A model generated the notes under the pieces. It ran no database searches. It saw only the letters and a program-made list of their open reading frames with translations, and was not told the DNA's origin. A stretch of 64,000 nt of DNA, taken from positions 6,324,001 to 6,388,000 of the forward strand of contig CAJSYZ010000005.1 in NCBI GenBank assembly GCA_910574455.1. The letters are read 5' to 3'. This document shows, in pieces, positions 1 through 64,000 of the stretch (positions are counted from its first letter, which is position 1; each line of letters begins with the position of its first letter). Made by a program: the position numbers and the translations under genes. The stretch comes from Trichaptum fuscoviolaceum. Its lineage: Eukaryota; Basidiomycota; Agaricomycetes; Hymenochaetales; Trichaptaceae.

Positions 1-211
1 TACTCCAAGCTCAAAACTTACTTCCTTGCGCTCACTTTCCGTAGAATTTAGCTACTGGAACCCAACAAATCAAGTGTTCAACAGCGACTGGCGCCCGACA
101 AATTTAAACCGCCTGAATTGCTACGCCAAGAGATTAACAGCGAGGGATGCATAGAAGAAGAATTGGTGAAGATGTTGTTCAGAGACGCTGGCGTACTACA
201 AACGTAACCAT

Positions 212-559
212 CTACGGCATATTTGCGCCTTTTGATGTTCTCTTCAGAGGGGACTGGGAAGGAAGCTTCCGAGGCAGCACTTGGTTTGTTGCACTCACAA
301 AAAGCCGAGCGCTCAGGCTTTTGCGAGTGCCGCGGTCCAAAGGTCTGGACTTCCGATGCCAGTCGCGATCGATCCCCAGCTGGTTGTCCTCAGAGTCGTT
401 GACAGTGATGGAGGCCGAGTTAAGTAGCTTCTTCTTCGCCGCCTTCTTAGAGTCCGAGGGTACCTTATCGGATTGTACTGACGGATCGTCCTTTAGGGTT
501 GTCGTATGGCGGCGATCCTGTGCCAGTTGCCTTGACCGGTGGGTGGGACAATGGGGAGT
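212..559 (-). CDS. possible exon of an unrecognised gene
   Basis: The minus strand is open for 116 codons between a TAA just upstream of 559 and a TAG at 212-214, with no in-frame ATG, so if it is coding it must be an exon of a spliced gene. The predicted peptide is basic, with a lysine-rich stretch near its middle (KKAAKKK) and many Ser/Arg pairs in the C-terminal half. No family is recognised. A plus-strand ORF of 138 codons (147-563) overlaps it and is an equally weak candidate. Bases 1-211 and 560-1348 show nothing else that I can support. Confidence 0.2.
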   Translation of the reverse strand, partial: TPHCPTHRSRQLAQDRRHTTTLKDDPSVQSDKVPSDSKKAAKKKLLNSASITVNDSEDNQLGIDRDWHRKSRPLDRGTRKSLSARLFVSATNQVLPRKLPSQSPLKRTSKGANMP

Positions 560-1348
560 TTAGCAATCTTCCGGGCAACAAGAAACTCAGACCATGTTCT
601 TGTCCAAGCTCTGACCACCAAGGCACGAAGGTATCTACTATAGTTACTAGGTTGCGTCGTACCGGAAATTGATCCAAGTCGAAAAGGTGCTGGGCAGGAC
701 TGAGTCTCGCCAGATTGCACCATTATATCCTTTTATTGAATATTTCTAACCCCCATTAACTACAAACTTTTTGTAACACGATGATCTTGACGCATTTCAC
801 CACAAGTTTCCAGTACTAGTTGAGTGTATCAGTGATGACAAATGCTGTTAACCTGGTAAGTTATAACTTGAACGGAAGCGGGTGAAATATAGCAGATTTG
901 AAGTCAAGTGCCTTTAAGCGAGACGAAGATTCGTGATACACTATGGGTCCGAGTCTGCAGAGCAGTAATGAGTCCGTGATCTCCTTTATTTATTTTCTTG
1001 TTTTTAACTATTTTTAGGTGCTTAAAAAGTTAGGAAACGCAGTTCAAACTACAGCAATCGCAAAATCTGAATTCATGCCAGTGTTAAGACTGTCATCAAG
1101 GATGTAGAGGAAAATGGGTAGAAAATTGTCTAAATCATGTGTCTAAAAACGCCAAGAAAAAAGCAGAAAAAGAGAACATGAGGCAACAAATTGTACTACC
1201 ACGCGTGAGATCAAAACAAAAGTCTTTCAAAATCCAAGACCAAAAACAAAAGCAGATCGAAGTCCGAGAAGACGAAATTTTCAGATCGTGAAAGTCCGTA
1301 TTATATAGTTCGATTTCCAGAGTCTGTAAAATTTGCGCGCCAACGAGT

Positions 1349-1782
1349 TTAGTACAGGGACGCCTTTTCGCAGCCCACTGCCACAATGCCCGATCCTGTG
1401 AACAAGCATTAGATGATATATATTTGTGGGGGTGGAAAACTTCGCTAAGCGTACCGTATGACTTATCGCAACAAACCGGCTTGAATAAACACTCTGGCTT
1501 CTTGCCTCCGCTAAGCTTAATTATCTCGCAGGTCAGACCAGCATCCAGCTTCGCCTCCTTGTCCGTGAGCTCCGCATGGAAGAGGCCGAGTAGGGCCCCG
1601 ACGTCCTTGACGGGCGTCTCGGCGAGGCAGCAGAGCGGCTCTGTCTTGCACTTCGAGATCGGCGGAGGTGGCGACGGAGGAGGGGGAGGTGTGCCACTGG
1701 GCTTCGGACTTGGGGCTGCAGAGGCCGAGAGGGCGAAAATGAATGAAAGGAGGAGGGAGAGGAGAAACGTAGAAATCTTCAT
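1349..1782 (-). CDS. class I-type hydrophobin, secreted
   Basis: Two exons, 1455-1782 and 1349-1395, with a 59-base intron (1396-1454, GTACGC..CACAG, branch CTAAT), give a 124-residue protein. Residues 1-23 form a signal peptide (MKIST, then a Leu/Phe-rich core ending SASAA). A proline-rich spacer follows, including a PPPPPSPPPP run. The eight cysteines have the hydrophobin layout C-x5-CC-x32-C-x12-C-x5-CC-x12-C-x6, with a C-terminus GIVAVGCEKASLY typical of the family. Splicing is decisive: without it the last cysteine and the ending are lost. Hydrophobins are secreted and self-assemble into amphipathic films on hyphae and fruit bodies. The start is the ATG next to the signal peptide; an in-frame ATG at 1953 lies upstream of the likely transcription start. 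The proline-rich insert and many charged residues between Cys3 and Cys4 are unusual for class I proteins. Confidence 0.85.
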
Positions 1783-1962
1783 GGTTAATTGATTTTTGTA
1801 CGATTTTTTATTCGATGCGCTATAGACCTTCGAATGACCCAAAGGGAGCGAAGAACGTTGAGACCGGGACTGAGATCGCTGAGAGCACGAGCGAGCAGGC
1901 AGTCGGTCGAGAGATACGGACGACGCTGGGGTGAAGGAGATAGACGCTTTCAACCCAACGTG

Positions 1963-1970
1963 TTTATATA
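1963..1970 (-). promoter_or_regulatory. TATA box of the hydrophobin gene
   Basis: The minus strand reads TATATAAA here, about 180 bases upstream of the hydrophobin ATG. A start about 30 bases downstream (near 1935) would give a 150-base leader and would exclude the upstream in-frame ATG at 1953. Confidence 0.55.
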
Positions 1971-1989
1971 CTTATCGTAGTTGAAAATT

Positions 1990-2957
1990 AATTGCGGGTA
2001 ATGGACGCCGTGGCCCCATACATCATGATACAGATTTCCATTGACGTTGCGCGCTTGTGTCGGTGCCTTAAGGTTGAGCTAGTCCGCGAATCAAGGACCA
2101 GGCCGATCTACTGAGCAAACACGATGCCAATATGGTAAGCGTGTCTTGCCTTTCTAGGCAACTATACTTACCATATTTGGTCTTTCGGGTCCGTGCCGAT
2201 TATGGAAGCGATTGGCGCTCGGCTGTGACGTCAACTCCGTGTCTATGATGAGATGCAGGGATGTAGAGCTGGGTAATGAGCGAGATGGAATATAGTCAAT
2301 CTGACAATTATCAAAGGCGTTCTGCTCACCCTACCATTGTACATAGATCATCTGATGCGGTCGTGCTGGACAGCTAGGTCTTACTACAAGTAGAATGCGA
2401 TCATGATGTCAAGGACCGAGGTAACCAGATACGATACCTCAAAGACTCACCGCCCAATTCATTCACGGCGTTTGAGTGCACGAAGCGCGCTGCCAGTGTA
2501 CGAAACTCCTGCCTCATGGACCTGGACTAGAAGTCACATCAGAACTGATGTCGAATTCTGCGCCACCATTACCCTTCAGTAGTTTCCAAAGTTGTGATGC
2601 GGGGAAATAGCGGGCTAGAGGATCTTAAGATGGTAAATCTCGAATCCAGCATTTAATTTATTCCACCCAACACTCTGATCTTCGAGCGCTTTAACGCATG
2701 CACAAGGGCAAGTACAAGGGCGAAAGCGGAACCCGCCGCATATTCCGAGAGCTGTGGGGCGCAGATTGCGCTAATGGGATCGTCGATACTAGACCCGGAT
2801 ACTTCTGTTCCTACATGCAGTGAGCCTATCCATGGCTGATATGTACCGCGCTTGTAATATTCAACTTGAATGCACGTTCATTCATAACCTTCTGAAAAAA
2901 GAATTGCTTCTCATTATCACGAGGATCAAGAATCGTGAACAGTATCTGTCAGACAAA
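1990..2957. other. intergenic, no gene seen
   Basis: No ORF here resembles a known protein. An inverted repeat (CCAATATGGTAAG near 2128 against CTTACCATATTTGG near 2170, about 30 bases apart) could form a hairpin. Nothing else is supported. Confidence 0.4.
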
Positions 2958-3353
2958 TCAGTCCTTTGTACTCTCTTTATCGGCTCGCTCACGCCATTTC
3001 CGAAGCTTCTCAATGGACTCAGCACCCTTTGCCTCACCCTCGTAAGGGCATTCGTTCTTCTTTCCCAGGAACTTCGGAAGGTCATCGTTGATGTCCTCAA
3101 CGCGCGAGCCATAGAGCATGTGGTGCGTCCTATTTGTATGACGCGGATGAGGTGCAGCGGGAAGCTGTAAGCGGGTTGCTGCCAATTGGGTGAGATGGAG
3201 ACTTACGCGCGGAACGGTCCTGGTAAGAGGTTCTGGTCAAACTCGATGAGTCCTGGAAACATAAGGAGCATCTTCCGCCCTTCATCACAAATCGGGCTAT
3301 GACAGCGAGCGCAGGAAATCTTCAGAGGTAGTTTATATTCCGCGCGCTTGTCA
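2958..3353 (-). pseudogene. 3' half (exons 3-4) of a GFA/CENP-V-domain gene
   Basis: Exon 3 (3207-3353) and exon 4 (2958-3129) are joined by an intron at 3130-3206 (GTAAGT..AATAG). Exon 3 carries the second zinc motif CARCHSPICDEG followed by the hydrophobic strand MLLMFPGLI. Exon 4 carries HHMLYGSRVEDINDDLPKF, the usual C-terminal part of fungal GFA (glutathione-dependent formaldehyde-activating, DUF636-like) proteins. There is no start codon; the first two exons lie at 49403-49787. Upstream of exon 3 the acceptor (GGCAG) and branch (CTGAT) of intron 2 remain, and then the T1 terminal repeat begins at 3394. With the 5' half the gene would encode 211 residues. It is called a pseudogene because 46 kb of transposons now separate the halves. 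Confidence 0.8.
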
Positions 3354-3393
3354 CTGCCATTGGCATCAGAAAGGTGGTTCGGACAGACATATA

Positions 3394-3427
3394 CAGGTGG
3401 GTGTAAAAAGTGGTGGAACAGTCACAT
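3394..3427 (+). repeat. T1 terminal inverted repeat, low-coordinate end
   Basis: 34 bases starting CAGGTGGGTG, preceded by TA at 3392-3393. It matches the inverted sequence at 49352-49385 with one A/G difference. Confidence 0.85.
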
Positions 3428-3621
3428 CAGGGAAACTTCCTTCTGCTTATGGCAACTGACGCGTCCTGACGCTGCCTGATTTGGCTGGCACCCGCCTTGA
3501 GGGTCGCTACTTCGTCTGAAAATACACTGATTGCCTTACCTCACTGAAATAAGGAGTGTTTCAGGATGCAAGCCGTCTGTCAGTACATCAGAGTGCAAGT
3601 CAGGATTTCAGTGCTCAAGTG
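3425..3621 (+). repeat. MITE-like repeat M, copy 1
   Basis: About 197 bases starting CATCAGGGAAACTTCC and ending CAGTGCTCAAGTG. A near-identical copy lies at 49944-50140 and a diverged one at 50146-50322. It is rich in CAGGA/TCCTG and CTGA words and has no coding potential. The class is not determined: no clear terminal inverted repeat or target duplication was found. Confidence 0.6.
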
Positions 3622-3978
3622 AATGAGGACTTAGAGTTTTTTACAAGATTCTGTTGTTTCCCACAATAGGAAAATTGATGTTGAACTTGAAGTGTTGCGG
3701 GCTTGCCCATGCCTTTTCCTCCTCACCATCATTCCTGACTCACCGCACTCGTCACACTCCTATCGACACCCGCCAATGCCACTCCTTTACAGTTCTGAAC
3801 TCGGGAACTGTTAGGCACACTTCACTCTCTTCAACGCTTGGCGGGTCGGCTTGTGGTTGGCGCATCCTTCACAACATAGCTCATCAGGCGGAAGGTGTAA
3901 AACATCGCGTGCACCCGCGGCGATACAAGTATGCACCCAATCACTCTTATTCAAGGATGATGCTTAAGCTCAAGTAGA

Positions 3979-6060
3979 TTACAGCAGAACAACTGCTTCG
4001 GGAACCACAAGAGCGCCAGGAAACAGCTTTTCACGCGCCAAAACAACGCATTGAAGACTTTGAGGGACACTATGAATACCGAGGCCGGAAGCGTAAGGAG
4101 TTTGAGGAGAGGATTCGGCGGACGAGGGGAAACTTGTATGTTTTCATGCTTGGGTTTATCTTTCAGGTGCTGACTTGAAACAGGAAAGAATGGAAATCCT
4201 ACGTTAGTTGGGAGGTACATACACTATCAAAATGACTGGAGTTATGACTGAAACTCAACGTAGGCGAGTCCAGGCGAATATGAACGTTCGCGCTCGGTAT
4301 ATGAGCGCGCTCTCGATGTAGACCCACGAAGTGTCCAACTCTAGCTCTCCTACACGGAGATGGGACTGAAGGGGCGAAACATCCAGCACGCACGCAATCT
4401 GATTGACCGGGCAGTGACTTTGTTGCGGCGCATCGACCAACTCTGGTACAAATACGTGCATCTGAAGGAATCGCTCGGAAACGTCGCTGGCGCGGGTCAA
4501 GTATCTGAGCGATGGGTGCAATGGGAGCCAGAGGACAAGGCATGGCAGGCGTACATCAAACTCGAAGAGCGATACCAAGAACTTGATCGCGCGAGTGCGA
4601 TATCCAAGCGGTGGGTTGCTGTTCGACCTGAACCCCGCGTCCGAGTCAAATCAGCGAAGTTTGAGGAGGAGCGAATCAGGCCTGACAAGGCTCGTGAGGT
4701 GTTCCAGATGGCACTAGAGTTCTTAGGTGATGATGCGGAACAAATCGAGAAGCCGCAGGCGGTGTTTAGCGCTTTCGTGAAGATGGAAACTCGATTGAAG
4801 GAGTACGACCGAACTAAGGTAATCTACAAGGTATGCACTTCCCAAGCTTATGTGCTTCTAAGTTTTAAAGCCCTTTAGTTCGCGCTGGACAGATTACCTC
4901 GCTCCAAGCCCCAGGCACTCTATGCTACCGTTTGAAAAAGTGGCATGGAACTTGGAACACTCTCGAAACCACTGTTCTGGGGAAGAGGAAGGTCAAATAT
5001 GAGGAAGAACTTGCGCACGACGGTCGAAACTACGACGTATGGTCTGACTATGCTCGCTTGGAAGAAGACTCACTGAGGTCACTTTGGGAGGAAGACGCGT
5101 CTGAGGACGAGATTGAAAGCACGATAAACCGGGTTCGTGAAGTCCACGAGCGAGCTGTTGCGCAAATACCCCCCGGTGACTTGGAGCGTCACTGGAGACA
5201 ATACATCTTTCTGTGGCTGGACTACGCATTGTTTGAAGAAGTGGATACAAAAGTCTGGTGTTTCTTTCATGTCTCTTTTTCAAGTGCTAACAACCGCCCA
5301 CGCAGGATTATGATCGGACACGGCAAGTATACCGAACAGCATTACAAGTGGTCCCCCACTAACAATTCACGTTTGCGAAGCTGTGGCTCATGTTTGCGAA
5401 CTTCGAGGTTCGGCGACTTGATCTACCCGCAGCACGCAAATTGCTCGGTGCTGCAATCGGCATGTGTCCTAAGGAAAAGCTCTTCAAAGGCTATATCTAA
5501 CTTGAGCTCGATGTAACTACCAATTGCTCTTATCATTTGCATGGTTTACTGACATTGTCTTTCAGCTTCGAGAATTTGACCACGTGCGGACGCTCTACGA
5601 AAAGTACATCGAATATGATCCAACGAACTCCTCGGCCTGGATCCAATTCGCCCAGTTTGAGGCGGCGCTTGCGGACTTCTCTCGAGCGCGAGCCATATTC
5701 GAACTTGGCACATCGCAGCAGCCGCTGTCGTACCCCGAAAACCTCTGGAAGGCGTACATTGACTTCGAGTTTGAGCAGGGCGAGCGACAGCGTACGAGGG
5801 ATCTGTATGAGCGCCTGGTGCGCTTGAGTGGCCACGTTAAGGTCTGGCGCGCGTGCGGAAGCGAGCCCGATTTCTGACAATCAGGCGTCGAGGGAAGACG
5901 AGGACGAGGACGAGGATGAGGAGGATGAGGAAAAGATGGTGAAGGGCGATTTGAATCTGGCTCGCCAGGTGTTCGAAAGAGCATTGTCAGCCGCAAGCGG
6001 AGGACGGTCGACGAACCTACAAGGTACGCACTCGCTCAAGCTTATGTGCTTCTAAGTTTA
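3979..6060 (+). pseudogene. CLF1: degenerate copy of a CLF1/crooked-neck HAT-repeat splicing factor
   Basis: Successive exons read like the pre-mRNA splicing factor CLF1/Syf3 (CRNKL1), a HAT-repeat scaffold of the NineTeen complex. It begins [17 protein letters not shown] and includes [19 protein letters not shown], then HAT motifs such as [35 protein letters not shown] and [17 protein letters not shown]. Intron relics remain in place (near 4130-4180, 4831-4878, 5254-5306 and 5516-5564), so the copy derives from genomic DNA and not mRNA. Damage includes a Trp-to-stop change in the QLW..SYTEM segment near 4350, further stops and frameshifts near 4930, 5360 and 5500, and no original N-terminus or C-terminus. 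It lies inside T1 and looks like cargo captured from the host gene. Confidence 0.75.
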
Positions 6061-6362
6061 AAACTCTCCTAATTCGAGCTGGACAGATTACCTCGCTCCA
6101 AGTCCCGGGCACTCTATGCTGCCTACACCAAGTTTGAAAAGCAGCATGGACCTCAGAACACCCTCGAAACCACTGTTCTGGGGAAGAGGATGATCCAATT
6201 TGAGGAAGAACTTGCGCACAACGGTCAAAACTACGACATATGGTATGCTCGCTTGGAAGAAGACTCACTGAGATCACTTCGAGAGGAAGATGCGACGGAG
6301 GACAAGATGGAGAGCGCGATAAACCGGGCTCGTGAAGTCTACGAGTGAGCTGTTGCGCAAAT
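6023..6362 (+). pseudogene. second, internal copy of part of the CLF1 pseudogene
   Basis: This stretch repeats, with about 80 percent identity by eye, the intron and exon at roughly 4830-5170 (words TTATGTGCTTCTAAGTTT and [20 protein letters not shown]). It even includes the intron. It therefore arose by DNA-level duplication after capture, or by recombination with another pseudogene copy. It ends in a stop within REVYE*AVAQ. Confidence 0.65.
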
Positions 6363-6513
6363 GGAGATGCTGAACAAGCTAGCACAGGACAAGGTGGAAG
6401 ACGAGGAGAAGAAAGCAAAGAGACCAGAGGATGAAGAAGACGAGAAACTTGTCCGAAAGTCTTCTCGAAGATTAACGCATCAGGCTCGTCAACTTCTCAA
6501 CTACCGCGGCAGG
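6363..6513 (+). pseudogene. ORF remnant interrupted by retrotransposon A (left part)
   Basis: A Glu/Lys-rich stretch (KVEDEEKKAKRPEDEEDEK) leads into SGSSTSQLPRQ and stops at the A insertion point. The frame continues at 48717 beyond the element. There may be one frame change near 6460. The family is not recognised. Confidence 0.4.
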
Positions 6514-7331
6514 TGTTACGACCGTCGGGAATTGTAGCGGGAAACAGTTTCGGGAAACTGGAATTCGCGACAAGAACCTGCGTTCGGGAATCTGGATTCG
6601 CGACTGGGAACGAGCGTGGGAATTCAGGCGGGAAACGCGCGGGATTCTATCCAGGCGCGTCGCGGGATTCTCAAGGCCAGCTAGGACTCTTCACTGCTTT
6701 GGACGTCAAGTAAGCGGATCCCTAAGGAAGCACTCCACAAGTAAGTATTGCGCAACTAACTACACAGGAGAAAAGAGAGAGATCGCACCTAAGGAAGCAC
6801 TCCACAAGAGGTCAAAAGTGGGGTGCTCCTTACGATGCCTACAGCTATTTATCTACTTCGTAAAGACTGTATAGTTAATCTACGCTAAGTGTCCTTGCGC
6901 AATGCGCACCTATCTACTACAAACGATACATGCTACGACCGCACTGCTAGGCATGTCTATCCCGTCTCTCCAGATGGCTACGGCCTGTCCGTGGACGTCA
7001 GCGTCCGGTCCGGGGCCGCGACTAGCCAGACTAGGTATGCCAGACTGTTGCAGGTCGTCACCTTGAGGTACTAGCGGATTAATGAGCGTATGTTGATAAG
7101 TGAATGTACGTGTGCCGTGGCGGGTCGTCGTAAATGAGTGTGTGTATGCGTGCATGGTTGCCGGGACGGTGGTGCGGGATAAGTCACGTGAGCATGGGAT
7201 CGTGCGATTCGGGAATGAGGTTTCGCGCCGGGAATCCAATGGCGGGATTCTCCCCGCGGGATTGTCTGCTCATGTCGGGATCCTTGGCGGGAAAGTGCGG
7301 GAAATGAGAAAAGGAGCCCGGGATCTCGACA
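6514..7331 (-). repeat. element A, 3' LTR
   Basis: An 818-base LTR with TG..CA ends, equal in length to the copy at 47899-48716 and differing from it by about six bases. It is flanked by GCAGG (6509-6513), which recurs at 48717-48721. On the minus strand it contains ACTTTTGACCT, the self-priming 11-mer. The A pol frame reads into this LTR and stops at 7184. Confidence 0.9.
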
Positions 7332-7345
7332 TTACCCCCCTCCAA
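7332..7345 (-). other. element A polypurine tract
   Basis: The minus strand reads TTGGAGGGGGGTAA directly before the 3' LTR. The identical tract precedes the 3' LTR of element D (38236-38249). It primes plus-strand DNA synthesis. Confidence 0.75.
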
Positions 7346-7553
7346 AGGCACAACTCCGGGGCGCCAAGCTTGAATCTTGCTCAGGTCACAGAGCTCGATA
7401 GCGTTGACTTCTTGAGGGGCGTCCGGGTGTTTTCGATAGAAACTGCGAATTTTAGCCTTTGCATTACCCATATCCTTTGCGGGAATCCATGTATCTTCCG
7501 CGCTTGAATATCCCTTCCATCGTACCAAATATTCAAACCTCCGTCTAAACCGT
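7346..7553 (-). pseudogene. element A pol, C-terminal chromodomain segment
   Basis: The minus-strand frame reads RRRFEYLVRWKGYSSAEDTW, a chromodomain core like that of chromoviral Ty3 integrases, which directs integration to modified chromatin. It is the direct continuation of the A integrase that ends at 26455: removing B and one CCGT target copy joins LDARR to FRRRFEYLV in frame. No separate start exists. Confidence 0.85.
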
Positions 7554-8035
7554 TGTAACACTTGGTTACCACCAGTAGTCCGGACGTCGGATCGTACGAT
7601 TGAGTGCGTACGAAAGTACAAGTTGTTCAGTCAGGAGTTGGGATGTGGACGCAGCGGTCGTACGGACAATTAGTACGATAGTGTAGATACTTCTAGTATA
7701 GGAATCGCGCGTGTACGAGTAGTATATATGGACCTTCGTACAGTCGTGGGAGAATCATCTTATTACCACCTACCACATCCATCGTCTGCAGCAGAAAAGT
7801 CGTCTAAACTCCTCGGCGAAGCGTTCGATTGTCGATCCCTCTCTATCAACGCTCTACAACTTCATGTTAGTCCGTACCGCGGTACGAACGGTTCGAACGA
7901 ATAAGTCGTTCATTCTAGCTGGAGTCCATTTCCTCTCTCAAATCCATTTACCTCCCTTTTTCACTCCCTCTTCCTCCACCCCTCTAAAGAGGGTCTCAGT
8001 CCAAATCAAACCCCCAACTCACTCGCACACTTTCA
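7554..8035 (+). repeat. element B 5' LTR
   Basis: Starts TGTAACACTTGG and ends CACTTTCA. A TATATAT-like motif (AGTATATATGG) sits near 7720, about where a promoter TATA box is expected. It differs from the 3' LTR in the CAGTCGTGG/CGGTTGTGG stretch near 7742. Confidence 0.9.
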
Positions 8036-8037
8036 TC

Positions 8038-8052
8038 TGGAGCCCACCGCGA
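8038..8052 (+). other. element B primer-binding site
   Basis: TGGAGCCCACCGCGA starts two bases after the LTR. It begins with TGG as expected for pairing with the CCA end of a tRNA. The tRNA cannot be named without the host tRNA set. This differs from elements A and D, which use self-priming. Confidence 0.55.
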
Positions 8053-8142
8053 GGGGGTTTTTTTTGTTGAAATAAAAGAATTTTCTCCCACTGGGAAAAC
8101 GATCGTCCTCTCGAGCCACCCGTACGACGGGCAGAGAGAATC

Positions 8143-11130
8143 GTGCCTCCCAAGCTTGCACCGTCAGGTTCCACTGGGGACAAAAAGGGGAAAGGTATCG
8201 AGGGAAGAGTGCCGCCAGCGCCGGGAAAAGCGACTGGCAGTTGTTCAGCATCCTTAGGAAAATCCGTTCGAGGTGCACCACTTGCAGGACACCAAAGGAC
8301 CGTTTCAGCAGTCCAGATAGCATCTCCTAGAGGTCGAACTGGTCTTAGGACTACGCGAAACTCGGTGAGATCTGTGACTCTGGAAGATTCAACGAGCAAT
8401 ACATCCGTACCGCTCAGTACGGAGCTGTCGACGGAAGACACAATCCCCACTCCCACAGACGTCTCAACGGTATCTTCAGAGTTATCCACAATTACACCTT
8501 CAGAGGCTGAACATCCGCCAATCTCCACGCTACCGGATCTAGAGAATCTCAACACCTTGCGTTTGCGCTTCGGGTCAGGCCGAACCGAGTTCGCTCGAAA
8601 TCGTTCCTCCTCAGAACCTGGATACGGTCCCTCCGTTAAAAGAGAACCAGTCGTACCGCCAGACAACTTGCCCTTTTTCTTGTATCCCGAGTCGTTAGCA
8701 GCACCGCCAAGGCAAAATCGTCCCTTGCCTCCGTTACCTGTAGAGCCAACTGCACCCGTACGATCCGTACGAACGCCCTCCCCAGTCATGAATTACAAGC
8801 CAATGCCGCCCAGCACTTCGTCTCATGCCCCGAGGTTTAAGGATGGAGAGGCACATGAGATACAGTCGTTCCTTGCGGCCTTCAATGATCGTGCTAGGGA
8901 GGCCGGGTTGAGTGACCAAGAGAAGATTAACCGGGTCGTGCATTATGTCGATTACGTGACAAAAAGCAACTGGAAAGCGTTGGATGAATACGATGGCGAT
9001 AACTGGAATGCTCTCGAGGCGGCTATCCTGGCGTCGTATATCATCGAGGATAAATGGCTATATTCGTTGTCGCGGTTCGAGTCGTTCGTACGAGAGTACC
9101 GAGACGGGGTCGATGGAAAACGAATTGACACTCTGGAAGGGTTCATGGAATACCATCGTACGGCCACCACCTTTTCAAAGCACCTCAAGAAAGACCAGAC
9201 CACCTCTGTAGACCAGGTAGCTCGGGTGTACGCAACTGTGTTCGACGGTACGAGCGCGGGATCTCAACGACTGAGGGAGCAGATTCGGACCCAATTGCGC
9301 ATAGACTGCCCCACTGTGCATCCGAACCATGCCTACTCCATTGTACAGGTTAAGACAGCAGCAGTCTTTATGCTGCAGGGCGCCATTGATGAGGAAAGTC
9401 GTACGCCGATTATTAGCACCGGTACGACGGTTAAGCTAGAGCCAGAGGTTGACGGCCCTCGACTAAAAGAAATGGCGCTGGAGCTGCAATCACTTAAGCA
9501 AACAGTAGCGGCCTACCATGCACAACTATTACAGTTCAACCCACCGGTTCGACCGTACGGAAATCCGATCGTTCAAGCGCCATATGTACCCTCAGTAGCT
9601 GGTCAGAATCCGGCGCCGTATGCTCCCAGACTGCCATTCGATCCAAACAGGAGGACCAAGGGTACAGCATGTGCATATTGCAGCCTTGATGGGCATTTCA
9701 AGCGAGACTGTTCGGATCTGCAAGCAGATAAAACCGCTGGTATATGCATTCAGAATGAGAACTGGAGGATTTTGATGCCCGACGGGTCTGAACCTCCGTA
9801 CCAGTATGGGATTTGCTTGCGTGATCGCGTGCGGGCGCATGCGTCTCGTACGAAAGGTTCGAGCACGGCAGCTACAGTTGCACCCTCTCTTGTGTGTGAA
9901 GCCGTTGGCTACACTTCGAGTCCTCAGCCGTGCTACATGATAAGTTCCTCTGGCTCGTTGTACGAGTGCGACGCCAGTGGGGCTCTGATTGAGACGGTGA
10001 GAGATGGCGAAGGTAGAGACGAGTCTGAACCAGAAGATGAAGAGTCTCAGGACGCACACCAAGAGTTGGCAAGACTCGAGGTGTACGCCCAAGACATACA
10101 GGAAAAGGCTAAAGGGAAGGGCAGGTCGAAGCCGGCACAGGTGACGGTTGAGGTACCAAGAATGACGAGGAGTTCTGGTGCCAAACCCGTACCGTCCGGT
10201 TCGAAAGCCCTGTTGACGGCGGAATCGCAGACGCCAGAGGTAGTGAAGGAAAAAGGTAGTACGGCTCCCAAACCCATACCAGTGACAGTACCGCCCAAGC
10301 CGACTCAGTTGCAAGCAGAGGGGCCAGTTGAAAAGCGAACCATGCTCGAGAAGGTAGTTGAGTCGAACGCTGGGTTCGTATGGTCGTACTTGTCGCCAGC
10401 TGAGGAAGACCGGCCGGATGCGGGTGAGCGAGTCTTTGCACAGATATTGAGGTCCGAGGTCAATCTCCCGGTTGCCGACTTGCTTGCCTTGTCACCGGAG
10501 TTGCGCAAGCGCTTCAGGGAATATTGTACCTCGAAGCGAGTCTCGAAGCCAGCGGTTCAGCCATCCCCGGCTACAGAACCAGCCGTACCAGCCGTACGAG
10601 CAAGAATGCCGGCGCCAGTTTACTTCAGCAAGGCGGACTTGAAACGACAGCTCACCAGTGGTCTAGACGAAGAGGGTAACATTGTGGCACGAGACTTACT
10701 CCCTCTTCGCTCGATCGACGTTAATATCAATGGGAAGGTCGACTTGACTGCGGTTCTGGATACTGGCTCGAGCATCACAGCTATCCATCGTGATGCTTGG
10801 GAAGAAATGCACGACATCATGCGAGTAGAGCGAAAGTACGATATGGAAGGAGTCAATGGCGAAAGGACTACGACCATGGGCATCATTCACAACGCACGCG
10901 TACGGATCGGTACGGCAGTCCTCATTATGCACATTCATGTCTTGGAAAATGCGCCGTTTGCGCTGTTGCTTGGCCAGCCATTCTTTGCGCTTACACAGAG
11001 TGTTATGGAGCATGAATTGGATGGGAGTATGAGCCTGACTATGCGAGACCCTAATACTCAACAATTACACAAGGTAGCTACAAGGGCCAGGGTGTCGAGC
11101 CGTCCGGAGACGGCTATGCTGGGTTTTTAG
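8143..11130 (+). CDS. gag-pro: element B Gag-protease polyprotein
   Basis: A 995-residue ORF starting MPPKLAPSG. The N-terminal 230 residues are Ser/Thr/Pro-rich and low in complexity. A Gag capsid-like region follows (about 235-430, with WKALDEYDGDNWNALEAAI), then a CCHC zinc knuckle CAYCSLDGHFKRDC (about 507-520) for RNA packaging, an acidic linker, and near the C-terminus a retropepsin with active site VLDTGSSITAIH (about 867-878) and a later ALLLGQPFF strand. The ORF ends in TAG directly after the slippery GGGTTTT, so protease stays with Gag while RT lies in the -1 frame. The start is the first ATG after the PBS. Confidence 0.85.
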   Translation: MPPKLAPSGSTGDKKGKGIEGRVPPAPGKATGSCSASLGKSVRGAPLAGHQRTVSAVQIASPRGRTGLRTTRNSVRSVTLEDSTSNTSVPLSTELSTEDTIPTPTDVSTVSSELSTITPSEAEHPPISTLPDLENLNTLRLRFGSGRTEFARNRSSSEPGYGPSVKREPVVPPDNLPFFLYPESLAAPPRQNRPLPPLPVEPTAPVRSVRTPSPVMNYKPMPPSTSSHAPRFKDGEAHEIQSFLAAFNDRAREAGLSDQEKINRVVHYVDYVTKSNWKALDEYDGDNWNALEAAILASYIIEDKWLYSLSRFESFVREYRDGVDGKRIDTLEGFMEYHRTATTFSKHLKKDQTTSVDQVARVYATVFDGTSAGSQRLREQIRTQLRIDCPTVHPNHAYSIVQVKTAAVFMLQGAIDEESRTPIISTGTTVKLEPEVDGPRLKEMALELQSLKQTVAAYHAQLLQFNPPVRPYGNPIVQAPYVPSVAGQNPAPYAPRLPFDPNRRTKGTACAYCSLDGHFKRDCSDLQADKTAGICIQNENWRILMPDGSEPPYQYGICLRDRVRAHASRTKGSSTAATVAPSLVCEAVGYTSSPQPCYMISSSGSLYECDASGALIETVRDGEGRDESEPEDEESQDAHQELARLEVYAQDIQEKAKGKGRSKPAQVTVEVPRMTRSSGAKPVPSGSKALLTAESQTPEVVKEKGSTAPKPIPVTVPPKPTQLQAEGPVEKRTMLEKVVESNAGFVWSYLSPAEEDRPDAGERVFAQILRSEVNLPVADLLALSPELRKRFREYCTSKRVSKPAVQPSPATEPAVPAVRARMPAPVYFSKADLKRQLTSGLDEEGNIVARDLLPLRSIDVNINGKVDLTAVLDTGSSITAIHRDAWEEMHDIMRVERKYDMEGVNGERTTTMGIIHNARVRIGTAVLIMHIHVLENAPFALLLGQPFFALTQSVMEHELDGSMSLTMRDPNTQQLHKVATRARVSSRPETAMLGF
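11121..11127 (+). promoter_or_regulatory. probable -1 ribosomal frameshift site of element B
   Basis: G GGT TTT followed at once by the gag stop TAG fits the X XXY YYZ rule. In the -1 frame translation continues GVKEPEGARG..., which is open to the E insertion and then joins the RT frame exactly after E is removed. No downstream pseudoknot was worked out. Confidence 0.65.
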
Positions 11131-11324
11131 GCGTCAAGGAACCGGAAGGAGCCCGGGGAGACGAAGGCACGAGTGAGCTGGTTCTGACGATAGGACTAGA
11201 CGAAGATGCTCGAGGAGCAGACGAAGCGTACGACGCGTACGAGACGAGGGAGGCGGACGAGGCGATCGAAGAAGACGAGGCGGACGCGGCAAACGTGGCG
11301 AACGAGACGAGTGAAGGGGACGAG

Positions 11325-12110
11325 TATGACAGCATTTATCGACAAGTATTCGAGCTTTGAGGTTTTGCATGCTTTACGCAACTTTAGTGGAACATACGTA
11401 ACTTTTTTGTCTTTACGTAACTTGTTACGCAACTTTTGTACGTAACTTTACACCATTACTTACAGGATTTAGCTTGCTACTCCTCACATTTTCAGCTCTC
11501 GGTAGTACAGCTCTGCCTTACGTAACTATATGCAGCTATACAGTGGTTCACATTAAGGTGTCTGTGGTTCAGAAAAGTTTTACGTAACTTTTTTTTTAGA
11601 TACTATAGATATGTTATACCTTTCTGTACTGAAGCATTATCCTGTATACCTTTTAAATATATTTCTTATTGTTGATTATCTTGTTTGGTTCCTTTTAATC
11701 AATAATAGTATTGCTGGAAATGTATAATATCTTATCTAGTAAATTTACGAGAGTTGTTATACGATATATACAATAACTGACTTTTTTAATTACTTGGGCA
11801 AGTGGGTCAATGGGTTTAGCTCCCCAACTCTGGTAAAGGTTGGCAGGCGGAACCCTTCCTGCTTTGTAACCTATCCAACAGGCTACGGGTTCAACTCAGA
11901 CTAATGTAAATAACTTTTGTAATTCTTTTGTTTCTTTCGTTTTAAATAAAAACAATTCTTATGTATTTTATCAGCTATAAATATTGTAATTCTGCTAGAT
12001 TCCTGCATGTCTACATCAGTCCCATGTATAATTGGTGTTACAGCTGTAGGGGTACATGTGGGCTGCCGAGTGTAAACAGTCTCTGGGGAAATACTAGGGA
12101 GTGTTACAAC
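11325..12110 (+). repeat. element E, left inverted arm
   Basis: 786 bases, AT-rich, with several TTACGTAACTT words near 11395-11450. The arm matches the reverse complement of 15122-15907 with only a few differences by eye, such as TATCAGCTATAAAT against TATTAGCTATAGAT. Confidence 0.8.
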
Positions 12111-14518
12111 TGTCAGGCCCGGACCCAAGCCTTGCCTAAGGGTGGTCACGAGTTGAGGAAGCAGAGTGAGAGCGGAAGGGCAAACAAAACGCGAGGACAA
12201 AATAGCGAGAGACCAAGTAGTCGGGATTCCGGTTGAAGTTCCCGCAATCCATGATCCAGGATTCTACCGCGGGATCCTAAGATGAGTTATCAAGATTTTA
12301 GATTCTGAGAGCAAGAAAAGTGCGTGACGGCGAGAGTGAGAGCATAAGAGTGAAGCAAGGATGGATCTTGAGGGCCTAGCTCGTAGAGTAGCCTAAAGAC
12401 TTATGATATTCGAGTCAAGGGATACATGACAAGTTTCTACAAGTTTATATACGCGTATGAGTCTGAGATAAGAAATGGGAAACGGAATATGTTTTCGGGA
12501 CGTGAAGGTGAGTTGTGTAGTGACACACGGGATTTGGAGAATTATTGTGGGACATGTAGCTTACACAAGGAACCGGGGATGTATGTTAGAACAAAGGGTG
12601 ACGGGAATGTGATCAGAGTGATTTGAAAATGGTGATAAAGGATAATAGATAGATTTCGGGGTTTTACGGGAATGAAGTAGGAATGAATGGTAGTCTGGGG
12701 TGTGGTACTGTCAGAATGTCTATAGGGCGTGTTTGTAAGGTGTGTTTGTAAGGTGTGTTTGTAAGGCATGGTTGTGGAACATGTTTGTCATGTTTGTTGT
12801 GTATTTGGAAATGTCTGGCATGAGGTCCGGGTTGCAGGAGCCGGGACCGGATGTCAGGATTTGTGATGGCGCGGGAATGTTTGTTCGTCGGGTATTAGGT
12901 GTCGTCATGACAACAACTTACAACTGTGGGGGAACCTGGGGGCTGGGAAGCTTTGTAACACTTGGATTTCATCCAGTGTTTGTACAAAGTCCGCCGGATG
13001 CGACAGCAGCACCCGGAAGACAAGCAAGCACCCGGAAACCGGAGTCGCTCAAGTACAAGACTCGGCAGCATACCAGCAAGTTCAGGGCATCAGAACAATG
13101 CAGAAGACGCAAGGCAAGAAAGCGGAGTCACTCAAGCACAACTCACAGCCGCAAGACAGTGCATCTGACGGACACCGGACAAGCAGCAAGGCTGCCGGCC
13201 GACACTCAAAGCCAAATAGCACAGGGAAAACTGTACCTGAGCACAAGTGATAGACAGGCCAAAGCACAGAGCTCACCAGCAATCACACAATGGACAATGC
13301 AATGGGCGGACAAGCAAACAAGCCAGCGGACAAGGTCACGGACATGCAACCGGCTGGACACTTAGAGTGTGGCAACACGGGTGAGTGGCGTGGGAAATGG
13401 GCGGACAATTGAGGAACAGGAACAAAAACAATGGGTTGGGTTAGTAGAGTGTGGCCAGAGTAGCCGGTTCACACATGATTTACTCCAGTGAAAATCACCA
13501 CATGTACTACCATGTGAAATTTTATGTTCTTTCTCCCCACCACCACTACATGTGAGCGAGAGTGAGAATCTCTATGGTGTGACGTAGGGTGTCAACAGAC
13601 GGGCTCAACAGCCTGACAGATATCTTCTGGAGTTCCCTCGATGGGTGTGGTGGACAAAAGACGACGGGGCTCAATCGCCATTCTTTACTGGGGAGTTTGT
13701 TTCTTGTCTTTGGACTTCTGTGAGGGGGACAATGGCGCACGCAGAAGACATACAGATGGGCTATTAGTGTCTGCACAACAGCGCGTTCTTCTGATTGTCC
13801 TGTTTGTTAGAGTTATTCATTTTTATCTCTCTTTATTATTATTATTCTTCAGCTCACACATTTGAGATGTGCTCGAACGGACAGTCCGTACGGCATCTGT
13901 ACACGTCCGAGCGCATATAGGAGAGTGTGTCAGTTAGCATGCGCGGAGTCGCCGCGGACGGCACATACAGTTAGGAGTAGAGTGTCGGATATTCATTATC
14001 CGCACGTCTACATATTGGAGATGTCTTGGTACATGACGAGTATACCGAGACATATTATAGGAGACATCTTGGTACATGACAAATGTTCCAAGACATATTA
14101 TTTTCTTTTCGTATATAACTTTGACTTCACGGGAAGGTCACTCCCTCAGTTCTTTTCCCCACAAACTGAGGTGAGCAACTAATCACTTTATTTTACCATT
14201 CAATAACTAACCACTTGTACTAGTGATTATCTTATTAGGTACTTTACTTGATTTAATTGAGTTCTTTTCCCCACAAACTGAGTGATTATCATATTACTGT
14301 TCCTTTCTTACGGGTTGTTTCTTGTCTTCGGACTTCTTGCGAAGGGTTGTGTTGGGCGGACGTGCGAAGACTCTGTCTACGGACATTTGAGGGCTGTTTG
14401 GCTATTTCACTAGTTTCCTTTGTTGTTTCTCTTCTTCTCTTTGTCTTCTTTTACTACTCTTTTATTCTTACCGGGTTCCCTACACTCCCACCCCCTTATC
14501 ATTTATCATCTTTTCAGT

Positions 14519-15111
14519 GCAACTAACTACACAGGAGAAAAGAGAGAGATCGCACCTAAGGAAGCACTCCACAAGAGGTCAAAAGTGGGGTGCTCCTTAC
14601 AATGCCTACAACTATTTATCTACTTTGTAAAGACTGTATAGTTAATCTATGCTAAATATCCTTGTGCAATGTGCAACTATCTACTACAAAAGATACATGC
14701 TAGGACTGCACTGCTGGGAATGTCCATCCCGTTTCTCCAGATGGCTGTGGTGCGTCTGTGGACGTCAGTGTCTGAACCATGGCCACAACTAGCCAGACTA
14801 GGTATGCCAGGCGGTTGCGGGTTGTCACCTTGAGGTACTAGTTGATTAATGAGCGGTTGTTGGTAAGTGAATGTATGTGTGCCATGGCGGGTTATTGTAA
14901 ATGAGTGTGCATATGCATGCGTGGTTGCCAGGGCAGTGGTACACTATAGGTCACGTGATTGAGGGATTGTGCGGGGGGTTGTGTGAGTTGGGAAAGAGGT
15001 TTTGCAACGGGAATCCAATGGCGGGATTCTCCGTGCGAGATTGCCTGCTCATGTCGGGATCCTTGGCGGGAAAGTGCAAACAATAGGAAAAGAAGCCAAG
15101 GATCTTGACAG
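14519..15111 (-). repeat. old, CpG-decayed copy of the element A LTR
   Basis: It aligns over about 590 bases with 6758-7331 of the A LTR, including the self-priming 11-mer AGGTCAAAAGT (14576-14586). Most differences convert a CG in A to TG or CA here. The first part of the LTR (about 240 bases) and all internal sequence are missing. It lies in the centre of element E. Confidence 0.75.
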
Positions 15112-15121
15112 TTCCCCCACG

Positions 15122-15907
15122 GTTGTAACACTCCCTAGTATTTCCCCAGAGACTGTTTACACTCGGCAGCCCACATGTACCCCTACAGCTGTAACACCAA
15201 TTATACATGGGACTGATGTAGACATGCAGGAATCTAGCAGAATTACAATATCTATAGCTAATAAAATACATAAGAATTGTTTTTATTTAAAACAAAAGAA
15301 ACAAAAGAATTACAAAAGTTATATACATTAGTCTGAGTTGAACCCGTAGCCTGTTGGATAGGTTACAAAGCAGGAAGGGTTCCGCCTGCCAACCTTTACC
15401 AGAGTTGGGGAGCTAAACCCATTGACCCACTTGCCCAAGTAATTAAAAAAGTCAGTTATTGTATATATCGTATAACAACTCTCGTAAATTTACTAGATAA
15501 GATATTATACATTTCCAGCAATACTATTATTGATTAAAAGGAACCAAACAAGATAATCAACAATAAGAAATATATTTAAAAGGTATACAGGATAATGCTT
15601 CAGTACAGAAAGGTATAACATATCTATAGTATCTAAAAAAAAAGTTACGTAAAACTTTTCTGAACCACAGACACCTTAATGTGAACCACTGTATAGCTGC
15701 ATATAGTTACGTAAGGCAGAGCTGTACTACCGAGAGCTGAAAATGTGAGGAGTAGCAAGCTAAATCCTGTAAGTAATGGTGTAAAGTTACGTACAAAAGT
15801 TGCGTAACAAGTTACGTAAAGACAAAAAAGTTACGTATGTTCCACTAAAGTTGCGTAAAGCATGCAAAACCTCAAAGCTCGAATACTTGTCGATAAATGC
15901 TGTCATA
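15122..15907 (-). repeat. element E, right inverted arm
   Basis: Reverse-complement partner of 11325-12110. It is followed by a direct repeat of the last 16 bases (GATAAATGCTGTCATA) before the target copy GACGAG. Confidence 0.8.
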
Positions 15908-15929
15908 GATAAATGCTGTCATAGACGAG

Positions 15930-18230
15930 GAAGGAATGGACGGGGAGACGGGTTCGGGTGAGGATGACGAAGTGGACGGGTGCTCGAACGACGGATCGAG
16001 GATGCGCGAGATGGACAAGAAACAGTCCAGGACGGCGCACGTTGAAGAAGTGGAGGATGAAGGTGAAGTGGTGGCACCAAGAGTGGGTCGGTCGGTCGCA
16101 GTTGAGTGGCCGTACGGCGCAGTAGACGGTACGGAAACTGCGTCCGCAGAAAATGGGGCTGCGGCCAGTATACTATATAATCGCATCGTAGAGGAGAGTC
16201 AGAGCGCTCAGCCTCACGACGATGTCCCTATTCTTTCTCCTCATTTCATTTTCGAGCTTTCGTTGGACACCACCGTACAAGACGAACCAGAGACGCATGT
16301 AAATACAAACCTTAGCGACTCCGCACAATCTCAGTCACTTTTGTCCTTGTATAATGGCTCTTCTGCCCATGAGTCTGTTACTAGGAAGGCTCGTCTTAGT
16401 GGGTCCGCACAATCTCGGTTGACACTGGCCTTGAACGATGCTTCGTGTTTTGCCTACAAGCCAGTCGCAAGGAAAGTTCGTCCGGTCGCGACTACACTAC
16501 CTGAGGACATGCGAGTTGCACGAGTTGCACATCCGAACCCACTGGAGCACCTCCCGGAATTGCCAACGGACCCTCCAGAGTTCGAACCAGGCGTACGACT
16601 TACGCAGGAGCGACATGATAACATGGAGTGGAATCGGGACGAGTTCTTGACAGACACTGAGGTACGGCTGGTGAAATGGATGATACGATCGCACGAGATG
16701 GCCATTGCCTGGGACGAAACAGAGAAGGGAGTGTTCGATCCTGAGTACTACCCGCCAGTCTTGATCCCCACCATAGAGCACATACCTTGGATGTTTCGCA
16801 ATATACCTATACCGAACGGGATCCACGACAAAGTTATTCAGATCATTAAGGAGAAAATAGCATCTGGGATATATGAACCGTCCAGTGCGTCGTACCGGAG
16901 CCGGTGGTTTTGCGTCGTTAAAAAGGATGGAAAGTCATTACGACTCGTACATGACCTACAACCTTTGAATGGCGTATCTATAAAGGATGCAGCCGTACCA
17001 CCGTTCGTAGATCAGCTCGGAGAGGCATATGCGGGTCGGGCGTGTTACTCGTCGTACGATCTGTACGTGGCGTTCGATCAACGAAAGCTGGATGTGCGGT
17101 CCAGGGACATGACTTCGTTCCAGACGCCATTGGGGACCTTCAGACTGACATCTATTCCAATGGGGTACACGAATTCGATGCAAATTCTTCACAACGATGT
17201 GCGTTTCATGTTAAGGGACTTCATACCGGACATCACCAAACCGTTTGTGGATGATATCATGACCAAAGGGCCCAAAACTCGGTACGAGAAAGAAGATGGT
17301 TTGTACGAAACTATCCCAGAGAATCCCCAAATTCGGCGTTTCATATGGGAGCACCTGAACGCGGACAACAAGGTCTTGCAGACGCTCAAAGCCCATGGGG
17401 TGACAATCTCCGGATCAAAAATGGTGGTGGCCAGTCCTATTGGCATGATTGTCGGACATAAATGTACGTACGAAGGACGGATACCTGATAAGTCGAAAAT
17501 TGAGAAACTTCTGAACTGGCCCGTACCTCGTACGGTTACCGAGCTACGCAGTTTTCTTGGTACGGCAGGCGTGTTCAGGCCGTTCGTAAAAGACTACACC
17601 TTGAAGATCAGGCCTCTCACACAGCTGACGCGCAAAGGAGTCATATTCGACTTCGGGGAAGAAGCCATAAACGCTATGATGGATGTGCAGGAAGCAATTC
17701 AGGATTGTCCTGGACTCCGTCCTATTGACTACGATTCTAATCGCCCGGTGATACTAGGTGTTGATTCCTCGTACATTGGCTTTGGATATGTCCTTTCGCA
17801 GATTGGTAAAGACGGAAAACGATATCCGAACCGTTTTGGTTCGGGAACCTGGAATGTCAGGGAATCCCATTATTCTCAGTCAAAAGTCGAGTTGTTTGGT
17901 TTATATCGTTCCCTTCGTGCCGTACGGATCTACATTTTTGGTGTCATCAAGCTCGTCGTGGAAGTGGACGCTAAGTACATTAGAGGAATGATCAACAATC
18001 CGGACGTCCAGCCGAACGCAACAATTAATCGCTGGATTGCGGGAATTCTCCTTTTCCACTTCGAGCTCGTGCACGTACCCGGTACGGGGCATAAAGGTCC
18101 GGACGGGATGTCCAGACGTGGTAGAGCAGAAGGGGATGCGGAGGAGTCACAAGATGACCTGGATGAGTCGCTCGAGGGGGGGTACGCTTTTTATTTTGAT
18201 AGGCAGGTCCCTTGGGATGAAAGAACCGAG
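15930..18230 (+). CDS. pol: element B reverse transcriptase and RNase H segment
   Basis: The frame is open from the E boundary; the first ATG at 15936 is not a true start, because translation enters by -1 frameshift from gag. After an acidic linker of about 200 residues, RT motifs follow: RWFCVVKKDGKSLRLVHDLQ, YSSYDLYVAFDQ, TSIPMGYTNSMQI and KPFVDDIMTKGP. The catalytic box is FVDD instead of the common YLDD. RNase H begins VILGVDSSYIGFGYVLSQ, continues VELFGLYRSLRAVRIYIFG, and ends VHVPGTGHKGPDGMSRRG. The frame runs into element F at 18231 and resumes at 20688 in phase. Confidence 0.85.
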
Positions 18231-20682
18231 TGTCGGGATCCCCCAGGACCCCAACATGTCTAAGGCAATCCCGAACAGAACCCGGTATACTGAAACCCGA
18301 AATCGCGACCTTGGCTAGATCCCGAAAGGATCCCCCGCTCTCTGATCCCAGAAGAACCGCTGCTTCGCCATGCATTCTCCTGCTAAAGAGTTCCGCCCCG
18401 CTACGACCTCCTCGCCCCTGCTTGTCCTCGCCCACGTCTCCTCGTCAGTCCCCCGCCTCGTCCCCGTGTCTCGATCCATCCCTAGCCCGCCTCGTCGTTC
18501 CCCCGACTCTAGGATGATCCCCCGCTCGCTCCCCGCTCCCGTCATGCTCTGTTCCCCGCCCCAGCGAACTCCGTACCTCGCCATAGTCCCGAAGTCACTC
18601 ACCATAGCCACAGCCATAGCCATAGCCTGCCAAAGCCATAGCCATAGCCATAGCTATCCCAGACCTCGTAGGTTCTCGACTATGCCCGGATACCAGATCC
18701 CGGCCTCGCGTCCACAGTCATGAAGTGCAGTTAGGAGATTGATCCACTGCGTCCAAAGCCGACCTCTGTCTGGCCTTGAGTAAGCCAACACAACAGCAGG
18801 TCAAGGATTGCTATCCCGCAATCCTGCCCGGTCACGAACCCTGCCCTGCGCTCGTCCTGCCACGGTGCCCTAGCTAACCCCTTTGACATCCTGTGCCTCT
18901 CGACCTGCCCTTGTTCGTCCACAGCCTGCCCCGCCAGGAATCCCGCCTCGCCGCGAACGCTGTCAAGCGTCCTCTCTGACAATCCCGCAACCCACGCTCG
19001 TTCACGGTTGGAGTCCTGTCAAGACTCCCCCACTCGCTTCCCGGTTGGAATCCCGCTCCTTTCCCCCGCACGATCTCAGTCGAAAACCCGCTCGTTTCCC
19101 GCCTCGCGTCCCGTCTCGAATCCCTGCGCAAATCCCCCGCAGGATTCCCGCCTTCGACCCCGCCGCGATTCCCATCGCAACCCCAGCTAAGTTCCCGCTC
19201 TGATTCCCGAAAGATTCCCTGTCTCGATTCCCGGTCGAAACCCGAACTCGATTCCCGGTCGAACCCTGTCTCGATTCCCGGTCGAAACCCGAACTCGACT
19301 CCCAGTCGAAACCCGAACTCGATTCCCGGTCGAAACCCGAACTCGAAACCCGGTCGAAACCCGAACCAGATTCCCTGCATGATCCCGTCGCGAATCGCGC
19401 GAGTTTCCCGTTGTCCAAGGGAAACCCCTTAGCTTCCCCGCTCCTCGATGCTAACCTCGTCTTGAGATAGCCCCAGGTGATTGGCCTGGCCACGCACGTG
19501 CCAGCCAACTAGTCTCGTTAGCAGCGTCCTGTCCCGGCCCGCAGACCACATTCCCGCCACCCCGTGTGCGGGATTGATCTCATTGTCCGCAAGGACTCGA
19601 ACCCCGTCCTTAGTCGCCCTGCCCCGCGCGCGCCTCGCGATTAGGCTTCGTTACGACATCGAAGCACCGGCTTCTTCGAAGTTGGTCCCTGTCGATCTCC
19701 CGCGACCCTGATCCACGCCAGAAGTTGCCTGCAACTTATCCCGAGACGATGTATGCATTACATCCGCCCCCCACGTTCGTTACCCCGCTGCCTGTGCGCC
19801 AGCTTGATACCTCGCGCACAATTACATTCCTTTAGTTCTCTTTGTTTCACTTGACCATGCTTCACGCTCGTTCCCTTAGATCTTGCCCAGATGTTCCCGC
19901 ACCGAATCCCGAATCCCGGATTCACGTCACTGTATGCGCGGCCTTCGCCCGCAAGATTGTGTAACTAGTTAGTTGCGCGTTTGTGCATGCCCGTTCCCTG
20001 TAGATTCTGCCCAGTAGATAAATACCTGTCGCCACCGTAAGGAGCACTCACTTTTGTCCTCTTGTCGAGTGCTTCCTTAGGTGTGTTTCTGTCTTGTCTC
20101 TAGTGTAGTTTTACAATGCTGACTTGTCGAGTGCTTCCTTAGGGAACCTCCTCCTGATAACAGAAGTGTTGCCTTGAGATCCCGGTTATCCTGAGCTCTC
20201 TGCTCCTGTCCTGAGCACGCCTGCTCTCTGGCTCTCTTGTCTCTGTCTTGTCCCGGATCCCGCTCTGCGAATCCCGCTCTGAGTCCTGCCCAGAATCCCG
20301 CTCTGAGATTCCCGCCAGAATCCCGCTCTGCGATTCCCGCCAAAGTCCCGAACGATTCCCGCTCTGCGATCCCTGCACGAATCCAGATTCCCGCACGAAT
20401 CCAGATTCCCGCCAGAATCCCGCTTTGCATTTCCCCGCGTCTCGACTCTGTTTCCCCGCGCCTCGACTCTGCCTTCCCCGCCTAGACTCTGACTCCGTCC
20501 CGTCCTCGCCTTGAGCCCCCTGGCGTCTCGCCCCCGTAGCCCCGCTCCCCGCGCGACTCCGTTGGCGTTGTAGCGTCCTTAACGGTTCCCCTTCGCCTTC
20601 TCCGCTGCCGCGCGCTCTCCCAGGCCTTGCCCCGGAAGCCGCTAACGCGCCCCGGCCCCCAGGTTCCCCCCAGGTCGTAACA
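18231..20682 (+). mobile_element. element F, 2.45-kb solo LTR inserted in B pol
   Basis: The ends are TGTCGGGATC..GGTCGTAACA (TG..CA) with a perfect CCGAG target duplication (18226-18230, 20683-20687). No coding region or second LTR is present. Removal restores the pol frame (ERTE joined to VIEIL). On the plus strand it has the promoter layout of the A/D lineage: TAGATAAATA near 20016, then ACTTTTGTCCT (20050-20060) and GAGTGCTTCCTTAGG. It is therefore a solo LTR of a self-primed relative with an expanded, C-rich U3 of about 1.8 kb full of ATTCCCG words. Confidence 0.75.
19200..19375 (+). repeat. tandem ATTCCCGGTCGAAACCCGAA repeats in the U3 of F
   Basis: About six head-to-tail copies of a roughly 26-27-base unit (CGATTCCCGGTCGAAACCCG plus AACT) with point differences. 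Looser copies of ATTCCCGC(C/T) continue on both sides to 20430. Confidence 0.7.
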
Positions 20683-20687
20683 CCGAG

Positions 20688-22202
20688 GTAATAGAGATAC
20701 TGGTCGCGGAGACAAGTGCAGGTGTGGCTGGCCAGACGGCAGAGGTGTTTCCGATTAGTGACAGGAGAGAGAAACAGGAAAAGAGACTTTTACAGGTACA
20801 GGAAGTCTTGGAGACACTTAAGAGGGCCGAAGGTATGTCAGATGGCGAGTTTAAAGTGCTAATTCTCTATGCTACGGAGTACTTCGTACGAGACGGCAAA
20901 CTATGGAAGAGAAACCCCGACGGGGTCCATCGTCTCGTACCGAACCGTTCGAAACGCGCAGGGCTGATATCAGTAGCGCATGACGAACTGGGGCACAAAG
21001 GAGTTTTCCCAGTCAGTGAGATGCTTAGGAGGCGGTTTTGGTGGCCTGGCCTGGAAGAGCACGTCAAGTGGCACATCCGTACGTGCCACGAGTGCCAGAT
21101 GCGACAATTCAAGATCCAGCATATTCCTCCAGTCGTCTCAACGCCGGCACCGCTCTTTCAGAAGGTATACATCGATACTATGTTGATGCCAGCAGCTGGA
21201 GGATATAAGTATATTATTCACGCGCGGGACTCGCTGACATCGTGGCCGGAATGGCGCGCCTTGACGTCCGAGACGTCTCAGACCGTACGGAAGTTCATCT
21301 TTGAAGAGATCTTCTGCCGATGGGGGCCGGTGTACGAGCTGGTTACAGATAATGGGAAACCCTTCATAGCAGAGGCGGTCCAAGAGCTGTATGATACGTA
21401 TAAGGTTCGGAATATCAGAATTTCAGCCTACAACTCGCAAGCGAACAGTGCAGTCGAACGGCGCCACAGGGATGTTCGAGAAGCCATCATGAAAATGGTG
21501 AAGGGCAATGAATCCAAGTGGCCCAGTATGCTTCCAGCAGTGTTTTGGGCAGAACGAATAACGATTCAGAAAGGGACTGGGATGTCACCGTACGAAATGG
21601 CACATGGGGTCGAACCAATCCTACCGTTTGATCTGGAGGAGGCAACCTTCTTGGTTAATCCGCCAACAGCAAAGGTCACCACGGCTGAACTCTTGGCTGC
21701 TCGAGCAAGACAGCTCATGAAGCGCCCGGCCGACTTGAAGCGTGCTCATGAACGTATCTTGAAGGCACGAAATGCAGGCGCCCTGGAATTCGAAAAGAAG
21801 TACAAACGTACCATCTATAAGGGAGAATTCAAGCCCGGAGCCCTAGTTCTCGTACGGAACACTCGTGTTGAGAAGGAGTTGAATCGTAAAACGAAGCCAC
21901 GTTACCTCGGACCGTACGTCGTACTACGCAGAACAGCTGGAGGGTCATACATTCTTGCAGAGACAGATGGTGCCGTCGCTCGAACGCGTTTTGCGGCTTT
22001 CCGGGTCATACCGTACTTTGCTCGTACGGACATTGGGATTTCGCCTGAAGTCCTTACCGAAATGACTAAAGCGCAACTAGACAACATCGCCAAGGAACTC
22101 GAAGACGAGCCGGACACGGAAGCAGAGGAAGCAGAGGAAGGAAGCGAAGAGGAAACTGGGGCGCAGAGTAGAGACGAGGAAAGCAGCGCGGACGAGCATT
22201 GA
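20688..22202 (+). CDS. pol: element B integrase segment
   Basis: The frame continues from RNase H across F; the ATG at 20724 is internal. The HHCC zinc domain is visible (HDELGHKG then RTCHECQ). The catalytic triad is D in YIDTM, D in VTDNGKPF and E in NSQANSAVERRHRDV. A GPY/F-like module follows (PRYLGPYVVLRRTAGGSYIL). The C-terminus is acidic (EEAEEGSEEE) and has no chromodomain, unlike A and D. The ORF ends with TGA at 22200-22202. Together with the upstream parts, pol is about 1340 codons. Confidence 0.85.
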   Translation, partial: VIEILVAETSAGVAGQTAEVFPISDRREKQEKRLLQVQEVLETLKRAEGMSDGEFKVLILYATEYFVRDGKLWKRNPDGVHRLVPNRSKRAGLISVAHDELGHKGVFPVSEMLRRRFWWPGLEEHVKWHIRTCHECQMRQFKIQHIPPVVSTPAPLFQKVYIDTMLMPAAGGYKYIIHARDSLTSWPEWRALTSETSQTVRKFIFEEIFCRWGPVYELVTDNGKPFIAEAVQELYDTYKVRNIRISAYNSQANSAVERRHRDVREAIMKMVKGNESKWPSMLPAVFWAERITIQKGTGMSPYEMAHGVEPILPFDLEEATFLVNPPTAKVTTAELLAARARQLMKRPADLKRAHERILKARNAGALEFEKKYKRTIYKGEFKPGALVLVRNTRVEKELNRKTKPRYLGPYVVLRRTAGGSYILAETDGAVARTRFAAFRVIPYFARTDIGISPEVLTEMTKAQLDNIAKELEDEPDTEAEEAEEGSEEETGAQSRDEESSADEH

Positions 22203-22299
22203 AAATCGAGAGCGGGACGCAGTCGTACATGTCACCGGTTCGAGCACTACGCTGAGTGCCTTTCCCATTTATTTTATTCTTCCATTATTTCAATTCAGA

Positions 22300-23070
22300 A
22301 AGTCACAAACGATTGAGTGTATTCGTACCACGGGGGTACGAACATACTCTGGGTTCCTTTCAAAATTTTATCCATATTTCATTGCAAAAACTCATCGCAT
22401 CCTTGTTCTAAGCAAAGTCACTATTTTTTTTCTCTATATTCTTCTAAAAATTCTAAGCAAAGACCACATTAAATTCCTTCAACACGCGCTTCTCACAACG
22501 TACCGGGGTCGTACGAAACGCCCCGAGTACCTCGTTATAATACGTTTCCTTGATTTATCCAACCCTTCTAAGCAAAGCAACTTTTATTCTAAGCAAAACC
22601 ACTATTATTATTGCACGTCCATCTTTCTCGAAATTCTAAGCAAAGCAACTCTTACTTCAAATTTTCAATTATTAATATCTTGGTTCGAATTGATCTCTCA
22701 TAACTTCTAAGCAAAGCCACTATTTCAAACACATATATTTCGCATCCCTTCCTCACTTTCAAGCTACCCGTACGATTATGGTCAAACGCGACCCTGGTCA
22801 TTCGTACGAACCAACGAACCGACGTTCGATGGTTAATCATTCCATTATTTATCTATCATCACTCGTCTCATTCTCTCTCATTTTATCTCTCACATCATTC
22901 GAAGCAAAGCACCTATTAATATTTCACTATTCATTCATAGACGCAAAAGCGACCAGTGCTAGGGCGGACGGTCGTACCAAACTTCGTTCGGCGCGTCTTC
23001 GGGAATCTCACCTGAACTTAACCATTTTTCTCTCTCAATTCACACCTTTAAAATTCTAAGCAAAGCAACA
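22300..23070 (+). repeat. dispersed TTCTAAGCAAAG repeats downstream of B pol
   Basis: Eight copies of TTCTAAGCAAAGC(A/C)AC or close variants lie near 22407, 22447, 22567, 22589, 22633, 22706, 22899 and 23053, spaced irregularly in AT-rich sequence. GTAC-containing palindromes are interspersed. No coding potential is seen. Confidence 0.6.
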
Positions 23071-23111
23071 AGTTATTAATCACTTCTACGTTACATACAG
23101 ATAAGAATATA

Positions 23112-23112
<1 letters not shown>

Positions 23113-23144
<32 letters not shown>
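23113..23144 (+). repeat. 32-base A tract inside element B
   Basis: An uninterrupted run of 32 A residues lies between pol and the antisense gene. Read on the minus strand it is a T tract about 280 bases past the stop of the antisense gene. It could mark a past insertion of polyadenylated cDNA or be a simple slippage repeat. Confidence 0.7.
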
Positions 23145-23146
<2 letters not shown>

Positions 23147-23420
23147 GAATCAAAGGCAAAGTAGATACAGCGAATAAGTCCGGGGCTCTTGTTTTTATTC
23201 TCTATTTCTATCTTTTTCTTTGGGTCTATGGACAGGGTATCATATTAGAGAGGAAGCGAAAGTAGGGGCAAGAAACGACAGATCGACAGACATACGTCGA
23301 ACCGTGGAGTCCGAGACATGCAGATCTTCGTGAAGACTCTCAAGGCTTCATCACGCGCGCCTTCAGAGAGCCAGAACACAACCGAACACCGACAACGCAG
23401 ACAGATCTTTGTGAAGACAC

Positions 23421-24718
23421 TCAGAACGGGTCTCCAGCCTCAACATCGCCCTCGGAGTCGTCCACAATCGACTCGCGCTCGCCGTCGCTAACATCGACGC
23501 GATCGATGTTCGAGAGCTCGCCGTCCCACAAGTGGTACGCCGCGAGCAAGGAGTCGAACCGAGCGGCGGGTACGAGGTGACGCATGCCGTCACGGAGACG
23601 CATCGCCTCGTCGTGCACCCTGCCCGCGCACTCCTTCATGTTCTCGACCATTACTGCCGTCGCGACCATGCTGGCGGCTAGTTTCGGGATCGCGTCGCAA
23701 AGGTTGACCATGGCGGCTGCGAGAACCGAAGACATACCATTCCGCTCGATTTCGCGTTGAATGGTTTCAGTTGACGCGTCCTGTACGAGAGAAAAGTCAG
23801 TGTTAGCAGTGGAAGGATGCGACACCGTTTTTTTTTAGTGCAGACAAGACTTACTCGGAGGTACGAAGGGAAGAGGCCGTCGTCGTTCGACTTCTTCGCA
23901 CCACGGCCCTTTCCGTGCCCCGCAGACAACGAGCACCGGACGTGCTTCCCCTCGCATAGCAGGCAGATGCTGCGCCTGCCATTGTCGGGTCCCCGCTGAC
24001 AGCAGGCGATCTGGTTCTTGACACAACGATCGCACGGCGTGTCAGAAGGTCGTACGACCTAGAAGAAGCAGAAGGGGAAGGTTAGCCGAGACTCGAGACA
24101 AGAGATTCTAAAGACGTACCGTCACTTCGTCCGGCGTACCTGCCATCGTCGAGGGGATGGTCACCTTGACCGCGCCCAGTCCGCGAGGGCCTTGGTTGTC
24201 CGCGAACAGACGGTGCGCGGTCTCGGCGAGGCACTTCAAGAGATGAAGCCACTCTCCCATCGTACGATGTTTGCGTACGAGGTCAAGGGCGGGTGATATC
24301 TCGGGTGCCTGCAAAAAGAAAGGTCATCAACAAAGTCAACATAGCAAACGGTCGAGACTCACCAGCGTGTACACCACGGGCTCGGGGAGACCGCCCGTCT
24401 TACCCGCCGAAGGGAGGGGGGCAGCAGGGGTCGTCTGCTTGCCTTTACCTTTACCCTTGGCCGGGCCTCTGCCTTTGCGCTTGTTCGTGGCCGTACCTTT
24501 AGCCGCGGGCGTGTTGGCCACACGCGTCGAGCGGGCGCGCGGGCGAGACTATATCCAAGAGGTCAGACACACATCAAGAAGTTGATCAACGAGACACGTA
24601 CCGGGGTCGGCTCGACCGGGGGACCGACCTGGGCGGCCGCTCGATAGCGACGGTGATCAACGGTGATCACCTGTCGCGGGTCGAGCATTTTGTCGACGTC
24701 CGCGGTGTCGCCGTCGTT

Positions 24719-24749
<31 letters not shown>

Positions 24750-25628
24750 CCGTCGGACGTAATCGTACGTCGACGCTTCGAGGCACCACGAGAAGGGCCC
24801 GGGGTTGGGGGTCGCTTCTGGGTGGGTTTCGGGGCGGGAGCGGGAGCGGGGGACCCAGGCCGCTTGGGCTCGAAAGGACATGCGTCCTTGTGGTAGGGGG
24901 GGTTGCACTCGCAGTGCGACTCCGGCCCACGAGCCGAGGGGTTTTTTTGGGGGCGGGGCGACGGCGCGCTGTCGCCCGAGTCCCCAAACAAGTCGCGAAT
25001 GAGGGCGCAACGGGGGGACGGGGGAGGTGAGGAAAGTGGGGAAGGGGAACGAGATTGCTGCTGCTGTTGCTGCTGCTGTTGCTGCAGTCGAGGGCTCGGT
25101 GTACGAGCCAGCGACGGTGCGCGGGGGGCTTGCGTGGGGGCGGGTGTAGGAGGGTGGTTCGACAGCCGTTGTTGTTGCTGCTGCTGCTGTTGTTCGAGCC
25201 AGTCCTCGATCGAGACGCCGAAGGCTCGCTCAGGCGCGTCGGGCGACGCGATTTGTGCGCTCAGATACGCGAACGGCGCGAACGCGTCTGGAGCGCCGGG
25301 AAAGTCGACGAGGTCCTCGAGGACGCTGAGCACGCCGAACTCTTCTTCGAAGTGCGTCTAGAAAGAGCGAGGGGTTTTTTTTAGTCTGGGTGCACGAACG
25401 AAGCAGAAGAAAAAGAAAAAGAGGGGGGCGCACCACGTAGATCCCAGCCGCCTTCAACCATGCCCGCCTCGTCGATCCTGACTTGCGGACACCCGTCACT
25501 GTGAACTCCCTGGCGCAGAGGTCCCGCATTTTTTCGAGCCAAAACGAGGCCTTACGGAGGGCTTCGCGGGACTCGGGGCTGCAGTCCTGCCCGAAGCGCT
25601 CGAGTTCGAGGCTGATGGTGGAGGCCAT
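23421..25628 (-). CDS. six-exon antisense accessory gene in element B, Cys-cluster protein
   Basis: Exons are 25434-25628, 24602-25357, 24363-24548, 24120-24308, 23855-24058 and 23421-23780. Introns are 53-76 bases with GT..AG ends. Every exon length is a multiple of three, so all introns are phase 0, and the model is open for 629 residues. The start is MASTISLELERFGQD; the upstream in-frame ATG at 25685 is the alternative. Exon 2 has two poly-Gln tracts, Pro-rich linkers and an Asp/Asn run. Exon 3 has a GKGKGKGK stretch. Exon 5 has the cluster PCDRCVKNQIACC then CLLCEGKHVRCS, resembling a Zn-binding Cys cluster. Exon 6 is helical and hydrophobic (SVLAAAMVNLCDAIPKLAAS). No function is recognised; a DNA- or chromatin-binding role is a guess. 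It runs opposite to pol, between it and the 3' LTR. Confidence 0.7.
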
Positions 25629-25957
25629 GGGTACTTCTTCTTGTCTATCGTCGGACGGAGGAAGATGGTGGTGGTTGGTGAGCAAGAGGGAAGGGCGTTC
25701 GTACGCGTGCTTGCGCGACTATGGCCGGGGCAAAATGCGTGGAAAGGACTTTCCATAGTTGTGGCCACAACCATGAGTGGGCGTAAGGCGCTTCCTAGAC
25801 GCTGGGTTAGATGCGCAGGCGCACTATGACGCGCTTACGAGGGGACCGTGTGATCGACGGGGATCGTCGATTCCATAATTAGCATCTTAGGCTTCGAAGC
25901 CCGCACACTTGGCCTCGGATCATCGGCGGACACAGGGTGACCGGGAGGTCACATTCT

Positions 25958-25972
25958 AAAGTGGGGAGGAGG
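25958..25972 (+). other. element B polypurine tract
   Basis: AAAGTGGGGAGGAGG abuts the 3' LTR. Because it lies beyond the antisense gene, that gene is inside the element and not a later flanking sequence. Confidence 0.7.
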
Positions 25973-26454
25973 TGTAACACTTGGTTACCACCAGTAGTCC
26001 GGACGTCGGATCGTACGATTGAGTGCGTACGAAAGTACAAGTTGTTCAGTCAGGAGTTGGGATGTGGACGCAGCGGTCGTACGGACAATTAGTACGATAG
26101 TGTAGATACTTCTAGTATAGGAATCGCGCGTGTACGAGTAGTATATATGGACCTTCGTACGGTTGTGGGAGAATCATCTTATTACCACCTACCACATCCA
26201 TCGTCTGCAGCAGAAAAGTCGTCTAAACTCCTCGGCGAAGCGTTCGATTGTCGATCCCTCTCTATCAACGCTCTACAACTTCATGTTAGTCCGTACCGCG
26301 GTACGAACGGTTCGAACGAATAAGTCGTTCATTCTAGCTGGAGTCCATTTCCTCTCTCAAATCCATTTACCTCCCTTTTTCACTCCCTCTTCCTCCACCC
26401 CTCTAAAGAGGGTCTCAGTCCAAATCAAACCCCCAACTCACTCGCACACTTTCA
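25973..26454 (+). repeat. element B 3' LTR
   Basis: 482 bases, TGTAACACTT..CACTTTCA, with two differences by eye from the 5' LTR. It is followed by CCGT, the target copy. Confidence 0.9.
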
Positions 26455-28126
26455 CCGTCTAGCATCCAGTACCTCTTCCACCTCGTACTCCAGATCTCCT
26501 TCTACTTCGACTGGGGGCGGCGGGGGTTGCGTTCGACCGGGAATGTTGTCTTCGTGGTATGGCGAGAGCAGCAATACGTGAAATACGGGATGAATCTTCA
26601 GCGACGCGGGGAGTTCGAGTTTGTAGGTGAGGTCACTTAGCTTTGCCTTCACTTTATACGGCCCTAGTCGTTTCGGTAATAATTTGCGCGCTCCCGGTCG
26701 CCGAACGTTCGTCGCCTCGAGCCATACTTTATCCCCGACTGCGTACTGCGGGGCCTCATTCCTGGCCTGATCGTAGTGCTGCTTCATGCGCTCTGCCGCA
26801 ACCTCCAAAGCCGCTCTTGCCTCTTCCTGTGCCTGCTGAAGCTCCTGTAGTCGTGCGTCCGCGGCAGGGACCGTGGACAAGCCGTCGCTCGGGGCAATCG
26901 TGAATTCGGGATTGTAGCCGTAGACAAGCGCGAACGGGGATTGTCGTGTTGCCGCGTGCGCTTTCGTGTTGTGCGCGAACTCTGCCATCGGGAGTAATCC
27001 GGCCCAGTTTTCTTGTCGTGTATCTATGAAAGCCCGTAAATATTGTTCCAGCTCTTGGTTTACCCTTTCGGTTTGCCCATCCGTCTGCGGGTGATACGCA
27101 GTCGACGTGGTACCCTTGATACCGAGTCGGGAAAAGAGGGCTTTCATGAACTGTGCGACAAACTGTGGTCCTCGGTCGGATATGATCTGGCGGGGGGTTC
27201 CGTGCAGCTTCCAGACGTGTTGCAGGAAGAGTTCTGCAGTTTCCGGTGCATCGACGTCAGACGTGGTCGGGATAAAATGCGCTTGCTTGGTGAGACGGTC
27301 GACCACCACGAAAATTGTGTCGTAATCCTCGGATCGGGGGAGCTGGGTGATGAAATCGCACGAAATCGCCTGCCAGGGGCCCTGCGGGATTTCGTTCGGT
27401 TGCAGGAGTCCTACCGGGCGTTGGGATCGGTTCTTCGTGCGTGCGCAGGTATCGCATCCCGAAACGTATCGTTCTACGAAGTTAGACATCCCGGGCCACC
27501 AGTAGTTGCGGCTTACCATCTCAAACGTTTTCCAACGTCCAGGATGTCCGGCGGGGAGGCTGTCATGGTAGGTCTTTACCACGTCCCGGCGAATGGTCTC
27601 ATCTTTCGGGACGTAAACCTTACCCTGGTACAGGATGAGGCCTTCTTCGGTGCTCCAGTCCTCAAGTTCCTTGGTCAGGACTCGGGGCGCCTTGGACTTG
27701 ACCAACTCAATCGCACCCACCAGCTCGTCTTCATACTGATCTGACTTACGAATGCGTCGTAGGAGGGCCTGATCCCCGTGTACCTGCGTCATTCCCCGAC
27801 GAATTGCCTTTAGCCGAAACATTTCGGGGGTCAAGAGGGTCCGTCCCGTGTTGTCTTCGCCTTCTGGTTGAAGATCGACGCGTCGTGACATGGCGTCGGG
27901 TTTGCCCCCGAGTCGCCCTGGGCGATGGCGAATCGTAAAGTCGAAGCGGGTGAGGAACAGACCCACCAGGCTTGGCGTCGCGTCAGCGTTCGGGATTCAG
28001 AGAAATATAGCAGATTCTTGTGGTCAGACACGATATCGAGTTTATGACTCGCACCTTCGAGATAATGTCGCCACTCGTCAAGGGCTCTAATAATCGCGAG
28101 TAGCTCCTTGTCATAAATCTCGTAGT
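26455..28126 (-). pseudogene. pol: element A pol, RNase H C-terminus and integrase
   Basis: The minus strand resumes the A RNase H ([20 protein letters not shown]) after element C. One frameshift near 27975 (RRQAWW against GLFLTRFDF) breaks the frame. Integrase follows: HHCC zinc domain (GHPGRWKTFEMVSRNYWWPG, SGCDTCARTKN) and catalytic D in AISCDFITQLP, D in IISDRGPQF and E in HPQTDGQTERVNQELEQ. The GPY region (LGPYKVKAKLSDLTYKLELP) leads to EVEEVLDARR, where B is inserted. Best hit by eye is Ty3 chromovirus pol. Confidence 0.85.
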
Positions 28127-28651
28127 CAGTCCTACCAGCAAATTAGTTCAATGAACCACAGTAACTTACTGTAGTATAATTCAATGAAACACTGTAACTT
28201 ATCACAAGTCAATGTGAATAAATCACAGTAGTTACTGTGTGGGAAATCTCTGAAGATGGCCTGCCTCTGGGCCAGTATATCTGTGGGGTTGTAAATACTT
28301 TTAGGGTCAGAGACCCTATAAGACCCTGAACTATGATCCAGGGATCTCCCTGGCGCTTCAGAGGTTCTAAAAATAAATGCATTGGATGTTTCCGGGAACC
28401 CTTACTGGACCCTTAGGTCTGGAAATCACCGAAAAAGGGTCTTTGCACTTAAAACGGCTTGTGCACGTGCATACGGCACACTGCAATTGTTGTGCACCCC
28501 GCCGCGGGGCTCTAGCGCAATGGCGGGACCGTGGGAGCCTGTACTTCGACATTGCATAGCCATATATTTTCATTTTCTTTATCTTTCTTATATCACCCAT
28601 TAGCATAATTAGAAAGAAGTAAATTATATTATCCATATATTACTCGAAGGG

Positions 28652-29339
28652 TCACACCAGCAATGCCCTCTGCTCCCCAGAAGTCACGGGCGACTGCGCC
28701 AGACAGGGCCAATCTTCGGAGCGAAGCCGTCCTTGCGCACGCCGTCGCAGAAAACGGCAAACCATATTCAGTCTGAGCAAAGTGTTGTGCGAGCTCAAAC
28801 ATAGATACGAAGCACTTAATGAGACGGTGCCGTCTCTGCGAGAAGCCACCCGCACGGAAGAAGAAGCACAAGCTCTGGCAAATGCGGCTGGAAGCATCGC
28901 GCACTCCTTCAACCGGCCATGATCCAGCACCTTCATTGCCAGACTACTCCTCTCCTTGAAGTTCTCGTACACCCGCACCTTTGTCCGCCCCTCCAGCCCA
29001 GCGTACATGATCGAATCCGTTGCCCGTGTGAAGGAAGAGCCACTGCCGAACACCTTGTTTCACCAGGCCAGCACAGTGTAGATGATATACTCTCCGTCTC
29101 CAACCACAGTGATGAAGCGCCTGTTTACTGGATGTTGAAGGGATGTCGCGAAAATTTCTGTCATACTGAGATCTTGCTCAGACAGCGGGATGTGAAGTTC
29201 TTCGGGCGTTTCGTCTTCCGCGATGCCTTGGAGATTGGCGGACAAGACTTCCGTGTTGTGGGTGTACACCAATTCGCCTGATGTATCCATGCAGTAGGAG
29301 GCTCGTCACGGCCAAGTTTGACCATGACTACACCTTCGT
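28652..29339 (-). pseudogene. coatomer beta-prime (COPB2/SEC27) pseudogene, third piece
   Basis: The minus strand starts DEGVVMVKLGRDEPP, then after a frameshift MDTSGELVYTHNTEVLSAN, IFATSLQHPVNRRFITVVGD and GEYIIYTVLAWRNKAFGSG, fading after RVYENFKERSS. This matches the part of coatomer beta-prime just after the WD40 propellers. It continues directly from 32786-33091 once element G is removed (GYD joined to EGVV). Confidence 0.7.
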
Positions 29340-29949
29340 CATCACTGAATCCGGCTCAAGATTATGAATTAACAATCTACTATCTTTGTATATAGTTATT
29401 TTACCTATCTTATTCGAGCTTTCAATGTCCAATAATGTACTGCTTAATTTCCTAATAATTGTCAAATTATTACAGAAATATGATGGCCTGGTGATAATAG
29501 ATATTGCATATTAAAAGTTCTTGATAAGAGCTGCTATTCTTCGTAGCTTCTATCTTACTTTATAATGTCATGGTGTTAGTAGCATATGCTTTGTCAAATT
29601 TTTGCGTGTATCTTGTGGTTAGTGGATAGCAAAACATTTGTTTTGTAATATATATGCAGTAACTTCCGAAATTCCACATATAGTGGTAGAGTTGGTATTG
29701 ATATTGCAATAATTTGACAAGAAGTATAGGAACATTATAATGCTATTTAGTACATTAGATAAGTGTTGTAGAAAATACATAGTGTCTAACGGTCATTGTA
29801 ATGAGACGATAATCACTGGTAGTCAATGATAATCGTTGCCTGAAAAGGACTTGTGCAAAATTTAAAAAAGCATGTTACTTACATAAGTCCCAATTTAGGA
29901 CCCTGGCTCAGGAGGCTTCGTCGCCTTTCTTCACTCTACAGGTTGTTCT

Positions 29950-30856
29950 CCCTCCTCTCACGTCTTCGCTACCTAACCCTCCATCCACGAATCTTCAAAA
30001 ACTTGAAGTGGTGAGTCTTTGTGCCTTTCAACCAAGTTTGAATCACAGTGGCTCAATGTTACTATCTTTGCTGACGACTATGTCGTCTTTGGAGATCCTC
30101 GACTCTCTGAACCTCTGCACGCTGGACTGGATTGGACTGGATGAAGGCATGAGGGATACCGGGACCGGGGTTATGATGCAAATGTACGTTGAAGATGTTA
30201 AAAAATCTCACATAAATCGGAGGCGATCATTTTCCTCCTGTATTACGCATATTCACTGACTGTCGTTGTCAGGGATGCTCCGACTACATAGGTCGAGGGC
30301 ATTGCAGATTACGCGTTGGGAGAGAGGACCAGGATACGTTTACAAACCCTTACGAAAGCGGGGATCTTTGTGATAATATCTTCATCCGCCCCGAAGAGAT
30401 GGGTTTATGTCGGATGTGATCACTCGATGCGGGCCGTGCGCGGATGGCATGGTGTCCCATCGACGAGTCTTGCCGAAGGAAGGTGTTGTCCATTCTTCGC
30501 ATCTACGATTCAGATGAGAACACTAAGGCTAAGCCGCAGATGGAACTTCATTAAGCCGCTGTCGACGCCGTGTTCACTCGTCATCGTCATGCCCTCCGTA
30601 CATGGGCGTTTCTAGATCTTCGCGCCAACGGAAATCAATCGCAGAAGGCAGGGAAGTGCAATCTTCTCGAGGAGTGGCATAGAAGTCTGCGGAAATGGAT
30701 GTCGGTGCATCGAGGAGATCGTCGAAAATGGCCTCATCCATTACAAGACATTGCTTGTACGCGTGGCCGGCCTTGTTCGAGTTGCCTTGTGCCTCTCACG
30801 CTCTTTGTAGTCTTACTCTCGCCGTACCGAAGCTTCCTGTGCTGGTTTTCGGGGTG
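29950..30856 (+). other. degenerate coding-like stretch inside G, unrecognised
   Basis: Short plus-strand frames follow each other with stops and shifts, for example GREDQDTFTNPYESGDLCDN, KVLSILRIYDSDENTKAKP and RRKWPHPLQDIACTRG. This looks like a third decayed captured gene. I cannot name it. Confidence 0.3.
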
Positions 30857-31543
30857 ATGAATCAGGCTGCTGCATCCGCCCCACCCATTCCCGTCGGCCA
30901 CGACACTTCAAAGGCGCTCAAGGAGAAGGAATCCAAGGAACTCTTGTCAGGAAAGCAGGCGCATGCTCTCAAGCACCGTCGCCTCAGCTCGACTGGCCAG
31001 AAGGCTCGCCGGATGAGCGATGTAAGAGAGGCAGTGAAGAGGACAGGGTGTGTGGACTTTCATTCTAACTTTTTGATTTGGACTGATGTCTTTCCTTATT
31101 GGAGGCCCGCGAACCTGCGCATTGCGGCTTCTGCGCTCTCCTCTTTAGCATTCTTCTCGCTATCAGCAGCGAGCTCAGTTCCTACACCAGTGTCTATCCC
31201 GATAAGACACACGCGCTCTCGTTCACAGCTTAACGGCCAGAATTCTTCATTTTCGCCGTCGTCATACGACGTCAATGTTCGCTTCAACAGCATGGACATG
31301 CACTTGCATAATCTCGGTGCTTTGGCGAGCTCTGTGCCGAACCCTCCTTTCGCGTACGCCGCCAGCAGCGTGGGGGGCGATGACATTGAAGTCGACGTAG
31401 AGGATGACCTGGACGACAATGTCTCAGTTATCAAGAGTGTTACGGGCAACGGGGGCAAGAGGTCAAAGAAGGACGGTAAAGATGGCAAGCCAACCAAAGG
31501 CAAGAAGCGAGGGACTATTGTCAAGTGTGAGAGTTGTTCGAAG
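30857..31543 (+). pseudogene. captured 5' part of a C2H2-type zinc-finger gene
   Basis: Exon 1 (30857-31047) starts MNQAAASAPPIPVGHDTSK. A 57-base intron (31048-31104, GTGTGT..TTGGAG) keeps the frame. Exon 2 continues PANLRIAASALSSLAF and ends KRGTIVKCESCSK at 31543, followed by GTCAGT, an intron donor. The CESC pair is the first half of a C2H2 finger; the His half should lie in the next exon, which is absent. In related fungal proteins this motif continues with the finger and a conserved C-terminus. The retained intron shows capture from genomic DNA. The capture breakpoint falls in the following intron. Confidence 0.6.
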
Positions 31544-31858
31544 GTCAGTACCCTCAATACTCTTCCTACTTGTTCCACTTGAACTTTTATCTTGAAAGGA
31601 ATGAAGGGCGAGGGTCACGGTGCGGTGGTAAGACAACCGAGGGCCGACGAGCGTGGATGGTGTGTGAGTCGGATCGGATACGTAAGGAAGGGTAATGCGC
31701 GTACCCCACGGCAAAAAGGCCCCTCCCGAGCCAGTCCCACATCCATCTCCCGCGTCACGTCTCCTCCTCACTAACCACAACGCTACACACACAGCACAAC
31801 CTACACCACAGCGACGACAACTATATCGACGACGACGACAGCGAGCACAGCACACACG

Positions 31859-32050
31859 ATGGCGACCCCCTCGTCGTCCGCGACATCGCCCTCGCCCGCG
31901 CTCTCCTACGCGCTCCCCGCTCGGTCCTCCGCATCCGACAGCGCGACCTCCACTACCACCACCGACGACGACGACCGCGAGCGCGAGCAAGACCTCGCAG
32001 AGCGCGAAGAGCGCCGCAGGACCCTGCTGGCACGCACGGAGCTCGCCAAG
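31859..32050 (+). pseudogene. captured first exon of an unknown gene
   Basis: ATG starts MATPSSSATSPSPALSYALP and runs 64 codons to ARTELAK, ending exactly at AAG|GTGAGT, a consensus donor. A Ser/Thr/Pro-rich start is followed by a charged helix (DREREQDLAEREERRRTLL). No downstream exon is found in G. It lies in the same orientation as the zinc-finger fragment. Confidence 0.5.
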
Positions 32051-32785
32051 GTGAGTCCTTGCATCATCACACATTGGATGAATACATGGGGGCGTGCGAG
32101 CGAGGACGCGTGCGGGAGTGAAGTTTTCCCGTACGCGTTGGGCTGCGAACGCGTCGATTCCCCGCCGCCGTCGCAAGTGATAGTCTCTGGCGGGCGTACG
32201 ACGGGCAAGGTGGGCTGGGGCTGAGGAGGTGGAGGCGCTGAGAACGCGCGGCGCGGGTATGTGAAGCGATAGCGCGTGGCGCGTTGACACGTCTGAGTGA
32301 ACCGTGTGTCAGTTGTAGTGTACAATTCTATCTGTATCTAGCTTTAAGATATGATAATGAATAAAAGTCTTTCAAATTCATTGTGATACTACAATGCATT
32401 AAAATACTAGAGAATGACTTAAGGACTTCGTAGTAAAGTACAATGTAAACGAGGCCTGTAATCACACATAATTACTCATAATAAAGCTGAGGATTACAAG
32501 CTGCCAAAAATCACAATCCGCCATAAGGAAGTCATAATTGCTCCATAATGGATTGTGAGACTACAATGCCTTATCAACCTATAGGTGACCAAAATGTACC
32601 ATAGTTCGCACGAAGAATTGCGGCCAATTGGGCCATTATTACAAACCCGACCATTATCCCACATTTCAAGGTAACATTGTGATCAATTATTTAAATTTAA
32701 GTCTATTATTGTCTATTACTAGCACATGTGGTCACATTGTGGCGGAGGATAGCCCAGTGATAATACTTGGCCGGATTCAGTGATG

Positions 32786-33091
32786 GTCATACCCTACGAC
32801 AACCTCGTTCCCCTGCGGTCGGATGGCGATGCACCATGCGCGTTCAAGAGCGTTGCTTAAGGTAATTTCCAGGCGGTATGTGCCCGAGTTCCAGATCTTA
32901 ATTGTACCATCCTCCGAACCACTGACGATCAAGGGAAGACTAGGGCGGAATATGGCAAACGAGATGTTGATGCTGTGTTCCTCCATTGTCTGTACATAAC
33001 TTTTGCTGATGTGGTCCCAGATTTTGATCGTTCTGTCGTCACCGCTTATGACAAGGTACAGCTTGTCTGGCATCGGGGGTAGAAGTCAATG
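32786..33091 (-). pseudogene. coatomer beta-prime pseudogene, second piece (WD40 repeats)
   Basis: Two WD40 repeats read PDKLYLVISGDDRTIKIWDH and IVSGSEDGTIKIWNSGTYRL, then LERAWCIAIRPQGNEVVVGY. The order and wording are those of coatomer beta-prime. A one-base frameshift lies between FYPR and PDKLYLV near 33065, so it was already broken or has decayed. It is flanked by the Tc1 element (33094) and element G (32785). No introns are seen in the three pieces, which could mean a processed copy. Confidence 0.8.
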
Positions 33092-33093
33092 TA

Positions 33094-34431
33094 CAGCCGG
33101 TTACTAAAAATGATCGTCACCCTGTGACGTGTGTGACATGCCTCATGTAGTACATGCACTTTGTGCAAGGTAGTGCTCGACATCGAGCTTGCTTTCTCCC
33201 CCCACTATGGCACGTCTAAAGAGTCAAAGGTCTGAGCTTGACTCTCCTCTAAAGAACAGAATCATTGGTGCTATACTTGCCGGTAAAAAAATCTCCGAAG
33301 CAGCTAGGTTATTTGGGCAAAAAAGAACCACCTGCCAATCACTCTGGCAACGTTATTTAAAATCCGGCACTACACACAATCGCCCCGGTCGTGGTCGAAA
33401 GAAGAAGCTATCGGACCGCGCTAAACGACACTTGAAGTTTGACGCAATAAAGAATCGACGAATGCCGCTTGCAAGGCTTGGACAAATGACTATACCCCCC
33501 GTACATGCAAATACCGTCCGGACTGAGCTAGCCTCGTTCGGATTGCATCGGAGGAAGGCCCGTCGCAAGTTCTTTGTCAGCCGAGAACATAGGCTTAAGC
33601 GCTTGAGATGGGCTCGCCAGTACAAGCATTGGACACGATTTCATTGGCAACATGTCATCTGGTCCGATGAATGCTATGTCTACATTGGTGACAATAAAGG
33701 CTCTCTCTACGTCACCCGCACAGCAGATGAAGCATATGATGAAGATTGTGTAATACCAACCTTCAATCAATCATCTGTTAGGGTTATGGTCTGGGCGTGC
33801 ATAGCAGATGGAATTCGAGGCCCATTAATTTGTCTTGACTATCCGGGAGGGAAGGGAGGTGGAATGACAGCAGACCGCTACACAGATCAGGTTTTGGATG
33901 GACCTCTTTTGGATTTCTACAGCAAGCTAAAGGGCAAACGAAGCTTTATGTTCTTTCAGCAGGACAATGCTCGCTGCCATACGGCAAAAAAAACCATTAA
34001 CTGGTTTCGAAAAGCTGGTGTTTTAACTTTTCCACATCCACCTTCATCACCGGACCTCAGTCCTCTTGAAAATCTATGGTACCTCTTCAAAACACGGTTG
34101 AGGTCATTGCCCCGGGTCCCAACTAATATTGCGGATTTGAAGAAAGCATGTCTCGAGGTTTGGGAAGGCATTACAGGCGATGACATAAGCAGGTTCATTT
34201 CTTCCATGCCAGATCGTGTTTCTTCAGTTATTGCATCACACGGAGGTCCAACTAGATACTAATTTCTTGTTAGTGTTCTCAAACTATAGCCATGTAGGCT
34301 CTATCTCATACTGCATAGTTTGTAGAATTATTGTATTGGGTTTTCATGCAATAATGCAAATTTGCAAAGACAACTGTCCGGAAAGTGTGACACGTTGTGA
34401 CAGGGTGACGATCATTTTTAGTAACCGGCTG
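33094..34431 (+). mobile_element. intact Tc1-type transposon
   Basis: 1338 bases with 32-base perfect terminal inverted repeats (CAGCCGGTTACTAAAAATGA..., ending CACCCTGT) flanked by TA on both sides. It contains one uninterrupted transposase ORF. It is inserted in the coatomer pseudogene after GGVNY; excision at TA rejoins the frame (GGVNYIDFYP). Confidence 0.95.
33189..34262 (+). CDS. Tc1/mariner transposase, DD34E
   Basis: A 357-residue ORF; the ATG at 33207 (MARLKSQRSELD) is an alternative start six codons in. The N-terminal half holds two helix-turn-helix (paired-like) regions (AARLFGQKRTTCQSLWQRYL, NTVRTELASFGLHRRKARRK) separated by a GRGRKKK AT-hook-like basic patch. The catalytic triad is D in IWSDECYV, D in FQQDNARCH and E in SPLENLWY, with 34 residues between the last two. 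Length and motifs are complete, so activity is possible. It cuts at the 32-base repeats and inserts at TA. Confidence 0.93.
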   Translation: MLSPPTMARLKSQRSELDSPLKNRIIGAILAGKKISEAARLFGQKRTTCQSLWQRYLKSGTTHNRPGRGRKKKLSDRAKRHLKFDAIKNRRMPLARLGQMTIPPVHANTVRTELASFGLHRRKARRKFFVSREHRLKRLRWARQYKHWTRFHWQHVIWSDECYVYIGDNKGSLYVTRTADEAYDEDCVIPTFNQSSVRVMVWACIADGIRGPLICLDYPGGKGGGMTADRYTDQVLDGPLLDFYSKLKGKRSFMFFQQDNARCHTAKKTINWFRKAGVLTFPHPPSSPDLSPLENLWYLFKTRLRSLPRVPTNIADLKKACLEVWEGITGDDISRFISSMPDRVSSVIASHGGPTRY

Positions 34432-34433
34432 TA

Positions 34434-34556
34434 GTTTACGCCGCCCTTCTTGTGTGTCTCGAGGGTGAGATTCGGCGTTGAGGAACCGAGCGACCACATC
34501 CTCACGGTGCGGTCCAGACGAGAAGAGGCGAAGGTATTGGCGTCGAGCACAGACGT
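34434..34556 (-). pseudogene. coatomer beta-prime pseudogene, first piece
   Basis: The minus strand reads LDANTFASSRLDRTVRMWSL then THKKGGVNY up to the Tc1 target TA. It corresponds to the WD40 blade just before the second piece. Upstream, the words CAGACGTGT(C/T)(C/T)GTGGTATC occur twice (34547-34620), and no further coatomer sequence is seen. Confidence 0.7.
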
Positions 34557-34619
34557 GTCCGTGGTATCCGTCGATGAGGTGTTTCCACAGTGCTAGCTAG
34601 CGCAGACGTGTCTGTGGTA

Positions 34620-35950
34620 TCTGTTGACGCTACATAAGCATCTATAGTATATTATTAGTACATTGTAAATGATAGCATTAAAAAAAAAAGATAACTTACC
34701 ACGTTAATTTGAAGCCTGGAGGCCGTCCGTGATGGACACGGACGACGTTGAACGCAGAAGAGACGACGTCCACGCGCGTTCAACGTCGCCCGGAAGTTGC
34801 CGAATGTGGCAACCGAAGCATCTCTGACCACATTTTGTGCCCGGGAACACTTCAGCAGCCCGTCCAGTACTCAGGCACACTATATGGTACGCAAGTACTC
34901 TTAAGTATACATTGATTCTGATTTTATTGCTATTTATTGATTATTCCATTATGATCTGGTGAAGCAAACATTGATTCTACAAGTGATCATTTCACTGTTT
35001 TTGCAATAGAATATTTATTTGATCTCTTAAATTTGTGATCTTTTTTGCATTCAAGAGCACTCGTAATGTGGACGCAAATTTAAAAAGAATTACAGTTGCA
35101 GGTGAGCTAGAATGTAGTGATCTCGATTTCGTGCACTCGAATGCATGAGATCAAGCTAACTCACCTGAAACCCACGGAACTCAACTACATTTGAGCACTG
35201 ACAACAAGTCCAGTTAGTGGATCTTTGTCAAAACTTCTAAAAAGGTACTTTTATATCTCTTCTTGAATGTTACATACTTTGCAGAATTTATTACCAAGAG
35301 TAATGTATATTTATTTAGTGAAAAACATGTAATGTTCATGATTTTATGCAAAAAGTACCAGTTTTGAGTAGTGTTTGAATATTTACCGGGTACCACAGCA
35401 CTCGAGCACATTGAAACATTTTATACACGTCAAAGTGTATTCATATAGTATACATGGAAAGTTTAAAAGAGATCTGAGCATTAACAGCAATTTAAAAAAT
35501 TGAAAACGTATGCTATTGCATGCATAGAGTCTGCACTTCAGCACTCATTGCTTATTTGTGACCTCCAATTAGCTCCGAATCTAATGTAAATTTGAAATTA
35601 CCTTCTCTACCACAATTGAAAAGGCTCTGTATTATGTGCCTGAGGAGATACGGTATAGAAGGGTAAATAATAATATGTTTTCGTATGTTCAAAAATGAAG
35701 AAAATACGAAACATACTTTATTGGGTACTGTGTTCCCACGTTTGGGGACGACGCGCGGCCTCGTCGCCGTCGTCGTTTTGGCCTTGCTCACTGTCTTCAC
35801 ACCTTCCTCCACCCCATGAAAGAGCTTCGTATGAACCAACTCATTTAAGGTATGTTCTATTGACCTCTTCCATCATAATATGTGCTAATAGGCTTGTTTT
35901 GTAGGCGTAGTGGCCGTCAGGCTCACCCGTGCACCCAAGGTGCTCGAACA
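34620..35950. other. noncoding part of element C
   Basis: AT-rich sequence with no supported gene. A short palindromic block lies at 34735-34790 (ACGTTGAACGC against GCGTTCAACGT). Nothing else is recognised. Confidence 0.35.
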
Positions 35951-35960
35951 ACTCATTCAA

Positions 35961-36755
35961 TAGACTCGCAAGCCAGTCGTTTCAAGGAAACGACTGGTCC
36001 GACTCAATCAGTAGGTAGGCGAGTAACCTCATTGTGACCCATGGGTCACATAGTGCCTGATTATTCAGCTTAGTGGTGGCAAAATTTCACAGGGTTCTTA
36101 AGTTGCCGGTGGCTTCCCGAGTCCCGGTCGGAAGTCCGTAACAGACTTGATGACTTGGATGGCAGTGAGCTTGTGGGTGCCAGTCGAAGGCCGTGGAACT
36201 TGTGCATTGTGCGTACGGACGCTCGGGCGCGGAGAAGCTGATATCTCAGGTAGATTGCAATGCATTGCACTCGCTTTCGAAGGAGTCTCGGATAGTGACA
36301 ATGCGCTCGAGCTGTTCGGAGTTGCAGCCAACGTGCTCAGATCGACTGTGCCCCCGAGCTTCGTTTTTTTTCTATATGTCCTTTTTTCACCTGGAGTAAA
36401 ATCAATGAATGTTGTGTTTTGATTACGCTCCCCTAATGGGCGCTTCAACGGTGTAGAATACTCCATAATAAATTAACTACATAAATACGACCTCGTCAAA
36501 CGTTGTAGTAGGAAAAGAGGCGCGCAGACGCGCGCGACGCGCCTATGACCGGCGCAAATCGCGTGTGACTTTCGCACTCGTTTTGTCTTACTTTCTCACT
36601 CTTACTAGGGTCCTTCCTTAAAGGGAGAATGCTTTTTAGGAAATATGGGGAGCCTTCCGGTGACTCGGCCACCTACTGATTGAGTCGGACCAGTCGTTTC
36701 ATTTATCTAACTCCCAACCTCAACGATAAATTGATACGACTGGTTTACGAGTCTA
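35961..36755. mobile_element. MULE-like element with 9-bp target duplication
   Basis: CTCATTCAA (9 bases) flanks both ends perfectly (35952-35960, 36756-36764). Inverted ends start TAGACTCG(C/T)AA(G/A)CCAGTCG, and a second inverted block GAAACGACTGGTCCGACTCA recurs at 35987 and 36702. A 9-bp duplication is the mark of Mutator-like elements. At 795 bases with no transposase it is non-autonomous, and it contains the ORF at 36098-36466. Confidence 0.75.
36098..36466 (-). CDS. ORF carried by the MULE-like element, probable captured fragment
   Basis: 122 codons from MEYSTPLKRPLGERNQN to the stop near the left inverted block. It is Ser/Thr/Pro-rich and basic, with FIDFTPGEKRTYRKKTK near residue 20-37. 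It looks like the N-terminus of a nuclear low-complexity protein. The family is not recognised. It fills nearly all of the element interior, which fits a Pack-MULE. Confidence 0.4.
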   Translation of the reverse strand: MEYSTPLKRPLGERNQNTTFIDFTPGEKRTYRKKTKLGGTVDLSTLAATPNSSSALSLSETPSKASAMHCNLPEISASPRPSVRTHNAQVPRPSTGTHKLTAIQVIKSVTDFRPGLGKPPAT

Positions 36756-36764
36756 CTCATTCAA

Positions 36765-37540
36765 CGACAATGAGCTTGTGCGCAACCTCCCTCCCTCCCT
36801 CCCTTATGCCGCCACCACGCCAGCTCACTGTTGAAACAGACACTATGCAAACACCTACAACTTCTTCAATAAGAAAGCAGTCGGTTGATACATCCCGCTC
36901 GTTACTACACACAACCATCCGATGTGACACAGACGACATTGAGAAACAGCAACCCAAAGCTGCAACATGCTCTCCATCTCTACTACACCATGGTCTTCAA
37001 CCCTCTCTTCGCCTCCTGTTCTCGCTCACCTGACGAAGGGATGTGGATACACTTCTTTACCTGCTGTTGGGACATCCGTCGTGGCCGGCGGTGACACCCC
37101 TTTCATGACACACGTTATTGGACAAGTCTCTGTTGCCTTTTCTTGGTTCCTGCTGACTGACGCAACATCTCAGGACAAGCACGTGCTCCGCCATGATGTT
37201 GGCATCGCAGCTGGCCGCTCTTCCTGACGGTGCCATAGCGCTTCGAAGTGTCGCGAGCGCACTCTGGAGAGCCACGGGCGAGCGAAACGCCATGCGCCTT
37301 CGCAAGAAAGTCTACAAAGCTGTGACAACACGCGAGATGGAATGGCTGGACACGAAGATGGGTGCTGAAGACTTGTTGACTATCAAGGTCAATGGCCTGT
37401 CAGCACTGGCAGTCTTATGGCAAAGTTTGCAAAGTACGTCTGAATCAGATATTCTTATATGCTTAGTCTCTAAACTGTTAACAGGGATACAGATGATATT
37501 TGGACCGCCTTGCCAGTTCAGTTGATCCTGGGCTCTCACT
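36765..37540. other. element C sequence without a recognised gene
   Basis: Short ORFs occur on both strands (for example 37193-37525 plus, with ALPDGAIALRSVASALW and KVYKAVTTREMEWLDTK). None matches a family I know. It may be another captured fragment. Confidence 0.3.
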
Positions 37541-37549
37541 CCCCTTCCT

Positions 37550-37663
37550 CTCATCTGGCTGAGGCCGCCCGGGACACAGTCTGCGGACAGTGTCCCTCCC
37601 CTCCCCCTTATCTGGCTGAGGCCACCCCGGATGCCGTCTACGGACAGCGTCCCTTCCCCCTCC
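37550..37663 (+). repeat. 52-56-base minisatellite, left part
   Basis: Two units of CTGGCTGAGGCC(A/G)CCC.GGA...GTCT.CGGACAG.GTCCCT. The array continues at 43972 beyond element D. Confidence 0.75.
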
Positions 37664-38235
37664 TGTTACGACACAGAGTGGTTCTATGCGTTCTCAGGAC
37701 CTCGGACAACGTAAATCGGACGATCAGCGGCTATGCAAAGCGGTTCCACACTCTGGGAAGCACTTGACAAGTCAATTAAGCTATTCTACACATCAGAAGC
37801 ACAAATATAACGTCACCTGGGAAGCACTTGACAAGAGGCCAAAAGTGGAGTGCTTCTCAGGCGGACGGGCGCTTTTGGCAAGCGCAGGAGGAACTATACA
37901 GTTCCTCCAAGCCACCGTCCGTACGGACCCGTGGTCCGATCCGAATTTGAAATACAAATAGAAAGATGAATAAGCATCGCTGGCGCGCCGGGTTTGAACC
38001 CAAGCGCACCGAAAAGTGTCCGTTAGTGAATAGAATCAAAAGAAACAACAATCCCCGTGTGCAGACAGATGCAAAGGTGTACGCACCGTACGGGCTTCGT
38101 ACCGAACGCGTACCGCTGACCGTACGAGCGTCTCGTACGATGTCAGGAATCGAAAGTAAAGAAAAGACATCAGTAAATCATAAGTAAAAGGAAAATAAAG
38201 GAAAACAATAAGTAAATCCGTGGCGATTCCTGACA
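37664..38235 (-). repeat. element D 3' LTR
   Basis: TGTTACGACA..GATTCCTGACA in plus orientation. Identical by eye to 43400-43971. Confidence 0.92.
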
Positions 38236-38249
38236 TTACCCCCCTCCAA
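38236..38249 (-). other. element D polypurine tract
   Basis: The minus strand reads TTGGAGGGGGGTAA before the 3' LTR, as in element A. Confidence 0.75.
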
Positions 38250-38292
38250 GGACGCTGCTAAACAGCGTGCGTGTTCGTACCGATCCGTACGG

Positions 38293-41200
38293 TCACCGTA
38301 CCGCCAAGGGATACTTGCGATGGAAAGCGCGAATTCGAGCTTGTGCGTGTTCCATATTAGCCGCATCGAGCCAGGTATCTTCGTCCGACTGGTAACCCTT
38401 CCATCGAACCAAGTACTGCAGTTTTTGCGTACGGCCCGTACGACGCGAGTTCAGTATCTCCTGAACTTCGTACTCAATGTCCCCATTGATTGGTACGGGC
38501 TCGGGAGGGGTCTGTACGCGTCCGGGGATCGTGTCCGACTGGTACTTGGTCAGGAGCGAGACATGGAAGACTGGGTGAACCTTCATCGAAGCTGGGAGTT
38601 TCAGCTCATAGTTTAGCGGACTTAGCTTTCGTACGACCTCGTACGGACCGAGTCGACGATGATTGAGCTTCCTGGCACCTGGCAAGGCTATATTGCGAGC
38701 CTCGAGCCAGACACGATCACCTGGTTCGATGTCCGGTACGTCCGTACGGTGCTGGTCGTAGTAGCGCTTCATACGATCCGCAGCAACTTCCAACGCGGCC
38801 TGGGCATCATCCTGAGCCTTCTTCAGAATGTCTAGACGGTCATCCGCTGCTGGTACGGTCGAAAGACCCGTACTCGGTACGATGGCGAACCCGGGCTCGT
38901 ACCCGTACAACAGCGCGAACGGCGAGGTCCGAGTGGCTGAATGCGCACGAGTATTGTGCGCAAACTCGGCCATAGGCAGCAGTCGAGCCCAGTTCTCCTG
39001 CCGAATGTCTGTGAAGGCTCGAAGATACTGTTCGAGCTCCTGATTCACTCGTTCGGTCTGACCATCAGTCTGAGGGTGGAAAGAAGTCGAAGTAGCACCT
39101 TTAATACCAAGTCGCTTGAAGAACTCCTTCATGAAGCGTGATACAAACTGGGGCCCGCGGTCCGAGATGATTTTTCGAGGCGTACCATGGTGTTTCCACA
39201 CCTCGGACATGAACAGTTCGGCCGTACGAGTCGAGTCGACGTCGGACGTCGTTGGTACGAAGTGCGCCTGCTTGGTGAGCCGGTCTACCACCACAAAGAT
39301 CGCATCAAACCCATCAGACGGCGGCAGCTGCGTGATAAAGTCGAAGGAGATTGTCTGCCATGGCCCGGACGGTACCTCGTTCGGTTCGAGCGGTCCGACC
39401 GGTCGCTGGGGAATATTCTTGGTGCGCATACAGGTATCGCACCCGGACACGTACCGCTCGACAAAAGAAGACATCCCTGGCCACCAATAGTTGCGACTCA
39501 CCAACTCGTACGTCTTCCACCGTCCGGGGTGTCCCACCGGTAGAGAATCATGATGTAATTTCACAATATCTCGCCGAATTTCCTCGTCCTTTGGTACATA
39601 GACCTTCCCTCGGTACAGCAGCAGTCCATCCTCCGTGTTCCAGTCCTCTAACTCCTTCTTCAAGGACACAGGAGCCTTCCCCTTCAGTGCCTCGATCGCT
39701 TCTACCAATTCCTCGTCCCAACTCTTCGAACTCCGGATCCTTCGCAACAACGCCGTGTCCCCCTCGAGCCGTACCATGCCTCGATGCATTGCATGCAAGC
39801 GAAACAAGTCTCTATCCAACAGAGTCCGGTTCGTGTTGTCCGGACCATTTGGTTCGAGGTCGGTACGACGTGACATCGCGTCTGGCTTGCCCCCAAGCCG
39901 GCCAGGGCGATGTCGGATCGTGAAGTTGAACCGACTGAGAAAAATACTCCAGCGAGCTTGTCTGCGAGTAAGATTGCGAGCTTCAGAGAAGTAGAGCAGG
40001 TTCTTGTGGTCCGAGACAACATCGATCTTGTGTGGAGACCCTTCGAGATAATGTCTCCACTCGTCGAGCGACCGTACGATAGCCAGTAGCTCCTTATCAT
40101 AGATCTCATAGTTTCGCTCCGCATCATTTAGCGATTTCGAGTAGAAAGCCACCGGATGAATCGTACCGTCCGTACCGACCTGCGACAGTACTGCACCTGT
40201 CGCAAAGTCAGAAGCGTCACACTCAAGAATAAATGGTTTCTCGAGGTCAGGCATGGCCAGTACCGGTGCTTGAGTGAATCGACGCTTCAACTCGTCGAAC
40301 GAGGCTTGTTGTCTCGTACCCCACTTGAACCGGACGTCCTTTCGAAGCAGTTCGGTCATAGGCCGTACGATCCGGGAGTAATCCTCGATAAACCGGCGAT
40401 AGAAGTTCGCAAAACCAAGGAAGGCTTGAATATCCTTGACCTTTGCAGGTGTAGGCCACTCCAGAACCGCCTTGACCTTGGCCGGGTCCATCGAAACCGT
40501 ACCGGCTCCGATAACCATGCCTAGGTATTCCACAGAAGACTGGTGGAACTTACACTTCTCCGGCTTGACAAACAGGTCGTGCTTCTCGAGCCGTTCGAGT
40601 ACGGTACGAACGTGCTCGACATGATCTTCCTCATTCTCAGAGAAAATCAGCAAATCGTCTAGATAGATGATCACAATCACCCCATTCAGATCTTTGAAGA
40701 TGTCGTTCATCATGTGCTGGAACGTCGCCGGAGCATTGGTGAGTCCGAAGGTCATCACCGTCGGTTCGAAGTGGCCTTCCTGCGTACGAAAGGCCGCTTT
40801 CCACTCGTCTCCTTCCTTCATCCGTACGTTGTGGTACCCGGATCGAAGGTCTAAGGTCGTAAACACCTTCGCTTTCTTCAAGGCATCGACTAGCTCAGTG
40901 GTGAGAGGCAGTGGGTACCTGTTCTTCACAGTCATCGCATTGAGCTTGCGATAATCTACCACCATGCGCAGCGAACCGTCCTTCTTCTTGATAAAGAAGA
41001 CCGGAGCCGCAGCCGGAGACTTGGAGGGTCGAATGTACCCCTTCCTCAAGTTCTCCTCGATGAATTCCTTCAGCGCCGTACGCTCGTTCGGCGCCATGGG
41101 GTAGATCTTGCTCTGTAAGAAGGTACCGCACCCGGTACGAGGTCGATCGCATGGTCGTACGGTTTACGGGTGGGGAGGCGTTCTGCCCGGTCCTTCGAGA

Positions 41201-42116
41201 AGACTTTGGCGAAATCGCGGTACTGCGGCGGTACGAGTTCTTCGAACGACTTCTCGCCTTCCTTCACTGCAGTCTTCTCAGCAATTGCCTGAGACCAGGT
41301 GTACGAAGCGGCGATCCGCTGTGCGAAATCCGGGTCATCCGTGACAAAGAATTCCTCAGAATCGTGATAAACATCCCAATACTTCTCAGAATACCGGAAG
41401 CCTGGCGGAACTTTGTCTCGTTCGCTGACCGGTTCGTACGTACCACCCGAGTCGTACGGTTCGTCCTCGAGCTCAGCTACCGTCACTCGAGTTCGAGGAG
41501 GTGGCCGAGGCTTCGCGCGGCGTGCGCGGTTCGAGGTCTCCGTACGAGCCGTGCGCACTGCGTCTGACTCCGGGGGACCTTCCATCTGAAACTCCGTACG
41601 GTCCGTACGAGGCTGACAGGCCTTCGCACAGCGCGTAAAAGTCATCTGGTCGTTCGCCCAGTCGATCTCTGGGTTGTGGAGTCGCAACCAATCGACCCCA
41701 ATAATCAGGGGATAGTCCCCAATGTCTGCCACTACTGCAGTCACGTTCTCCGTGTGCGATCCGACTGTTAAACTAATCGGCACTTCATCTGTGAGCCAGC
41801 CCACATTGTTCAAAGAGTTGTCTGCGTTGTACAACCGCTTACGAGGGACCAAAGGTCTCGTACGGAGCCCGAACCGTTCGACAACCGTACGGTTAATAAA
41901 TATCGATGAGGCCCCACTGTCTAAGAAGGCTCTCATCCTTAAGATCTTTCTGCCATCGCTGACTCTCACAGGAAAACGAATGAACCGGCGCAACTTCTTG
42001 TCTATTGACTGTACACTAGTAGACACAGAAGGGACTGGGACATCATTTTCTAAACAAGAGAATCGGTTCTGGGTCTCGAGCGGCGCGACGATGCGCTGAG
42101 ACCCTAGTTGAAATCC
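38293..42116 (-). pseudogene. pol: element D pol: protease, RT, RNase H, integrase, chromodomain
   Basis: Entry is by -1 frameshift at 42110-42116. Protease has FLDSGASSIFINRT. One frameshift near 41080 separates PGAVPSY from MAPNERTALKEF. RT has FFIKKKDGSLRMVVDYRKLN and an intact catalytic YLDDLLIFSE. RNase H starts ILECDASDFATGAVLSQ. Integrase has the HHCC domain ([31 protein letters not shown]) and D, D, E in FDFITQLP, IISDRGPQF and TDGQTERVNQE. A chromodomain (QYLVRWKGYQSDEDTW) ends the protein, with stop at 38293. Downstream of the shift, 934 codons are uninterrupted. Confidence 0.9.
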
Positions 42117-43303
42117 GATTCCTTCGAGAGGTGCGCCATAAGGACTTTGGCAGCATCAGAAACAGAGATTGGGCGTTCGGTCGTACCGCTCGGTACGAGG
42201 GGGGTCTCGTCCGAGACGTCAGAGATCGAAGCAGTGGGAGCTGGGGCCGGTACCTGGGGTGTCGAGGCCGTACTGACGTTCGTACGGTTCGAGGTATTAG
42301 ACGCGGGCGCTTGGGGCACTTGGCGGACATATGACCTTTCTCGCCACAGTGGAAGCATAACCCCTTGCGCAGCGCCTCTTCCCTACTGATCTGGTCCACC
42401 TCCATCGCGTTCGGGTCACGGTGGCTCGAGCCGGTACGAGGCTGGTTCGAGTTCGACGTCTGACGCGTCTGGAAAGCAGTTCCAGTGCGCTGAGGGATGG
42501 GGTTGGTACGAGTTGTGGCACGGATGGCTCGCAGCTCATCATCGTAGACACAGCAGGCCTTCACATACCCATCAAAGTCCTCAGGCATCTTCTTGAGCGT
42601 CAGGTCCGTACGAAAACGGTTCGAAAGTCCGTACCGGAACCAAGCAATCCATGGTTTATCGTCAGCAACCCACTTGGTCTTGACCTTGAGAGCCCTGTAG
42701 CGAGCAGCATACTCAGCCACGGTTCCAGTCTGCCTGAGAGCCATAATTTCGTTCTCAGCAGCAGCAACAGCATCAGCTTCACCATATCCAGCAGCCAGAG
42801 ACCTCCAAGAAAGTGTCCAACTTGTCGAAAATGGCGACCGGCTCGCCCTTGTGGATCGAGTCCATGTAGGGACGCACCCACTCGTCTGCAGGGCCTCGAA
42901 GGTAAGTCGCAGCGAACTGGCACTTCGTACGCTCGTCCGGGAACTCGTGCGGGCGCATAGAGATGTAGTTCCGTACCTGACCGGACCAAGCTTCGTACGA
43001 AAGCTTGTCCTTGTCCGCGGCATCGCCCTTGGGGCCGTAAAACAAGCCTGGGGGTGGAATCTTCGGACCCTTCGTACCGCGCGGTTCGGCGACGCGCGTT
43101 TCGAGCGCTCCCTTCAAGTATGCATTCTGCTGAAGCAACTGATCGATCTGCTCCCTCCAGGGGGCCATATACTGGTTCAGCATAGCCTGAGTCGCCTCAT
43201 CCATAGTTGGGGGTTGTGGGGGTACGGGTGCCTGTACGGGTGCGACGGGGGGCGCTCCAGGAGGGCCTCCGGGCGCAGGAACAGGCGGTGTAGCGTTCTG
43301 CAT
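42104..43303 (-). pseudogene. gag: element D Gag, frameshifted
   Basis: Starts MQNATPPVPAPGG. A Pro-rich N-terminus is followed by capsid-like sequence (KDKLSYEAWSGQVRNYISM, CQFAATYLRGPADEWVRPY). A shift near 42800 moves the frame at FDKLDTFLE; it resumes SLAAGYGEADAVAAAENEI. The zinc knuckle is CFHCGEKGHMSAKC. A second shift near 42330 follows it, and the C-terminus ends HLSKESDFN with TAG at 42104. Its domain order matches the intact-looking Gag of element A. Confidence 0.85.
42110..42116 (-). promoter_or_regulatory. probable -1 frameshift site of element D
   Basis: The minus strand reads G GAT TTC two codons before the Gag stop (AAC TAG). The -1 frame is open into protease. Element A has G GAT TTT at the equivalent place. 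Confidence 0.55.
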
Positions 43304-43386
43304 CGTACGGGCGTTCGAGCGAAGCGAGCGTCGGCAGAATGGTTCGAACGGTACGAGTTTTTTTGCGCGAGGTAGTGAGAAAAAAG

Positions 43387-43397
43387 ACTTTTGGCCT
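43387..43397 (-). other. element D self-priming primer-binding site
   Basis: AGGCCAAAAGT on the minus strand, two bases inside the 5' LTR edge, is the exact reverse complement of ACTTTTGGCCT in the LTR (43572-43582). The LTR 11-mer is the predicted RNA 5' end, as in the Tf1/sushi group. Confidence 0.75.
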
Positions 43398-43399
43398 AA

Positions 43400-43971
43400 T
43401 GTTACGACACAGAGTGGTTCTATGCGTTCTCAGGACCTCGGACAACGTAAATCGGACGATCAGCGGCTATGCAAAGCGGTTCCACACTCTGGGAAGCACT
43501 TGACAAGTCAATTAAGCTATTCTACACATCAGAAGCACAAATATAACGTCACCTGGGAAGCACTTGACAAGAGGCCAAAAGTGGAGTGCTTCTCAGGCGG
43601 ACGGGCGCTTTTGGCAAGCGCAGGAGGAACTATACAGTTCCTCCAAGCCACCGTCCGTACGGACCCGTGGTCCGATCCGAATTTGAAATACAAATAGAAA
43701 GATGAATAAGCATCGCTGGCGCGCCGGGTTTGAACCCAAGCGCACCGAAAAGTGTCCGTTAGTGAATAGAATCAAAAGAAACAACAATCCCCGTGTGCAG
43801 ACAGATGCAAAGGTGTACGCACCGTACGGGCTTCGTACCGAACGCGTACCGCTGACCGTACGAGCGTCTCGTACGATGTCAGGAATCGAAAGTAAAGAAA
43901 AGACATCAGTAAATCATAAGTAAAAGGAAAATAAAGGAAAACAATAAGTAAATCCGTGGCGATTCCTGACA
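43400..43971 (-). repeat. element D 5' LTR
   Basis: 572 bases. The predicted transcript start is near 43582 at ACTTTTGGCCT. Followed by CCTCC, the target copy. Confidence 0.92.
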
Positions 43972-44140
43972 CCTCCCGGCTGAGGCCACCCCGGACGCAG
44001 TCTGAGGACAGCGTCCCTCCCCCTCCCGGCTGAGGCCACCCGGGATGCGTCTGAGGATGTGTCCCTCCTCCTTTTCTGGCTGAGGCCATCCCGGATGTAG
44101 TCTGCGGACAGCATCCTTCCCTTTCCTGGCTGATGCAGAG
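43972..44140 (+). repeat. 52-56-base minisatellite, right part
   Basis: Three further units (GGCTGAGGCCACCCCGGA.. near 43980, 44029 and 44082) and a decayed fourth. They share the unit at 37550-37663. Confidence 0.75.
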
Positions 44141-44712
44141 GCCTCGTGGCAAGGTCCCCATGGCCTGCATACTCATCAGGCTCTGTGGTAAGCAAGCTGA
44201 GCCAATTTATGTGTGTGGCTTTTTCTGCACGCATGGCTTTTGCTGTTATTCTCTCCCTCTGCCTCCCCCCTCTCCTTTCTCTTTGTTTTAATTGTAGATT
44301 GGTAGCTACAGCATGTAGCACTGTATATTAAAATATAATGAAATAATTTTTCGTAGCAAATTTTAACATGGCAGGCCGACTTCTGTCGGCATTTCCTAAA
44401 TCAGGATAAAGGCTGATACTCGGGCTTGGATCTAGGCCTAGGTGTTATTTTTGGAACAACGGAATTTTACGGGGCACCGGAGAAGGCTCCTGCTGTCCGA
44501 AAATGGATGGGCACCCTGAGAGAAGCCTCAGGGTCTCAGGGCTTCGTGCAAACCCCCCGAAAAGGCAGTGGTATATGCCCTAGTTAGGCTGAGCACAAGT
44601 GAGCAATAGTGGCAGTAGTTACTGTGCAAAATTCGTGATAGTTACTGTGTTTTATTCACATAGCCTTACACTGATTACTGTAGTTCATTGAATTAAACAC
44701 CTGGTAGCAGTG
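44141..44712. other. element C right end, noncoding
   Basis: No gene is seen. Subterminal words of C occur near 44620-44700 (GTTACTGTG, TTCATTGAA). Confidence 0.4.
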
Positions 44713-46613
44713 TCGTAGTTGCGTTCCGCATCGTTGAGGGATTTCGAGAAAAAGGCGACCGGATGTATCAGCCCGTCGTCGCCTTCCTGGGACAAGACCG
44801 CGCCGGTCGCGAAATCAGAGGCGTCGCATTCCACGATGAATTGTCGCGACATGTCTGGCATCATCAGGACGGGGGCGGTCGTGAACATGCACTTGAGATA
44901 GTCAAAAGCGAACTGCTGGTTTTCCGTCCAGACCCAGCGAACGTCCTTCTTCAGCAGCGTCGTGAGCGGTTTGACAATGTGCGAGAAATCCCGAATAAAG
45001 CGTCGGTAGAAATTCGCGAACCCTAGGAAGGCTTGAATGTCTTTCACCTTTTTCGGGGTAGGCCAGTCGAGGACTGCCTGTACTTTGGCGGGATCCATCG
45101 CCACCTTTCCCTGCGAAATAATCATCCCGAGATACTCGACGGAAGTCTGTTTGAATTTGCACTTTTCGGGTTTACAGAACAAGTCGTTTTCGCGCAGCCG
45201 CTTAAGGACTTCCCGTACGTGTTCATCATGCTGCGATTCATCTTCGGAAAAGATTAGCAAGTTGTCAAGATAGATGATCACGTATACTCCAATGAGGTCC
45301 TTGAAGATATCGTTCATCATGTGCTGGAAGGTCGCCGGGGCATTCGTGAGCCCGAATGTCATCACCGTTGGTTCGAAATGTCCTGCCTGAGTCCGAAATG
45401 CGGCCTTCCACTCGTCGCCTTGCTTCAGTCGCACGTTGTGGTAGCCCCATCGCAAATCTAACGTTGTGAAAACCTTCGCCTTTTGCAGTGCGTCTACGAG
45501 TTCCATCGTGAGGGGAAGCGGGTATCGATTCTTGACCGTGATATCGTTCAGTCGTCGGTAATCGACTACCATGCGCAAGGTTCCGTCCTTTTTCTTGATA
45601 AAGAAGACGGGAGCCGCTGCAGGGGATTTCGAAGGTCGTATGTACCCTTTGCGCAGGTTTTCGTCAACGAATTCGCGAAGGGCGTCGCGTTCGGCCGGGG
45701 CCAAGGGATAGATTTTGCTGTACGGGGGAACCTTCCCGGGTTCTAGATCTATGGCGTGGTCATACGGCTTGCGCAGTGGAAGCCTTTCGGATTCAACTTT
45801 CGAAAAAACGTCGGCAAACTCACGGAATTCGGGGGGAACTAGTTCTTCAAAGGTTTTCTCGCCTTCCTTCACCGCTGACTTCTCAGCGATGGCCTGGGAG
45901 TGGGTGTACGAGGCGGCAATTTTGTACGCGAAATGGTCGTCCGTCGTGACAAAGTAGGATTCGGCGTCGTGGTACAGGTCCCAATATTTTTCTGAGTACC
46001 GAAATCCCGGTGGGACAGCTTCCCATTCGGCCTGGGTCCTGTCGGGCCCCCAGGGGGTCTCGACTTCTTCTGCTATGGCGAGGCGGGGAAGCGGGACCAG
46101 GCGTTGCTGGTTGTCACACTGAGGCGGGCAGCGGTTGAGATCGACCACATCGTTGGTCCAGTCAATGGTCGGGTTATGGTGCCGCAACCAGTCGATCCCC
46201 ATGATAATATCGTCGTCGCCAATATCCGCGACGGCCATCGTCAACTGTTCTAAGTGTCCCTTCATCTCGATGTGGAGGACTACTTCCTTGGTGATGCGTC
46301 CAATCGCGTTCGGGGAATTGTCTGCGTTGCGCAAAAGTATCGGGATTACCAAGTCCCGGGTCTGGAGTCCGTGTCGCGAAACGTAGCGGGAATTTATGAA
46401 AGTTCCCGACGCACCGCTGTCTAACATTACTGTGGCTAAGGCATCCGTTTTTCCGTCGCTAACCTGTACCGGGAACTTCAAATGTCGTCTAAGACGACGG
46501 TCTATTGTAGAGATGGTTAAATACAAGGGACCATTATTAAGAGAGTTCTTCGGCCACAAGGGCGGTTGGGTCGTATAGGGCGCGACTGAGCAATACGACC
46601 CTACTGAAAATCC
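44713..46613 (-). pseudogene. pol: element A pol N-terminal part: protease and RT
   Basis: Entered by -1 shift at 46607-46613. Protease has VMLDSGASGTFINSRY. RT has FFIKKKDGTLRMVVDYRRLN, FTTLDLRWGYHNVRL and TFGLTNAPATFQHMMNDIF. The catalytic box reads YLDN instead of YLDD: the codon at 45261-45263 is AAC, so the second catalytic Asp is lost. RNase H begins FIVECDASDFATGAVLSQEG and breaks at ERNY, where C is inserted; the rest lies at 26455-28126. An ATG at 46868 opens the same frame further upstream but only as a shadow of gag. Confidence 0.88.
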
Positions 46614-47809
46614 GCTGGGGGCGGGGCTTCGGGATTGTGAACGTTCTTGGCGGCGGGCGTCATGGCGGCGAATGCGTTCTGTAGCACGGACTGCTGCACA
46701 TTCTGGACGTACTGTTCCGCCATACGTTTGAGCGTTTCTTCGAACGACTGGAGCGTGGGGGGCGATGGGCTCGACGGGGACGTGGATTTCGTAGCCTTTA
46801 GGTTTCGGGATGGCGGTCGCGTTGGGCAATCGCTCACCAGATGGTCTTTCTCTCCGCAGTAGTAGCATAGTCCCTTACTCCTGCGCTCCCGGCGCACCCT
46901 GTCAATCTCCATCGCGTTGGGATCCTTCGTCGAGCTTGCGCCCGCAGTCGGGATCGTACGCGGAGCTGAACTAGTGGTGCCGGGATTGCTTCGGGGTGTA
47001 GCCGCTGGCTTCGATACTGGTCCATAGGCGTGTGCGAGCCTTAGCTTCTCGTCCGTCTCGGAAACCCAGTTGACGTAGGCATCGAATTTCATATCCTTCG
47101 CCTCTGTGCTGGCGATGTGCTGGCAAACCTGGTCTTTGAGTCCCTTCCAGAACATGTCGAGGTAGATGACATCCGTCGTCGCGTCCTTGGGCCACCCGGT
47201 GAGGGCTTGGAGGGCACGGAATTGCGACGCAAACTCGGCGACCGTTCCTGTCTGGCGTAGGCGCATCAGCTTGTCGGCTGCGGCTTTGTCTGCATCGATT
47301 TCTCCGTAAGAGGCGCGAAGGGCGGCGAACAGGGCCTCCAGGCTGGCGGCTTCTGGCGGTGTCGGGATGTCCTGGAGTCGATCTAGAATGGGTCGTGCCC
47401 AGTCTTGCGCCGGTCCCCGCAGTAGCATCAGGGCGAATGCGACCTTGCGGGTTTCGTCCAGCCCCGGATGTTGTCCGAACAGGTAGAGCTTAATCTGGTG
47501 AATCCAGTTTTCCAGCTTGGCTCGTTCGCCTTCGAAGGTGTCGGGAAGCTTCATCTTGAGCCCTGCTCCACCCCCAGACGGGGAGGCGGGCTGGCTCGCG
47601 ATTTGGGCTTCTAACGCCTGGTTGGCGTGCTTGAGCTGGGCGACAGTGTTCTGAACCTGATTGTGTTCGTTGACTAACTTGGAGTAGCGTTTTTCGAGGG
47701 TGTCGAGGCGATCAAGGATGGGCTGGAGTTTGTCTTCCTCCATCGAGGAGCTCGGGGACGGGAAAGCGAAGGTATCTGCGAGTCCTCCCCATTCCTGGTG
47801 GGATGACAT
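46601..47809 (-). CDS. gag: element A Gag
   Basis: 402 codons from MSSHQEWGGLADTFAF. A coiled-coil-like stretch (LDTLEKRYSKLVNEHNQVQN) precedes the capsid region (GERAKLENWIHQIKLYLFG, ALMLLRGPAQDWARPIL, ADKLMRLRQTGTVAEFASQF). Then comes the zinc knuckle CYYCGEKDHLVSDC near residue 315. The frame is intact, unlike the pol of the same element. It ends PPPADFQ and TAG, overlapping pol. Confidence 0.9.
   Translation of the reverse strand: MSSHQEWGGLADTFAFPSPSSSMEEDKLQPILDRLDTLEKRYSKLVNEHNQVQNTVAQLKHANQALEAQIASQPASPSGGGAGLKMKLPDTFEGERAKLENWIHQIKLYLFGQHPGLDETRKVAFALMLLRGPAQDWARPILDRLQDIPTPPEAASLEALFAALRASYGEIDADKAAADKLMRLRQTGTVAEFASQFRALQALTGWPKDATTDVIYLDMFWKGLKDQVCQHIASTEAKDMKFDAYVNWVSETDEKLRLAHAYGPVSKPAATPRSNPGTTSSAPRTIPTAGASSTKDPNAMEIDRVRRERRSKGLCYYCGEKDHLVSDCPTRPPSRNLKATKSTSPSSPSPPTLQSFEETLKRMAEQYVQNVQQSVLQNAFAAMTPAAKNVHNPEAPPPADFQ
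46607..46613 (-). promoter_or_regulatory. probable -1 frameshift site of element A
   Basis: G GAT TTT followed by CAG TAG. The -1 frame continues SGFSVGSYCSV into pol. G GAT TTA is a known slippery type in another retroelement group, so GGATTTY is plausible here. Confidence 0.55.
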
Positions 47810-47885
47810 CGCTGGTCGGCGGTACGGGTGCGGGGGTAGAAGTAAAGAGCGTGAGGGTGTCGAGTCCGAGCGGCGGTGAGCCAGG

Positions 47886-47896
47886 ACTTTTGACCT
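47886..47896 (-). other. element A self-priming primer-binding site
   Basis: AGGTCAAAAGT on the minus strand, two bases inside the LTR edge, is the exact reverse complement of ACTTTTGACCT in the LTR (48194-48204). Confidence 0.75.
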
Positions 47897-47898
47897 AA

Positions 47899-48716
47899 TG
47901 TTACGACCGTCGGGAATTGTAGCGGGAAACAGTTTCGGGAAACTGGAATTCGCGACAAGAACCCGTGTTCGGGAATCTGGATTCGTGACTGGGAACGAGC
48001 GTGGGAATTCAGGCGGGAAACGCGCGGGATTCTATCCAGGCGCGTCGCGGGATTCTCAAGGCCAGCTAGGACTCTTCACTGCTTTGAACGTCAAGTAAGC
48101 GGATCCCTAAGGAAGCACTCCACAAGTAAGTATTGCGCAACTAACTACACAGGAGAAAAGAGAGAGATCGCACCTAAGGAAGCACTCCACAAGAGGTCAA
48201 AAGTGGGGTGCTCCTTACGATGCCTACAGCTATTTATCTACTTCGTAAAGACTGTATAGTTAATCTACGCTAAGTGTCCTTGCGCAATGCGCACCTATCT
48301 ACTACAAACGATACATGCTACGACCGCACTGCTAGGCATGTCTATCCCGTCTCTCCAGATGGCTACGGCCTGTCCGTGGACGTCAGCGTCCGGTCCGGGG
48401 CCGCGACTAGCCAGACTAGGTATGCCAGACTGTTGCAGGTCGTCACCTTGAGGTACTAGCGGATTAATGAGCGTATGTTGATAAGTGAATGTACGTGTGC
48501 CGTGGCGGGTCGTCGTAAATGAGTGTGTGTATGCATGCATGGTTGCCGGGACGGTGGTGCGGGATAAGTCACGTGAGCATGGGATCGTGCGATTCGGGAA
48601 TGAGGTTTCGCGCCGGGAATCCAATGGCGGGATTCTCCCCGCGGGTTTGTCTGCTCATGTCGGGATCCTTGGCGGGAAAGTGCGGGAAATGAGAAAAGGA
48701 GCCCGGGATCTCGACA
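47899..48716 (-). repeat. element A 5' LTR
   Basis: 818 bases. On the minus strand ATAAATA (48231-48237) lies 27 bases upstream of the predicted transcript start at 48204 (ACTTTTGACCT), the spacing of a working TATA box. Followed by GCAGG. Confidence 0.9.
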
Positions 48717-48858
48717 GCAGGACTCACCTTCAGACGATGAGTTGCCTGCGCCGACATCGACTCTAGCTGTGAGACTTAGAAGAGACAATGTGAAGCTGCG
48801 GTGGAGCCTCGCGTCGCGCGAGAGCGCCGTGGATGCTAGCATGTTTGTGCCGCAGTGA
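48717..48858 (+). pseudogene. ORF remnant interrupted by A (right part)
   Basis: In frame with SGSSTSQLPRQ at 6480-6513, it continues DSPSDDELPAPTSTLAVRLR and ends SAVDASMFVPQ with TGA at 48856-48858. It belongs to the cargo of T1. No family is recognised. Confidence 0.4.
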
Positions 48859-49351
48859 CATAGCTTTTTTGTTTACTTATTATTGTACTTATCTTACACT
48901 TGCATTATAATTATTTACTTAGATTGACTGATTAACTGAATTCTCTGAATGCCTGACCTGGCTGGCTGACTGGCTGAAGCTCTGATTTCAGCGAGCTTGC
49001 CTTATTTCAGGCAACGCGTCCTGAATAATGGGAGGACATGCATGAATAAGTAAAGCTTGCCTTATTCAGTCGCCAGTCTCTCAAGACATTTAAGTCACGC
49101 TTCAGTCACTTTAAGCAGAAAGTAGTTTTCCTGATGCACGTGCTGACTAACTTTGTCACACGTTACCCCTGCTGCGAAAACAAAAGGCTTTAAAGCATTT
49201 CTTTACTACTTTCAGGGCCTCAAAAGTTGCATAGTGATAGATCTATAGACATTTGACAATATTCTGAAATAATACTTGCGAAAATGCAGCAGAGAAATGT
49301 AAACAAGAGCATGGATTGTAACTTAGGGTGTAGCCAAATTAGGAAGGTAAC
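48859..49351. other. T1 right interior, noncoding
   Basis: AT-rich. CTGA/TCAGG-rich words near 48950-49130 resemble repeat M, but no clear copy is defined. No gene is seen. Confidence 0.35.
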
Positions 49352-49385
49352 ATGTGATTGTTCCACCACTTTTTACACCCACCTG
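49352..49385 (-). repeat. T1 terminal inverted repeat, high-coordinate end
   Basis: Inverse of 3394-3427 with one mismatch. TA follows at 49386-49387. Confidence 0.85.
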
Positions 49386-49402
49386 TACAATAGAGAGCAT
49401 AC

Positions 49403-49787
49403 TGGGGATTGTAGAATATGAGTTCTTCTTCTCCTTGACTGAAGTGCACTGCGTCCTTATGATAGATTGCCGCCCATTGATATGGTGCCCCGTGTAGACG
49501 CTGACAGTCTCGACAGTGGCAATAGCTAGCATCTAAGTTCAAAGCCCAATAATGTTTAATGCATAATCACTCGAAGACAGATAAACGAATTATTACATAC
49601 CTAACGGATCTTCGGCAATTTCAAATTGAACAGTCTCGCAAAAACATTTGCCGGTGTATTTGACTTGAAAATCCTTTCTCGTACGAGCGTAGGGTGCACG
49701 CTTGAGGCGTTCCTTGTCGTCTGGAATGACGATGTGCTGATCTTCTGCCTCAGAGCTTTGAGAATGAATAGTTTCGTTCTGCGACAT
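49403..49787 (-). pseudogene. 5' half (exons 1-2) of the GFA/CENP-V-domain gene
   Basis: Exon 1 (49601-49787) starts MSQNETIHSQSS and reaches YTGKCFCETVQFEIAEDPL. A 68-base intron (49533-49600, GTATGT..ACTTAG) leads to exon 2 (49403-49532) with DASYCHCRDCQRLHGAPY and EEELIFYNP. KCFC and CHCRDC are the first zinc ligands of the GFA fold, and the residues match the family order. The exon ends at CA|GTATGC, the donor of intron 2. The T1 repeat begins 17 bases into that intron. In-frame ATGs exist upstream (49841), but this one gives the usual family length. The 3' half is at 2958-3353. Confidence 0.82.
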
Positions 49788-49943
49788 GGTCCGGGTGTGC
49801 AAGCTCGTAAAGTCAAGAGATAAAGGGTAAGAATAGAGCATGCTCTCGAATCTCGCATTACTTATATCTAAAGATTCTGAACGTCATCGTGGTGCAAATG
49901 CTTGTCACTGTGCCACGAATGTAAAGTATCTTGCCGTTCATTA

Positions 49944-50140
49944 CATCAGGGAAACTTCCTTTTGCTTACGGCGACTGACGCGTCCTGACGCGTCCTGATT
50001 TGGCTGGCACCTGTCTGAAGGGTCGCTACTTCGTCTGAAAATACACTGATTGCCTTATCTCACTGAAATAAGGAGTGTTTCAGGATGCAAGCCGTCTCTC
50101 AGTGCATCAGAATGCAAGTCAGGATTTCAGTGCTCAAGTG
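49944..50140 (+). repeat. MITE-like repeat M, copy 2
   Basis: 197 bases, about 93 percent identical by eye to 3425-3621. Flanked by TTA on the left and TAATA on the right. Confidence 0.65.
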
Positions 50141-50145
50141 TAATA

Positions 50146-50322
50146 CATCAGGGATTGCTTACGGCGGCTGGCGCGTCCTGAAGCTTCCTTAAATGGGTTG
50201 AAGCGTTGTCATGCCTGCCTGAGGTGTTGCCTGGCTGCCTGATGGCCTTAAAACGGCGTTTCAGGACAAAACCAGTGCGTAAGGAGGGAAGCTGTACATC
50301 AGGTGGCAAGTCAGACTCAAGT
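50146..50322 (+). repeat. MITE-like repeat M, diverged copy 3
   Basis: Starts CATCAGGGATTGCTTACGGC and ends GTCAGACTCAAGTG. It shares termini and scattered words with copies 1-2 but has a different centre. Confidence 0.45.
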
Positions 50323-50585
50323 GAGATTTACTACTACTACCACTACTGTACTCAAGTGAACTTGGACCTCTGTTTTGAGATTTCAAGCTACCTTCATCTT
50401 CATGACATCTTGAAAGCGACAGCAAACACCATTGACAACCTCAGTCTACAATGATCATTCAACGAGAAGCAATTCAATAATAGATACAATCACGATGCTC
50501 CTGGCAACTTTTGAAGACAAGAGCATGCACTCAACAATTTACTCAACAAGATAACACCGTTAGCACTATTCAAACGGGCCTCAGC

Positions 50586-51444
50586 CTACTCAATATCGAG
50601 CATTGGGAAGTGATGGATTACTGTATCCGGTAAGGCCAAGGCATCTTGATTCAAGACGGAAGCAACAGCAAACGTGCTGTGCGCGTCGATTGCCGCATCT
50701 AATAGAGCAGATGCAAGTGAGAAGATGGTCAGCCTGAGTGACAACTTGAAAAGGATAACTTACAATGGACTTGAGCAGCCGACAGCTCAACTTCGGCCCA
50801 ATTGCTCATCGTGACCAAGACATCTTTTTCGATGTTTGTCTGCAGGAGCCTGCCCGCCATCTCCTCCAGCTTTATAAACGGTTGCGGAAACTTGAACCAG
50901 AGACGGGGGTTCAGAAGCAGCTGGAGCCAAGTTGGCGTTCTTGGCCAGAAATCGGGGTAAACGAAGCGCGCCCCAATCTGTCAAATCGACACAGGAGGAT
51001 ACGGGAATGTCAAATTTATTCCTGATGCGAGTCGCATCACCTGCCAATTAGTTCAGTTATGCCGCATAATGAGAGAAGAAATGGGATTGTCGTACCAGCG
51101 ATTCCTGCTGACACTTTCCATACAGTTTCATCACCTAATAATTGTTCCAATCTTGGGGGAAGAGCATTAAGTAGATGAGTCCGGAGGAGGAACACATGTT
51201 GCTGAACCGCGAGTTGGATGAGGTCCACGCGATATAGCTCTGGTGAGTTACTCGCCCATTCAATGTCGAGGGCAACGAAGCGTCGTTCCGGGGCATCCGG
51301 CAAGGAAGCATAGATGACGTCTACGGCATTCTCCATCGTCGCGGTGGTCAGACATACTTCAGGAACAAGAGGTCCGAGTGTATAACTGCGAAGTTGAAGA
51401 AGAGGCGTTGGCGGAACCCCCAGGTAGTCGAGGAGATGTTGCAT
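50586..51444 (-). pseudogene. WRN/RNase D-like 3'-5' exonuclease, one frameshift
   Basis: Exons are 51096-51444, 50764-51040 and 50586-50698, with introns of 55 and 65 bases. The DEDD exonuclease domain shows motif I FVALDIEWASN (Asp and Glu), LIQLAVQQHVFLLR, the middle region VWKVSAGIAGDATRIRNKF, VDLTDW, then SNWAEVELSAAQVHYAAIDA, the last motif with its conserved Tyr and Asp. The frame shifts at a GGGG run (50971-50974): DWG must become DWARF to reach the conserved end. This is either a real mutation or a one-base assembly error. The N-terminus is uncertain; MQHLLDYLGV at 51444 may be preceded by another exon. Such enzymes trim nucleic-acid 3' ends. Confidence 0.7.
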
Positions 51445-51449
51445 CTGTT

Positions 51450-52278
51450 TGTGAAGCTGGCAAAAAGTCAGTGCAGTGATTTTGAGAGGAAATAGAAAGT
51501 AAGCACGATTTTTTGCATCCTAGATATCCTCCTTTGTGTCCAAGGAAGTCTTCGCGCGATGCGTACTCGAAGCACAGCATGGTCAATCAATAGGAGCATG
51601 TGGAGCCCCAACAGAATGTGATAAAAGTTCATGGCGAAGGGTTGAATGGGTGGGTGGGTGGCGGGGAGGGGCGACACCCACTCCGAGTTCACATTTATAC
51701 AAAGCTCTTGCACGCATTTTTCTGATGCCTTATTCTTCTGGGAAAAGAAGAGAGGAATCTATCAGTGCATTGTACTATGGCTCGGATAAACCTCAAGCTG
51801 AACTGACAGGAGGAGAAAAGAAGGATTTCTTCTAGATGACTCGATTATGAGGCTTCTTTTCATTTTATGCACAAACAAACAAGAAAGTGAGTCAGGTTAA
51901 CTCCGAAGAAGTCGGGAAGACATAGCTCACTACACAAGAAGCTGTTTCATCAGCTCTAGAAGGCAAAGCCACGAGTAAGCCGTCATACAATCAGTCATCC
52001 CTGGACACAACTCGAAACCGGAACCATGCCGATATGGGAAATGGGATCAATGCACCCCAATCCGCTTTGAAAGAAGTAGATTGAATGAAGGCACGTTTCT
52101 TGACCTTAGAGCTGGGGGGATTGCGCTGTCGGCCGATAATCGACTTATTCTGCATATTGAAACCGAGCGATCTCCGTTTCGGCGGCAATGGTGGTGGCAC
52201 AGAGGTGTTTGTCGTGGAATAGGACATGACTACTTGAACGATATCTAAGATGAAGTAATACTTTTTCCCGTTTGATGC
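51450..52278. other. no firm gene
   Basis: Short ORFs (51468-51713 and 51991-52335, minus) have no recognised family. The first may hold the upstream exon of the exonuclease gene. Confidence 0.3.
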
Positions 52279-52356
52279 ATTCGCAATTTGCGTCGTGAGC
52301 TGCTTTGCCAACGTCAGGTAGACTGTTTGACGCACCTCTCATCAATGAGCTCGAGC

Positions 52357-53420
52357 TCAAGGTTGCGGTACTCGAGGCATCGGACGCAAATACCGACACC
52401 GGAATTTCCGAAATCGATCCAGAGGATGGGGTGTGGTGAGGAGGCTGATCCCATCGAGCTCGCCTTCGCGTTTGGTGATCTCGGGCTTCTTGACGTCCGC
52501 GTACAGGAAGAAGTCGCAGAAGAGCGCTTGAGCCTGCCTAGGGCTTGCGCTTTTGAACTCGATCCAAACATCCATGCCACCGGGGCGCGAGAGCGCGGGG
52601 TCGAAACGCTCAAGATGGTTCGTCGCTGCGACGAGAAGAGGAAGCGGCCAACAGCAGCGGCGACACCATCAAGTGCATTAAGAAGGCCAGAAAGAGAGAG
52701 CGTGTTCACGTCGGATAGAGTGTCATATTTCTTGCTTTTCTTCTTCTTGCCAATTTCTTCATTGTCGTCATCATCGTCATCTTATCCTTGTTGTCGGACA
52801 ACAAAGAGCTCTTCTTCTTACCACCAGGAACACAGGTTGAGGACCCGTCGCGCGAAGTTGAGCGAGTGAATGCAGCGTCAAGGTCCTCGAGAAGGACAAT
52901 TCACGGGGCAGGCACACGGCCCATAAGTGACGACAACGTCACATCGTTCATCCAAAAAGCGGAACGTGAGATGGCGAGAATGTCGAGCATGAGCGCGCCA
53001 GCAAGGGCATGGATCAACGATGATCTGCCCAAGCCAGGGACACGATAGAGGAAATTGTCGCGACGAGAGTGGTTACCACGGTCAGCGCACCACTGATTCA
53101 GAAAGAGAGGTTAAACTTTCAGTCGATGTGTGGCACTTTATGTACATACCTTCTCTGATTGCAAGAAGTCCCTTGTGTCGGCAAGGAGCATCTCTTAAAT
53201 CCCCGCCATGAGCCATGGAATCAGCGAAATAGATATGAATTTGATGGTCGTCTGGTGAGGCAAACTGGAAGCCTTTGAGCTCCTCATCTCCGAATGACTT
53301 GTCTCTGAAAGAAGACTTGCCCGGCAAGATGGTGCGCGCTGTCGTCTCGAACTCGTAAGCGTGCTGGCCATTCTAAGCGCTTCAACAACCATAGCATCAG
53401 CCAGTCATGTAGTTGTGTTC
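52357..53420 (-). pseudogene. BCS1-like AAA ATPase pseudogene, copy 1
   Basis: BCS1-type mitochondrial AAA proteins have an N-terminal BCS1_N domain and an ATPase core. Here DWLMLWLLKRLEW begins the N-domain. The ATPase core reads VPGLGRSSLIHALAGALML: the Walker A Lys is Arg (GLGRSS). A TGA interrupts just before the Walker B strand IVLLEDLDAAF. Another frameshift splits LSGLLNALDGVAAAVGRFLF from ATNHLERFDPALSRPG and MDVWIEFKSASPRQAQALF. With a changed P-loop, a stop and shifts, this cannot encode an active enzyme. Confidence 0.8.
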
Positions 53421-54000
53421 ATCGGGTCATGAGCTATTGTTGCAATAGCGGATAACTACTAGGGCTACTTACCAGTCCCCACAACAATGAAAGTGTCTCC
53501 GGAAGTCTCTAGTTTCCAACCTGACCATGGCTGTCAGTGGTGGTAGCGGACGACGGAGGGCCTGTGATGCCAGTGTCAGACCCCACGTGGGAAGTCATCA
53601 TGTCGATGCTGGGTACTACTAGTAGCAGGAGTGCGATGGCAATGGTGGTGGTGCTGTCTGGCGGTGTTCCAGAATTGCACCATCTTGCGTGCGCTGTAAA
53701 CGGTGTGAGCTAGGATTCTGTATCAAATGGTATGTAAATAACGTGAAGTAAAAGGATTGAGAAGGAGAATAAACTCACCAGCCTTGAACTCCTGTGCCAT
53801 GCTCGTGCAGACCTCTGTCTCCCATTCCGCCCAGATCTGTTACGACATAATTTAGTACAAAGTGCAGGAGAGCAGCGCATGGAAGATGTCGTATGTGAAG
53901 GAGACAGCGCCAAGGTTGAAGAAAATGACAAGCCTCAAGGTAGTGCAAGAGGATGAGATGAGAGAGTTTGTGCGCATGGTGGGGGAGTTGAGGAAGGGGC

Positions 54001-54219
54001 TCAGTCTGGGAAAAGGCGAGCGGCGATGTCCACGTCGGGCTCTTGCTGACTCGGAGTCGGGAAAACAATACTACCAAGTTGCATGTCTGTCTTTGAATCA
54101 AGGTTGGTCGCAAAGCCCATTTGTTCCAGCTCCTCCGTCGTCTGCCAGAAGGCAATAGCATAAGTCAAGCCGTCCAGTTCCCTCTGACCTAGAACGTCCC
54201 GAGAATAACAACCGGTCAT
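54001..54219 (-). pseudogene. trypsin-like protease tail fragment, copy 1
   Basis: RELDGLTYAIAFWQTTEELE resembles HDGFTYGVPIWQQLSEM of the protease gene at 54768-57393. The fragment lacks the catalytic residues. Repeated at 60370-60588. Confidence 0.45.
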
Positions 54220-54767
54220 TCCATTAAAATTATTATACCTAATAGTTGTCGAGCAGAGCAGTTGTAGTAGTAGCCGGACCGACCTTCGCCCCTCAGGCTT
54301 AGTTTACTAGTACTAGTAGTTTCCGACTTCAAGCTGACCTCCGAATCGGAAGAACTTCCGAGTCAGAGCCTGAGACCGAGTCGTGGGACTTCAAGTTCAG
54401 CTCAAAAGTTCAAGTTGCCGAACAGTGACCCGTAACGATGTTCGGTCTTCAGGTTGGTAGACCCGGATTCGAGCCAGTCGTGAATTTATCGAGCAGTAAT
54501 TAGAGCATCACTGGTGCCAGTGAGTCCAAGTCCGACTCGGAATAGTTAGTAAACAATTCATATCGTTTTTTATTTACATACAGTCATACAACAACTTGAA
54601 TACCGATGCACAGAAAACACAAGTATAAGGTCGACGAACACAGAACAGGAGACAAACATACAAAGACACAACTTGAATACTAGTGGTATGCACTGGTATG
54701 AGGTAATACTACGAAAAGAAAACAGTTAGAAATAGTTTGAGTACAAGCCTGAGTCCTCACTGGCAGG

Positions 54768-57393
54768 CTACTTCGTCTGACTCCGAGTCTGCGGTTTAAG
54801 TGAATTAAAAGGTTCCAATGCTGCTCGTTCCCGCTCAACCTTGTGGTGCTCCTCATTAAACCACGCTTCCCATGTCCTCGAGCCCTTGTTAGCCCTAGTT
54901 ACCTTAATCTGTGGATGATATTCCGCAAGTTCCGACATCACTGCATCATCCTTTTGTGATTCGAATCCGAAATGAATATCACCGTAACCGGAGGTGCGCA
55001 TCTCCGACAATTGTTGCCAAATAGGGACTCCGTAAGTGAACCCATCGTGTTGCCATTCCGTCGAAGTCGTAACAAAGATGATTGTACCAAGTGCGTTGGC
55101 ATCCTGGTCGATGACCAAGCTTCCGGAATCACCTTGGTCTCCAAATATACGGCTACGACCACCGAAGTGCTTGCCGGGTGGAAATTGCAGGACCGCCTGC
55201 CAGCAACTCTCGACGCCCTTTACACCTTCTTTGATTCCACAGGCTTTGCGACGTTTGCCTTTACCGGAGAATGTGACATCAAATTCTAGTGTAAGATCGA
55301 CCCAGTAGGAAGTGAGATTGTTATAAACGCCCACTGTGTGGCCAGTTGTCCAACCAAACTTATATACCCGTCTTGTTTCAAGCTTCGAGGATACGACCTT
55401 TGTGCCATCATTCGCTAGTGCTCTATGGAGCTGCTTATCTTTAATCGCTTGTTCGTCCGTTTCTTCTTGATAAAGACGGCTGTAGATGTCGCGCGGTTTC
55501 GTGAAATCTTTGATATGCACCAGACCATCATGTACTTGAGTGCCTTCCTTCCATCCCATGAACTCCAGAATGTCGTCGAAAGCAGCTGAACCACACATGC
55601 TCTTTGGTTCATACCTTCTCAAGTCTGCATAATTCCAAAATTGCCCCTTCCCATGCTGCTCGCAGAGAGTAGTCTTGTCAGATGGGGAACGGTCGTCACA
55701 AATCCTGATCAACGCCCAGTCCGATGCATAGGGTGCTTGCTAGTCCTCGGCTTCTTCGCGTCATCTTTCTTATTAAACCGATTGAACCTTCCCGGAGAGA
55801 ATTCGACATATCCAAACTGCTCCATACACTGGAAATTCAATTCGCATCTCTTGACCTTGTTGAAGAAAGCTGTCGCGTCATCGCATTCCTTTTGGACTTC
55901 CTTCTTTACAACCTGATCTTTTATGATCTTCTTATCCACGAGAAGATCGAATTCTTTCCTCTGCTTTTCCAACTCGCGTTCCATCATTCGTAAGTGGTCA
56001 GCCAGCTTCTCAGGCGTGAACAGCGAAACATAGGCCGTATAATTCGAGTTCTCGTCATGTTTGTAGTCGATGTACTGAGAGGCTTCCGTGATTTTATAGT
56101 TCTTGCCATCGCCTTTCGATGTTTTGTTGCCCTTCTTGTTCCCTTTGACCCCTTCTTGCCCTTCTTATTGCATTTCTTGCCTTTCTTCAAGCTGGCATCC
56201 TCCAAGTTGCTTTCAGAATCCTCAGGATGAAGATGGAACTGTAAATTAAATGGAATGGTGCCATGTCGACAACCGAGGGCATATAAGATGGGCTCCTCGT
56301 TTTGTATCTTAATCCCAAACAGTGACCCGGTTGAATAGCTGTCATACTGCGTTTTGCCCCTGGTCTCAGTGATGCCAAGGCATATCCCAACACATGTGGT
56401 GAAAGGCGCAGCAAGGCGCTGTAAGTACGTGTTGGCGGTATGGCGATCTTCATAGTTGCCCATTATACGTGGCTCTAGAACCATAGGGCTTGCTCGGATC
56501 AGGCGGGAGCGGCTGGCGGGAGTGGACGAGATATTTTTCGATCCTGTAGGCCAGCCTTGGCCTTGAACACCGTGAGCGGCGTCAGAGTCACTATGAGGGT
56601 CGTTGATGCTCTGACCGGGGGCAGACGGAGTGAAAGATGGTCTAGGGCGCTTTAGGTGGTGATTGCCATCGACAGCCTCAGGAACGTCATCGTCACCAGC
56701 CTGAGTACGGTTACGCTTCATATTAGCAGGGCCATCTGTGTTATCGCCGGAAGCCAGTTTGATATGTCGTTCCCTAATCTCGACCTCGACATCATAAATT
56801 GCGAGCTCCCATAGTATGTCCTTCACCCTCTCCGCAGCCCAGCATCCCACTTTAGGGTGGAGACTGGGCTCCGTATCAACTCCGATCATAACAACGACGG
56901 GCCACTCATTTTCAGCGAGCAACTCGTGTCTAATGCCCACACTGGCAGGGCGTTCGAGGCCAACGCGGTTAACCTCAAATAGGTTCGCCTTTCCGTGCCC
57001 CTCGAGATATAGTGCCTTGAATATCGGCAATATTTTTGGGAACAAGTCTGCATCCCAGAACTCAGTAATGCGGTGATCACCCACAACCCCTACGCATTTC
57101 CACATGTTAGTCCGTTCCCAGTCGCCGCCGGTGCGCCCGACCAGGCGAGGAGCCCCCTCCAGGCCATAGTAATATTCCTCCTGTTCTAAAGGCGAGATAG
57201 TTTCCCTTCGTGTGGCGCGATTTGGTGCCAGTGTACAGTGAGCCTGTACGACGGTAGGCGCCTGAGTTGGGGAAGTACTGCCAGGTCGGACAGTGTCAAC
57301 TTCGCGAGTCGACATGCCAGTGTGAGTGTTTGTTGGCATCCGAGGGGTTCTATGAGGCACTATTGATCCGCTCATACTCTGATTCTCTGCCAC
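54768..57393 (-). pseudogene. trypsin-like serine protease with fungal N-terminal domain, frameshifted
   Basis: The N-terminal frame (57393 to about 56150) starts MAENQSMSGS, is Ser/Thr/Pro-rich, then holds YYYGLEGAPRLVGRTGG and VVVMIGVDTEPSLHPKVG, a domain that precedes trypsin-like modules in many fungal proteins. His of the triad lies in LGCRHGTIPF (codon near 56264), Asp in YASDWALIRI (near 55720) and Ser in GDQGDSGSLVID (near 55125). All three are kept. Two breaks occur: a GGGG run at 56150-56153 within a Lys/Gly-rich linker, and KPRTSK against APYASDW near 55735, which may instead be a short intron. After the first break the frame continues NYKITEASQYIDYKHDENS. The stop is at 54768. If the breaks are errors, this is an intact gene of about 860 codons. 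Confidence 0.65.
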
Positions 57394-57849
57394 GAGTAGA
57401 AGTAGTCAACAAAGCAGGACTACCGGCGAAGGAGAAAGTAGGACTCACCTGGCCATATGCCATCGATTACACCTTCTAGTCTCTGCCTTGCAGATCGAAT
57501 ACTATTTTCCTCGTTGGATGGGCGAAAGCCCGTGATCTGCCGAGACAATTCTATCAAATCAAAGCCTTCCCTTGGCGAAGCTGGATATCACCTCATTAAT
57601 CATTGCTGCTGGTATAGGAGAACGTAGTAGAAAGCTGTAGGACTCACGCGGAATCGGATTTCTACGCGATGGCTTGGATGATGCCAGCATGATGCTGATT
57701 CAAGTTGAAGTCGTTGCTGTTGTGCTTTCGAGTTCAAGATGAATAGGTAGTACTATTGGGACGAAATGGGAAAGAATGCAGTGGGAAACTGAGTGCGTCG
57801 TCTTCAACCAGTGGCACTCAGGCTGGCAGTGCCATGGCACCGGCAGTGC

Positions 57850-58052
57850 TTACTACTACTACTACTACTAGTAGTAGTAGTACTACTTACTACTAGTAGT
57901 AGTAGTACTACTTACTACTAGTACAGCCGGTTACTAGTAGTACTACTTACTACTAGTACAGCCGGTTACTAGTAGTACTATCTTACTACTAGTACAGCCG
58001 GTTACTAGTAGTACTACTTACTACTAGTACAGCCGGTTACTAGTAGTACTAA
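57850..58052 (+). repeat. TAC/TAG microsatellite and 35-base minisatellite seeded by a Tc1 end
   Basis: After TAC/TAG triplets, the unit TACAGCCGGTTACTAGTAGT plus TACTACTTACTACTAG is repeated four times (CAGCCGG at 57924, 57959, 57994 and 58030; periods 35, 35, 36). CAGCCGGTTACTA is the end of the Tc1 element at 33094. The last unit runs on into AAAGATGATTGTC, close to the inner terminal repeat of the Tc1. Confidence 0.8.
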
Positions 58053-58655
58053 AGATGATTGTCCCCCCCCTGATTTCTGGTTTTTCGAGTTTTATTACTT
58101 CCACATAGCAGCAAAAATTCTATAAATATTTGTGTATAACTGCATCTTTGTTCTACGTATAATAGTATAGAAAGAAAGGAAATTCTCAATCTAAGTAAGA
58201 AGATAACAAGGACTTTCTGTGTTCTCGGGGTTACCAAATTTGGCATCATTTTCGTCTTTATATGCTGCCGGAAACTCTCATCTCAAACCCATAAAGCTTC
58301 AAAATTTAGCAGCATATAGCTATATGTCTACTTGTCCTACTATAGGAGTTTCATGACTGGTTATTGCCTGCATGGCTCTTGAAAGTGCCGAGTACCTCAA
58401 AAATGCCAAATAAAGCCAAAATTTGCTTTTAATTCATGAATCTGACATTCTTTCTGTAATATCTTCTGAACAACTAATCAGATACTCTTGATAATTTTAT
58501 GATGTATAGTAAGACATCTAAAGAAGCTTTCTGCAAAGTTAGAATGGTGAATGCACTGTGCATTCTGTTGTAAAAAATCAACATATCCTGTAACTTAGGC
58601 CTTTTGAGTAATTTCCCACGACACCAAAAACACTCAGGCTGGCACTGGCATTCGA
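58053..58655. other. AT-rich, no gene seen
   Basis: Possibly the remains of a Tc1-family MITE whose left end is the last minisatellite unit. No matching right end was found. Confidence 0.3.
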
Positions 58656-58733
58656 ATTCGCAATTTGCGTCGTGAGCTGCTTTGCCAACGTCAGGTAGAC
58701 TGTTTGACGCACCTCTCATCAATGAGCTCGAGC

Positions 58734-59797
58734 TCAAGGTTGCGGTACTCGAGGCATCGGACGCAAATACCGACACCGGAATTTCCGAAATCGATCCAGA
58801 GGATGGGGTGTGGTGAGGAGGCTGATCCCATCGAGCTCGCCTTCGCGTTTGGTGATCTCGGGCTTCTTGACGTCCGCGTACAGGAAGAAGTCGCAGAAGA
58901 GCGCTTGAGCCTGCCTAGGGCTTGCGCTTTTGAACTCGATCCAAACATCCATGCCACCGGGGCGCGAGAGCGCGGGGTCGAAACGCTCAAGATGGTTCGT
59001 CGCTGCGACGAGAAGAGGAAGCGGCCAACAGCAGCGGCGACACCATCAAGTGCATTAAGAAGGCCAGAAAGAGAGAGCGTGTTCACGTCGGATAGAGTGT
59101 CATATTTCTTGCTTTTCTTCTTCTTGCCAATTTCTTCATTGTCGTCATCATCGTCATCTTATCCTTGTTGTCGGACAACAAAGAGCTCTTCTTCTTACCA
59201 CCAGGAACACAGGTTGAGGACCCGTCGCGCGAAGTTGAGCGAGTGAATGCAGCGTCAAGGTCCTCGAGAAGGACAATTCACGGGGCAGGCACACGGCCCA
59301 TAAGCGACGACAACGTCACATCGTTCATCCAAAGAGCGGAACGTGAGATGGCGAGAATGTCGAGCATGAGCACGCCAGCAAGGGCATGGATCAACGATGA
59401 TCTGCCCAAGCCAGGGACACGATAGAGGAAATTGTCGCGACGAGAGCGGTTACCACGGTCAGCGCACCACTGATTCAGAAAGAGAGGTTAAACTTTCAGT
59501 CGATGTGTGGCACTTTATGTACATACCTTCTCTGATTGCAAGAAGTCCCTTGTGTCGGCAAGGAGCATCTCTTAAATCCCCGCCATGAGCCATGGAATCA
59601 GCGAAATAGATATGAATTTGATGGTCGTCTGGTGAGGCAAACTGGAAGCCTTTGAGCTCCTCATCTCCGAATGACTTGTCTCTGAAAGAAGACTTGCCCG
59701 GCAAGATGGTGCGCGCTGTCGTCTCGAACTCGTAAGCGTGCTGGCATTCTAAGCGCTTCAACAACCATAGCATCAGCCAGTCATGTAGTTGTGTTCA
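58734..59797 (-). pseudogene. BCS1-like AAA ATPase pseudogene, copy 2
   Basis: It carries the same stop, Walker A change and frameshift as copy 1, so the gene was already dead when the segment was duplicated. In the N-domain it reads LECQHAYEFETTARTIL, where copy 1 has one extra base. Confidence 0.8.
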
Positions 59798-60369
59798 TCG
59801 GGTCATGAGCTATTGTTGCAATAGCGGATAACTACTAGGGCTACTTACCAGTCCCCACAACAATGAAAGTGTCTCCGGAAGTCTCTAGTTTCCAACCTGA
59901 CCATGGCTGTCAGTGGTGACGACGGAGGGCCTGTGATGCCAGTGTCAGACCCCACGTGGGAAGTCATCATGTCGATGCTGGGTACTACTAGTAGCAGGAG
60001 TGCGATGGCAATGGTGGTGGTGCTGTCTGGCGGTGTTCCAGAATTGCACCATCTTGCGTGCGCTGTAAACGGTGTGAGCTAGGATTCTGTATCAAATGGT
60101 ATGTAAATAACGTGAAGTAAAAGGATTGAGAAGGAGAATAAACTCACCAGCCTTGAACTCCTGTGCCATGCTCGTGCAGACCTCTGTCTCCCATTCCGCC
60201 CAGATCTGTTACGACATAATTTAGTACAAAGTGCAGGAGAGCAGCGCATGGAAGATGTCGTATGTGAAGGAGACAGCGCCAAGGTTGAAGAAAATGACAA
60301 GCCTCAAGGTAGTGCAAGAGGATGAGATGAGAGAGTTTGTGCGCATGGTGGGGGAGTTGAGGAAGGGGC

Positions 60370-60588
60370 TCAGTCTGGGAAAAGGCGAGCGGCGATGTCC
60401 ACGTCGGGCTCTTGCTGACTCGGAGTCGGGAAAACAATACTACCAAGTTGCATGTCTGTCTTTGAATCAAGGTTGGTCGCAAAGCCCATTTGTTCCAGCT
60501 CCTCCGTCGTCTGCCAGAAGGCAATAGCATAAGTCAAGCCGTCCAGTTCCCTCTGACCTAGAACGTCCCGAGAATAACAACCGGTCAT
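60370..60588 (-). pseudogene. trypsin-like protease tail fragment, copy 2
   Basis: Identical translation to 54001-54219. Confidence 0.45.
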
Positions 60589-61151
60589 TCCATTAAAATT
60601 ATTATACCTAATAGTTGTCGAGCAGAGCAGTTGTAGTAGTAGCCGGACCGACCTTCGCCCCTCAGGCTTAGTTTACTAGTACTAGTAGTTTCCGACTTCA
60701 AGCTGACCTCCGAATCGGAAGAACTTCCGAGTCAGAGCCTGAGACCGAGTCGTGGGACTTCAAGTTCAGCTCAAAAGTTCAAGTTGCCGAACAGTGACCC
60801 GTAACGATGTTCGGTCTTCAGGTTGGTAGACCCGGATTCGAGCCAGTCGTGAATTTATCGAGCAGTAATTAGAGCATCACTGGTGCCAGTGAGTCCAAGT
60901 CCGACTCGGAATAGTTAGTAAACAATTCATATCGTTTTTTATTTACATACAGTCATACAACAACTTGAATACCGATGCACAGAAAACACAAGTATAAGGT
61001 CGACGAACACAGAACAGGAGACAAACATACAAAGACACAACTTGAATACTAGTGGTATGCACTGGTATGAGGTAATACTACGAAAAGAAAACAGTTAGAA
61101 ATAGTTTGAGTACCGAGTCCTCCCAGTACTACTACTACATCCGAGGCAAGC

Positions 61152-63974
61152 TCAGTGGAAATCCCAAGTATAAATGTCTACCTTTTCCATAGAATTTACA
61201 TAACTCTCCCAGATGCTATCCATGAGCTGTGATACTGATGTTGCTATTCGTCGAAGCAAGTGATGGTGCTTAGGTAGTAGAGCCGCTGACTCGGAGTCGC
61301 TTCCGTTTCCATCGCTTCCACTCGCATCTGCACTCGCATCTGCACTCGCATCTGCACTCGCATCTGCACTCGCATCTGCACTCGCATCTGCAATTGCACT
61401 CGTAAGATCAGACAGAAACTTGACATTGACATTGCCCGGTTCTCGCTCCTTGCCCTTAACTGACTTTGACAATTCAACTTGCCGATCTACAACTTTGTCC
61501 GGTTCTTGATCCTTGAGCGTAAATGGCACACCCCAGACTACGTGCAGAAGGGTAAGAAGAGCATTAATGTCAAGGGTTTCTTGAGGTCCTTTCTTGACCA
61601 TGGAGTAGGGCCCCTCTTCGGAGAGCATATAATCTTTAATCCAAGACGGGGTTTCCTGGACATCTTCCAACTCTCGGCCATAAAGTTTGGCAGGTGCCTG
61701 TATCAGAGCCAGAGCCACAAGATGCCTCATTCGGTCCGTACCCATGGGATAATTTAAGTTCGCCTCTGCACGTAAAACAAGAGCTAAAACCGTTTGCGCA
61801 GCGAAGGGACGAACTCGTCCATGTTGGTATCGGTTCAGTAAATTGCGGAATGGTTCACCGTCTTTGACGACTTCGCCGGGTATGTCGCAAAGAATAATCT
61901 GTATTGCGCGAAGGAGACACGATGCTCGCTCACGATGAATGTTGCGCCGATGTCTGAGGTGGACCAGAAGTTTCGCAATCTTCGACGTTCTCTTGAAGCC
62001 GGGTCGAGAATGCAAGCCTAACGGAAGATCACATATTTGCAGCTCTTTCAGATACTCCACGTTGACAACACGACCAGCGATAGTCACCTCTTTCGTTTCG
62101 GACAGACGTTCGAACTTTTCAACGCAAAAGGTCACCAAGTCGCCAATGAAGTTGTGTAGCTTGAGTGCGATGGGGAGGGACTTGAAGTCCTGCTTCTTCA
62201 AGACTTCTGCGGCTTCCTTATGCGCATCCTCGGCCTCCTCAGGCTCGGCCTCCTTCAAGTTGTCCCTTGCCTTCTTGGCCTGCCTTTCTTGGTTGATATA
62301 CATACGTGTTGGCAATTCCTCCGAACCTATATAGTCCAGCGAGGCCATCGCATTGAAGCCGTAATCCTCGTCTTCAAGTGATAGAGTGAAGGCAGAGTCT
62401 GATTTCCCCGAAAACCCATCTACTTCGGTGCTAACTCGAACACGCTTTAAGAATTTATTCCTTTCTTCTGAATTGTCATCTTTCGTCGTTGGCATTACGC
62501 CACAAGATAGAATCTCCTTATATTTTTCGTTCTTAGGGTTATCGAAGATATCGCATAAAGATTGCTGATCCTCAGTATTAAGGATGTTTTGTATCTTCTC
62601 CTCCATTTTGATGACCTGCTCTTTTAAGAGCAGGAAGAGGGCGAAGTTAAATTCGAGTGCGCCGTGAAAGCGCGGAAGGAAGGATTTGAACATAGTGTTG
62701 ATGCCCATCACGTCCAAGAGATCATAGTTTGCAGGTTGCCCAAGCTCTGGCACTTCCTCTGCGTTTTCGTCGTACTCGGTACGGAGATTTCCTTTCAGCG
62801 TCTCCAAGTCTTCACTCTTTGCAACCAAATTCTGGTAATGGAATCGCGGACTCGGAAGCTTCGTGTCCGAGTCGGGGGGGTTGTCAGACTGGAGCGTATT
62901 GTGTAAGCTCACTAGTAGGACCTTTATTCGACATGGTCGGGTCCTCGTTACGTTTAACGCCACTAGGCTGAGTGTTGGGCTCAGTAGCCTCAGCTTCGCG
63001 AAGTTCTGTGTTCGGGGGTTTATTCTTCGGGTTCTTCCCCTTCTTCTTCTTCGCTGACTTGTTCGTGTTGGGTGAGCCGGCCTCAGGCTGAGTCGTGACG
63101 GTGCCGGCCTCAGGCTGAGTCGTGACGGTGCCGGCCTCAGGCTGAGTCGTGACGGTGCCGGCCTCAGGCTGAGTCGTGACGGTGCCGGCCTCAGGCTGAG
63201 TGGCGGGCTTAGTCTCAGTCGGTGGGTAGATGAAGGACTTGTGCAAGGTCGAAACCTTTCTGTACAATGCGGATGGTTTCACACCCGTATCGGCGACAGG
63301 TTTTTTACTGGCCGGCTCAATCTTGAACGAATCTAGTTCCGGATATGCGTACCGGAACGCCTTGAACAAGTCATCTCTGGCATTCTCGCACAGAGAGCGG
63401 ATGGCGGTGGCGGCGGCCGCATGCTCCAACTGCCAGTGCCATGTGAATCATGTAAACGAATGAAGACGCAGAGCAGTAACTTGAACATCAAACTTACTTC
63501 AGCAAACGCTGATACTACCAAACCATACATGTGCTGCACTTGGATGGTAGAGCGATGATTCTCGCCGTCGGCCATCTCCGTTTTCAAGTCAATGATTTGG
63601 AGAGTCCTCTTGAGCGATTTGAGCTTCACGTAGAGAGTACTGTTCGGCTGCTCTTCCTGAAGCTCATTCGCGATTTCATTGAGACTTTTGATCACGGAGG
63701 TGAGGTCGTTTGGAAGGTCTGCCGTCAAGCCCTTTTTTAGCTCTTTGATGGCGATGCGCGACTTGGAAACGCTGTACTTCAGGCATTCGTCGAGTTCTCG
63801 TATCAGGTTTTCAACATCTCTCTGCAGCGATTGCCACTTTAACCTTCCCGCCTCTGCCTCATCCCCGCGCTTCGACTCCAAGGACCAAAAATGCTCTTGA
63901 GGAGCGTCGACAGCCATTTCAGCCCTGATCTTTTGGCCCAGATCATAAACGGTATTAGTTTTCCCCGGGCCCAC
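61152..63974 (-). CDS. large unrecognised protein, continues past window end
   Basis: The first visible exon (63498 to the window end) is helical and charged (DVENLIRELDECLKYSVSKS). A 68-base intron (63430-63497, GTAAGT..GGCAG) leads to the exon with LEHAAAATAIRSLCENARDD, then five tandem TQPEAGTVT repeats and a KKKKGKNPKNK stretch. Near 62900 the frame changes: either a short intron (GTTAAAC..CTCCAG) or a frameshift before SDNPPDSDTKL. The rest runs 570 codons without a stop: KEQVIKMEEKIQNIL, HNFIGDLVTFCVEKFERLSE, VNALLTLLHVVWG-like helices, seven ADAS units and WDFH at the end. At the window edge ARVGPGKT fits the loose P-loop pattern, but there is too little context to use it. No family is recognised. 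Confidence 0.5.
61318..61396 (-). repeat. 12-base tandem repeat coding ADAS units
   Basis: About six to seven copies of CACTCGCATCTG (plus strand), encoding Ala-Asp-Ala-Ser in the large protein. Confidence 0.85.
63077..63203 (-). repeat. 27-base tandem repeat coding TQPEAGTVT units
   Basis: Four full and one partial copy of a 27-base unit (CCGGCCTCAGGCTGAGTCGT plus GACGGTG), in frame with the large protein. Confidence 0.85.
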
Positions 63975-64000
63975 GCGCGCCTCCCAAGTAGCGTCCCCTA

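Follow-up and report, generated by a model that had tools for sequence, protein, structure and literature searches.

The closest described parallels to the locus analysed here are the maize genes ZmATM and ZmTti2, which are reported to carry transposons, Gypsy elements among them, in their introns while their exons are kept, with recent insertions that are absent from a relative (PMC5681926). The GFA/CENP-V-family gene of Trichaptum fuscoviolaceum described below resembles them in these respects; it differs in that the maize genes are expressed and plant introns are routinely long, whereas this gene is fungal, has other introns on the 55–77-nt scale beside a single 46-kb intron, and is described here at the level of DNA sequence. 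Among mushrooms, Pleurotus ostreatus likewise is reported to have recent LTR elements, repression of genes near transposons and about half of its insertions polymorphic between two nuclei, although the insertions described there lie beside genes and are not stacked in one intron (PMC4905642). A literature search covering titles and abstract openings, with subscription papers mostly outside its reach, found no earlier description of a 55-nt intron filled by nested transposons. Nested insertion and intronic transposons as such are already known; what stands out here is how large the intron is by fungal measure, and that an empty/filled pair exists.

The window, that is the whole 64,000-nt stretch analysed (C5:6324001–6388000 of a 59.09-Mb genome in 12 contigs), contains no N. 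The gene lies on its minus strand, with exon 1 at 49787–49601 (ATG at 49787), exon 2 at 49532–49403, exon 3 at 3353–3207 and exon 4, which carries the stop, at 3129–2958. Introns 1 and 3 measure 68 and 77 nt, while intron 2 (49402–3354, minus strand) at present spans 46,049 nt and shortens to 55 nt when its flanks are joined at a TA dinucleotide. The first-pass annotation had held that the two halves follow each other on the same strand in the correct order, with the donor CA|GTATGC left beside exon 2 and CTGAT and GGCAG beside exon 3, and that joining the flanks gives a 55-nt intron and a continuous protein of 211 residues. The exon coordinates and all of these signals were recovered (the same donor is implied by the homologous protein P0003, and P0007 and P0020 read into exon 3 from the intron), and the joined frame of 211 residues is free of stops and matches Pfam GFA (PF04828) with E=1.3e-18 and 67.6 bits against a cut-off of 24.3. 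The additional claim that all zinc ligands are present held as far as the residues are concerned: C48, C50, C67, C69, C72, C120 and C123 are there and are common to the relatives in an alignment of 12 (some rows partial), and we take them to be the zinc ligands of the family.

DNA searches of the 12 contigs placed each half of the gene at one position, which removes a second intact copy as a source of confusion. A protein search with the gene gave a single further locus, 39% identical over residues 43–88, and a family search of the genome found six GFA places, this gene being one of them. Full-length proteins spanning both halves occur in Rickenella mellea (P0001 and P0002), so exons 1–2 and 3–4 do not belong to different genes. 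The empty site itself is found on public contigs: the open reading frame P0020, which occurs on 15 of them, runs from exon 2 through the 55-nt intron into exon 3. All 111 of its compared residues, some of them encoded by the intron, are identical to the joined flanks. In the slightly diverged relative P0003 the frame likewise leaves exon 2 for an intron resembling the 55-nt one; 11 of its 13 intronic residues agree, and the stop falls at the same position. The empty allele is thus still present in very close relatives. Two unrelated genes brought into order by chance are excluded by the full-length orthologues together with the 111/111 empty site. When the protein collection was searched with the 69-aa frame of the filled site, the one candidate recovered was P0020, the empty form. 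A gene caller may omit a frame of 69 aa, and this outcome is no evidence against filled alleles elsewhere.

The two inner edges of the disrupted intron belong to a 278-bp element, present as a first piece at 3394–3424 (plus strand; target-site duplication TA at 3392–3393) and a second at 49137–49385 (plus strand; TA at 49386–49387), the latter 99.2% identical to three intact genomic copies that are mutually identical and all flanked by TA. The pieces hold positions 1–32 and 30–278 of the element, respectively. Its terminal repeat agrees with an intact copy at 34/34 nt on the exon-3 side, and on the exon-2 side the two are 94% identical over 35 nt, in keeping with the earlier description of these edges as inverted copies of one 34-base repeat; the three intact copies, the complementary pieces and the 111/111 public reading frame place this arrangement beyond chance. 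The TA at the window copy and at 3/3 genomic copies and the empty site of P0020 also bear out the proposal that a TA-targeted element landed in a tiny intron. Like Tc1/mariner-type MITEs, the element has a TA duplication, short inverted ends (32–35 bp), a small non-coding body and several identical copies, and judged by these features the stack began with a small MITE of that type; element D, described below, has other ends. A single 46-kb element was considered and rejected, as the outer ends belong to the 278-bp MITE and the interior consists of separate elements with duplications of their own.

Within the MITE lies a 3.5-kb element with terminal inverted repeats (TIRs; CATCAGGGAAACT), in pieces at 3425–6513 and 48717–49136 (both plus strand), with a CA duplication at 3423–3424 and 49137–49138. 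It is in turn interrupted by LTR element A (minus strand), with LTRs at 6514–7331 on the exon-3 side and 47899–48716 on the exon-2 side and the duplication GCAGG, which forms the first five nucleotides of the right-hand TIR piece. The gag, protease and RT regions of A occupy 44685–48031 (two open frames, 46601–48031 and 44685–46874) and its integrase part 26452–27996, both on the minus strand; the RT and integrase pieces are split around element E (28127–44712), which sits in the pol of A. The duplication of E (TCGTAGT) was found by searching two zones of about 75 nt, in which a shared 7-mer is not rare, and its limits rest also on the break in pol and on imperfect, TIR-like ends. Also inside A is LTR element B (7554–26454, plus strand; LTRs 7554–8035 and 25973–26454; duplication CCGT), which has the order protease-RT-integrase on the plus strand and further inserts within; for one of these, at 11325–15907, no certain target-site duplication was found. 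Element E contains the full-length LTR element C (37664–43971, minus strand; identical LTRs, duplication CCTCC), which is coded in one frame that includes a chromodomain, and the Tc1/mariner-type element D (33094–34431, plus strand; duplication TA). In both A and C, RT-RNase H precedes integrase, as in Ty3/Gypsy LTR retrotransposons, and both are coded on the strand of the gene.

The insertions inside the MITE can be put in order. Matching target-site duplications occur at all seven insertions (one is weak on its own), and LTR divergence becomes smaller with deeper nesting, from 0.73% in A (6/818) through 0.41% in B (2/482) to 0.00% in C (0/572), in agreement with the suggestion that later insertions grew the intron to 46 kb. 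The MITE inserted first, at the TA of the 55-nt intron, and the 3.5-kb TIR element then landed in the MITE, A in the TIR element, B and E in A, and C and D in E, bringing intron 2 to its present length. A point against this scheme is that the 786-nt inverted arms inside B differ by 0.51%, more than the LTRs of B (0.41%), although such arms need not start identical.

Repeats of this density could also have been collapsed or misjoined during assembly, leaving the gene intact in the sequenced strain, a reading with which the empty site on public contigs agrees and for which the other nucleus of a dikaryon could supply an empty copy. Each half of the gene lies at a single place in a 12-contig assembly, however. 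The duplications match at seven nested boundaries, and the pieces of the MITE (1–32 and 30–278) and of the TIR element complement each other to the base, a pattern that wrong joining would not produce. Given the nested duplications, misassembly appears unlikely, and an intact gene hidden by such an artefact is extremely improbable.

Taking the anatomy, the order of insertion and the empty site as observed, we put at about 0.8 the probability that this is a stepwise-nested 46-kb intron in a recent, probably polymorphic filled allele that gives at most a truncated product and is close to null. Recency and polymorphism are suggested by the unchanged exons and splice signals and by the empty allele in very close relatives, and the filled and empty alleles are probably polymorphic within one species. 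In methylating mushrooms, silencing commonly affects genes that have transposons on their flanks. Fungi are described as splicing mainly by intron definition (PMC2397502), and genes near or between transposons as repressed (PMC4905642, PMC6980582). Because of this, and of the two sense-oriented LTR elements, transcripts from exon 1 would mostly end or be mis-spliced within the insert, and we think that a full mRNA is mostly not made from the filled allele. The product would then be at most truncated (the read-through frame has 126 residues and lacks C120 and C123). Sense AATAAA words in intron 2 (16 in 46,049 nt) are about as frequent as expected by chance and add nothing to the case for truncation.

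Alternatively, the filled allele may be transcribed throughout and the 46-kb intron spliced out to give the normal protein. The donor, branch-like motif, acceptor, frame and cysteines are all intact, maize genes are reported to stay functional with transposon-enlarged introns (PMC5681926), and annotated introns reach 42,135 bp in some of the fungi compared in one study (PMC7181583). Intact signals are nevertheless expected anyway in so young an insertion, and the sense-oriented A and C and intron definition in fungi (PMC2397502) stand against such splicing, which we regard as improbable. Distinctly improbable, too, is the reading that a correctly spliced filled allele, with one of the longest working fungal nuclear introns in a fungus whose introns usually span tens of bases, would be segregating against the 55-nt version. 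Intact exons, frame and splice signals also fit a working gene and count against the near-null view.

The exon-3-side LTR of A (6514–7331), which lies on the strand of the gene and points at exon 3, might instead drive exons 3–4 as a separate unit, with exon 1–2 transcripts ending in the insert. About 3 kb of TIR element and a MITE piece lie between this LTR and exon 3, the LTR would itself have to be active, and the frame from 3421 has no ATG before the M of MLLMFPG and no early in-frame start, all of which make this arrangement highly improbable.

In a comparison of the exons by halves for signs of decay, window-specific changes number 6 in the downstream half (against 5 specific to P0001) and 5 in the upstream half (against 1). 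These counts give no signal of an excess of changes downstream, a point against the near-null view that does not discriminate between the readings because too little time has passed since the insertion. In CpG depletion the exons did not stand apart from the larger elements, and a low value (0.43) was confined to the short MITE. The locus offers a dated, layer-by-layer record of a 55-nt fungal intron growing to 46 kb, the empty version of which is still in public sequence. The pair makes a long-standing question directly testable: how long an intron the fungal spliceosome, working mainly by intron definition, can remove, and which layer of insertion costs the gene its function. Should this gene prove silent, it would be a clear example of a gene lost because its intron overgrew while every exon stayed undamaged.

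A minor observation concerns the family of the 3.5-kb TIR element. Plavaka matches are abundant in the genome, and of three places checked for a helper transposase none lay between the ends of this family (two were outside such an end, the third had no such end). The family carries pieces resembling host genes: the window copy matches a HAT repeat (1.5e-9) and L058 matches GT5 (6e-16), with the parent gene of neither pinned down. In this it may be comparable to Pack-type TIR elements and also to fungal Helitrons, for which captured fragments are reported (PMC4289320). The ends of the window element match other copies end to end, and 2-bp duplications flank all five copies delimited; with its TIR ends and these duplications the element is not a Helitron.

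The GFA/CENP-V-family gene lies on the minus strand in four exons (49787-49601, 49532-49403, 3353-3207 and 3129-2958), between which the three introns measure 68, 46,049 and 77 nt, in a window with no N bases (C5:6324001-6388000) from a genome of 59.09 Mb in 12 contigs. When the stretch between both TA copies is taken out, intron 2 measures 55 nt, with a GTATGC donor, CTGAT and GGCAG, and the joined frame runs to 211 residues, reproducing the small intron and continuous protein that the first-pass annotation had predicted for the TA-joined flanks. This frame matched the Pfam GFA family (E=1.3e-18), and the nearest solved chain by sequence was that of a CENP-V/GFA protein (8ajq_A, E=8e-07, residues 43-96). 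A minus-strand frame at 1135-1971 showed a weak hydrophobin match, below the cut-off.

Judged by sequence comparison, exons 1-2 and exons 3-4 are halves of one gene. A protein search with the gene product gave 19 matches from 47 candidates, and both halves were spanned by P0001 (224 aa; 79% across 88% of the query; contig of 1,010 bp) and by P0002 from Rickenella mellea (Hymenochaetales, Agaricomycetes; 66% over 88% of the query), so that the proposed single gene held when its orthologues were compared. Another ORF from the protein collection, P0003, covers exon 1, an intron whose length differs, exon 2 and, after it, intron 2, with exon parts about 97% like those of the window; following FYNPQ it reads YALYCTCLSDPPF where the joined window reads YALYCICLSEPPF, and the stop is identical. 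A slightly diverged relative therefore lacks the insertion.

The site without its insertion was found in P0020, a 111-aa ORF representing a cluster of 8 sequences on 15 public contigs (the longest 46,838 bp); it was one of 2 matches, from 3 candidates, to the exon 3-4 part. P0020 runs through exon 2 in a different frame, crosses the 55-nt intron, enters exon 3, and is identical to the joined window flanks at 111/111 residues (for the cluster representative; other members may differ), with the TA junction after residue 49, whereas the unjoined window aligns to it in two separate pieces (49532-49380 and 3394-3206). Because the protein includes intron codons, it was translated from contiguous, unspliced sequence rather than from a spliced model. 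Given a divergence of 0.37-0.73%, the chance of no residue change at about 257 sensitive P0020 sites is 0.39-0.15; P0020 and the window may therefore belong to one species.

The inner edges of the gene halves are inverted repeats, and the TA-targeted element to which the first-pass annotation had ascribed them proved to be a 278-bp MITE. Its 26-nt end has eight exact matches genome-wide: two fall in the window, and the other six form the paired ends of three intact elements, mutually identical and all TA-flanked (3/3). The remaining four places with a MITE-like end belong to a related family whose end carries 3 mismatches. The window copy survives as 3394-3425 (element positions 1-32, 0/32 differences) and 49137-49385 (positions 30-278, 2/249 differences). 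Identical MITE copies at C7:5019048-5019325 and C7:5023118-5023395 lie 4 kb apart in the same orientation with different flanks.

Within the MITE sits a second-level element (3425-49136, 3,504 bp net) with ends CATCAGGGAAACT / AGTTTTCCTGATG and a duplicated CA. Its relatives are common in the genome, with at least 46 scored matches to the left part and at least 41 to the right (377 and 280 first-look candidates, respectively, 40 of each being scored); the exact left end was present in 6/9 loci and the exact right end in 10/20, the window being one in each case. The duplication check was limited to the five copies for which both ends had been located; all five had 2-bp duplications (TG, TA, AC, TG, CA), four being about 5.2 kb and one 3.1 kb in size. 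Host-gene-like fragments were seen in the window copy (HAT-repeat splicing factor, 4360-4875, plus strand; 72 genome matches from 82 candidates) and in a 5.2-kb copy (GT5 starch/glucan synthase, L058:1947-2693). Plavaka transposase (PF18759) gave at least 165 matches genome-wide with 123 of 834 candidates scored, some elements matching several times.

Three further levels of nested elements, each with a target duplication, agree with the proposal that later insertions enlarged the intron to 46 kb. LTR element A (6514-48716, GCAGG) contains LTR element B (7554-26454, CCGT) and element E (28127-44712); E in turn holds LTR element C (37664-43971, CCTCC) and the Tc1/mariner-type D (33094-34431, TA). 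The duplication of E, TCGTAGT, was chosen from words common to two zones of about 75 nt, in which sharing a 7-mer is not unusual, and another shared word was also present; its boundary is further supported by the ends CAGTCCTACCAG / CACTGCTACCAG and by A's pol, broken at exactly that point. No Pfam match was found in E's two open frames of at least 250 aa outside C and D. A 720-bp stretch inside E (35984-36703) with 45-nt inverted ends is perhaps another MITE. B contains further inserts, and within it 786-nt inverted arms (11325-12110 and 15122-15907; 4 differences) lie 3 kb apart with an LTR-like piece of A's family between them. Outside the gene, a 2.46-kb direct repeat (52279-54744 and 58656-61113) differs by 4 substitutions over 2,458 aligned positions, and the frames that it surrounds had no Pfam match.

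Differences between LTR pairs (A, 6/818; B, 2/482; C, 0/572) rank A > B > C, the order demanded by the nesting. At rates of 1e-9 to 1e-8 substitutions per site per year, A would be some 0.4 to 4 million years old, an upper guess because of CpG mutation: 6/8 differences in the A and B pairs are methylation-like C/T or G/A changes within a CpG context.

The longest annotated introns of the fungi compared, where PMC7181583 treats them and from annotations only, span 1,356 to 42,135 bp. The processes involved are already known, and none of the titles and abstract openings covered by the literature search described this filled-intron case, which the empty/filled allele pair makes more useful.

We would expect little full-length mRNA from the filled allele, on several grounds. 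Unspliced read-through from exon 2 gives a 126-residue frame that ends in the MITE, without C120 and C123; fungal splicing, as outlined in PMC2397502, works mainly via intron definition; and transposon-linked repression is described in two reports, of genes beside or between transposons in Pleurotus (PMC4905642) and of matsutake, where 83.2% of 702 transposon-surrounded genes were not transcribed (PMC6980582). However, maize genes with transposon-filled introns still work (PMC5681926), which counts against loss of full-length mRNA here. Elements A and C share the coding strand of the gene, B and D are coded on the opposite one, and sense AATAAA occurs 16 times, about chance level. Since the insert is so young, the intact exons argue neither way. 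The expectation also draws on a 198-nt copy (93%) of the second-level left end (49943-50140) that lies 156 nt upstream of the gene's ATG, by which the promoter may also have been hit.
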